From: Geosiphon pyriformis
Taxonomy: Eukaryota; Glomeromycota; Glomeromycetes; Archaeosporales; Geosiphonaceae
Assembly: GCA_016748015.1 (NCBI GenBank)
Contig: JAAOMT010000502.1
Span: forward strand, 438,519 to 502,518
DNA: 64,000 nt
Direction: 5' to 3'
Shown here one piece after another: positions 1-64,000 of the stretch. The translations under genes were made by a program, and so were the position numbers. Numbering within the stretch: position 1 is the stretch's first letter; the number at the start of each line of letters is the position of its first letter. A model generated the notes under the pieces. The model made no database searches. It was not told where the DNA came from and saw nothing but the letters and a program-made list of their open reading frames with translations.

Positions 1-834
1 GATGTTCAAAAAATGTGGCCAGTTCTAGCTAAAGCAATTTTGGATATTCTTGTCAATATTCCTGATGATTATCATATTCGTGATATTTATTTTACTGGCC
101 ATGCTATGTGTTAAGCTTAAAACCTTGGTATTTTTTAATTTTTAGCATATGCAACCTTGGCAGCGGAACTATGGAAAGTTCACGCCCAAATAAATTTAAT
201 GGCACAAATATACACTCTCTTCTCACTTCATATAATAACATTTGGTGCCCCGAGAGTTGGAAATCGAAATTTCGCCCGACTTGTAACAAAATTTATCGAA
301 AAACTAATCGAGTGACCCATGGAAATAACCATGTCTCTCATTTTATTGTCAAAAAATTTGATGGTGGTAAAGAGATCATGGAACATTCAGAAACTGAAAT
401 ATGGATTAAGCCAGTTGAGCATAATTGTGATTGTGCTCAACTGGCTCAAAAAAAACTAACGATGCTAAAGCAATGGAATATTACTCGTGTCCTGGAGTAA
501 ACCCAACTCTTAATTTTCATTCCGAGAGTACAGATTTTCGTTTTCTTCAATTCGTGGCATGGAGACGGGATTCCTTTTTTCTTTACATCAAACAGAGATT
601 TTAGAAAACATAAGAATTAGTAAAGTTCGAGAAAATTTCGTACATCAAGGGATTCATGATCATTTCAACGATGGAATTTGTTTCGGCTGTGGTCCCGATT
701 TGTGGATTAATTTAAGAGATGAGAGAAGGGTCGCACAAAAGATCCAATCCACCTATGAATTTCTAGTGAGAGAGAGACGAGGGTTCTTTTATTGGGATGA
801 TTTGGAGGTCTTTGAGATTGTGAAAAAACGTTAG
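1..834 (+). pseudogene. Class 3 lipase-like gene, 5'-truncated by the window edge and frameshifted
   Basis: The first bases read in frame 1 to a lipase nucleophile-elbow region, FTGHAM (about 91-108), followed after a break by YATLAAELW and ITFGAPRVGNRNFARL (about 147-290), then VTHGNNHVSHFIVKKF (about 312-360) and a Cys-rich tail (DCDCAQL; YYSCPGVNP). This order of elbow, TFGAPRVGN and the VTH..D/N.V.H histidine region is the fungal class 3 (alpha/beta hydrolase) lipase layout. A 36-base GT..AG stretch (110-145) could be an intron and keeps frame, but it is very short. Frame is lost twice at A-runs, near 300 and near 450, and the last part (559-834) is open again. The usual elbow Ser in GHSxG is Ala here, so a working triad is doubtful even if the frameshifts are sequencing errors. 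The start lies outside the window. Confidence 0.75.
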
Positions 835-1787
835 CATTAGAAAAATATTTAAGACCTTCATATAAATATATATCATCTATTGATAAATCATCATTTTAGC
901 TATATGTAAATTAGTAGATATCTTAACATTTTATAGTTAAATTTATACGCAACGGAGATTCAATTTTTAAATTCAAATTAGAAACTTAACATCATAAAAT
1001 ATTTAATTTTTTAGAAAAAAGTGTAAATCATTAAATTTTTTGGCTTGAAATAAGAAAAATTAATATAGTGTTTGTGAATTTTTAATTTTATCAATTCATA
1101 ATACGAATAAATTAGATTGGTTGGATTTTTTTAGATTCAGCATATTCTTGGAAGAAAATAAAAGACCTAAATTAAAATTTCATAAATACTTTCATAAAAA
1201 GACTTTTTATAAAGCAAGATTTTAAAAGTAGTTGATTGAACATAGATTGAAATTGGGTTATTTTCCTTGATCATTGCAAACAAATCAAAAAATATAATAT
1301 TTTTTGACATTTTTAAATAAAATAAAAAGTTCTTTTATAATTTCATTTGAAAAATGCAAATAAATTTTTTCAAAACTCTTGTTCAAAAAATTATTATAAA
1401 CAGCCTTCCCCTAACATTAATTTAAAAGCTTTACTGTTTAACGCTTTTTCATATCAGCTTTTTATTTGCCAAGCATGATTATGAACTTATCTAATTTAAT
1501 CTCAAATACAATCTAACGAGAATCAAAGATAAGTTTTTTGAAAGCTTGAAAGACCTTTTTTTGAAGTTCCAAAATGATTTTTATTTGCCAATATATAATA
1601 GAAACTAGGTAACCCTTAAAAAATTTTATAAAATAATAATAAGTTTAAAAAATAAGAAACCTTGATTTTTAAAAAAAAATATTTTAAAAAATAAAAATTT
1701 ATAATTTATTAACGTTTATACTTATTATTTATTAATATTAAAAATCATTTCTTCATTTTCTTTTAATATATATTTTTATTATTATTT
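835..1787. other. AT-rich spacer, no gene seen
   Basis: This is low-complexity A/T sequence with many short homopolymer runs and stops in all frames. I see no gene, repeat array or conserved motif. Confidence 0.6.
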
Positions 1788-2273
1788 CAGTCCTCCCGAA
1801 AAGTAATGGCGGGGTATTTTTTTATTTTTATTTTTTTTATACATAATAATTTCTGTTTAAATTTTAATATTTAATAGATATATAAGTAAAGAATATATAT
1901 GCAAAAAATTAATATTTAGTATGTCCTCCTTTTACACTAATACAATCTTGAATTCGATTTTGCATGCTAGTAATACAGTTAAGAATGGCCTCATTAGACA
2001 GATTATTCCATTCTTCTTCTCTGTTGTAATAAAAATCGCTTGAGAGATATTTTTTGTGTGCTATTATTGCTTTGACTTTTTTCTCAACATTTTGTTTAAG
2101 AATAGCCCAAATATTCTCAATTGGATTGAGATCTGGACTATATGATGGCCAAGACTAAACAGGATTTGTCGAACATATTTTGAAGTATGCTTCATGCTGG
2201 AAAATCAACGTTTCGCCCAGGCCATAATAAGAATTACCCAAGACTTACCCCCATTACTTTTCGGGGGGTACTG
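1788..2273 (-). mobile_element. Internally deleted Tc1/mariner element with matching terminal inverted repeats
   Basis: The left end starts CAGTCCTCCCGAAAAGTAAT (1788 onward). The right end, read on the minus strand from 2273, starts CAGTACCCCCCGAAAAGTAA, so the two ends are matching inverted repeats of about 28 bases. Between them lies only the 3' part of a transposase gene on the minus strand. TA follows the right end, as expected for the TA target of this superfamily; the left flank reads TT, so the duplication is imperfect or mutated. At 486 bases it is far shorter than a full element of 1.3 kb or more. It is a non-autonomous deletion derivative. Confidence 0.8.
1909..2210 (-). pseudogene. 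C-terminal fragment of a Tc1/mariner DDE transposase
   Basis: On the minus strand, 2,151 down to the TAA at 1,909-1,911 is one open frame containing WPSYSPDLNPIENIWAILKQ, the classic Tc1-family block around the last catalytic acidic residue (the E of NPIENIW), and ending in CITSMQNRIQDCISVKGGHT. Just upstream a TAG (2,155-2,157) interrupts the frame, and only a degenerate remnant of the FQQDN..H block (FQHEAYFK) remains. The N-terminal DNA-binding domain and first catalytic Asp are missing. It ends about 120 bases inside the left inverted repeat, the normal position for this gene family. It cannot be functional. Confidence 0.8.
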
Positions 2274-2525
2274 TAAAATCAGTAAATAGAACAATGAAAT
2301 ATTTCATGTTGATCATTTGTACTACTATTAACTTTCACATGATGTAATGCAGTATGCTGCTTGATCATCGAGGCAAAACTAATGTCGATTTTCGGGTATA
2401 AAGAGAACCATATAAATAGTAGCAACCTTGAACACGTAAATTTTACTCATTGGAACATCTTGAATCGAAATAATTATATTTACTAAAAGAACCTTTGAAT
2501 ACTAATAAAAATATGTTACCTCAAA

Positions 2526-3188
2526 ATGATTCTCTTCAAGCCAATAAATGGGCTAATACAAATTCCATTTAAACCAACTTATCCACCTCTTCTTACTATC
2601 AATGACCTAATTTCACGAGTTACACGCAAAGGAAGAATCCCAACAAAACCTCCAAATGCTTTTATCATTTATCGAAAGAACTACACGTTTGAGATTAAAA
2701 CCAAAAAAATTTCAATTGACATGTCACAAGTTTCATCAATTGTTGGTCAATTATGGAAGGAAGAACCAGAATTTGTTAAAAATGCATACAAAGACCTCGC
2801 TAGAGATGCAAAAGATATTTTTAATAAAAGATTTAATTCAAACTATGCTTCACTTGAAAACCCTTTTGAATCTTTTAATCCGTTGGATACTCAAAATTTT
2901 GAAGACATTATGAACCCACTTCTTGACGAAATGATTGTAACAGATCATACACCAGGAATCTTTACGCTAAATAATCAACCACTTTTACCATTGAACCAAA
3001 ATCAATCCTTCACATCTATTCCCAATTCAAGTTTAACAGATCAGAGGATTAACAGTCAAGGCCAAACAGAAAATCTTAGTGGAATTAACTCACTTTTATC
3101 TTTCATCATGCAATTGAAAGAAGAAATGGAAAAAATCAAGAAAGAGAATGAAACATTAAAGGAACTTCTTCAAACTAGGTTGGGATAG
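2526..3188 (+). CDS. HMG-box protein of the AMF MATA-HMG-like type
   Basis: This intact single-exon frame encodes 220 residues. Residues about 36-105 form an HMG box: RIPTKPPNAFIIYRK, a middle helix ending in VGQLWKEEP, and a third helix FVKNAYKDLARDAKDIF. The PPNAFIIYR start is typical of fungal MATA_HMG (mating-type-like) boxes, so sequence-specific DNA binding in the nucleus is the expected role. The box is followed by an Asn/Gln/Pro/Ser-rich stretch and a short coiled coil at the C-terminus (about residues 197-217, LKEEMEKIKKENETLKELLQ), which suggests dimerisation. A 19-codon out-of-frame upstream ATG at 2,513 overlaps the start and could lower translation. Glomeromycotina carry dozens of such HMG genes, so this should not be called the mating-type gene without synteny. 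Nothing recognisable adjoins it. Confidence 0.85.
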   Translation: MILFKPINGLIQIPFKPTYPPLLTINDLISRVTRKGRIPTKPPNAFIIYRKNYTFEIKTKKISIDMSQVSSIVGQLWKEEPEFVKNAYKDLARDAKDIFNKRFNSNYASLENPFESFNPLDTQNFEDIMNPLLDEMIVTDHTPGIFTLNNQPLLPLNQNQSFTSIPNSSLTDQRINSQGQTENLSGINSLLSFIMQLKEEMEKIKKENETLKELLQTRLG

Positions 3189-5611
3189 CTATTAAACACC
3201 TCGTTTTTTGAATAAGCATAGGGCATAAAGATTTTACTATTTAAGCATATCAAGAATTTTGTTTTCATCTTTCATACAATAATTTTTTAAGAATCTTGGA
3301 TTTTTTTAAATATCTTATGGTGTTTTACTTTAAAAGAAATTCACTTTTAATATTCTATAATTTAGAAGGAGACTATTTTCCGCAGTGTAATTTAGTGGTA
3401 CAAAAGGAAAAGATCATATAAGTTATATTTTCAAATAATTATGTTTGAGAAAATTCATTTTCATCATTTTAAAATTCTCATTCTAATTAAAGGAGACTGT
3501 GATATCACACAAAAAATTGGATAATAATTTTCTTATATTGAAATAATTTTCATTGAAAGCAGGTTTTTCATATTTTTAAAAGACAATAAATTTTAAAGTT
3601 TGAAAAGCTAAGCAATAATTAATTTATATTAAATTTAATTTCATTCAAAAAAACTGCTCAAAAAAAAATTAAAGAACACGAAAAAAAGGACATATTTACA
3701 AGAACTCCACGCCTCTGATTATTGGTTTGACTAAATGCATGCAAGCTCTCATAATGTATCTCTAATCCCAGTTTTCACATGACAAAGAAAGAAATTAAAT
3801 AAATAAGCAATCTTAGCTATACAATCACTTAAAATTAAAGCCTTTAATATTGTTATTTTTTCAATCTAAGATACTATTAAAATATATTGGAAATATGTTT
3901 TGAAGTAAATTGATTTTTCATCTTTATTTTACTAAAATGTTAATATGAAATTAGATTTATTTGTTGACATATTTTGAAATCATAAAAAGCAATCAATAAT
4001 TTTAAATCAGCAAAAATATTATTCGAATTTTTATATAAATAGAAACAAATAATTTGAATTAATTAACCGAAATTAAATTTGCTGTATTTTTTGTATAGAA
4101 AATAATAATATGCTTAATTATTTTAATTTCAATAACAACAATTTATTATTATTGTTATTATTATTATTATTGTTGTTATAATTAAAAAGGATTAAAAATG
4201 ATACCAATTTCTTATGTAGATATTAAAAACTAAATATTGCTAATTTACTATAAAAAGTTAATTTTTACTGGGTTTAAAAAACCAAATGATAAAAGGTAGT
4301 AACGAACCAGCCAAATAGGGTGGGAAGGTCGGCTGATATGTTTGATATGTTTGCCTTATTAATCTATATTTGGATCAATTTCTAGAATTTCATTTACTTT
4401 TAGGATTGCCGCCACAATCTGAATCTTTTTAACATGTACATATATTTGAAACAAGATCTATTGGTACATAAGATCTCGAACACGATGCATGACCTCACTT
4501 TCTTTTTAGTGAAGTTGAACAAGTTGATACGTTAAAAGTATCTGCCGATCTTTAATTTGCGCTAAACTTTGAATCTTTAACACTAAAAGAATTAGATTTA
4601 CTAACTATTGGTTGGCTTGCTCTACTCTTTTTTACAAAAAAAAGATATCATATAGGATTTGCCTCCACCTATTCCTAATATGACCGCAGCATCCGTATTA
4701 ATCATAACATTAATTTTTATTAGCTGTAAAATTCTATGTAAAAAGTTAAAAAGTTCGAATCAGGATTTTTAGAATTCATCGCTCTTATTCTCGGTTGAAG
4801 AATAAATAAAGTGGTCAAATGGAAGAGATTTACAATTTTGAAGCTTATTCATAATGTAACCATGTGTCCCGTTTTTTGCGGGCGAATTACCGATATGATT
4901 TTTATAACTACATGTATTTTCTATTTTTTTAATCAATACTGCGCTAGATACACCTTATAAAGTAAATCTTGAACAGATTAAAATTTTTCAATTTTTTCAA
5001 TATAAGAAAAGAAATCATTGCTCTAAATATATACTTACTATTGTCTGTAATATTGGTATCAAATTAATCCCTATAAGTTTTCAAAAAGAGGTTATTATAA
5101 GTAACCATGAGGTTTGAGGCCCTAGTAAAATTTAAGAAGAAACCTAGCTATATATAATTTATTTTCAACAACGCAAGAATTAAAGTCTTGACGTAAAGCA
5201 AAAAACACGATTTTTTAAATCTTTATGATGCTTTGAGTTTATAAACTTAAAAGAATTCACGATTAAAGATGATTTTTTTGGGAAATAACATTAACACTTT
5301 TTTAAATTTATTTTTTCCCGCAAAAAAAAAAAGATCCACTTTGGTATATTTGGTTAATGCTTTTAAATAATTGTTCAAGATATTTGCACGGATCACTTAC
5401 GAACTTGTAAAGCAAATTTCTTGTGCGCCAAGCGTCCAGCGCATGGTATTAAGAGATCTGTTTGTCGCTAAAGTAAGACTGGCCCATAGTAATAAATCAT
5501 CGAGACTCCTAAAAATAATCAATCAATTAATTATTAATATTTTATGCCCTGCCTCTTCTTTTTAACAGAAGCAACCACAAAAATTATTCCTTTCTCACCT
5601 TGTTTTTGCTG
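3189..5611. other. AT-rich spacer with a slightly more complex stretch near 4,280-4,900
   Basis: This is mostly low-complexity A/T DNA. Between about 4,280 and 4,900 base composition is more balanced and short frames recur (for example ALNFESLTLKELDLLTIGWL, + strand), which could be an old gene remnant, but I recognise no family. A 64-codon open frame at 5,371-5,565 (+) lies just before the Fanzor remnant. It may be a displaced exon of a neighbour or chance. Confidence 0.4.
4142..4180. repeat. TTA/TTG trinucleotide tract
   Basis: An imperfect (TTA)n run with two TTG variants, in AT-rich spacer. Confidence 0.8.
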
Positions 5612-7610
5612 ATGTCGCAGGCAAGACCCTACTGGAACGATCACATTGCAGCTTGGTCCAAGAGATGTGTTTTTCTTTTTTTATTCTTTATTGCTTGGAG
5701 GTAAAGGCTTATATCTATCATTTTGGTATTTAGGTCGTGGTTGCCCACTGATACTGACTTTGTTGCCACCACCTCAACAACACAAAAATCATCATGGTAC
5801 ACACATAAAATGACTCATTGTCCAATTCCACGGCCAATGACCTGGTTAAGAATATCATCAAAATCAACACAGATCTCAGTTGTTAACAGTGAAGAAGAAG
5901 GAATGAACAATAAGAAGCACAAAATTGGAGTGAGTTTTTTTCTTATACTCGGATGAAGCAAAAGGTGGAAGGAATGATGAGAAGTCTAAAAATTCACATG
6001 TATCCAAATGTAAAACAAAAAATGACAATGAAGCAATAATTGGGCTGTGCCAGGAAGAAATAAAAGTTTCAAATATGTTATATATATTGAAAATATTGAC
6101 TTTACATTACATTGTCATTATAGGGTTGTATATAACATGGTAGTAAAAGATTATGTTTCAAACAAGAAAAAAGAAAAAAAGAAGAAAAAAGGAAAAGGAA
6201 AAGAAAAAGAAAAGAGTTATAAGCACTCTGATCTTAAATACTTTTGGAACTTACTAAAAGAATGCATTGCAACAACATGGTTCTATATGAAAAAAGTGTG
6301 TGCTAATGTTCTTGATGAAACCATAAAAGAGACCATTCAAGTCCAGGAGCTTGTCATTCGCCAAAACATTAAGACACAAAAGCTTGGACAACCTGTCAAG
6401 CATCGTCTCTGATTTTGCTTGCAAAAACAATTACAATTCGAGAGCAAAACTGCAAAAATGGTTTGCTGTTCTATAAATATAAACTTCATTCATGGAAGCA
6501 ATTGTCTAGTGATCAACCTGGTTTTAAACAAAAAAACAAAAACAAAAAACTAAAGAAATGGTGAAATAAACAGTAAAATAACCACAAGTCTGACCAACAA
6601 TCACAGAAGTCCCAAAAGCAAACACCCAGTCCTCAACATCAAAATTCCAAGCAAAAAAAAATAGCAGACAAAAGAAACAAAAACAACAACAGAATAACCA
6701 TAAATCTGGCTCTTAACAATCATTACAGTCACTATAATCCCAAAAACAAAAAATTTATTTACGATGGAAAAATGCCAACACTTCATCTTGCGCATCAAAA
6801 AAAAATAATAATTGGCCCAACAAGGAAGGAAAGACGCATTGTGATAGCAAACTGATATATGACCAGTTGCTCTAGCAGTGGACATTTATATGGGTCTATG
6901 AGAAAAAAAGGCTACCTTCTAATGATAATAACAAGAACCAAGTGAAAATTTGCTTTCTAGAACCAGGTGTTCATATCTTTCAGACCTGATAAGTTAATAA
7001 CAGAAATGAGATGTTAAAAATAAAATATTAAAAGCGAAATGTTATAATTGATTTATAACCTGTTGTACTATTAATTAACAGGTATTCTCCAACACAAAAC
7101 TGTGTCCACATCTGTCTTGTGCTCAATCGCCTAATCTCTCTCATGGCTCAGGCTCCTGCGAAGAAGCATAACTCGATGCGATGTGCACAGGCACAAATAC
7201 GTCAACGAATTCGCAATCTTGTGGATGAGGTCCACAAGAAGACCATTCTATGGCTCGTAAAAATGTTTAACATCATCATCATTCCACCCTTCAATGCAAG
7301 CCAGATGGGAAGAAAGACCCAAAAACGGAAAATTAATTCCAAGACAGTTCAAAAGATGATAACATGGGCACACTCAAAGTTCAGAAAGAGGGTTTTATAA
7401 AAAGCCGATAAATATGGAAAACGAGTGTGCACAGTCTCAGAGGCATATACAAGCAAGACCTGCAGTCAATGTGGGTGGATCAACAAAAAACTTGGAGGAA
7501 AGAAGTTCTTCTGTTGCCATGGGTGCGATTTGAATATTGATAGAGATGTTAATAGTGCATGCGGTATTTTTCTTCGAGCTCTATTGAATGGCTGCATAAA
7601 ATTTGAATAG
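5612..7610 (+). pseudogene. Decayed Fanzor (eukaryotic TnpB-like, RNA-guided nuclease family)
   Basis: Blocks of a TnpB/Fanzor protein appear in the right order across three frames. First is an N-terminal PYWN..W block (MSQARPYWNDHIAAWSKR, from ATG 5,612) continued by WLPTDTDFVATTSTTQKSSW after a possible 35-base intron. Next is a Lys-rich stretch and the N-terminal helix block CIATTWFYMKKV (about 6,270). Then a middle region leads into the RuvC-I block FLEPGVHIFQT (6,954-6,986). The long helix and RuvC-II region follows, RIRNLVDEVHKK..IIIIPPFNASQM..MITWAHSKFRKR (7,209-7,400). Last comes the zinc ribbon CSQCGWINKKLGGKKFFCCHGC with RuvC-III DRDVNSACGIFLRAL (7,453-7,585). Stops and frameshifts (for example TGA after FQT) break it, so it is not translatable. 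The RuvC-I Asp is Glu (6,960-6,962). Such proteins are carried on transposons and use a guide RNA encoded at their 3' end. Its transposon ends were not found. Confidence 0.85.
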
Positions 7611-7900
7611 TGGCTAAGTGAGACTCTAACACTTTACCGAATTCTGTTGTCAACAACACCTCGACTGGTAGTAGCATTTTTTTTTTTAAAAAAAAGAGAC
7701 GAGATTTATTATAAAAAAAATAAAATGACGACAGTGCCAGGGTGGGATAAGATCGGCGAGCACTTAAAACATACAGCTGGATGAGTGCCTGAAGGATTTC
7801 CTTCGGGCTTTGCTGGATGGAGCTGTCCTTTGGGGCACCAGTTGAATGATTGGTTATGTTGGCTAGTAACAGCCAATGTTGTGTATAATTGTACGACTCA
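7611..7900 (+). ncRNA. Candidate guide-RNA (omega-RNA) / right-end region of the Fanzor element
   Basis: Directly after the Fanzor stop the sequence becomes much richer in G and C than its surroundings and holds strong stem-loops. One is 7,787-7,808 (GCCTGAAGG / CCTTCGGGC, loop ATTT, one G-T wobble). Another is 7,859-7,876 (TTGGCT / AGCCAA, loop AGTAAC). A 65-codon frame crosses it (7,785-7,982), but it resembles no protein. In TnpB and Fanzor systems the guide RNA overlaps or follows the 3' end of the nuclease gene and ends at the element's right end, so the position fits. The RNA call is an inference from position and foldability. Confidence 0.4.
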
Positions 7901-7982
7901 ATCCATCCGTATATCCTACAAGTTTACATATTTATACGTGGCTTTCAAACTTCTTTTTAGCAGGGCAACTACCAACGAGTAA

Positions 7983-9566
7983 GAGAAACTTACTTTTTCA
8001 ATTAATTTGGTTTGCTTAAAGCAGTGCTGCCGAATTCTGTATTAATATTTTTCACTAAATATGGAGAAATAAATTTAGGTCAAGTAAGATTAATAAGATT
8101 CTATCATTCAAATGACTCACTAATTCATCATTTGAGCTTAAATTTATTTTAGTCAATTTAAGAGGGGATTTCACCCTTTTATTTCTACTAGGGACGTTTA
8201 GTTTGGCACCAAACGAGTTCTTGTTGGAGAAAATTTCTCGAGAGAATTTAAAATTTTCAATGTTAAATAATTCCTCTTAAATAGAAGAGCTTTAAACCAA
8301 GCAATCATTTTTAAAAGAACTTTTTAGTTAAACTAAAATTAAAAGATTCATATAAAAACTTACAACACGTCATGAACCTCTCAATTAGGCTGATATAAGA
8401 TTTTTTATATAAGTAAAAAATGATTCAATCTTTCTAAAATTGATGGGTAAGTTATCGGACTGTTTATAAATAATTCTCTTGGGTCAAGAAGAGTTTAGCT
8501 ATCTAATTTTTTGGAAAAAAGTTAATAATCCTAATTTTTTGCTTTATGGATCAAAGTTCAAAATAAATTTTTATTTCTTTCAGATTGCTTGACATCGTAC
8601 AGAAATAGGCAAGCGGAAAGAAATTTTACCGTTTGGCTTTTAAATGGGGAAGGACTTTTTTTTTATTTTTAACTGAGCATTCGCCAAGTCCAGTGAACAA
8701 AGTTGACTTGACCAAACTTTCAGGTGAACCAAATTGTTTAACAAAATGATGCTTTGAAGATTTTCGTGATGAGGTATAATCGAACTGACTGCTCATAGTG
8801 ATGCCAAAAATTACGCAGAAATCACATTGTCTGAAGTTTCTGTTCATTTATTCAAAGTGTTTGTGTCCATCAGAGCTATTCATGGTAATTTATTTTTTGT
8901 AGATTTATGTGTCCTATGAGATGAAGAGAGAGTAAGTAAGAAAGATAATCAATAAATGGCATGAGGAATGTGCAGTCATTCTGAAACTTTAAATGTTGTT
9001 TCAAATGTCACTCCCACCATATCTCACATTTATTTAAGCCGTTTTGAGTTTAGATAACATAAATTTGAATGCTTAATTTTTTTATATATTGATAGCAAAA
9101 AGCAAAGTATTTTACTTAAAAAAAAAACAAATTCAAATGTTATCCTGATCTCTTCCCAATAAAGCAAACAAATAATCTATATTTTAGGCCGATTTACAAC
9201 TCTAGTCCAAATAAAGCACACTAGAAAAGCCAATTCGATTAATACGGACAATTTGCGTTATAAAATCTTGAGATAACTCTGATAATCACATAATATGAAA
9301 AAGCCTCCAAATAAATTTAATGGTAACATAATTTTGCTCAGTGATTTAGGATTTTTTTGGTTTAAATAATCGGAATTTCTAAGTAGAAAGTCTAGACAGC
9401 TCAAGACTGGGTGGGTCTTTTATTTATTGAAAATTGAGGAGCGCTTTTTTTAATTAACTGCGATCTCATGATAAAGTTTCACTTGCAGAATTACGTCAAT
9501 TTTTTAGGAATAACAATTATTATTATTAATTGATTATTTTCCAAATGATCTGTATATCTGAAGTGC

Positions 9567-9602
<36 letters not shown>

Positions 9603-10103
9603 GTATCAAAGGACATTAATTTCTTATTTTAATAGTTTACACTACTGAAATATTTAAAAGTTTAATTGCGAAAATATCAATCTCAACTTTATAGAAAAAA
9701 GACTTTTTCAATAAACAAATTTACGTAGTTTTCGCTGATGAAAAGTTTAGAATCAAAAACGATGTGAAAATTTACTACAAAGAAATTTCCAAGAAAATGT
9801 ATCAATTATAATTGGTATGCAGTTCAAGCAAAAGAACCTATTCGATCATTAGTGAATGAATTTATTATCTCGTGGTAAATGACCTTAATTCCAATTGGCC
9901 AGAATGTAACATTTTTAAAATTATCAACCAATACAATATAAATGTACAATGCATATCTTATTCAGATTATGTGACACTTAACAATTCAATTTTTATTATA
10001 TCAATTGGAAAATGTGAGACTCAAGTTAAAGGTCTACTATACATTAATAATCTAGCCTTTCATTAGAAAGTTATAATTATTTCTCAAACTAAAATTTTCA
10101 AGT
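7983..10103. other. AT-rich spacer with weak open frames
   Basis: I recognise no gene here. A 73-codon frame at 8,626-8,847 (minus) has ordinary amino-acid composition but no known motif. A 64-codon frame at 9,872-10,066 (plus) is AT-driven. A pure (TAA)n tract lies at 9,569-9,600. The last 100 bases are the 3' flank of the polyubiquitin gene. Confidence 0.5.
9569..9600. repeat. (TAA)n microsatellite
   Basis: About ten or eleven uninterrupted TAA units in non-coding DNA. Confidence 0.9.
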
Positions 10104-11187
<1,084 letters not shown>

Positions 11188-11306
11188 TTATTGGGCAAAT
11201 TTGGTAAAGAGTAAAAGGGAATAATAAAATTTTGGTAAAATGACAGATAAAAATCTTGAAGACTTGAAAAAAAAAAAAAAAAAAAGAAGAGTGGAATTAA
11301 AGGGGG

Positions 11307-11314
11307 TTTATATA
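11307..11314 (-). promoter_or_regulatory. TATA-like box of the polyubiquitin gene
   Basis: On the minus strand this reads TATATAAA, followed downstream by an A/T tract (about 11,265-11,285) and the polyubiquitin ATG about 130 bases away. Distance and context suit a core promoter, although A/T-rich DNA gives chance matches. Confidence 0.5.
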
Positions 11315-11477
11315 GATATTGCAAAGAGGGATTTTGACGAATGAGTATTCGTAAGCCATTTAATTAATCATCATCATTATTATTGAGTGATGCAGGCGTA
11401 AAAAAAAGAAGAGAAGCATCTGGAAAAGTTTTTGTAATAATCGCACAAAGAATCTTTTACAAATAATACAAAGGGGC

Positions 11478-11690
11478 AGAATGCGTAGTAATGATGCAGG
11501 CTGTATGGCTCAGAAGCAACAAAGCGGATCAGAATTGCGGTGGTTACATTGTTGTTGGGTGTTAAAACTCCGAAGTGTTCACCCAGCCAAAGGGAGACTG
11601 CATTGGCTTGGCAATATGACCAAACATCGGGTAAAGGGGGCTCCGTTCCTTACAATCACCGATCAGTGTTTATCAACATAATGACTAACA
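11478..11690. other. GC-rich island upstream of polyubiquitin, unidentified
   Basis: About 210 bases of balanced composition sit between the polyubiquitin promoter and AT-rich desert. A 66-codon plus-strand frame crosses it (11,481-11,681), but its protein resembles nothing known. Inverted arms can be seen (TGGGTG with CACCCA, about 11,556-11,586). It could be an upstream regulatory region, a structured RNA gene or an old repeat fragment; I cannot decide. Confidence 0.35.
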
Positions 11691-13521
11691 ATATTTGCTA
11701 ACTATTATTGGTAAGCAGCGCAAGAATTATGAAGAAATAAATTTGCGAATTTTTTAATTAAAATTCAAATATTTAATCTGTTTATTGAATTATTTTAATT
11801 TGAAATATTTGAAAAATTCTTATTAGCTATTTATTAATTTAATCATTTAAAAATTTGTTTAAAAATCTTCAATTAATTTAAGTTATAAATAATAAAAATA
11901 AAAATCAGAATTTTTACACATTATTATTTATATTCATATTTAATACAAATATTATAAGAATAAATAATAAAATAAAAAATATTAATTATATTTTGAATAT
12001 TTCTAAAAAAAATAAACTAAATTATTTGCGTAAAAAAAAATTTTTTATAAATAAAATAAATAGTTACAATTTTTTAATTAATTAATTTACAATAATTTTA
12101 TAAAGTACATTAAAATTTTTATAAACCCATATTATTATAAAAATTAAAATGGGCAATAAAATAATTTATATATAATTACATAATTTATTAAATTAAATTA
12201 AACAACATAATAAAATACAAAATAATTTTCTTTCAAATTTTTTTGTACACAATTATATTTATTAATTATTAAATTATTATTTTGAATTCAATTCAATATA
12301 AAAAATTATAAATATTAAATAGATTATATATAAAAATTAATTATTAATAATAAATCTGAAAATTTTCAAAAAGTAAATAGTAAGATTACTGAAGTTGGAA
12401 TTTGTCAAACTATTAAAATATCAAACAAATAAATAAAAAAAAATTATTTTAAAAATTGATGGAAATATTGTTTATTTTTAATTTATGAAGTCAGAACTTT
12501 TGTAAATATCAAGTTTTTTGTTAAATGAAAAAGATTTTGTAACTAATAAATTAAAATTTGCTAAAAACTGATACCATTTTTTTAAAAATTTCAATTAAAA
12601 GCTGTCTTTTTATTAATTTGAATTCCATAAAAATGGTGAATTTACGATTTTTGGCTCCAAGGGTGGATTTTAAAAATACATTTTATCCAAATCATTTACC
12701 ATTTTAAATTTATAAAATTTTATTTGAAAACACATTTATTTTTAAATTAAAACTTTATTTTGACAATATTGTTCATTGACTTTTTAGTTTCTTTCCATAA
12801 TATTTTAATAATTATTTACTTTTCAGAAACTTGAAAGGTTAGAATTCTTTTTTGAAAAAATATTATTTTAAAGAAATAGACTTTGATTGTAGAATAGAAT
12901 GATGAATTTTTTTAAATAAATAATCTTACACGCAACCCTCTGTGTTTTTAATCTAAATTAAAAGCTACATGGATTTTCATCATCATTTTACTTGCTCAAG
13001 TATTAAATTCATCAGAACCAGTTTGTTGTTTAATTCAGTTTTGATTTTTTTTGTAACCCACTTGATTGAATATGAAGTTTTTATGGCAATATATATTAGA
13101 ATGCTCAATGCTTATGACAATTCAGGAAATTGTTAAATTTTCAATCACTATTCTCAAGCGTGTTAAAGAAGTGAGCATTAAGAAAACTTTTTTACATTAG
13201 CCAATCTAAGTTACTTCTTTACTTTACTTGAAAAAAATACACAAATATGTACAGATTTAAAAGAAGAAGCCTCTTATTGTTCATTACAAGAAGTTTTTGC
13301 TCACTTATAAAGTGTGTCATGGGTGAAAGAACGGAGTTAGAACTTTATGAACACTATTTCAAAATCACTAGGCACCAGGCCTATTAAAACTGAGAGTCGA
13401 GCAAAGAAATTTTAGTTGAAACGCTTGAAAAAAATGAGTTTCCAATAAATCAAATTTTGAATTAGAATTATTTTAGAATTTTTGAAGTTAAAAGGTACAT
13501 ACATATCACAAAGTTTTATCC

Positions 13522-14237
13522 CTAAAAGTTGCTCGTCTTTACCGATCCAATAGTTTTCGAAAAAACGGTTTGCGCCCTTGAAACAATTGAACTACGATCG
13601 TTCATATTCTTATTTTTTAAGCAGATAAATATATTTTGATAGTTGATGCCCGGGTGTCGAATCGTTTTTTTAATTTTGGTGAGCAAGCCGAGAATATCTT
13701 GGTCTCTTTTGTTTATTCCAGTTTTTGACTGAGGACGTTGTTTGACCATTTTGAAAGATTTTCTCAAGATTATTATGATATCAAAGCGTGTGAAATTTTA
13801 GGTGTTATATGAGTGAAAAATGATTTTAGGATGTGATAAATTTAAAGAAAGTGAAGACAGGATGACTTGGAGTTTTGAGTGTTTTTTAAAATTCAAGCTA
13901 TTTATTTTATCCATGTTTTTAAGATTCATTTCATGCATCCAAACACAACATTTAACTTGAAAATATGATTGTTCTAGGTTTTCAAAGATCTTTGTAAATT
14001 TTACTTTCTTCATGAAAACCAGGTTAATAAGTTCATTGTTATGTATACTATTATCATCATGTTTCTGTTGTCCTGTTGTGTTCTATGTGTTCTATGTGTT
14101 CTATTTCTAAATTCTTTATGATTCTCCGTTAGATCAGTAATATATAAGGGGGATTTGAGTTTCGGATATGTACAGTATTTCTTTGCACAATAGGCAAAAA
14201 CACTGAGCCCCTTTTTTTTTAATGCCCCCTTTGACAT
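13522..14237 (-). other. Cluster of three unrecognised open frames
   Basis: Three minus-strand frames follow each other: 14,010-14,237 (75 codons), 13,798-14,013 (71 codons) and 13,522-13,767 (81 codons). The last is moderately charged (MVKQRPQSKTGINKRDQDI) and less AT-biased than the surroundings. They could be exons of one small gene, but I found no convincing splice pairs and no family motif. Chance frames or an old fragment are equally possible. Confidence 0.2.
14077..14103. repeat. Short tandem repeat, 9-base unit x3
   Basis: Three perfect copies of TGTGTTCTA. Confidence 0.85.
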
Positions 14238-17200
14238 GCGCTGAACCGGTTTAAATCATGATAAAGAATATTTTTCCTTTATTCAAGCTTTTTATCCTAT
14301 AAATTGTAATTAGCACTCAATTTATCAACCTGATTTCGAAAAGTTTTGTTAATTGGTAATGCATCCAAAGTTTATTTACGATTAAATTTTGTTTTCTTTT
14401 TTTAATCTTTTTCCTGAAAAAGGAAGCTCTATTTTCTCAACAGTTAATCACTGCAACCTACTGCAAACTCTTCAAATCTGATTTTCGATGTGAGTTATTT
14501 CTCATATAAAGGATGATTGTAACCGTTAATGAGAAATTGGGATGTCCTCCATTCATATACCCTATCAATCCTTAAATTCAAGACTTGTCTTATAATCAAC
14601 TGGATTAATAATCTCATGTGGCACAAAAAGAGTTGTGCTATGTGCATTCTATTCTTCACCCAATAGACTAGTGTACTTTTTGTTCGATTAAATATACAAG
14701 TTATTTAATAATTTAGAGTTTCAATATAAATAAAGCATATATTTAAACCTTTGTTTCAATGTTACAATTCATTTAGGAATGGATTAAGGTAAAAATCCAA
14801 GATTTGGCTTCTCTTTTTGTGTTATAAGAGATATTTTTTAATTTTTCTATCAAAAGTTTAATTTTTTAAAAGTTAATAATTTTAAAAATTCAAAAAATTA
14901 TTGTCAATTAAACATGCACTGAAATTTTTTCAAAAAACAAATAAAAAATTTTTATATATCTGAAAAATGCAAATTTCTAAACCAAAAAAATATTATAATA
15001 ATAGTTAATAAAATTTTATTTTTACTCATTTCTTACAATATTAACATTAATTAATGTGTGGTACAAAGAATTTCAATTAAAATGAAATATTTTGCAAACA
15101 ATTTTCAACCCAATTATACTCTCTTATATATATTATATCTTTCAAATTTCGAATAAAAACCTCGCTGAATAAGCAATTAAAGAACTAACAATAATCACTC
15201 ATACTTCTAAGAAGAATTAAAAAAAAAACAAGCATATTTTATTGAAGTTTAAAACAAAAAAAAATTCAAAAAATTTGATTGTTATGATTAAATAATTTTG
15301 TTCACTCACTTCATATTTCAATTCTAAATGAATGAAATTTTTTTGGTCAAAAATAAACTTCACCAATAGTTATTCAAAAACTTTAATTGAAAAAAATTAA
15401 TTAATCGAAAAAAGATTGTTGCATTGATCATATTCATAAAATTTAAACAAAGCTCCTATTTTGAAATCATAATCATAATTTGATTAAGCCTAAATCAAAA
15501 TATTTTGATATCACTCATTCAACAAATTCAGAATTTAAATCTTATAGTAAGAATTACGAATGCTTTTACTAGGTTATTAATACAAAAAGATTTACTATAA
15601 ATAAAAAATTTGCAATAAATTTATTTGGTAAATGCAAAAAACTTTGGAATAAAACCGACTCAATATTTTTTTCCATAAAATTTTATGTATTCCAAAGATA
15701 GATTTAACATCAAAATCAATTACGTTCTATTCATTCATAATATCTTTTGAAATTACATTAAAAGTTTTTTTTAATTTCAGGGAACTTTTAAATTTTCTAT
15801 GGTCCAAAAATATCAAAAGCCATGATAAAAAAAATTTCATTGAAATACTCATAAAAGTCTCAAGTTTTTTATCAAAATTCAAAACCAATTTTCATAATTT
15901 CATTTCTTGACAAGTCAATAAAAACCTACATCAATTATAGAAAATAGAATTTTATATACATTCAGATTACATATTAAGAAAATATTACCTTATTTTGAAT
16001 TTTAAAAATTACCATGGCTTTATTGTTCAAATTATTTCTGCATATTTAATTGCATTCAATAGAAATTATATCAGAAAAAATATTTTTTAACTTGCTCAAA
16101 TTGAAAAAAGAAGAAAAAACTAAATATAAAAATACAATTTTCTAGAATCAATTCAAGAGCCATAAAATTTTTGATTTTAGAACTCAAACCCACATAATCT
16201 AATAGCAAAAAATACAATTTCATTTGAAATAAGATTTTTAACTTTTAAAATTAATATCAACGTATGATATATAAAGGAAAAACTTGACTTTAATTTACAC
16301 AGAATTAAAATATTTATAACATATCAATTATTATGACATATTTCATATTTGTAAAAAAAGATATGTGATGTGAACTCAAATATTATTTTATATAACAACT
16401 GAAAACAAATTTTTATTTTAAAACTTTTAAAATATAATGAAAAAAATTAAAACCAATCAAATGTATTTTAAAATACTTGTATACAATAATATTATTATAT
16501 AAATTAAAAACCAATATTTAAAATCAAAAAAAAATCCAAAATTTATTTTAATTAAATAAAACATGTTATTTTTTTTGGATTTTTAAAACTAGTTTATATT
16601 ATAAAATAACATAATTTGCATGACTTTATTTTAATTTTCATTAAAAGAAGCCAAAATTATTATAAGACAGTTTTTAAATAATAATATTAAAAAATCTACA
16701 AAAAGCCATTAATACTTTATATTTTATTTTAAAAATTTGAGCATTTCAGATAGTTAATACATTTTAATAATAACAAATTATATTTCAATTTCAATTCATT
16801 TATTTAATATGTTATTTGTCAGTTATAATGAATTCTTTTTCAAACTTATTTATTTTGAATACAATTTCTTTAAACACAACAAAATTCGATAAAACTCATG
16901 TCCATATTAAAATATGATTAAATATTTTTATAAATTCATGTTTAAAAAATGTTTTCTGTTCAAAACTAATTAACAAAAAAATTTAAATGCTAAAAAATAT
17001 TGTAAAATATTTGAATAATCTTCAATTTTTTGGTTCATAAAACAAAATTTATGATTTATGATGTACATGCAATAATTTTATGGGCTATATTAAATATTTA
17101 GATAGTCAAAAGTTTTGTCAAAAGAAATATTTTAATTTAAAGAATTGATACCTTTTTTTGCTCATTAAAAACTTATAGAAAAACACAGCCAAAACTATAT

Positions 17201-18959
17201 CATTTAAAAATTTTATCAGTTATTTCAAAAAATACAAGATTTTTAAAGCATTAAATTCAAAGAGTAAAATTAACCTTGAATGAGAAACTGAAAGCCCCTA
17301 AAAATATTTCCATTTTCTATTATAAAAAAAATAACATTAAAAAGAGATAATTCCAATTGGTAGAATTTGTTCTACATTTTTTTTAGCTACATGTATATTT
17401 TTTATAAAAATAAACTATTAGCCTTTTTTAATTGATCAGGAATATGAAGCATATCAAGATATGAATTTTCAGAATATAATCAAAAATTTCATATAGCAAA
17501 AGAATCTATACTTCAAAGATTTTAATCACTTTTTAATTTTTCAATTTGATTTTAAAATCGCGGCCTATCTCACAGTTATATCATATAAAAAGATGCTCTT
17601 ATACTCGACACCAGGATAATCAAAGTATTAAATTAAATTTTGATAAGGAAAATCAATAAATAAGCTAATTTATTGCAAAAGTTGTATTTGTAAAATAAAT
17701 CTCAATAAATTGAAGGCTTATAATTACACACTCCCCATTTTTATTTTCAAAGATTTCAGAACTATCATCAAAATTAATTTTATTTATCCCAACCTAATTA
17801 TCACAAGTAATTTTGCTCTTTAAAATTATTTTAAATTTGAAACCAAAAATTTCTTTGACTAAATATTATAAATTTGAAAAAATTAAAACTTGACAATAAT
17901 TAAAAATATTTATCAAATTTTATTCTACATACTAAGAAATTGGCATAAAAAATTTTAATAGAATTTCAAAAGGCTCACTTTTGTAAAGAGTCTAACATAA
18001 AAAACTGGTTTTTTTACAAAATAAATTTCTGCACCAATTTGATAATTATCTTTGTAAAATATCTTGTAAGTTTTACAGCTTAAATAAATACTCAAATGTT
18101 TTTTTTGATAGTATTTTCTTTAAAAACAAATTTAGAAAATTTGATAATTAAAAAATTTTTCAAACATTAGTTCTAGTACTTTTCTTTAACAAAATTAAAA
18201 TTTAAATATCAACTCAAAAAAAAACAATAAATTCTAAAACAAAATTTTGATGGAAACCTTTTTCAATTATAGTACTGTATTAAAGTGAATTATCTGGGGA
18301 AGTTACAAGTTTTGATAAACTCTATATAAATATATCAAAGCTATTTACAATATCTATCAAAACTTGAAAAATTGAAGCTTGGATGTTTTGATATCAGCAA
18401 AAATTTCCAATGCAATTCCATTAAAAACAAGCAGAAATTTTATATATATTTAGGCCAAAGTTTATAAATTGGATAAAAAATCTTTGTTTACTTTGAAAAC
18501 AACCAAAATCTATGATAATTATGTGTATTATGCCTTAATTCAAAATCAAGTACAGAGTTATTTGGTTTAGCCAAATTTTATGCTTTGTAATTCAGCATTG
18601 GAAACTACAAATGGTAAGAAATAAATAATTTCAAAAAAACAATCATGAAAATTTGAAGATAATCATATTATTTGATAGAGTATACAGTATTTCAAAGAAT
18701 TTACATTTTGTCATCAATGAATAATTATTGAATTAAAATCTTGGCATAAGCTAAAAGAAATTGCATTCAAAAAATTTGGAAAAATTATAAAACTAATTCA
18801 CTGTGATATTTCGAAGTAACTTTTTCTCATGAACAGATTTTAAAACTTGAGGAAAAAATAAATTATTTGGAAATTTGACATAATCCGTAACAAAACTTTG
18901 TAAATTCTTAAAACAATTTTTTGTGTATCCAAATGAAATCATCCATAAAGCTTTTTCTA

Positions 18960-20460
18960 TATCCTTTGCCATTCAATTTTCTTCAACATGACAGAGATTT
19001 CCAACGTCCTGAACTGGGAAACAACTCACACCAAATTTTACTGTCAGCTATACATGCTGGCTTCTGAATTTTTGCAAATATAATTGATGTGGCAATCAAT
19101 GAAGCATTGAGTGCTCAGGAAATAACTAAGCGTAATTCGAATCAGCGAGGTCTATTAGCACCCTTCTCTATTCTTTCGATCTCGAAAAGATTTGCAACAA
19201 AAAATACCAATTCGTGCAGAGTTTTTAAATATCACTTATCTCCATAATCCATCAATGCTTACTACACATCATTATAAGCCATAATAATAAGCTGCTTTGT
19301 GGCCTCTTCATTTATATTTAAGTATTAAATGTTGGTTTAGCTAATTGATTTATGAAGCATTTAATTAAAAAAAAATTTTATCCCAACAAACAACAAAAGA
19401 GAAATAGACCAAAACTTTAGAAACTTATAAAAAAGAGCAAAAAATAATAATTCGGTATCAGTAAATAAGCTGTGCTGAGTAAACTCCTGAAGGCTCTTTT
19501 GATGAGTCATTTTATTTTTGTTGGTATTTTTGATTAGTTCTATCTACCTTTGATTAGTTATTCTTTTCTGTCTTTGGTTTACTCCTTTACTCACTATTGA
19601 AATTTTCTCTTTGTTTCTCCGTTCTTTTTCTTGGATTTGTTGTAAGTTAGCCATTATCTAAATATGTGCCTCCTCTCAAATTTTCAGTCATTATTCTAAA
19701 GTATATCCTATGCAGTAAGCCTCATTATGAGTTGGGCAAAAAACGAGCTTCCTAAGAAATATTCTAAATTAAGCGTCTTCGTGACATTGCGGGACTTGAT
19801 GGTTATTGAAATACCCATTTGATTTTTAATTTATTAGAATATTTAATTTCCATCTATATATATTTTCTTTTTATTCACTTATATATAGCAATCTCAAGCC
19901 AGTGAAAAAAGATTATACCTTAATTATGTCCAAGAATTTATTGGTGATCATTTCAACGGAAAAAGGGGTTGCACCATGCTGTCAAACCAACCCTATATCT
20001 CAAGTTATCTTTTCAGGCTGTACTCGAGCCGAGAACGTCTCTGCTTCGACAAAAAATATGAAGGATAACTCCACCAATAAAGTATTATAAGCAAGAATTT
20101 TATCTCTCATTATCACCAAAAACGCTGTGTACCAGAACAGCTTCCCTACTATCTGCCTTAAAGTTAGAGATTTGTAAAAACGAAAAAGGATATCTCTGTG
20201 CCGGTTTTCGAGTCTTTCTTAGCTAAGGGTATTATCATTGCCGATCAGTGGGTAGAGTTTTGTTTCTTCTAGGGAGCGGATGCGTATTTGATACTAGTTA
20301 TTGAATATGTTGAAGGGCCATCAAAAGGGTATTCGCCGGGATGTGTTAATTTATTGTTTCCTTATCATTCAAGTATACAAATGAAAGGGGAAGATTATAT
20401 ATATGCAGTTACCCTTTGATTTGGTCCATCGACAGACCGTATGTACTATGGTGAAACGTG
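18960..20460. other. More complex stretch in the desert, possibly a decayed gene
   Basis: Base composition rises above the surrounding desert in patches (about 18,990-19,215, 19,720-19,810 and 19,900-20,450). The longest suggestive frame, on the plus strand at about 20,177-20,420, reads VKTKKDISVPVFESFLAKGI and onward with one stop in about 80 codons, and includes ADAYLILVIEYVEGPSKGY. A 62-codon frame at 19,902-20,090 lies upstream. I do not recognise the family. An old pseudogene is my best reading. Confidence 0.25.
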
Positions 20461-21715
20461 AATTGATATTTTAATAATCTATTATCTGATACCTTTTTTG
20501 TTTCCTATGTGCATTTTCTTCCAAAATATATGTCGTTCAAGTGTTTGGACTAGGATGCGAAGGCGCTCTTCATCTCTTGAACTACGTCTGAATCAACATT
20601 TTTGAAGCAATAGTAACAAATTCAAGGGACTTTCCATCCTGCTCGCAAGGTTCGTGAAATATATATAACCATCATATAGAAGGTGATGAACGTAGCAGCT
20701 ATTAAAGATATGAGTTATCAATATAGCTCTAATTTGATGAGTTTATTGCACTGAACATAGTCAAATATAAAATAACGTAGAATTCAGTTAAGCTTAATTA
20801 AAAAAGCATCGTTTCGCAAAAACGAAGCGCGTACTGCTAACGGTGGAGTAATATTTCTTTTTTAAATACACAGCAAAAATATGTTGGATTTATTGACAAC
20901 ATTAACAAGTTTGGTGATATTAATCTTACAGCTTAAAACACTTTAAAAAATAAAGATATTACTTTTTTAAGAACACTTAAAAAGAAAAGTTTGTTGAATG
21001 GTGGTTTTGAAAAAAAAAGCAAATGAGATTTTAAAATTATTTAACAAATATTTTCAATACACATTTACAATGGTTATTTATCTTAATTAGTTATTTCATA
21101 ATACAGCAGTAATTAAGAAAAATTTCGTTAATTTTACAAATGGAAAACATGACAAAATTAGAATAAACCAAATTTTAATTTAAAATAAAAAAAATATTAA
21201 TATTAATCAGATAGAAAATTTCCTTAATATGTAAAATTTCTTTATATAGGTATTAATAAAGTATAAAATTCATTTTAAAACATTATAATTTATTATTTGA
21301 ATAAATAATAATAATAATATAATTAGAAAATAAGTAAAAGATAATAAGAATGTAATTAAAACAAAATTTGATGGAAATGGCTAAAATTAACAGATGATAA
21401 ATAATATAAAACTCACATTGGAATCTTTTTTATAGGTTACAAAACTAAAGTTTTTTTAACATTTTTATATTTGTCTACTCACATAAAAACTTCCCAAATT
21501 TTGTTTAAATTCAACTTTTTCGGCTCACGTAATCATCGCATGACCCACTCCAAAGTTTCCAACGATTCCTTTTTTTTAGAGAATGTGATGCAATGGACTT
21601 TTAGCTCAGATAAAATATGTCATGCAACCAGATTATTTAAGATCTTAAAGACATGTTAATTATATTTATTTTGTTGAAAGAAATTGAATAAATACTTGAG
21701 ATTTTTTCAAAAATG

Positions 21716-21751
<36 letters not shown>

Positions 21752-22066
21752 TATTTAACTATAATTTATTCAAAAAATAAAATTTGGCAAAACTAGATAT
21801 AATCTGTTCTTATCATTAAGCATGAAAATTGTGTTTCAAAAAAATATTATAAATTAAAAAACACTTAAATTTTAAAAAAAAATCAATTAATTTTTATTTC
21901 ACAAGGCTTGAATGCATTCTTATTTAATCAAAAATTGAATATAGGCATGAAAAGTTTTAAAATTCTTAGTAAAATTGGATTGAGAAAGAAAATTTCTTAA
22001 TTTGGAAATTTGTGAAGTGGGATTCAAATTAAAATCAATTTCTATTTTTGTAAAGAGGGTTATTAT
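20461..22066. other. AT-rich spacer
   Basis: No gene seen. A 62-codon plus-strand frame at 21,471-21,659 has no recognisable motif. An AAT microsatellite lies at 21,717-21,749. Confidence 0.5.
21717..21749. repeat. (AAT)n microsatellite
   Basis: About eleven AAT units in spacer DNA. Confidence 0.9.
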
Positions 22067-23068
22067 TTATTCTTGTTTGATTATTTTTTGAGCGAAAATT
22101 CGTCTAGATTTGATATAAGTGTTATTTAGGTTTGATTCTTGAATAGCCTGCTCCAAAGTTTTAGCAGCTTGTTTTTCGCGGATTGCTCGAAGGTCAACGT
22201 TAATTTTTAAAAGGGTACCAAATACAAGTTTTCCACCAATATCTCCCAATTTGCTTTGTTTGTTTCCCATCGGTAACATTTTTACTTCTTCTTGTATATT
22301 TTCAAAACTACCCATGTCGGTTAAAATTTTTTTGAGGTTATTTGTGAGAAGGGGATTCAGATTACGAGAATGCATCTGTTTATGCACTATTCATCAAAAA
22401 TTCAATTATTAAACAGTTGACTCAAATCAAGATAGAGAGTGAGAGATTCAAAAAATTTCGTAAAAACTTACAAATTTGCTCAAGTTCAGTCACGGTTTTT
22501 TTAGCGTTATAAAATCGGTAGTCAACATCACAAATTTCTAACCAACCGCCTGGTCGTAAAACACGAAGACATTCTGGTAAAATTATTTGCTTAATTTGAT
22601 CTTCCGTAAACCACAATCCCACATATCGTAGATGAACAAAATCAAAAAAAGTATCGAAAGGAATTCCTTGTAAAACATCTGCTTTTATAAATTCGACATT
22701 TAAAGGTTTTTGAGTTGGATAATGTTGAAGGACGTCAATTCCCCAGAATCTGGAATGCCGAAAATCTGAAGAATTATCACAAACCCAAGTTCCTGAACCA
22801 CAACTAAAGATAAATTTCACTTGTTAATAGCTAGATATGTTGGTTTTCAATCAAAGTTTTGCACTCTTAAATGACATCTTTACCATAAGTCGAGTACATT
22901 CCCGTCACCTACTTTCAGAATTTCATGAACCGGTGCTGAAAAATTCGAATTCCATAATGCTCTTATCAGATCATGTTGCCCTTGGCTTCTTTCGATATAA
23001 GAATCTCCTTTAGTGAAAAAAGGATCATCTTTTGGATTTTTTTTTGTTTTACTTGAGATATTTCCCAT
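22067..23068 (-). CDS. SAM-dependent class I methyltransferase, three exons, N-terminal myristoylation-type signal
   Basis: Exons are 22,884-23,068, 22,472-22,803 and 22,067-22,386. The introns, 80 and 85 bases, have donors GTAAAG and GTAAGT and acceptors TTTAG and ATAG. The joined frame is 278 residues. SAM-binding motif I is VLDLCCGSGTWVCD (about residues 58-71), the acidic strand-2 end is GIDV, and the later blocks DFVHLRYVGLWF and LRVLRPGGWLEICDVD are typical of fungal class I (Methyltransf_25/11-like) enzymes. The usual first Gly of the GxGxG motif is Cys. The N-terminus, MGNISSKTKK, fits the N-myristoylation pattern (Gly2, Ser6) with basic residues after it, suggesting membrane attachment. 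The C-terminal third has no motif I know. The substrate is unknown. The start is the first ATG and gives the MGN signal. Confidence 0.9.
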
Positions 23069-23459
23069 ATATCTGACTCGGAAGAGGATCTGGGAGAAGA
23101 CAGGGTTATTGATGAAAGAAACAAAGCTTATTAAATTTCTTTAAGGAATCAATTCTTTTTATATCTGGTCTGAGGTTGGAAACAGAAGTAATAAAAATAA
23201 TTGGTTCAAACGCAACAATTCGATCCCTCCCGTATTTTGAAATCAATTGGTCAATAATATGCAAAGTACAAAAAATTTGCTTGCATTACAAAAAAAATTT
23301 TAATTATTCATGTTTGATGATCTTTGATTGAAAAGGAAATTTATGACAAACCTTGGATTAAAAAAATAAGGAATTAGGGTTTTTGCACAAGGGTAACGCT
23401 GAAAATTATTCAAAATTGCTTTTGGGATTAGAATATTTTTAGACAAAAATCTTTCCATA

Positions 23460-23497
<38 letters not shown>

Positions 23498-26400
23498 AAA
23501 TTACACAACATAAATCAAAAAGCTATAATGATTAGGAAAATTGTTTTAATTGAGTTAAATTCAAATGAAATGCAAAGGGATCGAAACACACAAAATTTGT
23601 GTTTAAGTTTTTTGTCTGCTATAGGCATCCTTTTTAGCATTGATACTTCAAAAAAATTTTTCTGGATTAAAAATCATTTAACGATCGAAGAGTGTTTCTG
23701 CGATTCCCGAATGACATGAAACACAAAAGTATTTGAAATAAAGTTATTTATTTATTTATTTCAAGTTTTTTAATTTTTCAAGACAAAAATTTTCCCTATT
23801 TAAAATTATGTTGGTTTTTAAATAAGTTGGAAAAATATTGTGATCAAAACCTTTGTTCACATTTTCCGATATTATTATGTCAAGAATTATTTGAGATTAG
23901 TGCACAGATTTTTTAAATAAGCCTTCCTAGATTTTTTTCCTGTTAGTTTGGAATGTTTTATGCAATAGGGGATTTAAAAATGCTGCACAAGAAGGTAAAG
24001 TCACACATAGTTGAAACGTTTAAAAGAAACAGAAATCCATAAAGTATTTTTGAAATTAATGTACAAAAAGATGATTTACAATTTAAAGTTTTTGATTGCA
24101 ATGCAAAAAATTGATTAGAGAAGGTTACTAGAAGTTTCCAGTCCTGTGTGATGCCTTGAGAATTATATGAAAGTGTTTATTTTTATTGATAAAAAAATTA
24201 AACTTAAATTAATTCATGATATAGATATGATTTTATTCCTTTAATAGCCCAAATTTGTTTTAAAGAAAAATATCATTCGTAATGCAATTGGTTCAAGAAA
24301 ATTGTATATAATAAATAAGAACTGCATAAAAACACAAATTAAACTCGTGATCCCCACACTCTTCTTTGAATTAAAAATAGTTAAAATTTTCTTTGTTTAA
24401 GTAATAAAATTTTTTATCGATCATTAAAATACTTAACTATATATATACTTTTCGATTATAAATAAAGTTATTATATTTTCACAAATCAAAACTTTGGGTT
24501 TCCTGTCCCCAATTCATTTTGAAATAATCGAACCATTTCTAAAGTTCTAAAAGAATATTTTATGTACCTTGGCTCACTAATCTTTTTGGAATTTCTAAGA
24601 GATAAAAAATTGAATATCTGTCATAATATTATCTAAAGCTTATTTTGAAGAAATTAGAAATTACATAATTATTCCGAATTTAAAATTAAAACAATGTTTT
24701 TAATAAATGTTTTGAAAAACAGTTAATTTGATTTGATTTATGCTGTGTATATCTAAAAGTTTTCCCCAAACAAAAAGGCAATCTGTAGAATTTCAAGTAT
24801 TTCAGACGAAAGAATATGGCATCTGTCAAAATTGATTATTATATTGTGAAAAGTTTCGATATATAGAATTAAATTTAATTATTATTTTGTCGATTACAGT
24901 GCAAAGGACGCGATTTTTTTATTTTTAAGGAAAATAATATGATATCAAAATATATATTTTATTCGTACCGTCTTTGATTCAAGTTATAGTATTGCTATTA
25001 AAATAAAAATTCAAGCTGGTTAAAGACCAACGTATAGTTTAACAAAAAAAAAATTTGAATTGATCGCAAAAGACCTACCAATTATCAAAATTTTATGAAT
25101 ATATTTTAAAAAAAAAGTCAAAATAAAAAAGCCAAAGCACATGAGATTTTAAGAAATTCAAGATATTTATAATTATAAATATTAATGAAAAATTTAGGGA
25201 ATTTGATCAATTTTTGAAAAGTTTATTATTATATTTTTTTATTAATTTTCTAAATTGTTTTTAAAAATATATTATTAAATTGAAAAAAAAACTCATATTT
25301 AAAACAATTGATAAATATTAATTTTTTGGTTTTTTTTCAGTTCTTTAACAAACACTTTTGCATCTATTTTACCTATAAAGTAATTCAAAGTTGTGCTACT
25401 CTTAACAAACTCACTCATTATTCATTTTATTAGCATCTAAAAAATATATGTAATATTCCTCTTTGGCTTTAATAAAATTTTTAAGCAAATCAATTTCCAT
25501 TTTTTTCCAAAGATGAAAACCAGCTTTTTATTTTTAAATAAGAGTTGTTTTTTACCAGCCAGCAAAAGAGTAACATTTTCTACCAGAAAACCAATAAATT
25601 TCACCACTGATTTTACTAAACAGAAATTTGATAACAATCTTGGTAGAATTAGAAAAAACGGTTTTGCAAATTTAAGCCAAATGATTAAAATTCTTAACAT
25701 TTGAAGCAGTGTTTTTAATCAGAAGTTTTCCACCAAATACAATTTCTTTTTAAAATACCAACTTTTTATGATAATAGCATTAAAAGTCACAATAATGTAA
25801 TAATAGTCGAATTTAAAATAAATAATAATGTACTATTACAGAGCAGCAAATTTAAACTTAATAAAAAAAATATATTACAAAGTACGACAACAAATTTTAA
25901 AATCTTTAGTATGGTAAAGGAAAAAATTTACTCGGCTTAATTTTAGTAACAGCATTTAATGAATTTTAATATTTATGTAATTGCCAGTTTTTAAGGCAAG
26001 TAATATTATAATTTAATTAAATAAAAATGTGTATTAAGACATAACTTGTTTTGCTTTTAAAACAGGAAATAATATTTCAAAAATGATTATTTTAGACATA
26101 CAATCAAATATATTATTGTTGCTAATATTTAAATTAAACCTTATTGCTATAATTGGTATTGGTAATACAAAACTAGTAAAAGCATGAAAAAAAATAGACT
26201 TAAATAACTATATAAAAAACTTAAGGTTCCTAAAAAACACAAAACTAGTGCTTTAAATAATTCTAAAAGAAATATTTTCTTCAGAAATTACAAATGAGTT
26301 GGCTGCTACTATTTAGATAAATGGCTAGAGATTACTTCTTAACTGTTTTGTTTTTTTTTGATTATTTGTAAAGTGGTACTAAAAATAACAAAAGAGAACA

Positions 26401-28700
26401 ATAGCTTTGTACTAATTTATCGTTAAAATTTTTGAAACCTTTTATAATGGAAATGATAAAACTAAGACTGTTCTGATATTTTGTTTAAAAGAAAGAAAAA
26501 ATGTTTTTAAAACAATTAAAGATTGCTTTGTATTTGTAATATCTAAGGAAAATACTTTTACAATGTTTTGCTTAATTGCTTTTACAATGGAGAAGGCTTT
26601 TTAGGCTGTTGTTTTCTTAGTTACTATAAAAAAAATTGTGAATTGCGTTTTTCTTACTCTTTGCTCTGGTTATAATCATGAAAACTAAGAGAGAAAGAGT
26701 TTTGATTTTTACATGTAATTTCAATTATATTTCAAATTTAAATATTATAAAATATTTTTGATTATTTTTATATATATTTTATATAAATAATAAAATTTAT
26801 AAATTAATTTTATTTATGTTTCAATTTAATAATAATAATAATAATAAATAATTTAACTTGAAATAAAATTAATTTTTAATTTTTAATTCAAGTTTTTTTT
26901 TTATAAACCCAATTTATCTATTTTAAAGAATTTATTAAATTGATTTTTTAGTTTAATAGTTACAATTATAATATTTTTTTTCACCCTTACCTTACTCATT
27001 TTGATACCAGTAAATAACGCACAGATTTTTAATTTGTGAACAAAGTTTTGTAAGTAAATGCCTAAGAAATTACAATCTTTGACTCTGAAAAACAAAAATA
27101 TTTCATATCAAGAGATTTGAATCCATTTTACTAAAAATTTTATTGGCATTGCTTTCGTATTCTTCACAATTTGTCAAAACAACCGTACCTAGTACCCTGA
27201 TTTCATTTTCTAGTATACCAATAAAGTCTACTGAAAAAGCCTTTCAATTAACGAGAGATTTTTCTAGTTTTCTTTTTGAGCAGTAAATGATGAGGCAAAA
27301 ATGTATTTCTCTGGAGAGCCAAGAAAAAACAAGCGTAGATTTGATTAAGTCTAAAAATGGAAAATTAATATAAAAATATTAACAAAACTATACTATAATA
27401 TAATTAAAATTTTGGGGATTAAACCTCTTTTTCGGTATTTTGATTTATGCCAAGCGTTTTTATATAATATAAATATTTGCTATTTTTATTTATTTATGAT
27501 TTGAAGAAAAAAAAAAACAAATACAGTTTTCAGAGATTCTCTCTTTGGGTTACACCACTTGCTAATTTTTTCATAAAAGATCAATTAGCTCTATTGTTTT
27601 TTGAAAATAAAAAACGTCCTACACTTTCATAAATACAAAATAAATTTGAGACTCTAAATATATTCAGATTATGCAAAGAATTCTTAAAAAAGTAACTTGC
27701 TTTTTTGGTGTAGCTCTCTTTAATTTCACACTCTATCTTTGTCTTAAAAATTAATAATATCATGAAACATTTTGGATAATTTCCTTATAGGGTCGGGCAT
27801 AGTACCAGTTCTAATCCTAAAGGGATTTTGTGTACTAACAGAATATCACGAGTTAATAATGGGTTTTTTAATAATTCTCGAAATTTAGATTTGCGTTTTT
27901 GATCACAACATAATTTAGCAGCATATTTTTAAGTTTAACTTTTTATATTTTAATTCTTACATCTCTCCTGATGCGTTTCATGTAAGCGTTTTTTTGATCA
28001 TTAAGTTTTATTGAAGATTCTTGGCTTTTGAGATTTCAAAAAGAACAAGATTGAAAAAACCAAATAATTTAAAAAAAAATGGTAAGGAATTCAAAATATA
28101 TCTTACAAAACATTGTATAAAAAGATTTATCAAGTTGTACTATAATTATTCAAATCAATCTTGTGATTTCAGAGTACGATTTTTGATTCAAGAGCACATA
28201 ATCCTTCGAGATATTTTCTTAATAGCTTCAAGTTTTTTTTTAGTAAGAATGTAAACCTTTGGATCGATTTTAATTTTCGATCTCCCAAAGAAAAACTTTG
28301 TTCAAAATGTAGTGGTTTGCTCAGAACTTATTAAACTAGACATTTAAAAGCAAATTTTAAAAAATTTCTTGAAAATTCGAGTCTAAATTTAATCATATGA
28401 CCTTTGAAAAATATCATGCTAGCGAATCGGATCTTTCTGAAAGCCGATCAGTTTTCCTTTGAACTTTTGATGTCGATCAAAATCACCAGTTGAAAAGGTG
28501 TCAACAGGAATTTTTTTTGTAGAAATAAAATCTTAAATCTTCCCATTTCAAGGATTTTCAGAGTCTTTCCCAGGAGGGCTTCTCTCCCTAGCAGCTGGAA
28601 AGCTTCTATCATGAGTTTGAGTTTTTAACGATCAATAACCAATTGCATTTTTCGAAAGTTCTTTATCCTTGAACGATCGCACAACAGTTCCCCGAGGAAA
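23069..28700. other. Gene-poor AT-rich spacer
   Basis: No gene recognised. Open frames at 25,437-25,700, 26,901-27,095, 27,581-27,763 and 28,021-28,254 are AT-driven (Lys, Ile, Phe, Leu, Asn) and lack motifs. A TGA-repeat microsatellite lies at 23,461-23,498. Old decayed transposon DNA is possible around 25,300-27,400 but cannot be shown. Confidence 0.5.
23461..23498. repeat. (TGA)n microsatellite
   Basis: About twelve uninterrupted TGA units. Confidence 0.9.
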
Positions 28701-28706
28701 TCGAAT

Positions 28707-28747
28707 ATCAATCAATCAATCAACCAAACAACCAATCAATCAATCAG
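28707..28747. repeat. (CAAT)n-type tetranucleotide repeat
   Basis: Imperfect CAAT units interrupted by CAAC/CAAA variants. Confidence 0.8.
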
Positions 28748-28951
28748 CTCTGAAGATATTCCATGAATTTGAGTTTCAATTGCAAAAGAAACATCTCTAA
28801 TAATGAGGAGTTGTTTATCATTAAACAAGTAATATCTATTTTTAAAATGGTATAATGGGATTTATTACATGAAATTTTATCTTGTTTGTTTCACAAACCT
28901 CGAATTTCCAAGATTTTTTTACTTGAATTAAGACGACCTATTTTTAATTAA

Positions 28952-28970
28952 GCAACACAACAGCAACAGC

Positions 28971-29026
<56 letters not shown>

Positions 29027-29027
29027 A

Positions 29028-29073
<46 letters not shown>

Positions 29074-29111
29074 TAACAACCAACAATAACCAACAACCAA
29101 CAACCAACAAG
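28952..29111. repeat. Long CAA-type microsatellite
   Basis: About 160 bases of (CAA)n with CAG and ACCAACAA variants at the edges. Open frames through it on either strand are only homopolymer-type artefacts (poly-Cys/Leu/Val on the minus strand). No flanking gene was recognised, so this is not a coding glutamine tract as far as I can see. Confidence 0.9.
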
Positions 29112-29879
29112 ATGGGCCTGTTTCTATAAAAAAAAACCAGTTTTTTCGGCCGAAATAACTTAATGCATAAAAATTTTTAACATTTGTTGCGCGATTGTCG
29201 CAAAAAAAGTAAAAAAGGATTTTCCAACATGTCAACTTTTTCATTTCAAGACGAGATTCAATGGACATAGCGTGAGGAAATCACATTCATTCTGGTTTCA
29301 GATCTGGTTAGAAATAATTGATTGACCATGTGCTGTTCTTTGCAATGAATTATGAAAGCACGGATGTGCATGTCGGGTACTTATGTAATTGGAACAAATC
29401 TAAAGCAGAGATAGCCTTGCGAGTGTATCACTCTTAAAATGACAAATAGCGGAATAATTGATAAATGCTTTGTCAAATTATCTCCTGAGCCGTTTATTGT
29501 CGGGTAAACAAAATGCCATTCAATGATTACTGATGCCTCCCTCCTTTTCTGTGTAGCTTAATGACCATTATCAGTTTTTTTTTTGAATATTTTCAGTTCG
29601 AGTTTTTCCTGGGCAAAAGATCGAAGAACTGGATAGAAGTTATTCCTTGAGAAACGGAAAACATGCTTTGTTAAGCGCACATGCAACAAAAATCTTTAAT
29701 ATTTTTTTTCGTATTGTTTAAAAAAAAACACAAATTCTGTTACAATGAGAAAGTATTACCATTACAATGACTGATTTTTTAATTCCAATGCAATTCAAAC
29801 ATATAAAAATGCGAGTCAAAACGAAGATAAATTTTTTAACCTTGGGTGGTTAATATGAAAACATGGTTCATAATAACAT

Positions 29880-29915
29880 TGCCCGTCGTCTATTTTTTGA
29901 ATATGACGACGGGCA
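29880..29915. repeat. GC-rich hairpin in AT-rich DNA
   Basis: The perfect 11-base arms TGCCCGTCGTC (29,880-29,890) and GACGACGGGCA (29,905-29,915) surround a 14-base A/T loop. Eight of eleven arm bases are G or C, in sequence that is otherwise almost all A/T. No adjacent gene explains it as a terminator. Confidence 0.85.
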
Positions 29916-32900
29916 GAAAAATAATAATAATGCGCTACATTCAAATATAAAAAACCCTTTGGTCATAATTCTTTTCAAATTCATTTGTAAACCTCTCATG
30001 TCAAAATAATTTATGTAAGTAAAAACAATTCAAAAAAAGTTTAACGTTTCATTTTCAAACGCTTTGGATTTTCTAACTAATCAAAATTCTCAATTTGAAA
30101 AAACAGCTATAATTGTAAATAGATTTTTTGAACGTATATCTCTAATTAAAACCTCAATGTGCTATTGACAGGCAGACGTAAGCATTTCGAATTCTGGGGG
30201 GGAAGGTGGAGTGGTTTTTTTTTTTGGTTTTTTTTCAACATGACTCATGAAATTTTATTTTTATAAATTTTAGTTTTAATTTACTCTGATCTTAAAATAT
30301 GCAACTTAAAATTGACAAATCACCATAAGACTCTCTTTATTACTTAAGCAACTTTGCTTAGCGATAAAAACAACACGTTGACTATTTCGTAACGCTCCTA
30401 TTCATCGGCCATGAAACCGGGACTTTTTCGAAATATATGCTTTTTTTTCAATTTTGAAATAATCTTCGTAAATATGTTTTTTTTTATTAAGATTTGACCT
30501 CGTAAATTAAGTTAAATAAAGTTTTAAAATAAGAAGTGTGAAACAACAACTAAAAAATAATAATCAAACAGACCACGTTTCCTGGTAAATTCGCTTTTGT
30601 TTACTGATTCTGGAATTCCCACATGTCATTTGAAAGAAAAGGAATTTTTCATTTCGAGAAAAAAATATGCAGTATTAATAATTTTAGAGGAGATATTCAC
30701 CTGTCTATAACTGGATATTTACTTAATTTGTGGTCAAAATAACCCTACCTCGCAAGAAGTGAGCCAAATGCAATGTTTATGTGCATGTCTAATCAAGGAA
30801 AACTCATTGAGGCTTTGACACATTGTCTAATTCTCTTTTTTTGAGAAAAGGGAGGAAGAGATATTGATTTCGAAAATTTTAAATAGTTTAAAATCTGATT
30901 GTGAAACTAAACTTTACAGCTCATCATTCAACGCCATTTTGGAAGATTTAATATACATAATAAATAAATTGTTTCACTAAAATTCGAAATTTTTTGACCG
31001 GGGTAATATTTAAAAGAAAAGAACTTTCAAAAAAAAAAAAAATTTAAAACAAACTTTTTAATTTTCGTTTTTTTATTGGGAATCTTCCATAAACTAAAAA
31101 ATATAAATTAAAAGATATTATGCTCACGTAGCCTTGAAACTAACTTTTGAGAGATCCATTCAATAAAACTCCTCGAAGATTTTTGTTTTTCTAAAATAAA
31201 CTTTTTTTTTACCTAAATCCGATTATTATTCTTCATATCACGTTTAAGTAAATATATTTATTATATGTGAAAACTTATTTTTAAATAAACTAAGATAATT
31301 TATAGAATTAATAATAGAAAAAGACGTCAACAACATATAATATATATAGTTTTCTAATATTTTTTTTCAAAGAATTAAAAACAATTTATAACATATAAAA
31401 AATAAATAAAAGTACGGAGAAAAAAAAATATGTGGATCTTTTTACAAACTTTCTAACTCTCATTTGAACATAAAATTTTTTTTAAAAAAGCTTGTGAATT
31501 CGCGGGATATTGATTAGTTAAATGCTAAGAAAAATTATTTAATTTATAAAAAATTTGTGTGTAGTTATTATAATTCAATTAAAGTCTATATATTTAATAT
31601 TAATAAAAAATTTTAAAATAAACTCTATATCTTTTTATTAGACTTTTGGAGTGTGTTTTTTTTTTGTAATTCGATTACGAAAAGAAAGTTTACTTTTTGC
31701 TAAATTTCTTGTAATCGTGTTTCACACAGTCAGTGTTTAATGGAATTTTCTAGAATAATAAAATTTATATAATTTTAAATAAATTTTTTTTTTGCCTGTA
31801 TTGTTGATTCAATATAAATTTATTGAAAAAAACAATATTTATTACCTGTTTTGACAAATTCTAATTGTCTTTCTTTGAAAAAAAAATTTTAACGTTTCAC
31901 TGTTTTATTGAAATAAATATTAAAACAATAACTCTCATTAAAAACTTTGCATTATCATAAATTAATGGACAGCTTTAAGAGATATTAGAAATCAATTTTT
32001 TCGTTTCTTTCCATACAAGAAAATCGTTTAGGATCATAGAATAAATAGTAATTTTTTTGTTTCTGATTTTCTAATAAATTAAATTATTATTATTATTAAT
32101 AAGATTAGGAAATTTGCAATGGATCAAAGTTTCTGGGTCAAATAAATATTTATTTCATTTAAAAAGAATTAAAATATTGTTGAATGTTCAAATATGAAAT
32201 TATTTTTTTGACCGAAAATTCGTAAAACAAAATTTACAGGGTCTACAAGGGCCTACAAGTTTTTTTACGTTTTTGTAACTTAGTTTTTGGATAGAAATAT
32301 CAAGTTTAATAATTTTGTATTCTAATTTTGAAATTAAATAGTGTAAAAAAAACAATTAATCGGAAAAAAAGGGAAAATTATGCGTTTTTTTAATAAGATA
32401 TATGATCACCTTGGGCTTTAAATGAGAAAATTTCTTCACATTATATCCCAAAAAAAGTAATTAAAAACAAGAATGCATGAAAATTAACGTAGAAAAGGAT
32501 TTTTTTTAATGAACAAAATGTTGAAATTTTAATTTCTCATTTGGGATATGAATGTAAATTTTATTTAAGTTTAAAAGAATTTAACCCTAATATCTCGGCT
32601 ATTTCGGAATAATATAGTTATGTATGACAAGAACATAAGAAAAATAAATTGCTAAAGTAATGAATTTAATTTTCAAACTTTTGATTTAAATACATGCCGA
32701 ATTAGTTTTTTCATCAAGTTCATTGGAAAAGAAAACCTGTATTATGAGAATATATACATTTCGAAAATTTTTAATTTTTCACGAAAACCGAATTTTTGTC
32801 CTGATGTTAAAATTTAAATCTACACTTTAAATTATTTAATTAATTCAATTGGAACTAAAAGTAAAAAAAAGGCGTGGATTTCTTATTTATATTTCAAGAG

Positions 32901-33652
32901 CAGAATTCTAGAGTAAAAATACCTTTTTGAGCTAGAGAAGAATTGATTAAAAATATAAAAAAAATGTTAACATTTAGAATAATGTTTCTAATCAAAAGAG
33001 CATTCGAAAAAAATGTTTTGGCTCCAAATGGGGTTACATTAGCCGATACACATTGTTTAAAAAAGTTTTTTTTTCTCGTCTCAAATTAATTATTCAAATT
33101 ATTGATAAACTTTTTATTTTTGAGGGATAATTTTACGATAGTATGAACAAATGTATGGGAGTAATAAATCCTCTGAAGGCTAAAAAGAAGTGCAGAATGC
33201 GTTTTTCCTTATTTATGTTCAAATATGATATGATCTTCAAAAAGGGCTGTGTAGCACAACATGTAAACAAAGGTACCTCAAGAAATCGACAGGTTTGATC
33301 TTGTCAAAAACAAATTAGTTTTATTTATTACCTTAACTGTTTACAATAAAAATTCGCCCACGATTAGTCTTTGTGAAAAAAATTACCCACAGGTAACTGA
33401 GTTATCTTCTAATTTCTACGAATTAAGGGATCATGATTCCGCCACCAAATAAAATGATTTGATTTTATTATTCACAACTTTTCCTTGAATCATTTTGAAT
33501 TAGACTGATAAATATTCAATTAAAAAAAAACAAGAATTTCTACAAAATTAAAGATATTTTTAATTTCTTATAGAAAATTAATCTTTTTTATTATTTAGTT
33601 TTTGAATTAATTAATTAATTAATCTTAATAGCTTCATTGAACTTAATTTTTA

Positions 33653-33688
33653 AATTTGTTATGTGATATATATATCACATAACAAATT
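33653..33688. repeat. Perfect 36-base palindrome
   Basis: The two halves, starting AATTTGTTATGTGATATA, are exact reverse complements with no spacer; the centre is between 33,670 and 33,671. It could extrude as a cruciform or be a protein-binding site; neither is shown. Confidence 0.9.
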
Positions 33689-35147
33689 AATTGAATATTA
33701 TTATTTTTTTATATTTTTGTTAATTTTATTAATTATTTTATTTATAATTTTTTACATGTAAATAGATTAATATGCAAGTTTTTTTTTTGATTTACTAAAA
33801 TTTTTTGATTTAAAATATCTACTCATTAGTAATAACTTTGCGTTTTTTATTGGCAAATTTACTTTAAATAAAATCACGTTTATCGTAGAAAATGTATATG
33901 TTGTATATTAATAAATGGTGGTTGAACTAAATCTATTTATCTGTTTTATTGAAAAATCTGAATATAAAAACTATTAAAAAAAAGCAAATATAAGATCTAA
34001 AATATTTTAATTATAAATAAGTTAAAAAATAATAATAATAATCAAATCAAAACAAATTTGGATGATAAAAGCTTTTGCTTTTACATTTCAAAATAATGAG
34101 AGATTCCCGGTGGATTTAAAGAGGAGAGAAATTTTTCTTCTTTAATTAGGTAGATTCAAAAGCTATTACATACGCTTCTATCAATGGTGCTGGGTAAAAA
34201 TCAGATGTTTAAAATTCACCGTATTTAATATTAAATTTATCAAGTGAAAATGTATAATAGTTTTAAAGGAAGTTCCAATGAGCGCCTAATAGGTATTTTT
34301 TTATCTCCATAAGGATAGCTAGTGTATAACTAATTTATTAAAAAATAAGTTTATCGATGGAATACAAAAATTGAGTTTGAGCTCGGCTCAGAAAACGCTT
34401 ATAATGGAGGGCTTAAAATATTTGTTTCTTCAGAAAGCTTTCATCTCATTTTTTTGATAATTACCAAATTATTCTTTAATTTCCATATAATGCCTGGAAA
34501 AGAGAGAAAGATTTTCCATTACATTCTCATTATTTGTCCAATGATAATGAGCACACAATCCTCTTGCGTTCAGTTCTAGCATGTTAAATTAAAGCAAACT
34601 TCATTATACCGAAAAATTGACGATACTTATTTAATATCTTAAAAATTCTCTTTTAACTTATTGATTAAACTCATTTATTGTAACAAATAATGAATAATGT
34701 CTTGTTAATTTAAAATTCAAAACTTTTTTGTCTCTTTGTCTTGTAGATTTTATTTCCACAACCAGAGCATAAAGAAAAAAAAAAGTAATCATTATTTTTC
34801 TCTAATATAGCTGAAAAAAGCAATTATTGATCAATTGCCACATATTGTAATTATTTTCGCAATTCTGTTCAAATTCTTACCTTCAGGTAAATTGAAAAAG
34901 TCTTTTTAAAAAGTAAAGGAAATTAAATCTAAAATTTTAATATACTTTATAATAATTAAATTAATGAATCAATGAACATATAAAAATAGATAAACTAACC
35001 TTCAGAAAATTCATTCATTTGCGAAGTTAAAAGACGACTTTTATAAGATGCTCCTGAATGAATATTTATCGTTGTTGTTGTTGTTGAGTAATTTGTTGTC
35101 GCGTCGTTCTTCAACATTACTTTTATATAGTTTTCTGATTCTAAAAA

Positions 35148-36420
35148 CTAGGAACACATAATTTTAGACACTTCATCATCCTCATACAAACCCATAAGCT
35201 CATACATTTCCTCAATTTCCTCCAACTTATCCTTAACTTCTCTAGCATTAGGACAATTCTCAGGATTAACATCCAACACTTTACAATAATTTTAGCAATT
35301 GAAGGTGGAATAAGTGAGGAGATAATTTCAGGTCTAATACCCTTAGAAACAATATTCAGTATGAGAGTATTATCATGAGGATGGTCATGAAAAGGAGGCC
35401 TTCCGGTTGATAATTCCCATAATAACATGGCAAAACTATAAATGTCTCCAGCCGTTGTAAACTTTTCTCCTCTTATAACTTCTGGTGGAATATATGAAGC
35501 CACTCCAAATATTCCTTTTTTCTCCTCTGTTGTTGTTGCTTTATGGTTTACTGGTTGACATAATCCGAAGTCTCCAATTTTTACGCCATAAGAGCTTAAT
35601 TGTAGGATGTTGCCCGAGTGTAGGTCACGATGAACCATATCAGAAGAATGAATTGAAAAAAGTCCTTCAGCTATATTTAATTCGATCTGTATTTTATTAG
35701 ACCAACTCATAGAATGAAATTTTTTTGATAAATGTTTTCGCATGTCTCCATTTTCAGCAAACTCCATCACAATTCCATACTCGAATATTTAACTATAAAC
35801 AGAGTGCAAAAATTAAATAGATAATGTAAAGTAAATAAATAATAGGTAAATATGAATTAAACATAAATATAAATATAAATATAAATATAAATATAAATAT
35901 AAATATAAATATAAACAATAATACTTTGTTTACCTCTTTAAACAGTTCTGAACTGTTCGTTTTTATAATTTTTATTGCAATTTCATCAATATTTTTTATA
36001 AAGATATCAGTTCTTCCTCTTTTATATTTCATTTCACCATTACTCTTATACTACATCGATTAATTCATCCATCAATTAGGGTTGCTTTATAAATTATATC
36101 GAATTCTCCTCTACCAATTTCCTTGATATTCGACAAACGCTCCCATGGAATTCATTCATAATGATTAATTCTACCATTACATATGCTACTATTATAATCT
36201 TCATTATTAGGTGGAATATAAATTGGATTCTTAATTATTTCATCGACTACTTTATTGCACTTGAAAATTTGTGGTAAAGTTTTTCAAAAATATAAACTGG
36301 CATGCAGCGCAGTAATTCACTCAATTTCTTAGAATACTGTCCTGACACGATTTACATTCGTTGCAATCATGTGTTTCTGGACGAGTTCTTTAAATTTCTT
36401 TCTTTTCCATGATGTGGATA
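35148..36420 (-). pseudogene. Protein kinase pseudogene of the expanded AMF kinase family
   Basis: The catalytic lobe is clear on the minus strand at 35,273-35,770: VMEFAENGDMRKHLSKKF, catalytic loop VHRDLHSGNIL, metal-binding DFG (KIGDFGLCQP), activation end VASYIPPEVIRG and helix F GDIYSFAMLLWELSTGRPPF. Upstream are a glycine-loop remnant WERLSNIKEIGRGEFDIIYK (about 36,090-36,150), the VAIK-like lysine region EIAIKIIK, and a Cys-rich head THDCNECKSCQ typical of these proteins. Defects: stops between the Gly loop and the lysine region; a stretch between KEV and YGIVMEF is missing around an A/T repeat (35,863-35,915) that may sit in an intron; and one base is missing after CW at about 35,272. 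Frame is regained after that to a TAG at 35,148-35,150 (tail EEMYELMGLYEDDE). Substrate unknown. Confidence 0.85.
35863..35915. repeat. (ATAAAT)n hexanucleotide repeat
   Basis: About nine units inside the kinase pseudogene, in a stretch that looks intronic (donor GTAAAC near 35,933, minus strand). Confidence 0.85.
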
Positions 36421-37429
36421 AGTACAGATAGATTGTGAGTAAGTTATTATGAGAATGTTGATAAAATGGAGGTTTTTTTTACAAAGCTTTATTATATAGT
36501 AAGATCAAAAGTAATTTTTAAAGAGGAAGTTCATGTTTATATTTTTTCTCTATCTTCACATAGTTTCTTTAATCTTAAAAAATGTCTATTCATTAAACTA
36601 TTATTCGCTGGAAATAGGTTTTATATATAGTAGTACACAAGAACGTCAAAGAAGTTTCCCATGGTGTAATTGCTTTATTTTCTTAAACAAGTATTTATAG
36701 AACAACAACAACAACAACAACGATTTAGCATTAAAATAGCGTACTACTGAAAATCAATAAAGGCATGAGAAATTTAAAATTTAAATGTGATTCGATGCAT
36801 AAAATAAGTTAAATATCCTTTAATTTAATATACTTAATTGCTGAAAACCATTTCATAATTTTAGAAATTTTAAATTGATCAGGCATTATAATTCTATTGA
36901 TCAAAAAATTTAAACCTGTTTTCTATCAAGCGGAAGTTAAGTACACTACCATTTGATAAATTAATCTTGACGTTTCAGTTAAAAACTTTAAATATGTAAG
37001 AAGCTCTTGTTTACTTTTATCTTAAGAAATATATTGGAACATAATCTTAAAAATTTTTAAAGTTTCATAAAAATATATTATATATAATTAACGAACTAAT
37101 TACAAAATATCTTAATTTTTTTGCACTTTTTTTTCAACTTTATAATTTATATTATTAAACTTTAATCAGAAATTTAAGATAATATAATTTGTTTTAAAAT
37201 ATATTATGATGGTTGAATTTTTTTATTTTAAAAATAAAATAAATTTCAATATTATTTATTACTTTAACCAAAAATTTTAATTAACTTTGAGTATTTTTAA
37301 AATTATAAATACTTTGGAATTTTATAAAATCAAAAATCAAAAAATTTATTATTAATTTTTTTTTGAAATGATAAATATAAACAAAATTTTATTTTTTTAT
37401 TTTTTATTATTATTTTACGAGTGCAGCCC
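36421..37429. other. AT-rich spacer
   Basis: No gene seen. A short CAA run lies near 36,702-36,721. Confidence 0.6.
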
Positions 37430-40400
37430 AACTACTACCTAAAAAAATATATAATCGTACAAGATCTTATATTAAGTGTGGCTCATGCTTTTTTTACATG
37501 TAACCAGCCACTCGGGCCAATCAAGACAGCATTATACACCTAAACTACTTACTACAAGAAAGTCACGCAAAAAACCGAAATGCATACTGGCCAAACAAGG
37601 ATGCAACCCAAAGCAAACATGCATATCCAACCTGATGCCAAAATCGTGAATCATTTTAAAAGACCACAAGGATGATAAACCAGGTCAAAACCACAGATTT
37701 ATCACGTGGCAGAAGACCATGTTTCTCATAATGCACCCTCAGTTTGGTAGCCAGCAACCACATGGCAGATCTGTAACTCTCAGTGAAACCTCGAACCAAA
37801 TTAATGACCAACAAACTATCATTAAATCCAACACCCAACAAATACACTGTGTTAGCCACCCATTCTTTTATTACAAAACTCTTAGCTAGTAACATATATA
37901 AATAATTAAAAGACTAAGCCTCACATAAAAATCAGACCACCTTATAATTAGTAGTGCAGGCACCCAGCAAAACAGTCCATTCTTAAATAGTATTCGATCT
38001 CAGTTCTTTCTTAACATAATTATTATGGATGCATAAAAACATATGGTTAAAGTTCTCAATCAATCCACACTAGATGCACAACACACTAGAATAACTTGAA
38101 TTATATAAACTTTTTTTCTTGGCCACAGACAAGCAATAATACAAAGCCTTCATAAAATAAGACCAAAGCATTGCAGATAAAAAGCTGGTGAAGCCAAAAT
38201 AAATTTGACCATCAGAATACCATATATTAAAGATCTTATACATATTAAAAAAATTGTAAAAAGTTTTATTTACAGCATTATTAATACATTTGAATTTCCA
38301 ATCAACAAAATTAATAGTCTTAAACAAATGCCTAATAAAGTAACAGACATTCTCAGAAACAAGTCTGTCTTTAATGACAAAAAGGCAATATAATACTTTA
38401 ACAAATAACATGAAATTAGATATAATAGCAACATCAACAAAAAAATCTGCATGCTTATTGCCAACAACACCAGAATAATTCTTGATCTTGTTTTAATTAA
38501 CTAACAGATTTTTAGACATAATAGTTTGGAAAATATGGTTCTTTTTTATCTAATATTTATCACAAAAGTTGAAACTAATATTTTTTCTAATTTAAATATG
38601 CATATTCAATAATGCTTAACTATTTATGAATAATATAACCAAGCTAAACACAAAAACACATTCTAAAACAAGAACAATAAACTGCAATTCCACTAAAATT
38701 AAAAAAAAACAAGCTATATACCCTAATCTTTATACTTATATTAATGTCTAAAAAGTAAGCAGCAGTATTACTGTAAGCATTTACAAACTTTAAATTTTTT
38801 ACTAATCTATTTATATAAACAACTATATTATCAGATCTATTCTTTATAAAATATTCATTAACAAAACCAAAATTGTACAAACAACCACCAAAAATAGAAT
38901 AAGAAACTAAGGCATTATTACTAACTAAACTACTATTTCAATAAAATTGACAAGCAAAATAAACTAACCAAAAACTAAACTCTTAAAATCTAATTTTTTT
39001 ACTTGTAAAATATATTTTATATAAAACATATGCTTTAATAGTTTAGAAGTTGATTCACAAAAACAATACCAAATCTTTTTAACAAATCTACTATACTTAA
39101 ATAATATTCTAAGTTCAAGACATTTATAATAGCAATATTACTACTAGCTCGAAAAACATTAAGTAGATTATCACTCAAAAACAACTCACATAATACCAAA
39201 GTATTGATCACATCTATTAAAAAACAATTCATAAAATTAATTAAAATTTTGATTAAAAAACTAAGAAAGTGCTAAGAGATTTAACTAATAGTCTGTAAAT
39301 TCATAGATTTGTGTTTGAACAATCTGTCAAAAATTTTCTTTGAATTAGCAAAGACTACTAAATTAGCCAGCAAATTTTTACACTGTATCTGCCTAAATAT
39401 TTTAAAACCATATAGTTCAAAATAAAAAATGGTTTTATTGGAAAAGTTTTTAGATAAATTGGTCTTGAGTTTTAGTTTTTTTAATATTTTGTCTTATTTT
39501 TTATATACACTTACTAACATATAACTAAATTATATTTTGTAATCAATTATAAGCTACAAAACAGCAGACATTAAATATAAAAATTGCTTATTAGAAATGG
39601 CTTTTTTTAAAATCATATTTGTAAAAAACTTTATTTTCAAGTAAATCTTGACCAGACTTGGCTTGAAAAAACTATTTGTAGACAAAAAAATGTCTAATAT
39701 TTATAAAATACCCACTTTTTAATTATTAAAATATTTGATCTACTTATTAACAAGCATAGAACTTCTGCTTTTCAATTGTTAGATATAGTAACTATTTTTT
39801 TTATTTTAATTAAAATATTATTGATCTGAAAAAATTCATTAGTAATATTCAAAATATATTAAGTAGCCATTATACTATTTCTAATTTAAATTGTATTATT
39901 CATAAAAACTTTAATTGCCAGAAAAAAAATTATATTATTTTTGAAATTCTGCTTGCTAGTCTTTATAAAAAACTTTAAATTCAATCTAGAATTATATAAA
40001 TAGTTATGTTTTTTAATTTTATAAAACAATGAATCATAAAAAATTTTTTATAGTAGTGGTAAAAAAACTTTTTTTTAATACAAATTATTATATGTAATAT
40101 GCTTTTTTGTAAACTTAAAATTTGTTATCATTTAATTGACTTGATTATTGTATATATTCCCAAAAAACTTAATAAAACATAAACACATCTTGATTCTAAT
40201 CAGACTGTTTTGTAAGTAATACTATCCAACAGAATTGTATATTTTATGCATATTCTGAAAAACCAATTACAGTTTTCTGTTTTTTTTAACACATTTTTAA
40301 TCACAAAACCAATAGTAAAAATTGAAATCTGAGTGAATATGCCTTCAAAACTAAAAAATTATTATCATATAAGATATTAAATCTACTATAGACCGAAAAA

Positions 40401-41503
40401 ATTTTATTTAAGAAAAGTTTAAACAAAATTTTTTAAGCTATTTTAATAAAAACTATTAGTTTAATATTAGTAAAAATCTTTTTCTAATTATATAATTTTG
40501 GTATTATAGAAATTTAGACTTTTTTTTATTGTTTGAAAACTATACTTAACACTAAATATAAATTGAAAATATCTAACAAACTACCCAAAACTTATATATT
40601 ATTATGTTTCTAAAATTTATTAGGAATACTAAAAAAACCAGTAGCTTTTTTTTAGACAGTTTTTTAATTATCTGCAGAAACTTATTAAATTTAATATTAC
40701 ATATTATGTTTGAAAATACATTATTATCAACATAATTTAGAGAAACATATTGGTTAGATTACTAATCAAATAAAGCACTATACATTATATGTTTTCTTGT
40801 TTATTTTTTTATAATCTTGTTAATTATAAACTTAATTTTACAAAATTCCAGAACCAAATTATTATTTATTACCAGATAGTTAAGTATTATTTCTAAAACA
40901 GTTATTTCAAAACACTTCTAATCATATGTTTTTTATTAAAACAAAAGTTTTTCATATGTTTATTTATTAGTTTTCTAATAAAATTATTTTTAATAATCTT
41001 GAATTCATAATATTTAAATTTATGATACTTTTTTTTGACTCTTAATAAATAGCTTATAACTTTTTTCAATTTTTTATTATTATCAATTATAACATCTACT
41101 TTAAAGGCTTTTTTTTATTAATAGTAGTCTAAGTATTAATAAAGCAATTAATCTCTAAAATTTGATTCAAATCTTAACTTTTTACAATCTTAGTTACCAA
41201 CAGCTTTAGCTTAAAAAACTTTAATAATTGCTTGTTTTTTGAACATTCAAACTTATTAAACCAATGTTTAGAGAATATTTTATTAATACAATTCATTATT
41301 ATTTTCTTAAAAATCTCTCATATTATATCTAAATTATCACAACTTTTTGCATTATTAAATCTAGCTACTTTTTTTAAAAATTTATTTAATAAATACTCTT
41401 TAAATTATAACTATTTAGCAATATTAATGTTTTTAATTTTGAATTCTATCTATTTTTATTAATCTGTTTGTAATTATTATTAAGACAATATTTAAGAAAC
41501 TAT
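37430..41503 (-). mobile_element. Decayed LINE (non-LTR retrotransposon), 3' part
   Basis: Minus-strand frames, broken by stops, follow the order of a glomeromycotan LINE pol. From high to low coordinates these are: a conserved segment FSKHWFNKFECSKNKQLLKF (about 41,200-41,260); a heavily decayed RT-sized stretch; a region ending LLKRFGIVFVNQLL (39,035-39,232); an RNase H-like segment VVYINRLVKNL (about 38,810) with Ile-Asn where the catalytic Asp-Gly is expected; a zinc-finger-like CxxC..H..C block CGLIENFNHMFLC (about 38,030-38,075); and the C-terminal helix region ESYRSAMWLLATKLRVHYEK (37,715-37,790) ending in HGLLPRD. CpG is scarce. It is cut at 41,503 by gypsy element B and continues on the other side. 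The RT catalytic motif could not be picked out by eye. Confidence 0.65.
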
Positions 41504-42464
41504 TATTATTAGTAAAATTTTAGCTATTAACTAGCATAAAATTATTCTTATAATTCTTATCATTAATATACATATATTATTATCATTTTAAATTATTATT
41601 TATTATTTAATCAAATTATTAAATATTACTATTTAATTAATAACCTGATTTATACAATAGAAATTAGGATGATCAAAATTAAACAATATTTCGAATTATG
41701 TAATATTTAAGAATTTGCTAAAATTAATAAAAATTTGCTAAAATAATAGATAATTCACTAAAATAGTTAATAGTTTATTAAAATATATCTTTAGTTTATT
41801 GAAATTATAGCAAAGAAGAAAATTTAAGTTTATAAACTAGTATTATAACAAATTGTATAAAAAAAAGCTTCTCTTTTTAAGAAAATGTATCTTATTTAAA
41901 ATTATCTTAAAATCAATTATTTTACACACATTTTCACAAAAAAACAAATAAAAATTGAATATTTTGAAAACCCAACTTTTTTAAATAAATTACATTTAAT
42001 ATTTTCTAAAATTCAACTAATATTTTGAAATTAATTAACTACTAATTTCAGTAATTAGTTAGTGATTTTAGACCTAAACAAAAAATGATTTCTCTTGACA
42101 AAATTTTATTTTTTTTGTAATTTTTTTATTTTTATTATTTTTTTATTATTATAATTATTAAGATAATCTGCAAACAAGATTTCTGTAAAAGAATTGGCTT
42201 TTTACAACAAAGTAACTACATATTTTAGTAAGCTTCCAGATAAGCAATTTTTGGGAAAGAGTTAACATTTACTATAATATAACTATACAAAGCAACTGGC
42301 ATAAAATTGGCCATTCTACTTATAAGTTCAGTAGTTCAAATTATAGAAAATAATTTAAAAATAAATTTAGTTATCAGATGTCTACTAGCTTCCAGAAAAT
42401 GTGAATTAACAGCAAACAAATATTAACAACATTTAAGAAAAAATACCAAAAATCTTCAGTAACA
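41504..42464 (+). repeat. 5' LTR of gypsy B
   Basis: 961 bases, matching 48,545-49,506 along its whole length; in the stretches compared the differences are nearly all transitions. It ends CAGTAACA at the primer-site junction. Confidence 0.88.
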
Positions 42465-44000
42465 TTTGGTGTTCTTTTATGAAAATAACACAGCAATAAC
42501 AACTTTAAAGTAATGACTACATCAAACATAACAATGCTAAAATATTATCAATTAATTTACACTTACTGCAAATAACAATTTAGAATCTAAAATAAAATTA
42601 CAGTCTTTAAGAAAACACTTTTTTAATACATTAAAAACTGAATCAATGAATATCTTTTTAGAGACTACAATATTACAGAAGTCAAGAAAAACTTTTTTAA
42701 AAATATTATTTACTACTTAAATAGAAACTCAAAAAACATTAATGTTAATAAAACAAATAAACATTCAACTATGCAAAGAATATATCATGCTTTGTAATAA
42801 CTAATAGTGTTCAGAATATTATATAATTAGCATTTTCTTACTTAGTAAAAACAATAAATATAAAATCAAAGTTAGAAAACCTGAACCAAAAGAAGAAATT
42901 ACAATAACTCTAATCTATTTTATTGAAAATCAGCTTGTAATATAACTCTAATATTTTAACAACAATAAACAAGGAATAAGTTCTAAAAAAGCCAATGAAA
43001 TAAATGCTGAATATGATTTATAATACCCAGAAAAAAACACTTGAGTTCTCCAACAAAAATTTTTGACAAAGATTAACCTAAAAATTGCCATTAAAATTTT
43101 ACTAGAAGCAATATTCAAATTGCTTCTTGATCATTATTGACAAGCAAAAAAATCAACATTAGAGAAGGAATTATAAATGCAAAATATATTAAAAACATTA
43201 CAATTCTGTTATAAAATAAAATTAATAAACTATTCAAAATTAAGCATGTTGAAAAAATTGCTTAAACAATCTATCTATTGTTAATTAAAATTTTGGATAT
43301 ACAATTAGTCAACAACAGAAAACAATTAAGAAAAAGTGAAAGAGAAACCCAAAGTTTTGGTTCAACTGGAAAATTTACAGTTTTAGTAAATATAGTTTTT
43401 AATATACAGAATAAATCTTATCAGATTTTTTGACTTTCTTAACTAATTACCATCTTATTTTTTAGAGAATATCACGAAATCTACACTTGTTTAAAGTCTA
43501 CTATCACTCAACAAATTTTCAAATCAAATGAACAAATCTGTTTAAAACATAAAATTTTAATTCTAAATGTTTATATCCCAAAAGAAATAAAAAAATTTTG
43601 AGTTATCTTTTACAATTTAAACAGCCATTTTATCATTTTATTAAAATAAAGTAGAAATTCGAATTATATATAGCAATATTTTTTAAGATGAAACCTCTCA
43701 AATTGTCTTTAATTTTATCAAAATTATAAGACATACTCTATTTTCAAATCCAAACATTATTCTTATAATTGAAAACTACCATATTTTAAAAAAAAAACTC
43801 TTTTGAATTAACATGAATTCTTTAAAACCCTAACAACAAAAACAATTAAAACAGTTGATTGCCAAATATGCCAATATATTTATTAAAAATAATAATAATC
43901 TGGAAAAAAATGATATTATACAGCATTAGATTCATACAAAGAATGCTTTACTAAAATATTAATAAGTCTACCAAGTTCTATTGGCTAGTTACCAATTCAT
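42465..44000 (+). other. Gypsy B gag/leader region, unreadable
   Basis: This internal stretch lies where gag and protease should be. Stops are frequent in every frame, and I found neither a zinc knuckle nor a protease motif. By eye there is no CpG from 42,241 to about 43,460. Confidence 0.5.
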
Positions 44001-44069
44001 CAGAAAAAAAATTCAACAAATACTTAATAATAGCTTTATTTAATTATCAAAAAGCTCTTAGGTTTCACT

Positions 44070-47000
44070 AGTAATCCTTATAAAAAAAAAAATGAAAAAA
44101 TCAGATTTTGTGTAAATTATTAACAACTAAATAATATTATAATCAGAGATACTTACTCATTACCAAGAATTGACAATATACTAAACACTCTTAAAAAAGC
44201 CAAGTTTTTATCAACTTTAAACTTAAAAAATAGGTATTAACAAGTTAAAATAGATCTTAAAGACCACTTTAAAACAGCATTCACTATTCAAAAAAAAAAT
44301 TATAAGTTTAATATAATGTATTTTGGACTCTGTAATACACCAGCAATATTCCAAAAATTTATGAATCTTGTTTATGAAAGACTTTTATGACAATCAGTAG
44401 TCATTTATTTAGATAATATTAATGTATACTCTCCAAGTTTCGAAGTCTATTTGATCTATTTGTAAGAAGTTTTCAACAATTATAAAAAGCAGAATTAAAA
44501 TTAAACATTAAAAAATGTTACTTTAAAAAAACAAATTTGATTTTTTTTGGATATATTATTAGCAAAGATAAAGTTCAAACCAATTTAGGAACAATTAATG
44601 CTGTTAAAAATTTTCAAGTTCTCTGAAATACTACAGAACTAAAAAAATTTGTAGAATTAATCTTTTATTACTGAAAGTTTATTAAAAAATTTTTAGAAAT
44701 TACTAAACTACTTAATTACCTAATCAACAAAAACATAAAATATCAATAAATACAAACTCAACAACAACTATTCAACACCCTTAAAGAAAAACTTATCACA
44801 GTCTCAATTTTTACTTATTCAAATTTTAATAAAAGATTTTAGTTAGCTATTAATACTTTATATATAGCTTTTGGTACTATCTTATCATAATTGGATAACA
44901 ATAGTAATAAGCAAATAATTGTTTATGCCAGAAAAACTCCCAAACCAACTGAATTCAAATATGAATTCACTAAATTGGAAACAGCAGCTATTATTTGGAC
45001 TCTAAAATACTTTCAACAATATTTCCAAAATAGACTTCAATTTAATATTATCACAAATAATATTGGTTTCAAATAGCTCAACAAAAAAAGCTCTGAATTT
45101 AGTGCTAAACAATCTTGATGGTTTGATTTTCTAACAAACTACAAATATATTGTCTACTACAAATTAGGCAAATTGTATACAAATGTAGATAGTCTTAAGA
45201 CAAAATTAGAATCAATATCAACAAACTACTAATTTAATAATAGTCAACAAATAAAAATAGATCCTAAAAACTACAACAACATTAAAAACTATCTAAAGAT
45301 TTTTAACATATTAGAAAATTGGTTTCTAACTGAAAAACATTAATTATAACATTAATTCAAACAATATTTTCTGCATTACAACAAAATTTATTATTAAAAC
45401 TATTAAATCTAATAAATTTATTCAAATTAGTCCAACAAAATAAAAAAAACACTCTTATATAACATATATACAGATCTTTTATTAAAATATCTAAGAAGAG
45501 ACAACACAATACAAAAAACATAAAAACATTATTTTTGGTCTTACATGTATCAAGATATTTAATAGTATATAAAATTATGTAATAGTTATTAAAGAAAAAA
45601 AGAAACCTGACTCATTGAATCTTTAAATCCAATCAAAGTTGGACAACTATTTAACAGAATAGGAATTAATTTAGTCAGACTATTACTTATTATCACTCAA
45701 AGAAATTATTATATTATAGTCACAATAGATTATTTTACCAAATAGTCTAAAACCAGAGCTATTTAATAAGCAAATGCAAAATCAGTAGCAAATTTTATTT
45801 ATAAAAACATTATTTGTAGACATGAATGTTGTTACCCAAGTTGAAAAACCAATCCGAAGTTATGAAAAAACATGACCAAAACATAACATAACACAGAATA
45901 ACGTTGAATAATGCATTATAACTTAGAATAGCACAGAATAATGTATTACAACATAGAATAACACAGAAAAACACATAATAACACTAAATAACGTATTATA
46001 ACATAGAATAACTAGTAATAATGTAGAAAAACAAAGCAATAACAGAAATAACAAAGCAATAGTTAGCAATAATGAAACAATCAGAAGCAATTCTATAAAA
46101 CCAAAAAAATGTATAAAAATGAGTAGTTGTAAAAAATAAAAAAAAACAGACAGATAGATATGAACCACTAAACAAGAATCAAATATCTATACCCCTTTAT
46201 CATTTATTATATTTCATATTCATCTTCTGAAATAAATCAATTATTAAGAAATCAGAATCACAAATTAATGTTTTTAAACTTTGTGAATTTTATGTGAATT
46301 AATTATTGTTTCATATCTTCGTTTTAGAACAGATGCTCTTAGCATAATCACCTTGAACTATTAATGATTTGGACCAATCACTCTTGATTATGGTGATTGA
46401 TGATACTAATTCTTTTCTTTCTTTCTTTCTTTTATTTTTTTTTTCTTTTTATTTCTTTTTATTTCTTTTTATTTCTTTTCTTTATTTTTTTGTGGAGCAG
46501 CAACATAGTAAAATCAACTGTCTGAGAATAGACTTTATGATAGCCTGGTAAAAGAAAGAAGCTCTTTCTAGGTTTTTGGATATTAACATTATCTTAATAG
46601 CTTACTAAAAGAGCAAAAAGACAATGCCAGACCTTAAGAGACTTATAATCAAGATTAAGCCACTGGAATTACATGAAACATGCCTTACCAATAATTGAAA
46701 GCACCAAATATTACCATCTTTTTATCTTACCAAGTTTATTTGTAAAAATGTCTAATTGAACTTTTATTTGATCAAAAAACACATTTTGTAAACAACTTGA
46801 TACAAAAAATTTGTAAACAATTTAATATCAAACAATCTTTATTATCACTATATTATCTATAAACAAACAAATTGGTAGAATGTTTTAACCAAATATTGTG
46901 TAAATTATTAGCCAAAGTCTTAACCAATTTTGAACAAAAATAAGATATCTTTATTTTATTAGTGTTACTAGCATACAGAATACTAAAACAAAATATCATA

Positions 47001-47420
47001 AAACACATATTTTTTGATCTAACTTATAGAAAAACAGCAATATTACCAATTAATTTTACTGTGAAAACATATTCAGTACAACCAATTAATAAAAAACTTT
47101 TAGAAAACATTTTAATGAAGAATCTATATTCTTTTTAGTACTTTGGAAAAGAAATAACAAATAATAGCCATCTATATTGAACATTTTTAAGCTCAACAAA
47201 AAAAATAGCATGACAACAAATTGCCACCAATTACTAATAAGTTCAAAGTTAAAAACAAAGTTCTCTTATACAAAACTAAGACTAAAAAACAATAGAGCAG
47301 AAAATTTAAACATAAATGACATAAACCATTCTATATTTATGAAATACTAGGCAATAGATTATATAAGTTAAGATTTGATAACAAAGTTTTAGCAAAAATT
47401 GCACATGGAAATTAATTAAA
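44070..47420 (+). pseudogene. Gypsy B pol: reverse transcriptase, RNase H and integrase remnants
   Basis: RT blocks: IRFCVNYQQLNN (about 44,100-44,140), LPRIDNILNTL (about 44,165), FLSTLNLKNRYQQVKIDL, then FGLCNTPAIFQKFM and the active-site motif YLDN (44,406-44,417), where YLDD is expected. RNase H is open at 44,891-45,076 (KLETAAIIWTLKYFQQYF). The integrase catalytic core starts near 45,630 (IGINLVRLLL, DYFTK) and is interrupted at 45,829 by solo LTR C. It resumes at 46,752 with LLFDQKTHF-like remnants and the YHPQTN-type block (about 46,850-46,890). Numerous stops, mostly where Gln, Trp or Arg are conserved, prevent translation. Confidence 0.85.
45830..46747 (+). repeat. Solo LTR C inserted in gypsy B integrase
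   Basis: It starts TGTTACCC and ends TTTGTAAAA (expected ..TAACA), with the duplication ATGT at 45,826-45,829 and 46,748-46,751. Removing it and one ATGT rejoins the integrase reading (CRHEC, then the L.SD..THF block). It shares layout with the LTRs of A, namely a TTTCT-rich stretch (46,410-46,490) followed by a CTGGTAAAA motif, but is not the same sequence. Its left part holds many AATAACA/AACACAGAAT-type near-repeats (45,880-46,070). Several CpGs survive, unlike the surrounding element, which fits a younger insertion. The strand is inferred from the layout. Confidence 0.75.
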
Positions 47421-48544
47421 ACATTATTATTTCAGAAACAATTCTAAATCATTAATTCCACAAATTAGTATATATTTCTTTTTAATAATTGCTAAAGATA
47501 TTTTTTGAAACTTAGAACCAATAGTTATAATAGAACAACAACCAAATTTGAATATTGAATTTAATATTAAAAATACACAAATATAAAACAAAAATAGTAA
47601 ATAATTACAAAAAAACCCAAAACCAAAAATATATAAAAACCCAATACCCAAAAATATTTTTGTATTTTTTTTTTAAATTCTTTTTAAAATTTTACTTTTT
47701 ATTTTAAATTTTTTTAAATTGAACTGCAGAGTGTCATCATCTCTTCTTTCCAAATTATTTTTCAACTTTGCTGGTAATTTCAAAGTTTTCAAGTTATCTC
47801 TTGTTAAAACTAAATTTTATGCCAAAGCTGCTGTCTTTTAATTGCAATTTTATTTTTTTAATATGATTATTTTATGAAATATTTAACAAATATTCCAGAA
47901 ATTAATATTAACTTTGAAAACACTCCCAAACTTATTCATAACAATTAATGAAAGTCAAATTAATTACACTCAAAAAAAAACTACAATGTCAATAATAAAT
48001 AATTCTAAGAATTATTACACTTATAAAAGAAACACAAAAAGTTATTTTGGAATTCAATTATCAGAACTTTTGAAGCAAACATTAAAAAAAATTTTTTATT
48101 CACTCTTATTAATATTTTACCAAAAATCACAACACAACAAAAACTTCTGTAGTATTTTAATAAACAGAAAAATAAATATACTTTTATATATAGATATTTT
48201 ATATTGGAAAAACACTTTATGAATAAAAATTAGAACTTGTAACAACAAATCTTACTCCTAAAGCTATATAAAAACAAATTTACAACAAATTTAAAACAGT
48301 AGTTGGATCAACAAACACTTGTTATAAACTCAAAGCAGTACTTAGTTTCTATAACTTAATACTTGCAAAAACGTCTTATAAAATCTAATACTTCAAACAA
48401 TAAAGATTCAATACATTGACAAACTCACAAAACTAAAATTTTAACAATTTTCAGACCAAATTACTATGATTATTTTGGACTACTATCTCAATATTACAGA
48501 TAGTATTTGAATTTTAATGGAGTTTAGTTTTGAAAAGGAGATTA

Positions 48545-49506
48545 TATTACCAGTAAAATTTTAACTATTAACTAGCATGAAATTACTCTTATTATTAATT
48601 TGCATATATTAATATCATTTCAAATTATTACTTATTATTTAATTAAATTATTGAATATCACTATTTAATTAATAATCTGATTTATACAATAGAAATTAGG
48701 ATAATTAAAATTACACAATACTCTAAACTATATAACATTCAAGAATTTGTCGAAATTGGTAAAAATTCACTAAAATAATAAATAATTTACTGAAATAGTT
48801 AATAGTTTAACAAAATATATCTTTAATTCATCAAAATTATAGCAATGAAAAAAGTTTAAGTTCAAGTTCATAAACTAGTATTATAACAAGTTGTATAAAA
48901 GAAGAACTTCTTTTTTTAAGAAAATATACTTTACTCAAAATTATTTTAGTTAGAATCAATTATCTTATACACATTTTCACAAAAAAACAAATAAAAATTA
49001 AATACTTTGAAAACCCAACTTTTTAAAATAAATTACACTTAATATTCCTTAAAACTCAACTAATATTTTAAAATTAATTAGCTATTAATTTTAGTAATTA
49101 GTTAGTGACTTCAGACCTGAACAGAGAATAATATTTCTTAACAAAATTTTATTTCTTTTACAATTTTTTTATTTCTTTTTATTTTTTATTATTATAATTA
49201 TTAGGATAGCTTACGGACAAGATTCCTGTAAAAAAATTGATTTTTTACAACAAAATAACTACATATTTTAGTAAGCTTCCAGATGAGCAATTTTTGGAAA
49301 AGAGTTGACATTTACTACAATATAACTATACAAAACAACTGGCACAAAATTGGCCATTCTACTTATAAGTTCAGTAGTTCAAATTATAAGAGATATTTGA
49401 AAATAAATTGAGTTATTAGATGTTTACTAGCTTTTAGAAAATATAAATTAACAGCAAACAGATATTAACAGCATTTAGAAAAAGAGACCAAAAACTTTTA
49501 ATAATA
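48545..49506 (+). repeat. 3' LTR of gypsy B
   Basis: 962 bases, preceded by a polypurine tract and ending AATAATA before the target duplication CTAT. It corresponds to the 5' LTR end CAGTAACA through C-to-T and G-to-A changes only. Confidence 0.88.
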
Positions 49507-49829
49507 CTATTTAAACTAACTACAATTAAGACTGTTTTGTGATTTGTATTAAAGAATTTAAACATAATATCAACTTTATAATCTACAACTGTAAATATTA
49601 GGTTTTAGTTTACAAAAATAAAATTTATAATCTTTTTAATATCTTTAAAATTGTTTTAAGTAGGAGTCTTAACTAATAAATGTCTACTAAATAAGTTGAC
49701 TAGGCTTAAATCCAAACAAAACTTAAAATTTATACTTTTCTTTGAACTGTTTTTGTTGAAATTCTTACTCAAAACCACAAAAGTATTGAAATTAACTGTT
49801 TTAGTAATAAAAAAGTTAATTTTTGCTGT
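49507..49829 (-). mobile_element. LINE middle segment between gypsy B and gypsy A
   Basis: On the minus strand this segment is nearly open in one frame for about 105 codons, with two stops (SFVVLS-like start, then SRHLLVKTPT and NHKTVLIVVSLN). Joined to 41,499 after removing gypsy B and one copy of CTAT, the same frame continues for a further 20 or so codons (SFLNIVLIIITNRLIKIDRI). This supports it being the LINE interrupted by B. Confidence 0.55.
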
Positions 49830-50651
49830 TGTTATTCATAAAAAAGAAAACAAATATAGAAAATAGTAGACCAATAAGAGAGTAGTAATTAGCATATGAG
49901 CATATTGCTCAGCAATATGAAGTGATGTTAGAAAATTAGAGCACATTGCTCAGCAATGTGAGCATTATTTAAGAAATTATAGCACATTGCTTGGGAATGT
50001 GAGCAATCTTGTAGAACATAAATTATGTATATATAATGTTAGCATTAGAAAAAAAAAGACAAACCTCTTAGTTTAGATTTAATCTAAGCAACTTTCCACA
50101 TCACAAATATCAATAACTAATTATTTAATATTTCAAATCTACTCCACACTATTAATACTTTATGTTGATAGTAATTGATACGTAATCTAACTGAAACAAT
50201 AGCTCTTAATCATGACTATTGACAGGATACTAATATTTATTGTTTTGGCTTATTTCTTTATTTTTCTTTTATTTTTTTTCTTTTCTATTGCTTTGTTATT
50301 TTTTGTTATTGACTAATTGATTAAAGAGTAAAAGCACTAAGTTATTGATGTCACAAATAGTCTGGTAAAAAACCCAGAAATAAGGGTATAAGATTTATAA
50401 ATTAACAGATAGCTTACCAGAAGGGCACAACTGTCAGAATAAACTGGCCACTATGCTGAAAACAGAAATTGGGAAAACAACTTGAGAGATCAACCAAAGC
50501 CAACTATAGTAAATCTCTGTTCATTATACAAAGGACTCAACCAAAACCTTCAGATCACAAAAACCTTCAAAAACCAACATCATTATATCAACTGAACACC
50601 AAGTTATGAATTTGTTATTTACTTTGAGATTCCAAATAATTATCTGTAACA
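49830..50651 (+). repeat. 5' LTR of gypsy A
   Basis: 822 bases. It contains a run of three near-identical palindromic motifs (49,901-50,001), a TATA-like stretch (TATATATAATG, about 50,028) and a pyrimidine-rich block (50,250-50,300). Confidence 0.92.
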
Positions 50652-50670
50652 TTTGGTGCTCTCTGTGAGG
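50652..50670 (+). promoter_or_regulatory. Presumed primer-binding site of gypsy A
   Basis: The 19 bases TTTGGTGCTCTCTGTGAGG directly follow the LTR end. Element B has a matching start (TTTGGTGTTCT) in the same position. The tRNA primer was not identified. Confidence 0.5.
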
Positions 50671-51629
50671 TTTAATCTTATAGAAAACCAGCACTAACAA
50701 CAATTATTCAAAAGTGACAGAATCAGAAATAATAGGAACAAACTATTTAGAATTTGCTAAATTCTTATTTTAACAATACAGCCAACAATTGGACTTAACC
50801 AACAACTATTATCCAATAGAATCAGCCTTCAATTTTTACATTAATGAGAAAATCACAGATTTTTTAGAAAGACCAGTTGATATTGAATCAGACAGAGAAA
50901 ATTTCTATACAGAATTAATCTAACACATCAGCTTATCATGAAATTATAGTTTTGTACCAATTATCAAAAAAATTAATCAAGAAATTGAAAAATACACTCA
51001 ACAACAATTCCCCATTATTTATGCAGATAAAAGTAAAGGAAAGTTACAAACCCCAGCAGTAACTCCAAAAGAAATACAACTACCAACGTGAAAGAAACAA
51101 AGAATCAAATCTCTATTATATCTATCATACCATCACACATCCAGAAATACCATTAATATTACATTAACAGACATGTTCACATTAAACATGACATCAACAT
51201 TTGGATGACTTCTATTTTAAAGTAAACAAAAAAAAGCAGAATTATTAGGAATCTATAATAATTACTTCAAAGAATTTAAATTGTAATTACCAACACCATC
51301 AGAATTTTAATCACTGCCACTTTCACCAGATTTTGGAACTGGAGATAATGGCATTAAAAAAAATGAATAAAGAGGATCAAGAATTTAATTATCAAAATCT
51401 GATCACAGAAAATTCAGAAATTAAAACTCTGAATATTCAAACCCAGCAAGCTCTGAATAATCTAAATTCTGAGTTAATTAATCAAGAAAACTTATCTTTA
51501 GAAATTGTCATCAATTAGCAACCAATTAATCCGATTACTAAACAACTTCAACAGCCACCAATATTATCCCAACAATTATCCCTTCAACCACCATAACAAC
51601 CAAACTTAGATCCAATGGCCTATATCCTA

Positions 51630-52410
51630 ATAGTAAAACTTGAAAAGTTTACAGGCAAAGAAGATGATGTTTAAGTGTGACTGAATAATGTGGAAAAAGT
51701 CATTGCAGCCAATAGATGGAATGATGCCAGAGCCATACAAGCCATTCTATATTTTTTTTAGAATACTGCCAACTCATAGTATCAAAGCTTAGTTAACAAA
51801 TCTTAAGATTTTAATGCATTTAAGCTTGCATTCCTACAATATTTCAACAATAATAATAACATCAACCAATTGGCCAACACTTTTACTACCATTAAGCAAA
51901 GAAAAAGTGAAGCAGTCACTATCTATTTAGAACACTTTCATAGGAATCTGTGCCAAATTCAGACAATTCAAGCTGATTATTTTACAGCACCACAAATTCT
52001 AAATTAATTTATTAGAAGTTTGTGCAGTAGCATTCTTTAATGTGTACATCCATTATATTGAGCAGACTTTTAAGCCACAGTTACAAATGCCAGAGATTTT
52101 GAAGCAGCTGAACTCAAAGCTAACCACGCCCAAGCCATAAATCTAGTAATAAACAGATCATCTGACTTGGATTCTAAATTGAAGCAATTCAGTAAATCAA
52201 TTAATCAGAAATTAGAGGAATACTTAGCTAACAACAATTAGGCAATTTATCAATCTTATTAATGATGCAATAATTAAAGAAACTCTAATCACATCCAAAA
52301 TCAATCATGTTCAGCATTGTTGACCAATCAACAGTGACAACAGAAAACACATAATTGCCACTATTGTGGGAAACAAAAACACTTACAAATTGACTGCCAC
52401 CATTGCTTAA
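51630..52410 (+). pseudogene. Gypsy A gag with zinc knuckle, broken
   Basis: One frame reads a Retrotrans_gag-type domain from LEKFTGKEDDV (51,631) through NNVEKVIAANRWNDARAIQA, FNAFKLAFLQYFNNNNNINQ, IKQRKSEAVTIYLEHFHRNL and NARDFEAAELKANHAQAI, with about a dozen stops, mostly TAA/TAG/TGA in place of Gln or Trp. A CCHC knuckle follows in another frame, CHYCGKQKHLQIDC (52,356-52,397), where the usual GKxGH glycine has become Lys. An upstream frame (50,700-51,540) rich in Asn, Gln and Ile probably belongs to the same protein. Confidence 0.8.
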
Positions 52411-52658
52411 ATAATCAATGATTAGGAAATCAGTATCAAAACTCCAATTGTTGGTTTCAAACTCCAAGTTACCAACCAAACCCAGAACCATATCATCAGA
52501 ATTACCTATCAATGACACAGCAACCAATATATTAACTGCCAATATATCAAACTCCAACATCTGTAATATATTAACCATAGTTATAAGTAATATATCAGTC
52601 TTCACAAATTCAAACACCATTACAAAACTTACCTTAAAATGAAATCCAAAAGCCAAAA

Positions 52659-53240
52659 ATGACACAACAAAGCTGGAGATCAGTGATAGTAGTCCATCAA
52701 TTGATTCTCAGTTCTTCAGCTCAACTATCAAGATCTCGACAGCAGAATTTGGGCACTGGGTACATTCAAAACCCAAATTTTCAACACTATTTAAGCCTTT
52801 TAGTAATCCCAAAAAATGCTTTATCCAATAACTTAAGAACCAACCAAACAAAACCACTTATTACCAACATACCTTCAGCCATTGTTACCAATGATGAATT
52901 ACTAGCAGCAATTTTTCTGTTCGAACTTAAGGAACTATCATCTATGCCATTGTTCAGTGGAGTCATGCTCAAAGAAAAACCAATCACCACTATGTACACA
53001 GATGCTAAAATTGATAGCCATCCCATTAAACTAATATTAAATAGTGAGTCAGCAGGCAGCATTATCACATAACAACTTATGGACCAATTAGGTTGCTGAG
53101 TTGATTGTGCTGCCAGCACCAGAATCATAACAGCTAATAGAGTGACTAAAACTCCAATTGGCAAGATTGATGACCTTTTCATAGAAGTCAACAGCATCAT
53201 AGTACCAATTAAAATATTACTTATGGAAGCCACTTAGTAT
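52659..53240 (+). pseudogene. Gypsy A aspartic protease region
   Basis: An open stretch (52,659-53,072) ends in IDSHPIKLILNSESAGSIIT and continues past a stop through RVTKTPIGKIDDLFIEVN and KILLMEAT. This is a retropepsin-like protease in which the catalytic DSG reads NSE (53,040-53,048). Asp to Asn and Gly to Glu are both single G-to-A changes. The protease would be inactive. Confidence 0.75.
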
Positions 53241-53969
53241 CAAGCACTCGTTGATAATGACTGGTTGTTCAAAACCAACACAGTACTTAACTGAAACATC
53301 CAAGAACTGCAGCTTAATTAAAATGGCCACCACACATGTGTGCCAACCACTTGTGGTCATTTCAAGACCATTACCAATGACAAGCTGCTTATCAAATTGG
53401 AAGAAGAAGAAAAAAAACCTACTTGGAAAGCCTACTAAGTTTCATGAACTAACATTGAGCACAACAAGTTATCATTAGTACTTTTCTGAAATAACAAAGA
53501 GAAAGAAAAGGAAGAAAATGTAGCAGAAAAAAACACCATTACCAAAAAGATAATTAGTGGCTGGGAAAAATCCTACTCACACAAGTCACTGAAACAACTG
53601 CCATATATCTTACTCAAATACCAAGATTATGACAAGAAACTTTTTTCTATGGAAGCTTGGATTGTGCTCAACAAAGATTACTGAACACAAACCTACTATT
53701 ACTGCAAGTCATGTTACAAAAAACAGTATGGCTATCTAAAATGACAAGGCAAGTGGGACAACAAACTATGTCTCACTTGTGGGGAACAGTTGCTCAACAA
53801 AGGAATGTGAAATGATATTCCTAGTCGAAGAGAAATGTATGACACTTTGTGCCAGTACATGATTCTTATAAGCAACTGGATCAGTCATGGCACTCTTATT
53901 ACTGCAGTCTGGTATTGAGCAATAACTTGTTTGGATGGTTATTCACACAATAAAAACGAGATCTAACAG

Positions 53970-54815
53970 ATGACAAATGCCAAAGTTGAAAGAGCCACAC
54001 CCAGCAAAATATTGGAAATCAAAAATAATTCTTTAGAACCAGTTGATATCATTCTTATTCCAAACCCTAATGCTTTTCTCGACATAGAAACAGGCCCAAA
54101 AGAGTTTCATGAGCACTATCAAAATTTGGCACAAACAAAAGAAGAGCAAAAACAGCATTTGGAAGAAATAAATACTCAATTATGTGACTACTGTTTGATT
54201 CCATATGACTTTCAATATTGTAATAAATGTGATTTCATTTACAATCCACTACCATGCATAATCTACACAATTCCAAAAGAGGAAGAACCAATCAACAGCT
54301 GCACATCAGAATCAGAATCAATTTTCAATCTTGATTCAAACTCTGACAATGACAATAATAAAAACAACAGTTCTAGCTCTATGCAAATTGGCAATAACAA
54401 TACTAACAATTTGAACTTAGATTCAAACTCCAAACAATACATTGCACTTCCTGATCTCTCTAAGGAGCAAGAACTCAGATGGTTCAGTAACAACAATAAA
54501 AGTATTATGCCAGAACATGCAAATAATACTGATGCCAGGTTTGATTTAAAATATCCAGAGAAAGACACTATTAAATTGGAACCATATTTGTGCACATGTA
54601 TTGATCTCAAAGTAGCATTAGAAATCCCAGCAACAACAATAGTTCAACTAGCATTTAGAAGTAATTTAGCAAAAAAGGGAATTAACATCAGAGGAAGAAT
54701 AATTGATACAGGATATGTAGAAAATATTGTTGCAATGCTACAAAATGACTCAGAAAAGGCCTACATTATAGAGCCAAACAAAAAAATAGCACAGACAATA
54801 TTTTCCTCTGATTAA
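53970..54815 (+). CDS. Gypsy A linker protein between protease and RT, 281 codons open
   Basis: This is the longest uninterrupted frame in the decayed element. It contains a Cys cluster CDYCLIPYDFQYCNKCDF (about residues 72-89) that looks like a CxxC..CxxC zinc site, an acidic/Asn/Ser-rich middle (ESESIFNLDSNSDNDNNKNN) and a C-terminal part ending AFRSNLAKKGINIRGRIIDT and YIIEPNKKIAQTIF. The end resembles the dUTPase-like fold found in some retroelement polyproteins (the GI.IRGRIID and later blocks), but I offer that only as a possibility. It is probably a segment of the original polyprotein, so its ATG need not be a real start. Confidence 0.55.
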   Translation: MTNAKVERATPSKILEIKNNSLEPVDIILIPNPNAFLDIETGPKEFHEHYQNLAQTKEEQKQHLEEINTQLCDYCLIPYDFQYCNKCDFIYNPLPCIIYTIPKEEEPINSCTSESESIFNLDSNSDNDNNKNNSSSSMQIGNNNTNNLNLDSNSKQYIALPDLSKEQELRWFSNNNKSIMPEHANNTDARFDLKYPEKDTIKLEPYLCTCIDLKVALEIPATTIVQLAFRSNLAKKGINIRGRIIDTGYVENIVAMLQNDSEKAYIIEPNKKIAQTIFSSD

Positions 54816-54834
54816 AATAGCCCAATTAGTATCA

Positions 54835-57800
54835 ATGAGAAACTGGGAAGAATTAGGGATTACAGCTAGAGGGATACAAGATTTCAGATATATGAATAGA
54901 ATAGATATATCAGTCAATATGGCAGAGAAAGAAGTTGTTGACAAAGGAGAAATTATTTTTACCCATCAATCAATCTTCATTATACTATATAATCAGTACA
55001 TAGTAGTCATAAAGAAAAAAATAAAGGATCAGATTCAGATTTTTGAGACAGAAGCAACACTTTGTGAATTAAAAGAGATTGAATTAGTCAATCTACACAT
55101 ACCAGCCAAAAACTAGAGTTACATCAAAATTTCCATTTACAACAACATGAAAAACACCATTGAGATACCAAAAAGAACTATTATTGAATAATTAACCTCC
55201 AAAATTGAAGAACAATCACCAAAACTCATTCCAGACTTTTCACAACTATGTGAATATATAGATATTACATCTCAAACAATATATGGACAAGAAAAATGTT
55301 ATCTGCTCCAATCAGAACAATTGGAACAGATGAACATAAAAAATTTAGACTCACTACAATATATGTAGCTTAAGATATTATTCAACAACTTCAATAATAT
55401 TTTTGCCAGTGAAAAACAAATTTGGCAGAACTAATATCATTCAACATCAAATAAAACCTGGAGATATAATGTCAATTAAGCAAAGAGCATACAGAGTATT
55501 ACCAGCCAGTTATGAAATCATTTGTTAAGAAATCAATTAAATGCTTGACAACAGGCTAATTAGCCATCAATAAGTTTATGGTCATCACTGGTGATACTAG
55601 TCCATAAGAAAAATAGAAAAATCTGCTTTTGTGTGGATTACTGAAAACTGAATGGAGTAACCAAAGGAGATAACTACCCAACACCAAAAATCCAAGAGCT
55701 GTTCGATGCTTTTGAAGAAAAAAAATAGTTTTCAACTTTAAACTTAGATAATGATTACTGGCAAGTAGCCATAAAACCAGAAGACAAGGAGGAAATGACT
55801 TTTACAACTCGAGAAAGAAATTTCGAATTTGAAGTGATACCATTTGGCTTGATAAATGCTTCAGCCACATTTCAATGGCTTATGGAAATTGTCTATATGA
55901 GACTGCTATGGAAATTAGTAGTCATATATCTGAATGACACTAATGTGTTCTCAAAAACATTTGATGATTATCTACATTATCTTTAACAAGTATTTGAAAG
56001 ACTTAGATGAGCAGGATTGAAATTAAATGCAAACAAATGCTTTTTTAGAAAAACAGAGCTAAAATTCTTGAGACATGTTGTGAGCAAAGATGGAATCAAA
56101 ATGAATCCAGACAAAATTAAGATAGTTAAAAACTTTTTAGTACTCACCAACTTGACAGAATTAAGAGCATTCTTGGGATTTGCTGAATACTACTGCCACT
56201 TCATTAAAGACTTTTCCAAAATAGCTCAACTACTATATCAACTTTAAACAAAGAATACCAAATACAAATAGACTGAAATCCAACAAAAAGCCTTTAATAT
56301 ATTAAAAAGAAAGCTTATTCAAGCCCCAGTATTAATTTATTCAGACCACAACAAACCATTCATTATTACCACTGATGCATCTTGACAAGCTTTGGGAGCA
56401 GTAATATCTCAAAAAAGACCAGATAAATAAAAACACTTAGTAGCTTATGCCAACAGAAGCTTAAGTTCAGCTGAAAAAAAACTATAGAACTCTAGCATTG
56501 GAACACTTAGCTATCTATTGGGCTGTCACCAAATGAAAAAAATACTTGAATCAAAAATTTGATGTGTATACTGATCACAAAGAATTGACTTCAATCCAGA
56601 AGCAAAAATTTGGAGATAATTGTCATACCAGATAGAAAATAGATCTTTCCTTATTTAACTATACAGTAAATTATAAAAAAGGAAAAGAAAACAGAAATGC
56701 CAACAGTTTGTCATAAATGAAAAAAATCTAAAAACATTTTAACCCAAAAATATAACAAAAAATAAATATACAAAAATATTAACAACTCCAACATTATATA
56801 AATATACAATTGTTCAAGAAGAAATTATCTCAAAAAGAACAAAACAACATAAAACAACAATCAAAATATTTTATTAAATATTAAAATATACTTTACCAGA
56901 AGTATAAAAGAAATCCAAATCAATTAACTAGAGTAATTACAAAACCAGAAAAAGAGACAATATTATTTAACATATACTTAAATCCAACAACAGAATATTT
57001 TCATAAAGAAGCAACCATAGAAAGAATCAGAAAAAAATATTATTGGCCATCAATATATTCAAACATCATCCAATATGTTCAAAATTGTGATGCTTGTCAG
57101 AGAAGAAAAAGAACAAAATCCAGTAAACTATTAAGACCAATTAAAGTGAGACAACCATTCAATCACATTGGAATTGACTTAATTAGACCATTAACCATAA
57201 CCAGCAGAGACAACAAATATATTGTAGTAGTCATAAATTATCTTACTAAATGGCCAGAAGCAAAAGCCATTCAAAGAGCAAATGCAGAATTCATTGCCAA
57301 ATTCATTCATCAAGATTTGATCTGTTGACATGAATGTCTAAAAGAATTATTATCAGATGAAAAAACTCACTTTGTGAATAGAACATTAGCAGAACTAAGT
57401 CAAAGATTTGGAATCAAAAGACCATTATCATCACTATACCATCTACAAACAAATGAGTTAGCTGAAAAGTTTAATAAAACATTGTGTAAAGCAATTGCCA
57501 AAATTAGCCAAGATCAGCCAAGAAAACCAGAACAAATGGGATTTGATTATACTATTAGTATTATTTGCTTATTGGACAATGAAACAAGACACTACACAAG
57601 CAATACTATTTGAGTTAGTATATGATAGAACAGCAACATTACCAGTTAAGATAAAAGTCAAAACCTATCCAACAGAACTAATAACAGAAGAAAATTTTCA
57701 AAGAACATTGTTGAAAAGAACATATAACTTAATGGAAACACTAGAAAACAAATAGCAAAGAACAGTTGATAACATTCAAAAGTCACAAGAAAAACAAAAA

Positions 57801-58180
57801 AAAAGACATGATAACCAACTATCAGATAAACCAGTTGAATTCAAGATTAGAGACAAAGTACTTTTACATCATACCAAAATGAAAAAACAATGGAATAGAA
57901 AATTTGACTCCAAATAAGATGAACCATTTTACATAGAAGAAATTCTAGGAAATAGAGCTTATAAATTAAAATAGAACAACAAAATCTTAGCCAAAGTAGC
58001 ACATAATAATCAACTGAAACCATATTACCATATAGTGTCATTATCCATCAGTAATATTCCACAATTAGGAGTACAAAAACTACTAGTTTAACCAGATGAG
58101 ATTTCACAAAATTTGGAACCAATAGTAGTTATTGAACCAAACACATCAAATTGAACAACCAAAAGAGTATATAAAGACAT
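54835..58180 (+). pseudogene. Gypsy A pol: reverse transcriptase, RNase H, integrase
   Basis: RT: GRTNIIQHQIKPGD (about 55,425), FCVDY-stop-KLN (55,627-55,653; TGA at 55,642 where Arg is usual), FSTLNLDNDYWQVAIKP (55,729-55,779), FGLINASATFQWLM and the active site YLND (55,927-55,938) instead of YLDD. Thumb/connection: LRAFLGFAEYYCHFIKDFSK. RNase H: ITTDAS-stop-QALGAVISQKRPDK (about 56,365-56,427), VYTDHKELT. Integrase: zinc region ERIRKKYYWP..CDACQRRK (first His of HHCC now Tyr), core IGIDLIRPL, INYLTKWPEAKAI, LSDEKTHFVNR and LAEKFNKTL, so the DDE residues survive. A C-terminal PFYIEEILGNRAYKLK block (about 57,929-57,970) follows. Frame changes and many stops make it non-functional. Confidence 0.92.
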
Positions 58181-58843
58181 GATATATGTGACAAAAACAA
58201 CAAAGAAAAATGAAAATATCAGAGTATATTCACACTTTAGCTTAACAATTGTTTTAGGCTTTAAGTCAACAACAAGTAAACATAGAAATTATCATTAACA
58301 ACCAAACAATCTGTTATTGAAACACCAAACAAAAAGGGAAAAGTACATTATACCAGCAACCACAGAAACAATTAATAAACTGGTCAGATAAAATAGTAGA
58401 GAAAGTAAAAAACACTTTTGGAAAGATAACCATTATTATTCCAACAAAAAAACTGACAAAAGAAAATTGGAACCAATAGATAGACTAACTTCCAATTCCA
58501 TACTGCTACTATTAATTGGAATAAAAAGTAGATATTCAAAAGTTATATCTTGATAAATCCAAGAGAATCTTTAATCAAGAAATAGTCTGGAACATTAAAG
58601 ACATTATTGGAAAAAAAACAAACTTGACATTAGACATCAAGACTATTTATCGACTACACACTATATTTTAAAACTACTCAGAAGTATTGTTATATTCTGA
58701 CATAGAAACAATAACTATCAATCAATGGAGAAGAATGAACAACTCACAAATTGAAGAAATAAAGAGTAGAATGGAACAGATGCTACTTGAAAAAGAAGTA
58801 TTTGATATAATTCAAAATAAAAATTTTGATGGAGCTCAATATT
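58181..58843 (+). other. Gypsy A 3' internal region
   Basis: Downstream of integrase are broken frames without recognised motifs. They may be the C-terminus of pol or an extra reading frame. The stretch ends in the polypurine tract. Confidence 0.4.
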
Positions 58844-58858
58844 AAAAGGAGGAGATAA
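58844..58858 (+). promoter_or_regulatory. Polypurine tract of gypsy A
   Basis: AAAAGGAGGAGATAA lies directly before the 3' LTR start TGTTAT; it primes plus-strand DNA synthesis in LTR elements. Confidence 0.8.
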
Positions 58859-59661
58859 TGTTATTTATAAAAAAGAAAACAGATATAAAAAATAGTAGAC
58901 CAATAAAAAAGTAGTAATTAGCATGTAAACACATTGCTCAGCAATGTGGAGCAATGTCAGAAATCATGGCACATTGCTCAAAAAATCATAGCACATTACT
59001 CGAAAATGTAAGCAATTTTATAGAACATTAATTATGTATATATAGTGGTAGCATTAGAAGAAGAAAAGACAGACCTTTCAGTTTAGATTTGATCTAAGCA
59101 ACCTTCCACATCACAAATATCAATAAATAATTATTTAATATCTCAAATTCACTCCACACTATCAACACTTTATGTTGATAATAATTGATACTTAATCTTA
59201 CTAGAATAATAACTTTTGATTATAGCTATTAATAAGATATTAACATTTATTGTCTTGACTTATTTCTTTATTTTTCTTTTATTTTCTTTCTTTTCTTTTG
59301 CTTTGTTATTTTTTTTTATTAACTAATTGATTAAAAAGTAAAAGCACTAAGTTATTAATGTCACAGATAACCTAGTAAAAAACCCAGAAATAAGGGTATA
59401 AGATTTATAAATTAATGGATAGCTTACTAGAAGGGCATGACTGCCAGAATAAACTGGCCACTATGTTAAAGACAGAAATTGGGAAAACAACTTGAAAAAT
59501 CAATCAAAGCCAACCATAGTGAATCTCTGTTTATTATACAAAGGACTTAACCAAAACTTTCAGATCATAAAAATCTTCAGAAACCAACATCATTATATCA
59601 ACTGAGTACCAAGTTATAAATTTGTTATTTGCTTTGAGATCCCAAATAATTATCTGTAACA
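58859..59661 (+). repeat. 3' LTR of gypsy A
   Basis: 803 bases, homologous throughout to the 5' LTR, with some indels. Compared stretches (50,187-50,252 with 59,198-59,263; 50,545-50,640 with 59,555-59,650) differ by transitions only, as far as read by eye. Confidence 0.92.
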
Positions 59662-61340
59662 CTGTTTAACTAAACTTAAATTAGCAAAAGCACTAATATA
59701 AAAACCTAAAATTATGAATGAAATTTTACTCTTAAATAAAAACCAAATAAAAATAAGTTAACTAAGAACTTCCTTTATTTTCAAACATATTAAGCCAGAG
59801 AACTGTCTATAATTATTGTTATATTAGTTTCAAAAAAAATTTTATCCAAATTTGATGTAAAAACATATATCTTACTAAATTTGTTTACAATTTACAGCTT
59901 AATACTAGATCTTAATTTTGTTTTCATAATAATTAAAACCATATTTTTTAAATTTACATATTAGTAAACAACATTTTTCTGCATAATAAAAACATTAATA
60001 CTTCAAGTATTACATGTAGCAATTTTTTAAACTAACTTAATTATTAATAAAAAAAATGCTCAAGTCCAACTCAATATTTTTTATTTTGGTTAGCAAATTT
60101 ATAACCATTTCTGACAAATTATTTATATTGTCTTCCAACTTAAAGACAACTAATAAATCAAAAAACTTTGCCTTTATAACAGTTTTATTACTTGTAACTA
60201 TACTTAAATTCTTACTTATTATTATATCTGCTTTTTAATTTTATAATAAAGAAATTATCAATGGTTAATATTCAAGACTAAACTAAAAAACTGTTGATTC
60301 AAGTGTATTTTATCTCTTAATTAATTTATTAATTTGTTTTATAAAATTGATAAGACAACACTTAAAAGCAGCAAACTTATTATTTATTTTCAATATAATT
60401 AGTAAAAAAAACATTATTTCTGAAAAAAAGCCAATCTTTAAAAAACTATTTTGCACAAAAAAAGAAAAAAACAAAGAACTATCAACAATTTAAACTTAAG
60501 TTTTACTATCAAAAAAGACTAAACAAGCTATTAAAATCTGTTTTTTTTATATATGTTTGATTCTGTAATAAAACTAGTTTTTTGCTATAGCTATTTAAAT
60601 TTTTATTATTAAAACATATAATAAAAACATAACTAAATTGTTTATACTAAGTATAAACAACTAATAATAAATCAACTTAATACAAATTTACATCCTTAAA
60701 AACTAAAGTAAAACCAATAACAGTCTTTTTTAATATTTCATTAGCAAAACAAACAATTATATATCTGTTATATTCATATATACTTAGATTACAGTCAATA
60801 AAACAAGTTTTTTCACCATATTATTACAGATTAAAATAACAAGCTAACAGATAGCAAGAGAAAACAGAATTGTAAAGTAATAGAATTAATTAAAGAGAAT
60901 TCAATTTCAATAAGCAAATTAAATAAATATAGATTCAATGTGCAAGATTGGTCTTATAAAATATTTCAGTCACTATTCTTTTCAAAAAATAACTAAAAAA
61001 TTTAAAAGTAAAAGAATAGTTTGTACTATCAACAAATAATAACACACTGGTATAATTCTATGCCTTATATTGGTACTTTTAAAATTCAATATCAGATATT
61101 AAATATGCTTTTTAGTTATGTTTTATTTAATAATCTTTAAATACTATAATTATACAAGTCAGAAAAAAAATTGATAAATGCCAACAAGTAATTTTTTATT
61201 CCAAAATGTTCAGATACTTAAAGATAAGGAAAGAGAAATTAGCAAAAAAATAAAAATTAAGATAAAATTGCTATTTTATTTTTCAGTTTTCTTTGATTCT
61301 TATATTTTTTTTACAATTAAGAGATTTATTATTTATATAG
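59662..61340 (-). mobile_element. LINE 5'-side segment, right of gypsy A
   Basis: CpG-poor and AT-rich like the other LINE pieces. A clear minus-strand frame lies at about 60,050-60,240 (VVFKLEDNINNLSEMVINLL), with hydrophilic helix-like composition. It is assigned to the interrupted LINE because gypsy A's target duplication places it next to 49,829 before insertion. No endonuclease motif was recognised, and frame continuity across the A junction is not preserved, so this part of the assignment is weak. Confidence 0.4.
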
Positions 61341-61354
61341 CTATTGAAAGTAGT

Positions 61355-61487
61355 TAATAATTAAGTCAACAATTAAATCAATGATCAGAACAATAATTAG
61401 ATCAATAATCAGGTTATTAATCAGATTAATGATTAAGTTAATAATTAAGTCAACAGTTAGATCATTGATCAGATTAATAATTACTAT
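61355..61487. repeat. Imperfect tandem repeat, about 12-base periodicity
   Basis: Runs of variants of ATTAGATCAATAATCAG and ATTAAGTCAACA repeat about ten times, containing TGATCA/TTGATC cores. No gene is seen in it. It lies between the LINE segment and gypsy D. Confidence 0.7.
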
Positions 61488-64000
61488 TTAAAAATAAAAT
61501 AGCTAATACATGTGATAACTAATATAAAATATGGGTTTTAATTATAATATTATCTTCTTCAAAAAAATTGAGCTTTGGTAAAATCAAGTTATTTATAAAA
61601 TAATCTATTTGAAAGGTTTTGTCTAATTTAAAACTAACTAGTTTATTGAAATCTTATGTAAATAAGATATATAGTATTTAAGATAAAATAAGTTTTGTAT
61701 CCAAAAGATTATATCTTTGTATAAAAGTTTTGACTCTTTTAGTAATAGTCAAAATTCTTAAGATATCTAATTGTATAATACCCAGAATTTCTATTTGTAT
61801 CTCTGAAGTTGTTTTCTTCATGAGTTTCATATTTTCTATGATTTTTCTAAGATGATTCATAAAGTTTTAGTTGCCTTTTATATGACAAGTTTTTGTCTAT
61901 AAATAAAATTTTCTTAATTGTTTTTTCAATTGTAATAAAAAATAAGAGTATTACTGCTGTTATACTTTTTAGCAGATATTTATCTATTTTATTACCAATT
62001 TTTTTTCTTTTGCTAATGGTTTTCTTTGGTCTAATAATAATATGTGTTCTATTGTTATCAGTTATAGTGGTTTGTTATTCAATAGTTAAAGTAGTATTTG
62101 GATTGTTTTTAATCCAATACTCATGGAGAGTATAAAAGATGTTTTAAATATTTTGATCTAAGAAATAATTGTTCATGTTAATTGAAAATATCTTTGTTTT
62201 GAAAATAATGCATTTATTTATACTTGATTTTTGTTGATTATTTGAGTTAATATTATCACAACAGATAACCAATCAAGTCATTTGTAATATTTTTTGAATT
62301 GTATACCATAAACAGAGTAATTATTAAAGATTTTTCTATATTGATCTTGTAAAATATAAAAACCATTGTTTAAAACTTTGTTAACTATAAAGAGTTTTTT
62401 TTACCAGCTAGAAAACTTATTATTATAGATATTGTCTCTGTCTAAACAATATTCTAAAACTAGGTTACTAATACTTAAAGAAAGTATTTTATAAGTTTTC
62501 TTCTTCTTAAACTTTTTTTGAAACTGTTTTATCTTTTCAAAAGCTATTATTCATGCTTCTACCAAAAAATTAAGAATAGTATCAAGTCTTCTTTGCAAAA
62601 TATTTTTGTAATTTTTTATTGTGATTTTTTTAAAGAGTATTATCTCAATATTATTTTTTATTGGTAAAATTGCTATTTATTCATAGAATAGATAAAAAAG
62701 TTTATAACTGGTTATGTCATGATCCAGGCTTACAAGCAAACAAAGCTAAAGACAATATTTTGTCTTATAAGTTTGTTTTTTTACTGGTTTTAGTTAATGT
62801 TTTACATATAGTTTTATTGAAACATTCTATTAGACTATTTGTTTGAGGATGATAAGAAGAAAAGAGTTTATGATATATTCTCATTTTTCTACAAAGTTTT
62901 TTAACCAGTGTACTAAAAAAACTCTTCTTCTGTTAGATAAAAGTTTTTTGGAACAGCTATGATGGCAAATAATATTTTCATAAATAAAATTGACTATGTA
63001 AACTACTGTTTGGTCTGAAGTGGCTTTTGCTTCTATCTACTTTGTAAGATAGTTAGTAGCTGTGATAATATATCTATTGTCATTAGGAGTTACTGTTAAA
63101 AGTCTAACAATATCTATACCAATTCTGTTAAATAGTTAACCAATAGAAATTGGATAAATACTTTCTTTGTGATTGGGTTTTTTTCTTCTTTAACAGATAT
63201 TACAGATTTTGATATATTCAGCAATATCTTTTCTTAAGATAGACTAATAATAGCAAACTAAAGTTTTCTAAATTGTTTTTGTTTTTTCAAAGTGTTCAAC
63301 TAATGAATCAATATGTATGTTATAGATCATAATTTCTTTTTCTTCAAATCTAATAACTCTCTAGAAGTGGTCAGAATTTTTTTTATAAAGTTGGTTCTGG
63401 CAAATCAAATAAAAATTTGATTGTTTGCACAAATATTTTCTTTGCTGTCAAGTATAATTCAGTGAGTATTGTCTTTTACTCAAAAATTCTATTAGTGCAG
63501 AATAGTTGTCCAAGTATATTATTGTGTTTGGTTAAAGAGAAGTTACTAATAATTAAATTGATTTGGTTTGTGAAGATTGTACTATCACTGAATAATAAGT
63601 CTGAAAAGAACATTGGCATTTTAATAATTTGTTCTTTTGTGATGTTAAATATTATAGTCAAATTTATTCAGATGAAATATTTAGCAAGTTATTTGTTTGT
63701 GTTTCAGCTTTTTTTTGTTGTGTAGCCAAACCAAAGCTTAATGATCTGTTACTACTAAAAACTTTATATCAAGAAGATATTTATCTCAATAACTAGTCTA
63801 AACTACTGCTAAGCATTTTTGTTCAGTAACTAAATAGTTTTGTTCTGCTGATAAGAGTGTTTTACTTGTATATACTATAGCATATTTCTTGCCATTTTTA
63901 TTTTTTTGTAAGAAAATAACACCAAGTTCATAACTAGATATATCAATATAAAAGATAAAAAATTGATTCAGATCAGATTACATAAGTATAGATTTTGTAA
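61488..64000 (-). mobile_element. Ty3/gypsy element D, decayed pol fragment running off the window
   Basis: On the minus strand an RNase H block is plain: FIFYIDISSYELGVIFLQKN (about 63,900-63,960), YAIVYTSKTLLSAEQNYLVT and LVVTDH (63,735-63,890). It is followed by integrase remnants: a zinc-region end SVISVKEEKNPITKK (about 63,170-63,215; the second Cys of CxxC replaced by Val), the core (FIYENII-like, about 62,965) and a YHPQTN..ERFN-like remnant (SSSNK-stop-SNRMFQ, about 62,815-62,850). Stops are frequent. RT lies beyond the right edge. Downstream (61,488-62,660) broken frames should include the rest of pol and perhaps an LTR, which I could not delimit. It differs from A and B, so it is a separate family. 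Confidence 0.8.

Follow-up and report, generated by a model that had tools for sequence, protein, structure and literature searches.

The window, by which is meant here the whole stretch of 64,000 nucleotides that was analysed, contains two Ty3/gypsy-like elements (A and B), each flanked by 4-bp target duplications, CTAT at 41500-41503 and 49507-49510 for A and CTGT at 49826-49829 and 59662-59665 for B. These elements, the repeat DNA that follows B and the genes used as controls are listed in Table 1. AT-richness extends to the half of the window that carries genes (GC 0.265). A further repeat at 37600-38950 has 40 matches, counting itself, a MULE search gave 18 matches, and no Rfam family was matched anywhere in the window at the gathering thresholds.

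Table 1. Position of the elements, repeats and control genes within the window
Feature	Position	Strand	Remarks
Tandem coding repeat, polyubiquitin by inspection	10107-10949	-	Weaker second control; 48 transitions and 26 transversions between units
Kinase gene, gene-family control	35144-35788	-	Pfam PK_Tyr_Ser-Thr, E 9.6e-35; 41 matches listed, counting itself
Element A 5' LTR	41504-42452	+	85.1% to 48545-49494 by blastn (repeat unit as aligned)
Element A interior	42465-48541 (approximate bounds)	+	GC 0.22; CpG o/e 0.11
Element A 3' LTR	48545-49506	+	blastn match up to 49494; terminal TAATAATA finishing at 49506
Element B 5' LTR	49830-50651	+	Repeat match to 3' LTR
Element B interior, decayed gag-pol	50652-58858	+	CpG o/e 0.07
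Element B open stretch, dUTPase domain	53967-54812	+	Pfam PF00692, E 8.5e-11
Element B reverse transcriptase fragment	55729-55983	+	Pfam RVT_1, E 9.7e-8
Element B integrase zinc-binding fragment	56885-57325	+	Pfam PF17921, E 3.6e-15
Element B 3' LTR	58859-59661	+	Repeat match to 5' LTR
Further repeat DNA of uncertain class	59662-64000	.	Transition excess; CpG o/e 0.00

Transitions and transversions in LTR elements and gene duplicates

Full-length alignment of the paired LTRs gave 110 transitions and 12 transversions over 939 aligned positions for A, and 87 and 8 over 802 aligned positions for B, the counts in a multiple alignment being 111:12 and 91:8. Such ratios are not normal and bear out the strong transition excess noticed in the first-pass annotation, although its description of pair A as differing by transitions only, and of pair B as nearly so, does not hold given the 12 and 8 transversions. 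Overall, eight LTR pairs from three families (A, B and the young family C) were assigned to single insertions, with transition to transversion (ts:tv) counts of 111:12 and 103:7 in family A, of 91:8, 86:3 and 76:1 in family B and of 34:0, 18:0 and 22:1 in family C, both counts climbing together from C to A. Target duplications are exact (4 bp) for the window A, window B and C394 pairs and differ by one C/T in a family B pair on C373 (CTAC/CCAC), while for the C366 pair the flanks compared were mismatched (ACAT/AAGT).

The interiors were compared in the same manner. Copies of the element A interior found elsewhere display a transition excess (for instance 111:14 for 46925-47720 when compared to L023), and the element B interior gave 211:10, 244:8 and 242:8 when compared to the interiors of L043, L042 and L044, respectively, with C/G differences being equally frequent in the interior and in the LTRs. 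For the repeat DNA located beyond element B, ts:tv was 246:36 (60851-62332 with L057), 238:45 (61213-62723 with L046) and 149:22 (63163-63979 with L012). For family C, short fragments of the interior from three copies gave ts:tv of 15:2, 13:1 and 21:3, all from few sites.

In gene controls of LTR-like identity, ts:tv was about 1:1 to 2.4:1. Fifteen kinase sequences (105 pairs) accumulated 4633 transitions and 4772 transversions, ca. 1:1, two kinase pairs with pseudogene-like copies gave 17:10 and 44:19, ca. 2:1, and a methyltransferase gene duplicate gave 40:17 and 10:5. When compared to the pseudogene-like kinase pairs (61:29), the difference was significant by Fisher test both for the eight LTR pairs together (536:32, p = 9e-12) and for the three with exact target duplications (231:20, p = 2e-7). 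Kinase copies of 90-95% identity were without hypermutation over the compared pieces of 577 and 640 bp. A C>T bias also occurs in genes, the closest kinase pair having 11 C>T, 1 T>C and 6 transversions, and the contrast between LTR elements and genes is one of excess over transversions, not of the C>T lean as such. In this sense, C>T/G>A decay is found in the tested LTR elements and is absent from the tested gene duplicates.

Direction, context and distribution of the changes

Two direction rules were applied, one based on copy frequency and the other on a 70% majority, which leaves many sites without a call and gives no information for the saturated family A. By copy frequency, 70 of the 74 transition differences in family C LTR pairs are C:G losses, with 2 gains and 2 ambiguous sites, so that losses represent 70 of all 75 differences (74 transitions, 1 transversion). 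In seven close pairs of family B, 20 of 525 scored differences fall at positions where less than 10% of the other copies have C/G. By majority, three family B pairs gave 101 C>T, 19 T>C and 6 transversions, and two family A pairs 39 C>T and 53 T>C, that is, no single direction. The interior fragments of family C, with 18 C>T/G>A, 5 reverse changes and 3 transversions over the three copies, are less one-way than the LTRs. Where C/G is mostly kept by the other copies, 12-35% is lost per copy. These data indicate that the transition excess in the tested LTR elements is real and mostly one-way, from C:G to T:A, the direction being clear for two of the families, C and B.

The same changes account for most of the premature stops in element B and its copies, which were analysed in 150-nt windows, 30 of 54 being usable. 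As proposed from the window sequence, stops occur at Gln, Trp and Arg codons: C>T/G>A routes explain 105 of 128 premature stops (12 of 14 for the copy in the window), even though CAA, CAG, CGA and TGG occupy 59 positions versus 245 for other codons that a single change turns into a stop.

C/T differences in pair A comprise 41 at CpA and 43 at CpT (C common to both LTRs: 48 and 56), and those in pair B 37 and 30 (74 and 68). Context was further compared by permutation tests in families C, B and A. The loss rate at CpG exceeds that at CpH in all three (0.266 vs 0.074 in C and 0.487 vs 0.214 in B, p 0.0005 each; 0.461 vs 0.327 in A, p 0.046), which makes CpG the fastest context, and loss at non-CpG sites is 1.5 to 1.9 fold higher after a 5' T, as seen for TpCpH vs VpCpH (0.106 vs 0.055 in C, p 0.0045; 0.298 vs 0.175 in B and 0.445 vs 0.292 in A, p 0.0005 each). 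No difference between CpA and CpC was detected in any of the three families, and CpA vs CpT gave p values of 0.057 in C, 0.018 in B (0.227 vs 0.171) and 0.94 in A. The order of contexts is thus CpG, then TpC, with CpA equal to CpC and at most slightly above CpT. In the young family, the most mutated clear trinucleotide is TCG (0.322, 5 columns), and CpG o/e is 0.70, as compared with 0.06-0.18 in older families. A bias in context relative to gene duplicates is present, through CpG and TpC.

The first-pass annotation had pointed to CpA as the classic context of repeat-induced point mutation (RIP), and the data do not follow it there. The RIP composite index is also negative or near zero in most of the mutated repeats, with -0.37 for the B 5' LTR, -0.69 for the B interior, -0.18 for the A interior, -0.05 for the A 5' LTR, -0.01 for 59662-64000 and -0.25 for family C, as compared with -0.53 for the genic half; only the 30 pooled A LTRs are above zero (+0.08). 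RIP of the CpA type was rejected on these two grounds.

Finally, C/T differences are about as numerous as G/A differences (56 vs 54 in pair A, 39 vs 48 in pair B), C:G losses are strand-random with a mean strand-run z of about 0, and a search for clustering of losses in the families found none. Losses per copy are near Poisson, with a variance to mean ratio of 0.98 in C, 1.55 in B and 1.31 in A. An increase of dose with age is apparent across the three families, from eight pairs only. Pairs range from 18:0 to 111:12, with only one transversion in family C, and on these counts a clock is not distinguishable from a burst followed by slow decay.

Proposed methylation-tied decay and the alternatives

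The explanation that we favour, with a probability of roughly 0.57, is a methylation-tied, clock-like C-to-T decay of LTR transposons that affects both CpG and non-CpG cytosines. Cytosines would slowly drop out of transposon copies, mostly from C:G to T:A, and would continue to do so after insertion. Candidate host methyltransferases, DNMT1-like ones as well as DIM-2-like ones with a BAH domain, may mark cytosines on transposon chromatin, predominantly at CpG and more weakly at non-CpG sites, among which those behind a T would be favoured; marked cytosines would then become T by deamination, either spontaneous or assisted by the methyltransferase, and would not be repaired back to C. This reading draws on the direction computed for families C and B, on the contrast with genes, the order of contexts, strand symmetry, the lack of clustering, the spread over LTRs and interior of element B and the CpG depletion, from which we infer that methylation is the targeting signal, non-CpG cytosines included. 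The methyltransferase loci described below count in its favour, as does the dim2-dependent mitotic C>T mutator demonstrated for repeats of Zymoseptoria tritici (PMC8016269). Transposons of R. irregularis generally have high CG methylation, as reported in PMC8647823; that methylome was made with a CpG-only caller and covers CpG sites alone.

Several observations count against this explanation. The accounts consulted for this group contain no demonstration of non-CpG methylation, the methylome being one of CpG sites. Kinase families of R. irregularis are reported to have more CG methylation than core genes (PMC8647823), yet hypermutation is absent from the kinase copies of the present genome. 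Per site, C losses exceed transversions by a factor of tens to hundreds, which seems high for deamination of 5mC that is purely passive, and the 1918-aa frame retained by a young element despite 34 transitions between its LTRs is unexpected under uniform decay. The mismatched target duplication on C366, the two-way changes in family A, the less one-way family C interiors and the C>T bias of genes were counted on the same side.

Ten PF00145 matches correspond to seven methyltransferase loci. One of these, L002, has a BAH domain above cut-off (E 1.5e-11); L006 has one at 21.1 bits, below the cut-off of 30.8, and a piece of it has DNMT1 as best PDB match. Motif VI reads ENV at the six readable loci (L005 being the unreadable one), none of which has the QT/ET form that is described as the hallmark of RID/Masc1 (PMC6572847). 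The suggested search for RID/Dim-2-type enzymes thus yielded methyltransferase loci, BAH-bearing L002 included, but no RID-type motif VI at the six.

Among the alternatives, a dedicated RIP-like defence, premeiotic or mitotic, that recognises repeats and changes C to T in a CpG/TpC instead of a CpA context survives best, yet we regard it as unlikely. It would have its counterpart in TpCpG targeting, as in Pucciniomycotina, or in the dim2-dependent mitotic mutator of Zymoseptoria, and it would fit with the very high ts:tv of little-diverged pairs (18:0, 34:0, 76:1), the one-way direction, the TCG peak of the young family and the statement that DIM-2 and RID persist in the AMF clade (PMC8298701). 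Against it stand the missing CpA rule, the sparing of the tested gene duplicates, the absence of strand runs and clusters, the near-Poisson dose in family C and motif VI as described above. The earlier proposal of either a RIP-like process or non-CpG deamination is supported for non-CpG decay in LTR elements and not for its RIP part, which rested on CpA.

An assembly artefact, in which long-read miscalls at modified cytosines persist in repeats that cannot be polished, would be expected to produce transition-only differences in methylated repeats and is very improbable: 12-35% of C/G is lost per copy, a level far above consensus error rates, CpG is near zero, and transitions and transversions rise together. 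Slightly less probable again is decay of CpG methylation alone, from 5mCpG to TpG/CpA. CpG does decay fastest, and old families are strongly depleted of it, but 88 of 109 scored transition sites in pair A and 75 of 87 in pair B belong to the CpA, CpT and CpC classes; as a sole cause it is refuted because most sites are non-CpG and because CpT to TpT cannot be derived from CpG. A still smaller chance is given to an APOBEC-like cytidine deaminase that edits retrotransposon cDNA ahead of integration, which the TpC preference of the three families would suit but which the strand balance and the negative strand-run and cluster tests do not. The two LTRs of one insertion are identical at the start, so that most differences between them arose after insertion, which again counts against such editing. 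Least credible of all, and refuted for the tested gene duplicates, is a mutation bias shared by the whole AT-rich genome with nothing special to transposons, which would agree with the GC of the gene half and the C>T lean of kinase pairs but not with the ts:tv of ca. 1 to 2.4 in kinase paralogues, pseudogene-like copies and the methyltransferase duplicate at matched identity.

Under a bolder and doubtful reading, the clonal coenocyte of an AM fungus would possess its own transposon mutator, methyltransferase-dependent, RID-independent and of CpG/TpC context. Such a mutator could have been overlooked because RIP indices seek CpA loss and because composition screens have low contrast in an AT-rich genome.

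Comparison with known systems

No account of transposable-element hypermutation or C-to-T RIP in Glomeromycotina was found in the open-licence PMC literature. A 2025 kingdom-wide screen of 1,239 genomes with context-agnostic k-mers is reported to have found RIP-like enrichment only in Ascomycota (PMC12543289), and RIP was reported undetected in Gigaspora margarita, as cited in PMC8647823. Here, alignment reveals strong and largely one-way decay of LTR elements from C to T, with the usual index negative or near zero over most of those sequences, in a genome with features of a mycorrhizal fungus. If the proposed decay is correct, composition-based calls of absence in AT-rich early-diverging fungi would need to be repeated by alignment, LTR ages based on total divergence would be too old in such genomes, where transversions would serve better as a clock, and methylation of non-CpG cytosines would be a direct and testable prediction for these fungi. 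A link of the decay process to a sexual stage would bear on the asexuality debate in a lineage that has long been regarded as asexual.

The decay resembles RIP as described in Ascomycota, Neurospora crassa among them, in the change of repeat C:G to T:A with few transversions and in the resulting Gln, Trp and Arg stops. It differs by the lack of CpA preference and of strand coordination, by the sparing of the tested gene duplicates and by the six readable loci without RID-type motif VI. Neurospora RIP is reported to need about 400 bp of linked or 1000 bp of unlinked duplication (PMC5381629); the trait of acting on any long similar duplication was not found here, the methyltransferase duplicate and the compared kinase pieces (577 and 640 bp) being spared.

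In Zymoseptoria tritici, PMC8016269 describes a dim2-dependent mitotic mutator that acts on methylated repeats only, with more than 95% C>T, and in the LTR pairs of family C the differences are likewise almost all C:G losses (70 of 75), those in the interior fragments less cleanly so (18 of 26). More than 98% of the C>T changes reported there are at CA and the CG rate is not high, whereas CpG is the fastest context here and CpA is ordinary. The RIP-like hypermutation of Microbotryum and other Pucciniomycotina is similar in that a 5' T and a 3' G speed the changes and that gypsy elements are hit, but targeting is described as TpCpG (PMC5381629), while every cytosine context decays here; a later composite-index study reports no RIP-like signature in Pucciniomycotina (PMC12210899). 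Finally, the CpG-only methylome of R. irregularis differs from the large non-CpG component observed here, and its CG-methylated transposons (PMC8647823) find a likeness in the CpG depletion of the old families.

Transition excess of LTR pairs and gene-duplicate controls

The genome search covered 124.7 Mb in 406 contigs, with the window at C114:438519-502518. Two gypsy-like LTR elements, A and B, follow one another in the window (see table), the second carrying fragments of dUTPase, reverse transcriptase and integrase zinc-binding domains. When fully aligned, the paired LTRs of A differ by 110 transitions and 12 transversions (hereafter 110:12) over 939 positions and those of B by 87:8 over 802 positions. 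The first-pass annotation had described these differences, in stretches compared by eye, as transition-only for A and nearly so for B: the excess stands, at about 10:1, while the exclusivity does not.

Close LTR pairs beyond the window, assigned to single insertions from spacing and strand, are more extreme, with 76:1 on contig C373, 86:3 on C366 and 103:7 on C325. The C366 pair is flanked by ACAT/AAGT and the C373 pair (element L053/L061) by CTAC/CCAC, target-site copies with a single C/T difference, which would fit decay within the duplication. In the younger family C, discovered via an element bearing a long open frame, LTR pairs gave 34:0 (C394), 18:0 (C203) and 22:1 (C373); the last two are the most similar two among 153 pairs, whereas the mutual identity of the C394 LTRs, 0.952, does not stand out from that between family members in general (range 0.913-0.974). 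The C394 element (L084/L085) has an exact 4-bp target duplication, ACAT, and its integrase lies inside a 1918-aa open frame, the integrity of which is at odds with the LTR divergence. Across LTR matches, the transition/transversion ratio drops with divergence (21 at 88-90% identity, 7 at 86-88%, 8 at 84-86% and 3 at 78-80%), as expected from transition saturation.

As a control, 14 kinase paralogues were taken from the 40 matches listed besides the window gene, one of which is a fragment of another; together with the window gene (105 pairs) they gave 4633:4772. Two kinase copies that resemble pseudogenes and share a contig with the window (L071 and L070, 90-95% identity to the window kinase) gave 17:10 and 44:19, with 5 and 9 stops in the best frame, respectively. 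A small cytosine methyltransferase gene and its duplicate about 30 kb away (L001/L005), the frames of one copy being broken, showed an ordinary 40:17 and 10:5, and the coding repeat of the polyubiquitin-like gene 48:26. In Fisher tests against the two pseudogene-like kinase pairs, the excess was significant for eight LTR pairs (536:32, p = 9e-12), for these without C366 (450:29, p = 7e-11) and for the three with exact target duplication only (231:20, p = 2e-7). As far as gene duplicates show, there is thus no genome-wide bias, and the claim of transition excess is limited to LTR elements and unclassified repeats of the window. The interior of element B is affected as strongly as its own LTRs (0.33-0.42 versus 0.31-0.43 of C/G sites differing, eight copies).

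The dispersed repeat at 37600-38950 has 39 further copies among the matches listed (69-79% identity), and three translated pieces of it matched no Pfam family above cut-off. PF08354, the fungal type-I fatty-acid synthase domain, had no match in the genome; loss of this synthase is a mark of Glomeromycotina. This absence and the large kinase family fit a mycorrhizal fungus.

Features of the window and cytosine methyltransferase loci of the genome
Feature	Location	Strand	Remarks
Polyubiquitin-like gene	10107-10949	-	228-bp tandem units; repeat compared, 10111-10935
Dispersed repeat	37600-38950	-	
LTR element A	41504-49506	+	4-bp target duplication CTAT flanking LTRs
LTR element B	49830-59661	+	4-bp target duplication CTGT flanking LTRs
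dUTPase domain of B	53967-54812	+	5' of reverse transcriptase fragment; Pfam E 8.5e-11
Repeat DNA, 4.3 kb	59662-64000		CpG o/e 0.00
Repeats	60819-62723, 63163-63979		transition excess as in LTR elements
L001, L005	C318		small stand-alone methyltransferase and broken duplicate
L002, L006	C355, C327		BAH and cytosine methyltransferase pieces; BAH of L006 below Pfam cut-off
L004			DNMT1-like, by inspection
L007, L102			DNMT2-like, by inspection

Sequence context and direction of change

Flanks were classified and columns permuted for family C and for families A and B (30 genome copies of each LTR aligned). Loss of C:G to T:A at CpG versus CpH was 0.266/0.074 in C, 0.487/0.214 in B and 0.461/0.327 in A, where only 6 CpG columns occur. 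Non-CpG loss with versus without a 5' T was 0.106/0.055, 0.298/0.175 and 0.445/0.292, respectively. The CpA to TpA context previously proposed as RIP-like did not emerge as special: CpA showed no difference from CpC in any of the three families, and against CpT it gave 0.088/0.054 in C (p = 0.057), 0.227/0.171 in B (p = 0.018) and 0.321/0.319 in A (p = 0.94). Values at TCA were above those at TCT in C (p = 0.015) and B (p = 0.0035), while A showed no such excess. For CpG o/e, the young family C has 0.70, A 0.18 and B 0.06, and the window's gene half has 0.79. The RIP composite index is negative in B and C, near zero in A (-0.18 to +0.08) and -0.53 in the gene half, and a cut-off at zero would largely miss the decay.

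The three family C pairs differ by transitions at 74 sites; most of the other 16 copies have C/G at 70 of these and T/A at 2, and the remaining 2 are mixed. Gain-like sites numbered 20 of 525 in seven close family B pairs (three assigned to single insertions) and 13 of 108 and 5 of 95 in family A. A stricter 70% majority rule, which left many sites unresolved, gave C>T versus T>C counts of 45 to 0 in C, 101 to 19 in B and 39 to 53 in A, the last being unreadable by this rule because C/G is already lost in most copies. Interior pieces of three family C copies showed 18 losses, 5 gains and 3 transversions; in the C-frequency spectrum of that family, C occurs in at least half of the copies at 207 columns, at a frequency above 0 and below 0.4 at 22, and in none at 464. 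Kinase pairs also lean towards C>T (11 C>T, 1 T>C and 6 transversions in the closest pair), and what sets the LTRs apart is the excess over transversions.

Mode of decay and candidate enzymes

The variance/mean ratio of losses per copy is 0.98 in C, near the Poisson value, and 1.55 in B and 1.31 in A, a mild overdispersion; strand runs and clustering of losses were absent on average (mean z -0.22 to 0.28), and C/T and G/A differences are balanced. This speaks for decay proceeding site by site, from which the stop codons in decayed frames follow, 105 of 128 having arisen via C>T or G>A as the first-pass annotation had suggested.

PF00145 gave 10 matches at seven gene loci, among which L002 and L006 are candidate DIM-2-like enzymes. 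Six loci carry ENV at motif VI, which could not be read in the seventh, L005; the RID/Masc1 hallmark at this motif is QT or ET in the portion of PMC6572847 available, and the clade of arbuscular mycorrhizal fungi is said, in the available portion of PMC8298701, to retain RID and DIM-2.

The best reading, with a probability of roughly 0.57, is a putatively methylation-linked C-to-T decay of transposon chromatin, in which cytosines at both CpG and non-CpG sites would decay to T, with methylation as the link. Two observations do not fit it neatly: the kinases, which show no hypermutation here although CG methylation of kinase families is reported for R. irregularis (PMC8647823, available portion), and the young C394 element, with its long frame despite its LTR transitions. 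A dedicated RIP-like mutator is a less likely alternative; the near-Poisson dose in C, the lack of runs or clusters and the strand balance argue against heavy RIP episodes. Since both LTRs of one insertion are identical at the start, their differences arose after insertion, which, with the same three features, also argues against a strand-processive deaminase acting on cDNA.

Under methylation-linked decay, the new part is the non-CpG component, since the R. irregularis methylation map, in the portion of PMC8647823 available, called CpG only. Of the processes that have been demonstrated, the one nearest to the decay seen here is a mitotic mutator in Zymoseptoria that depends on dim2 (PMC8016269, available portion); the two differ in context.
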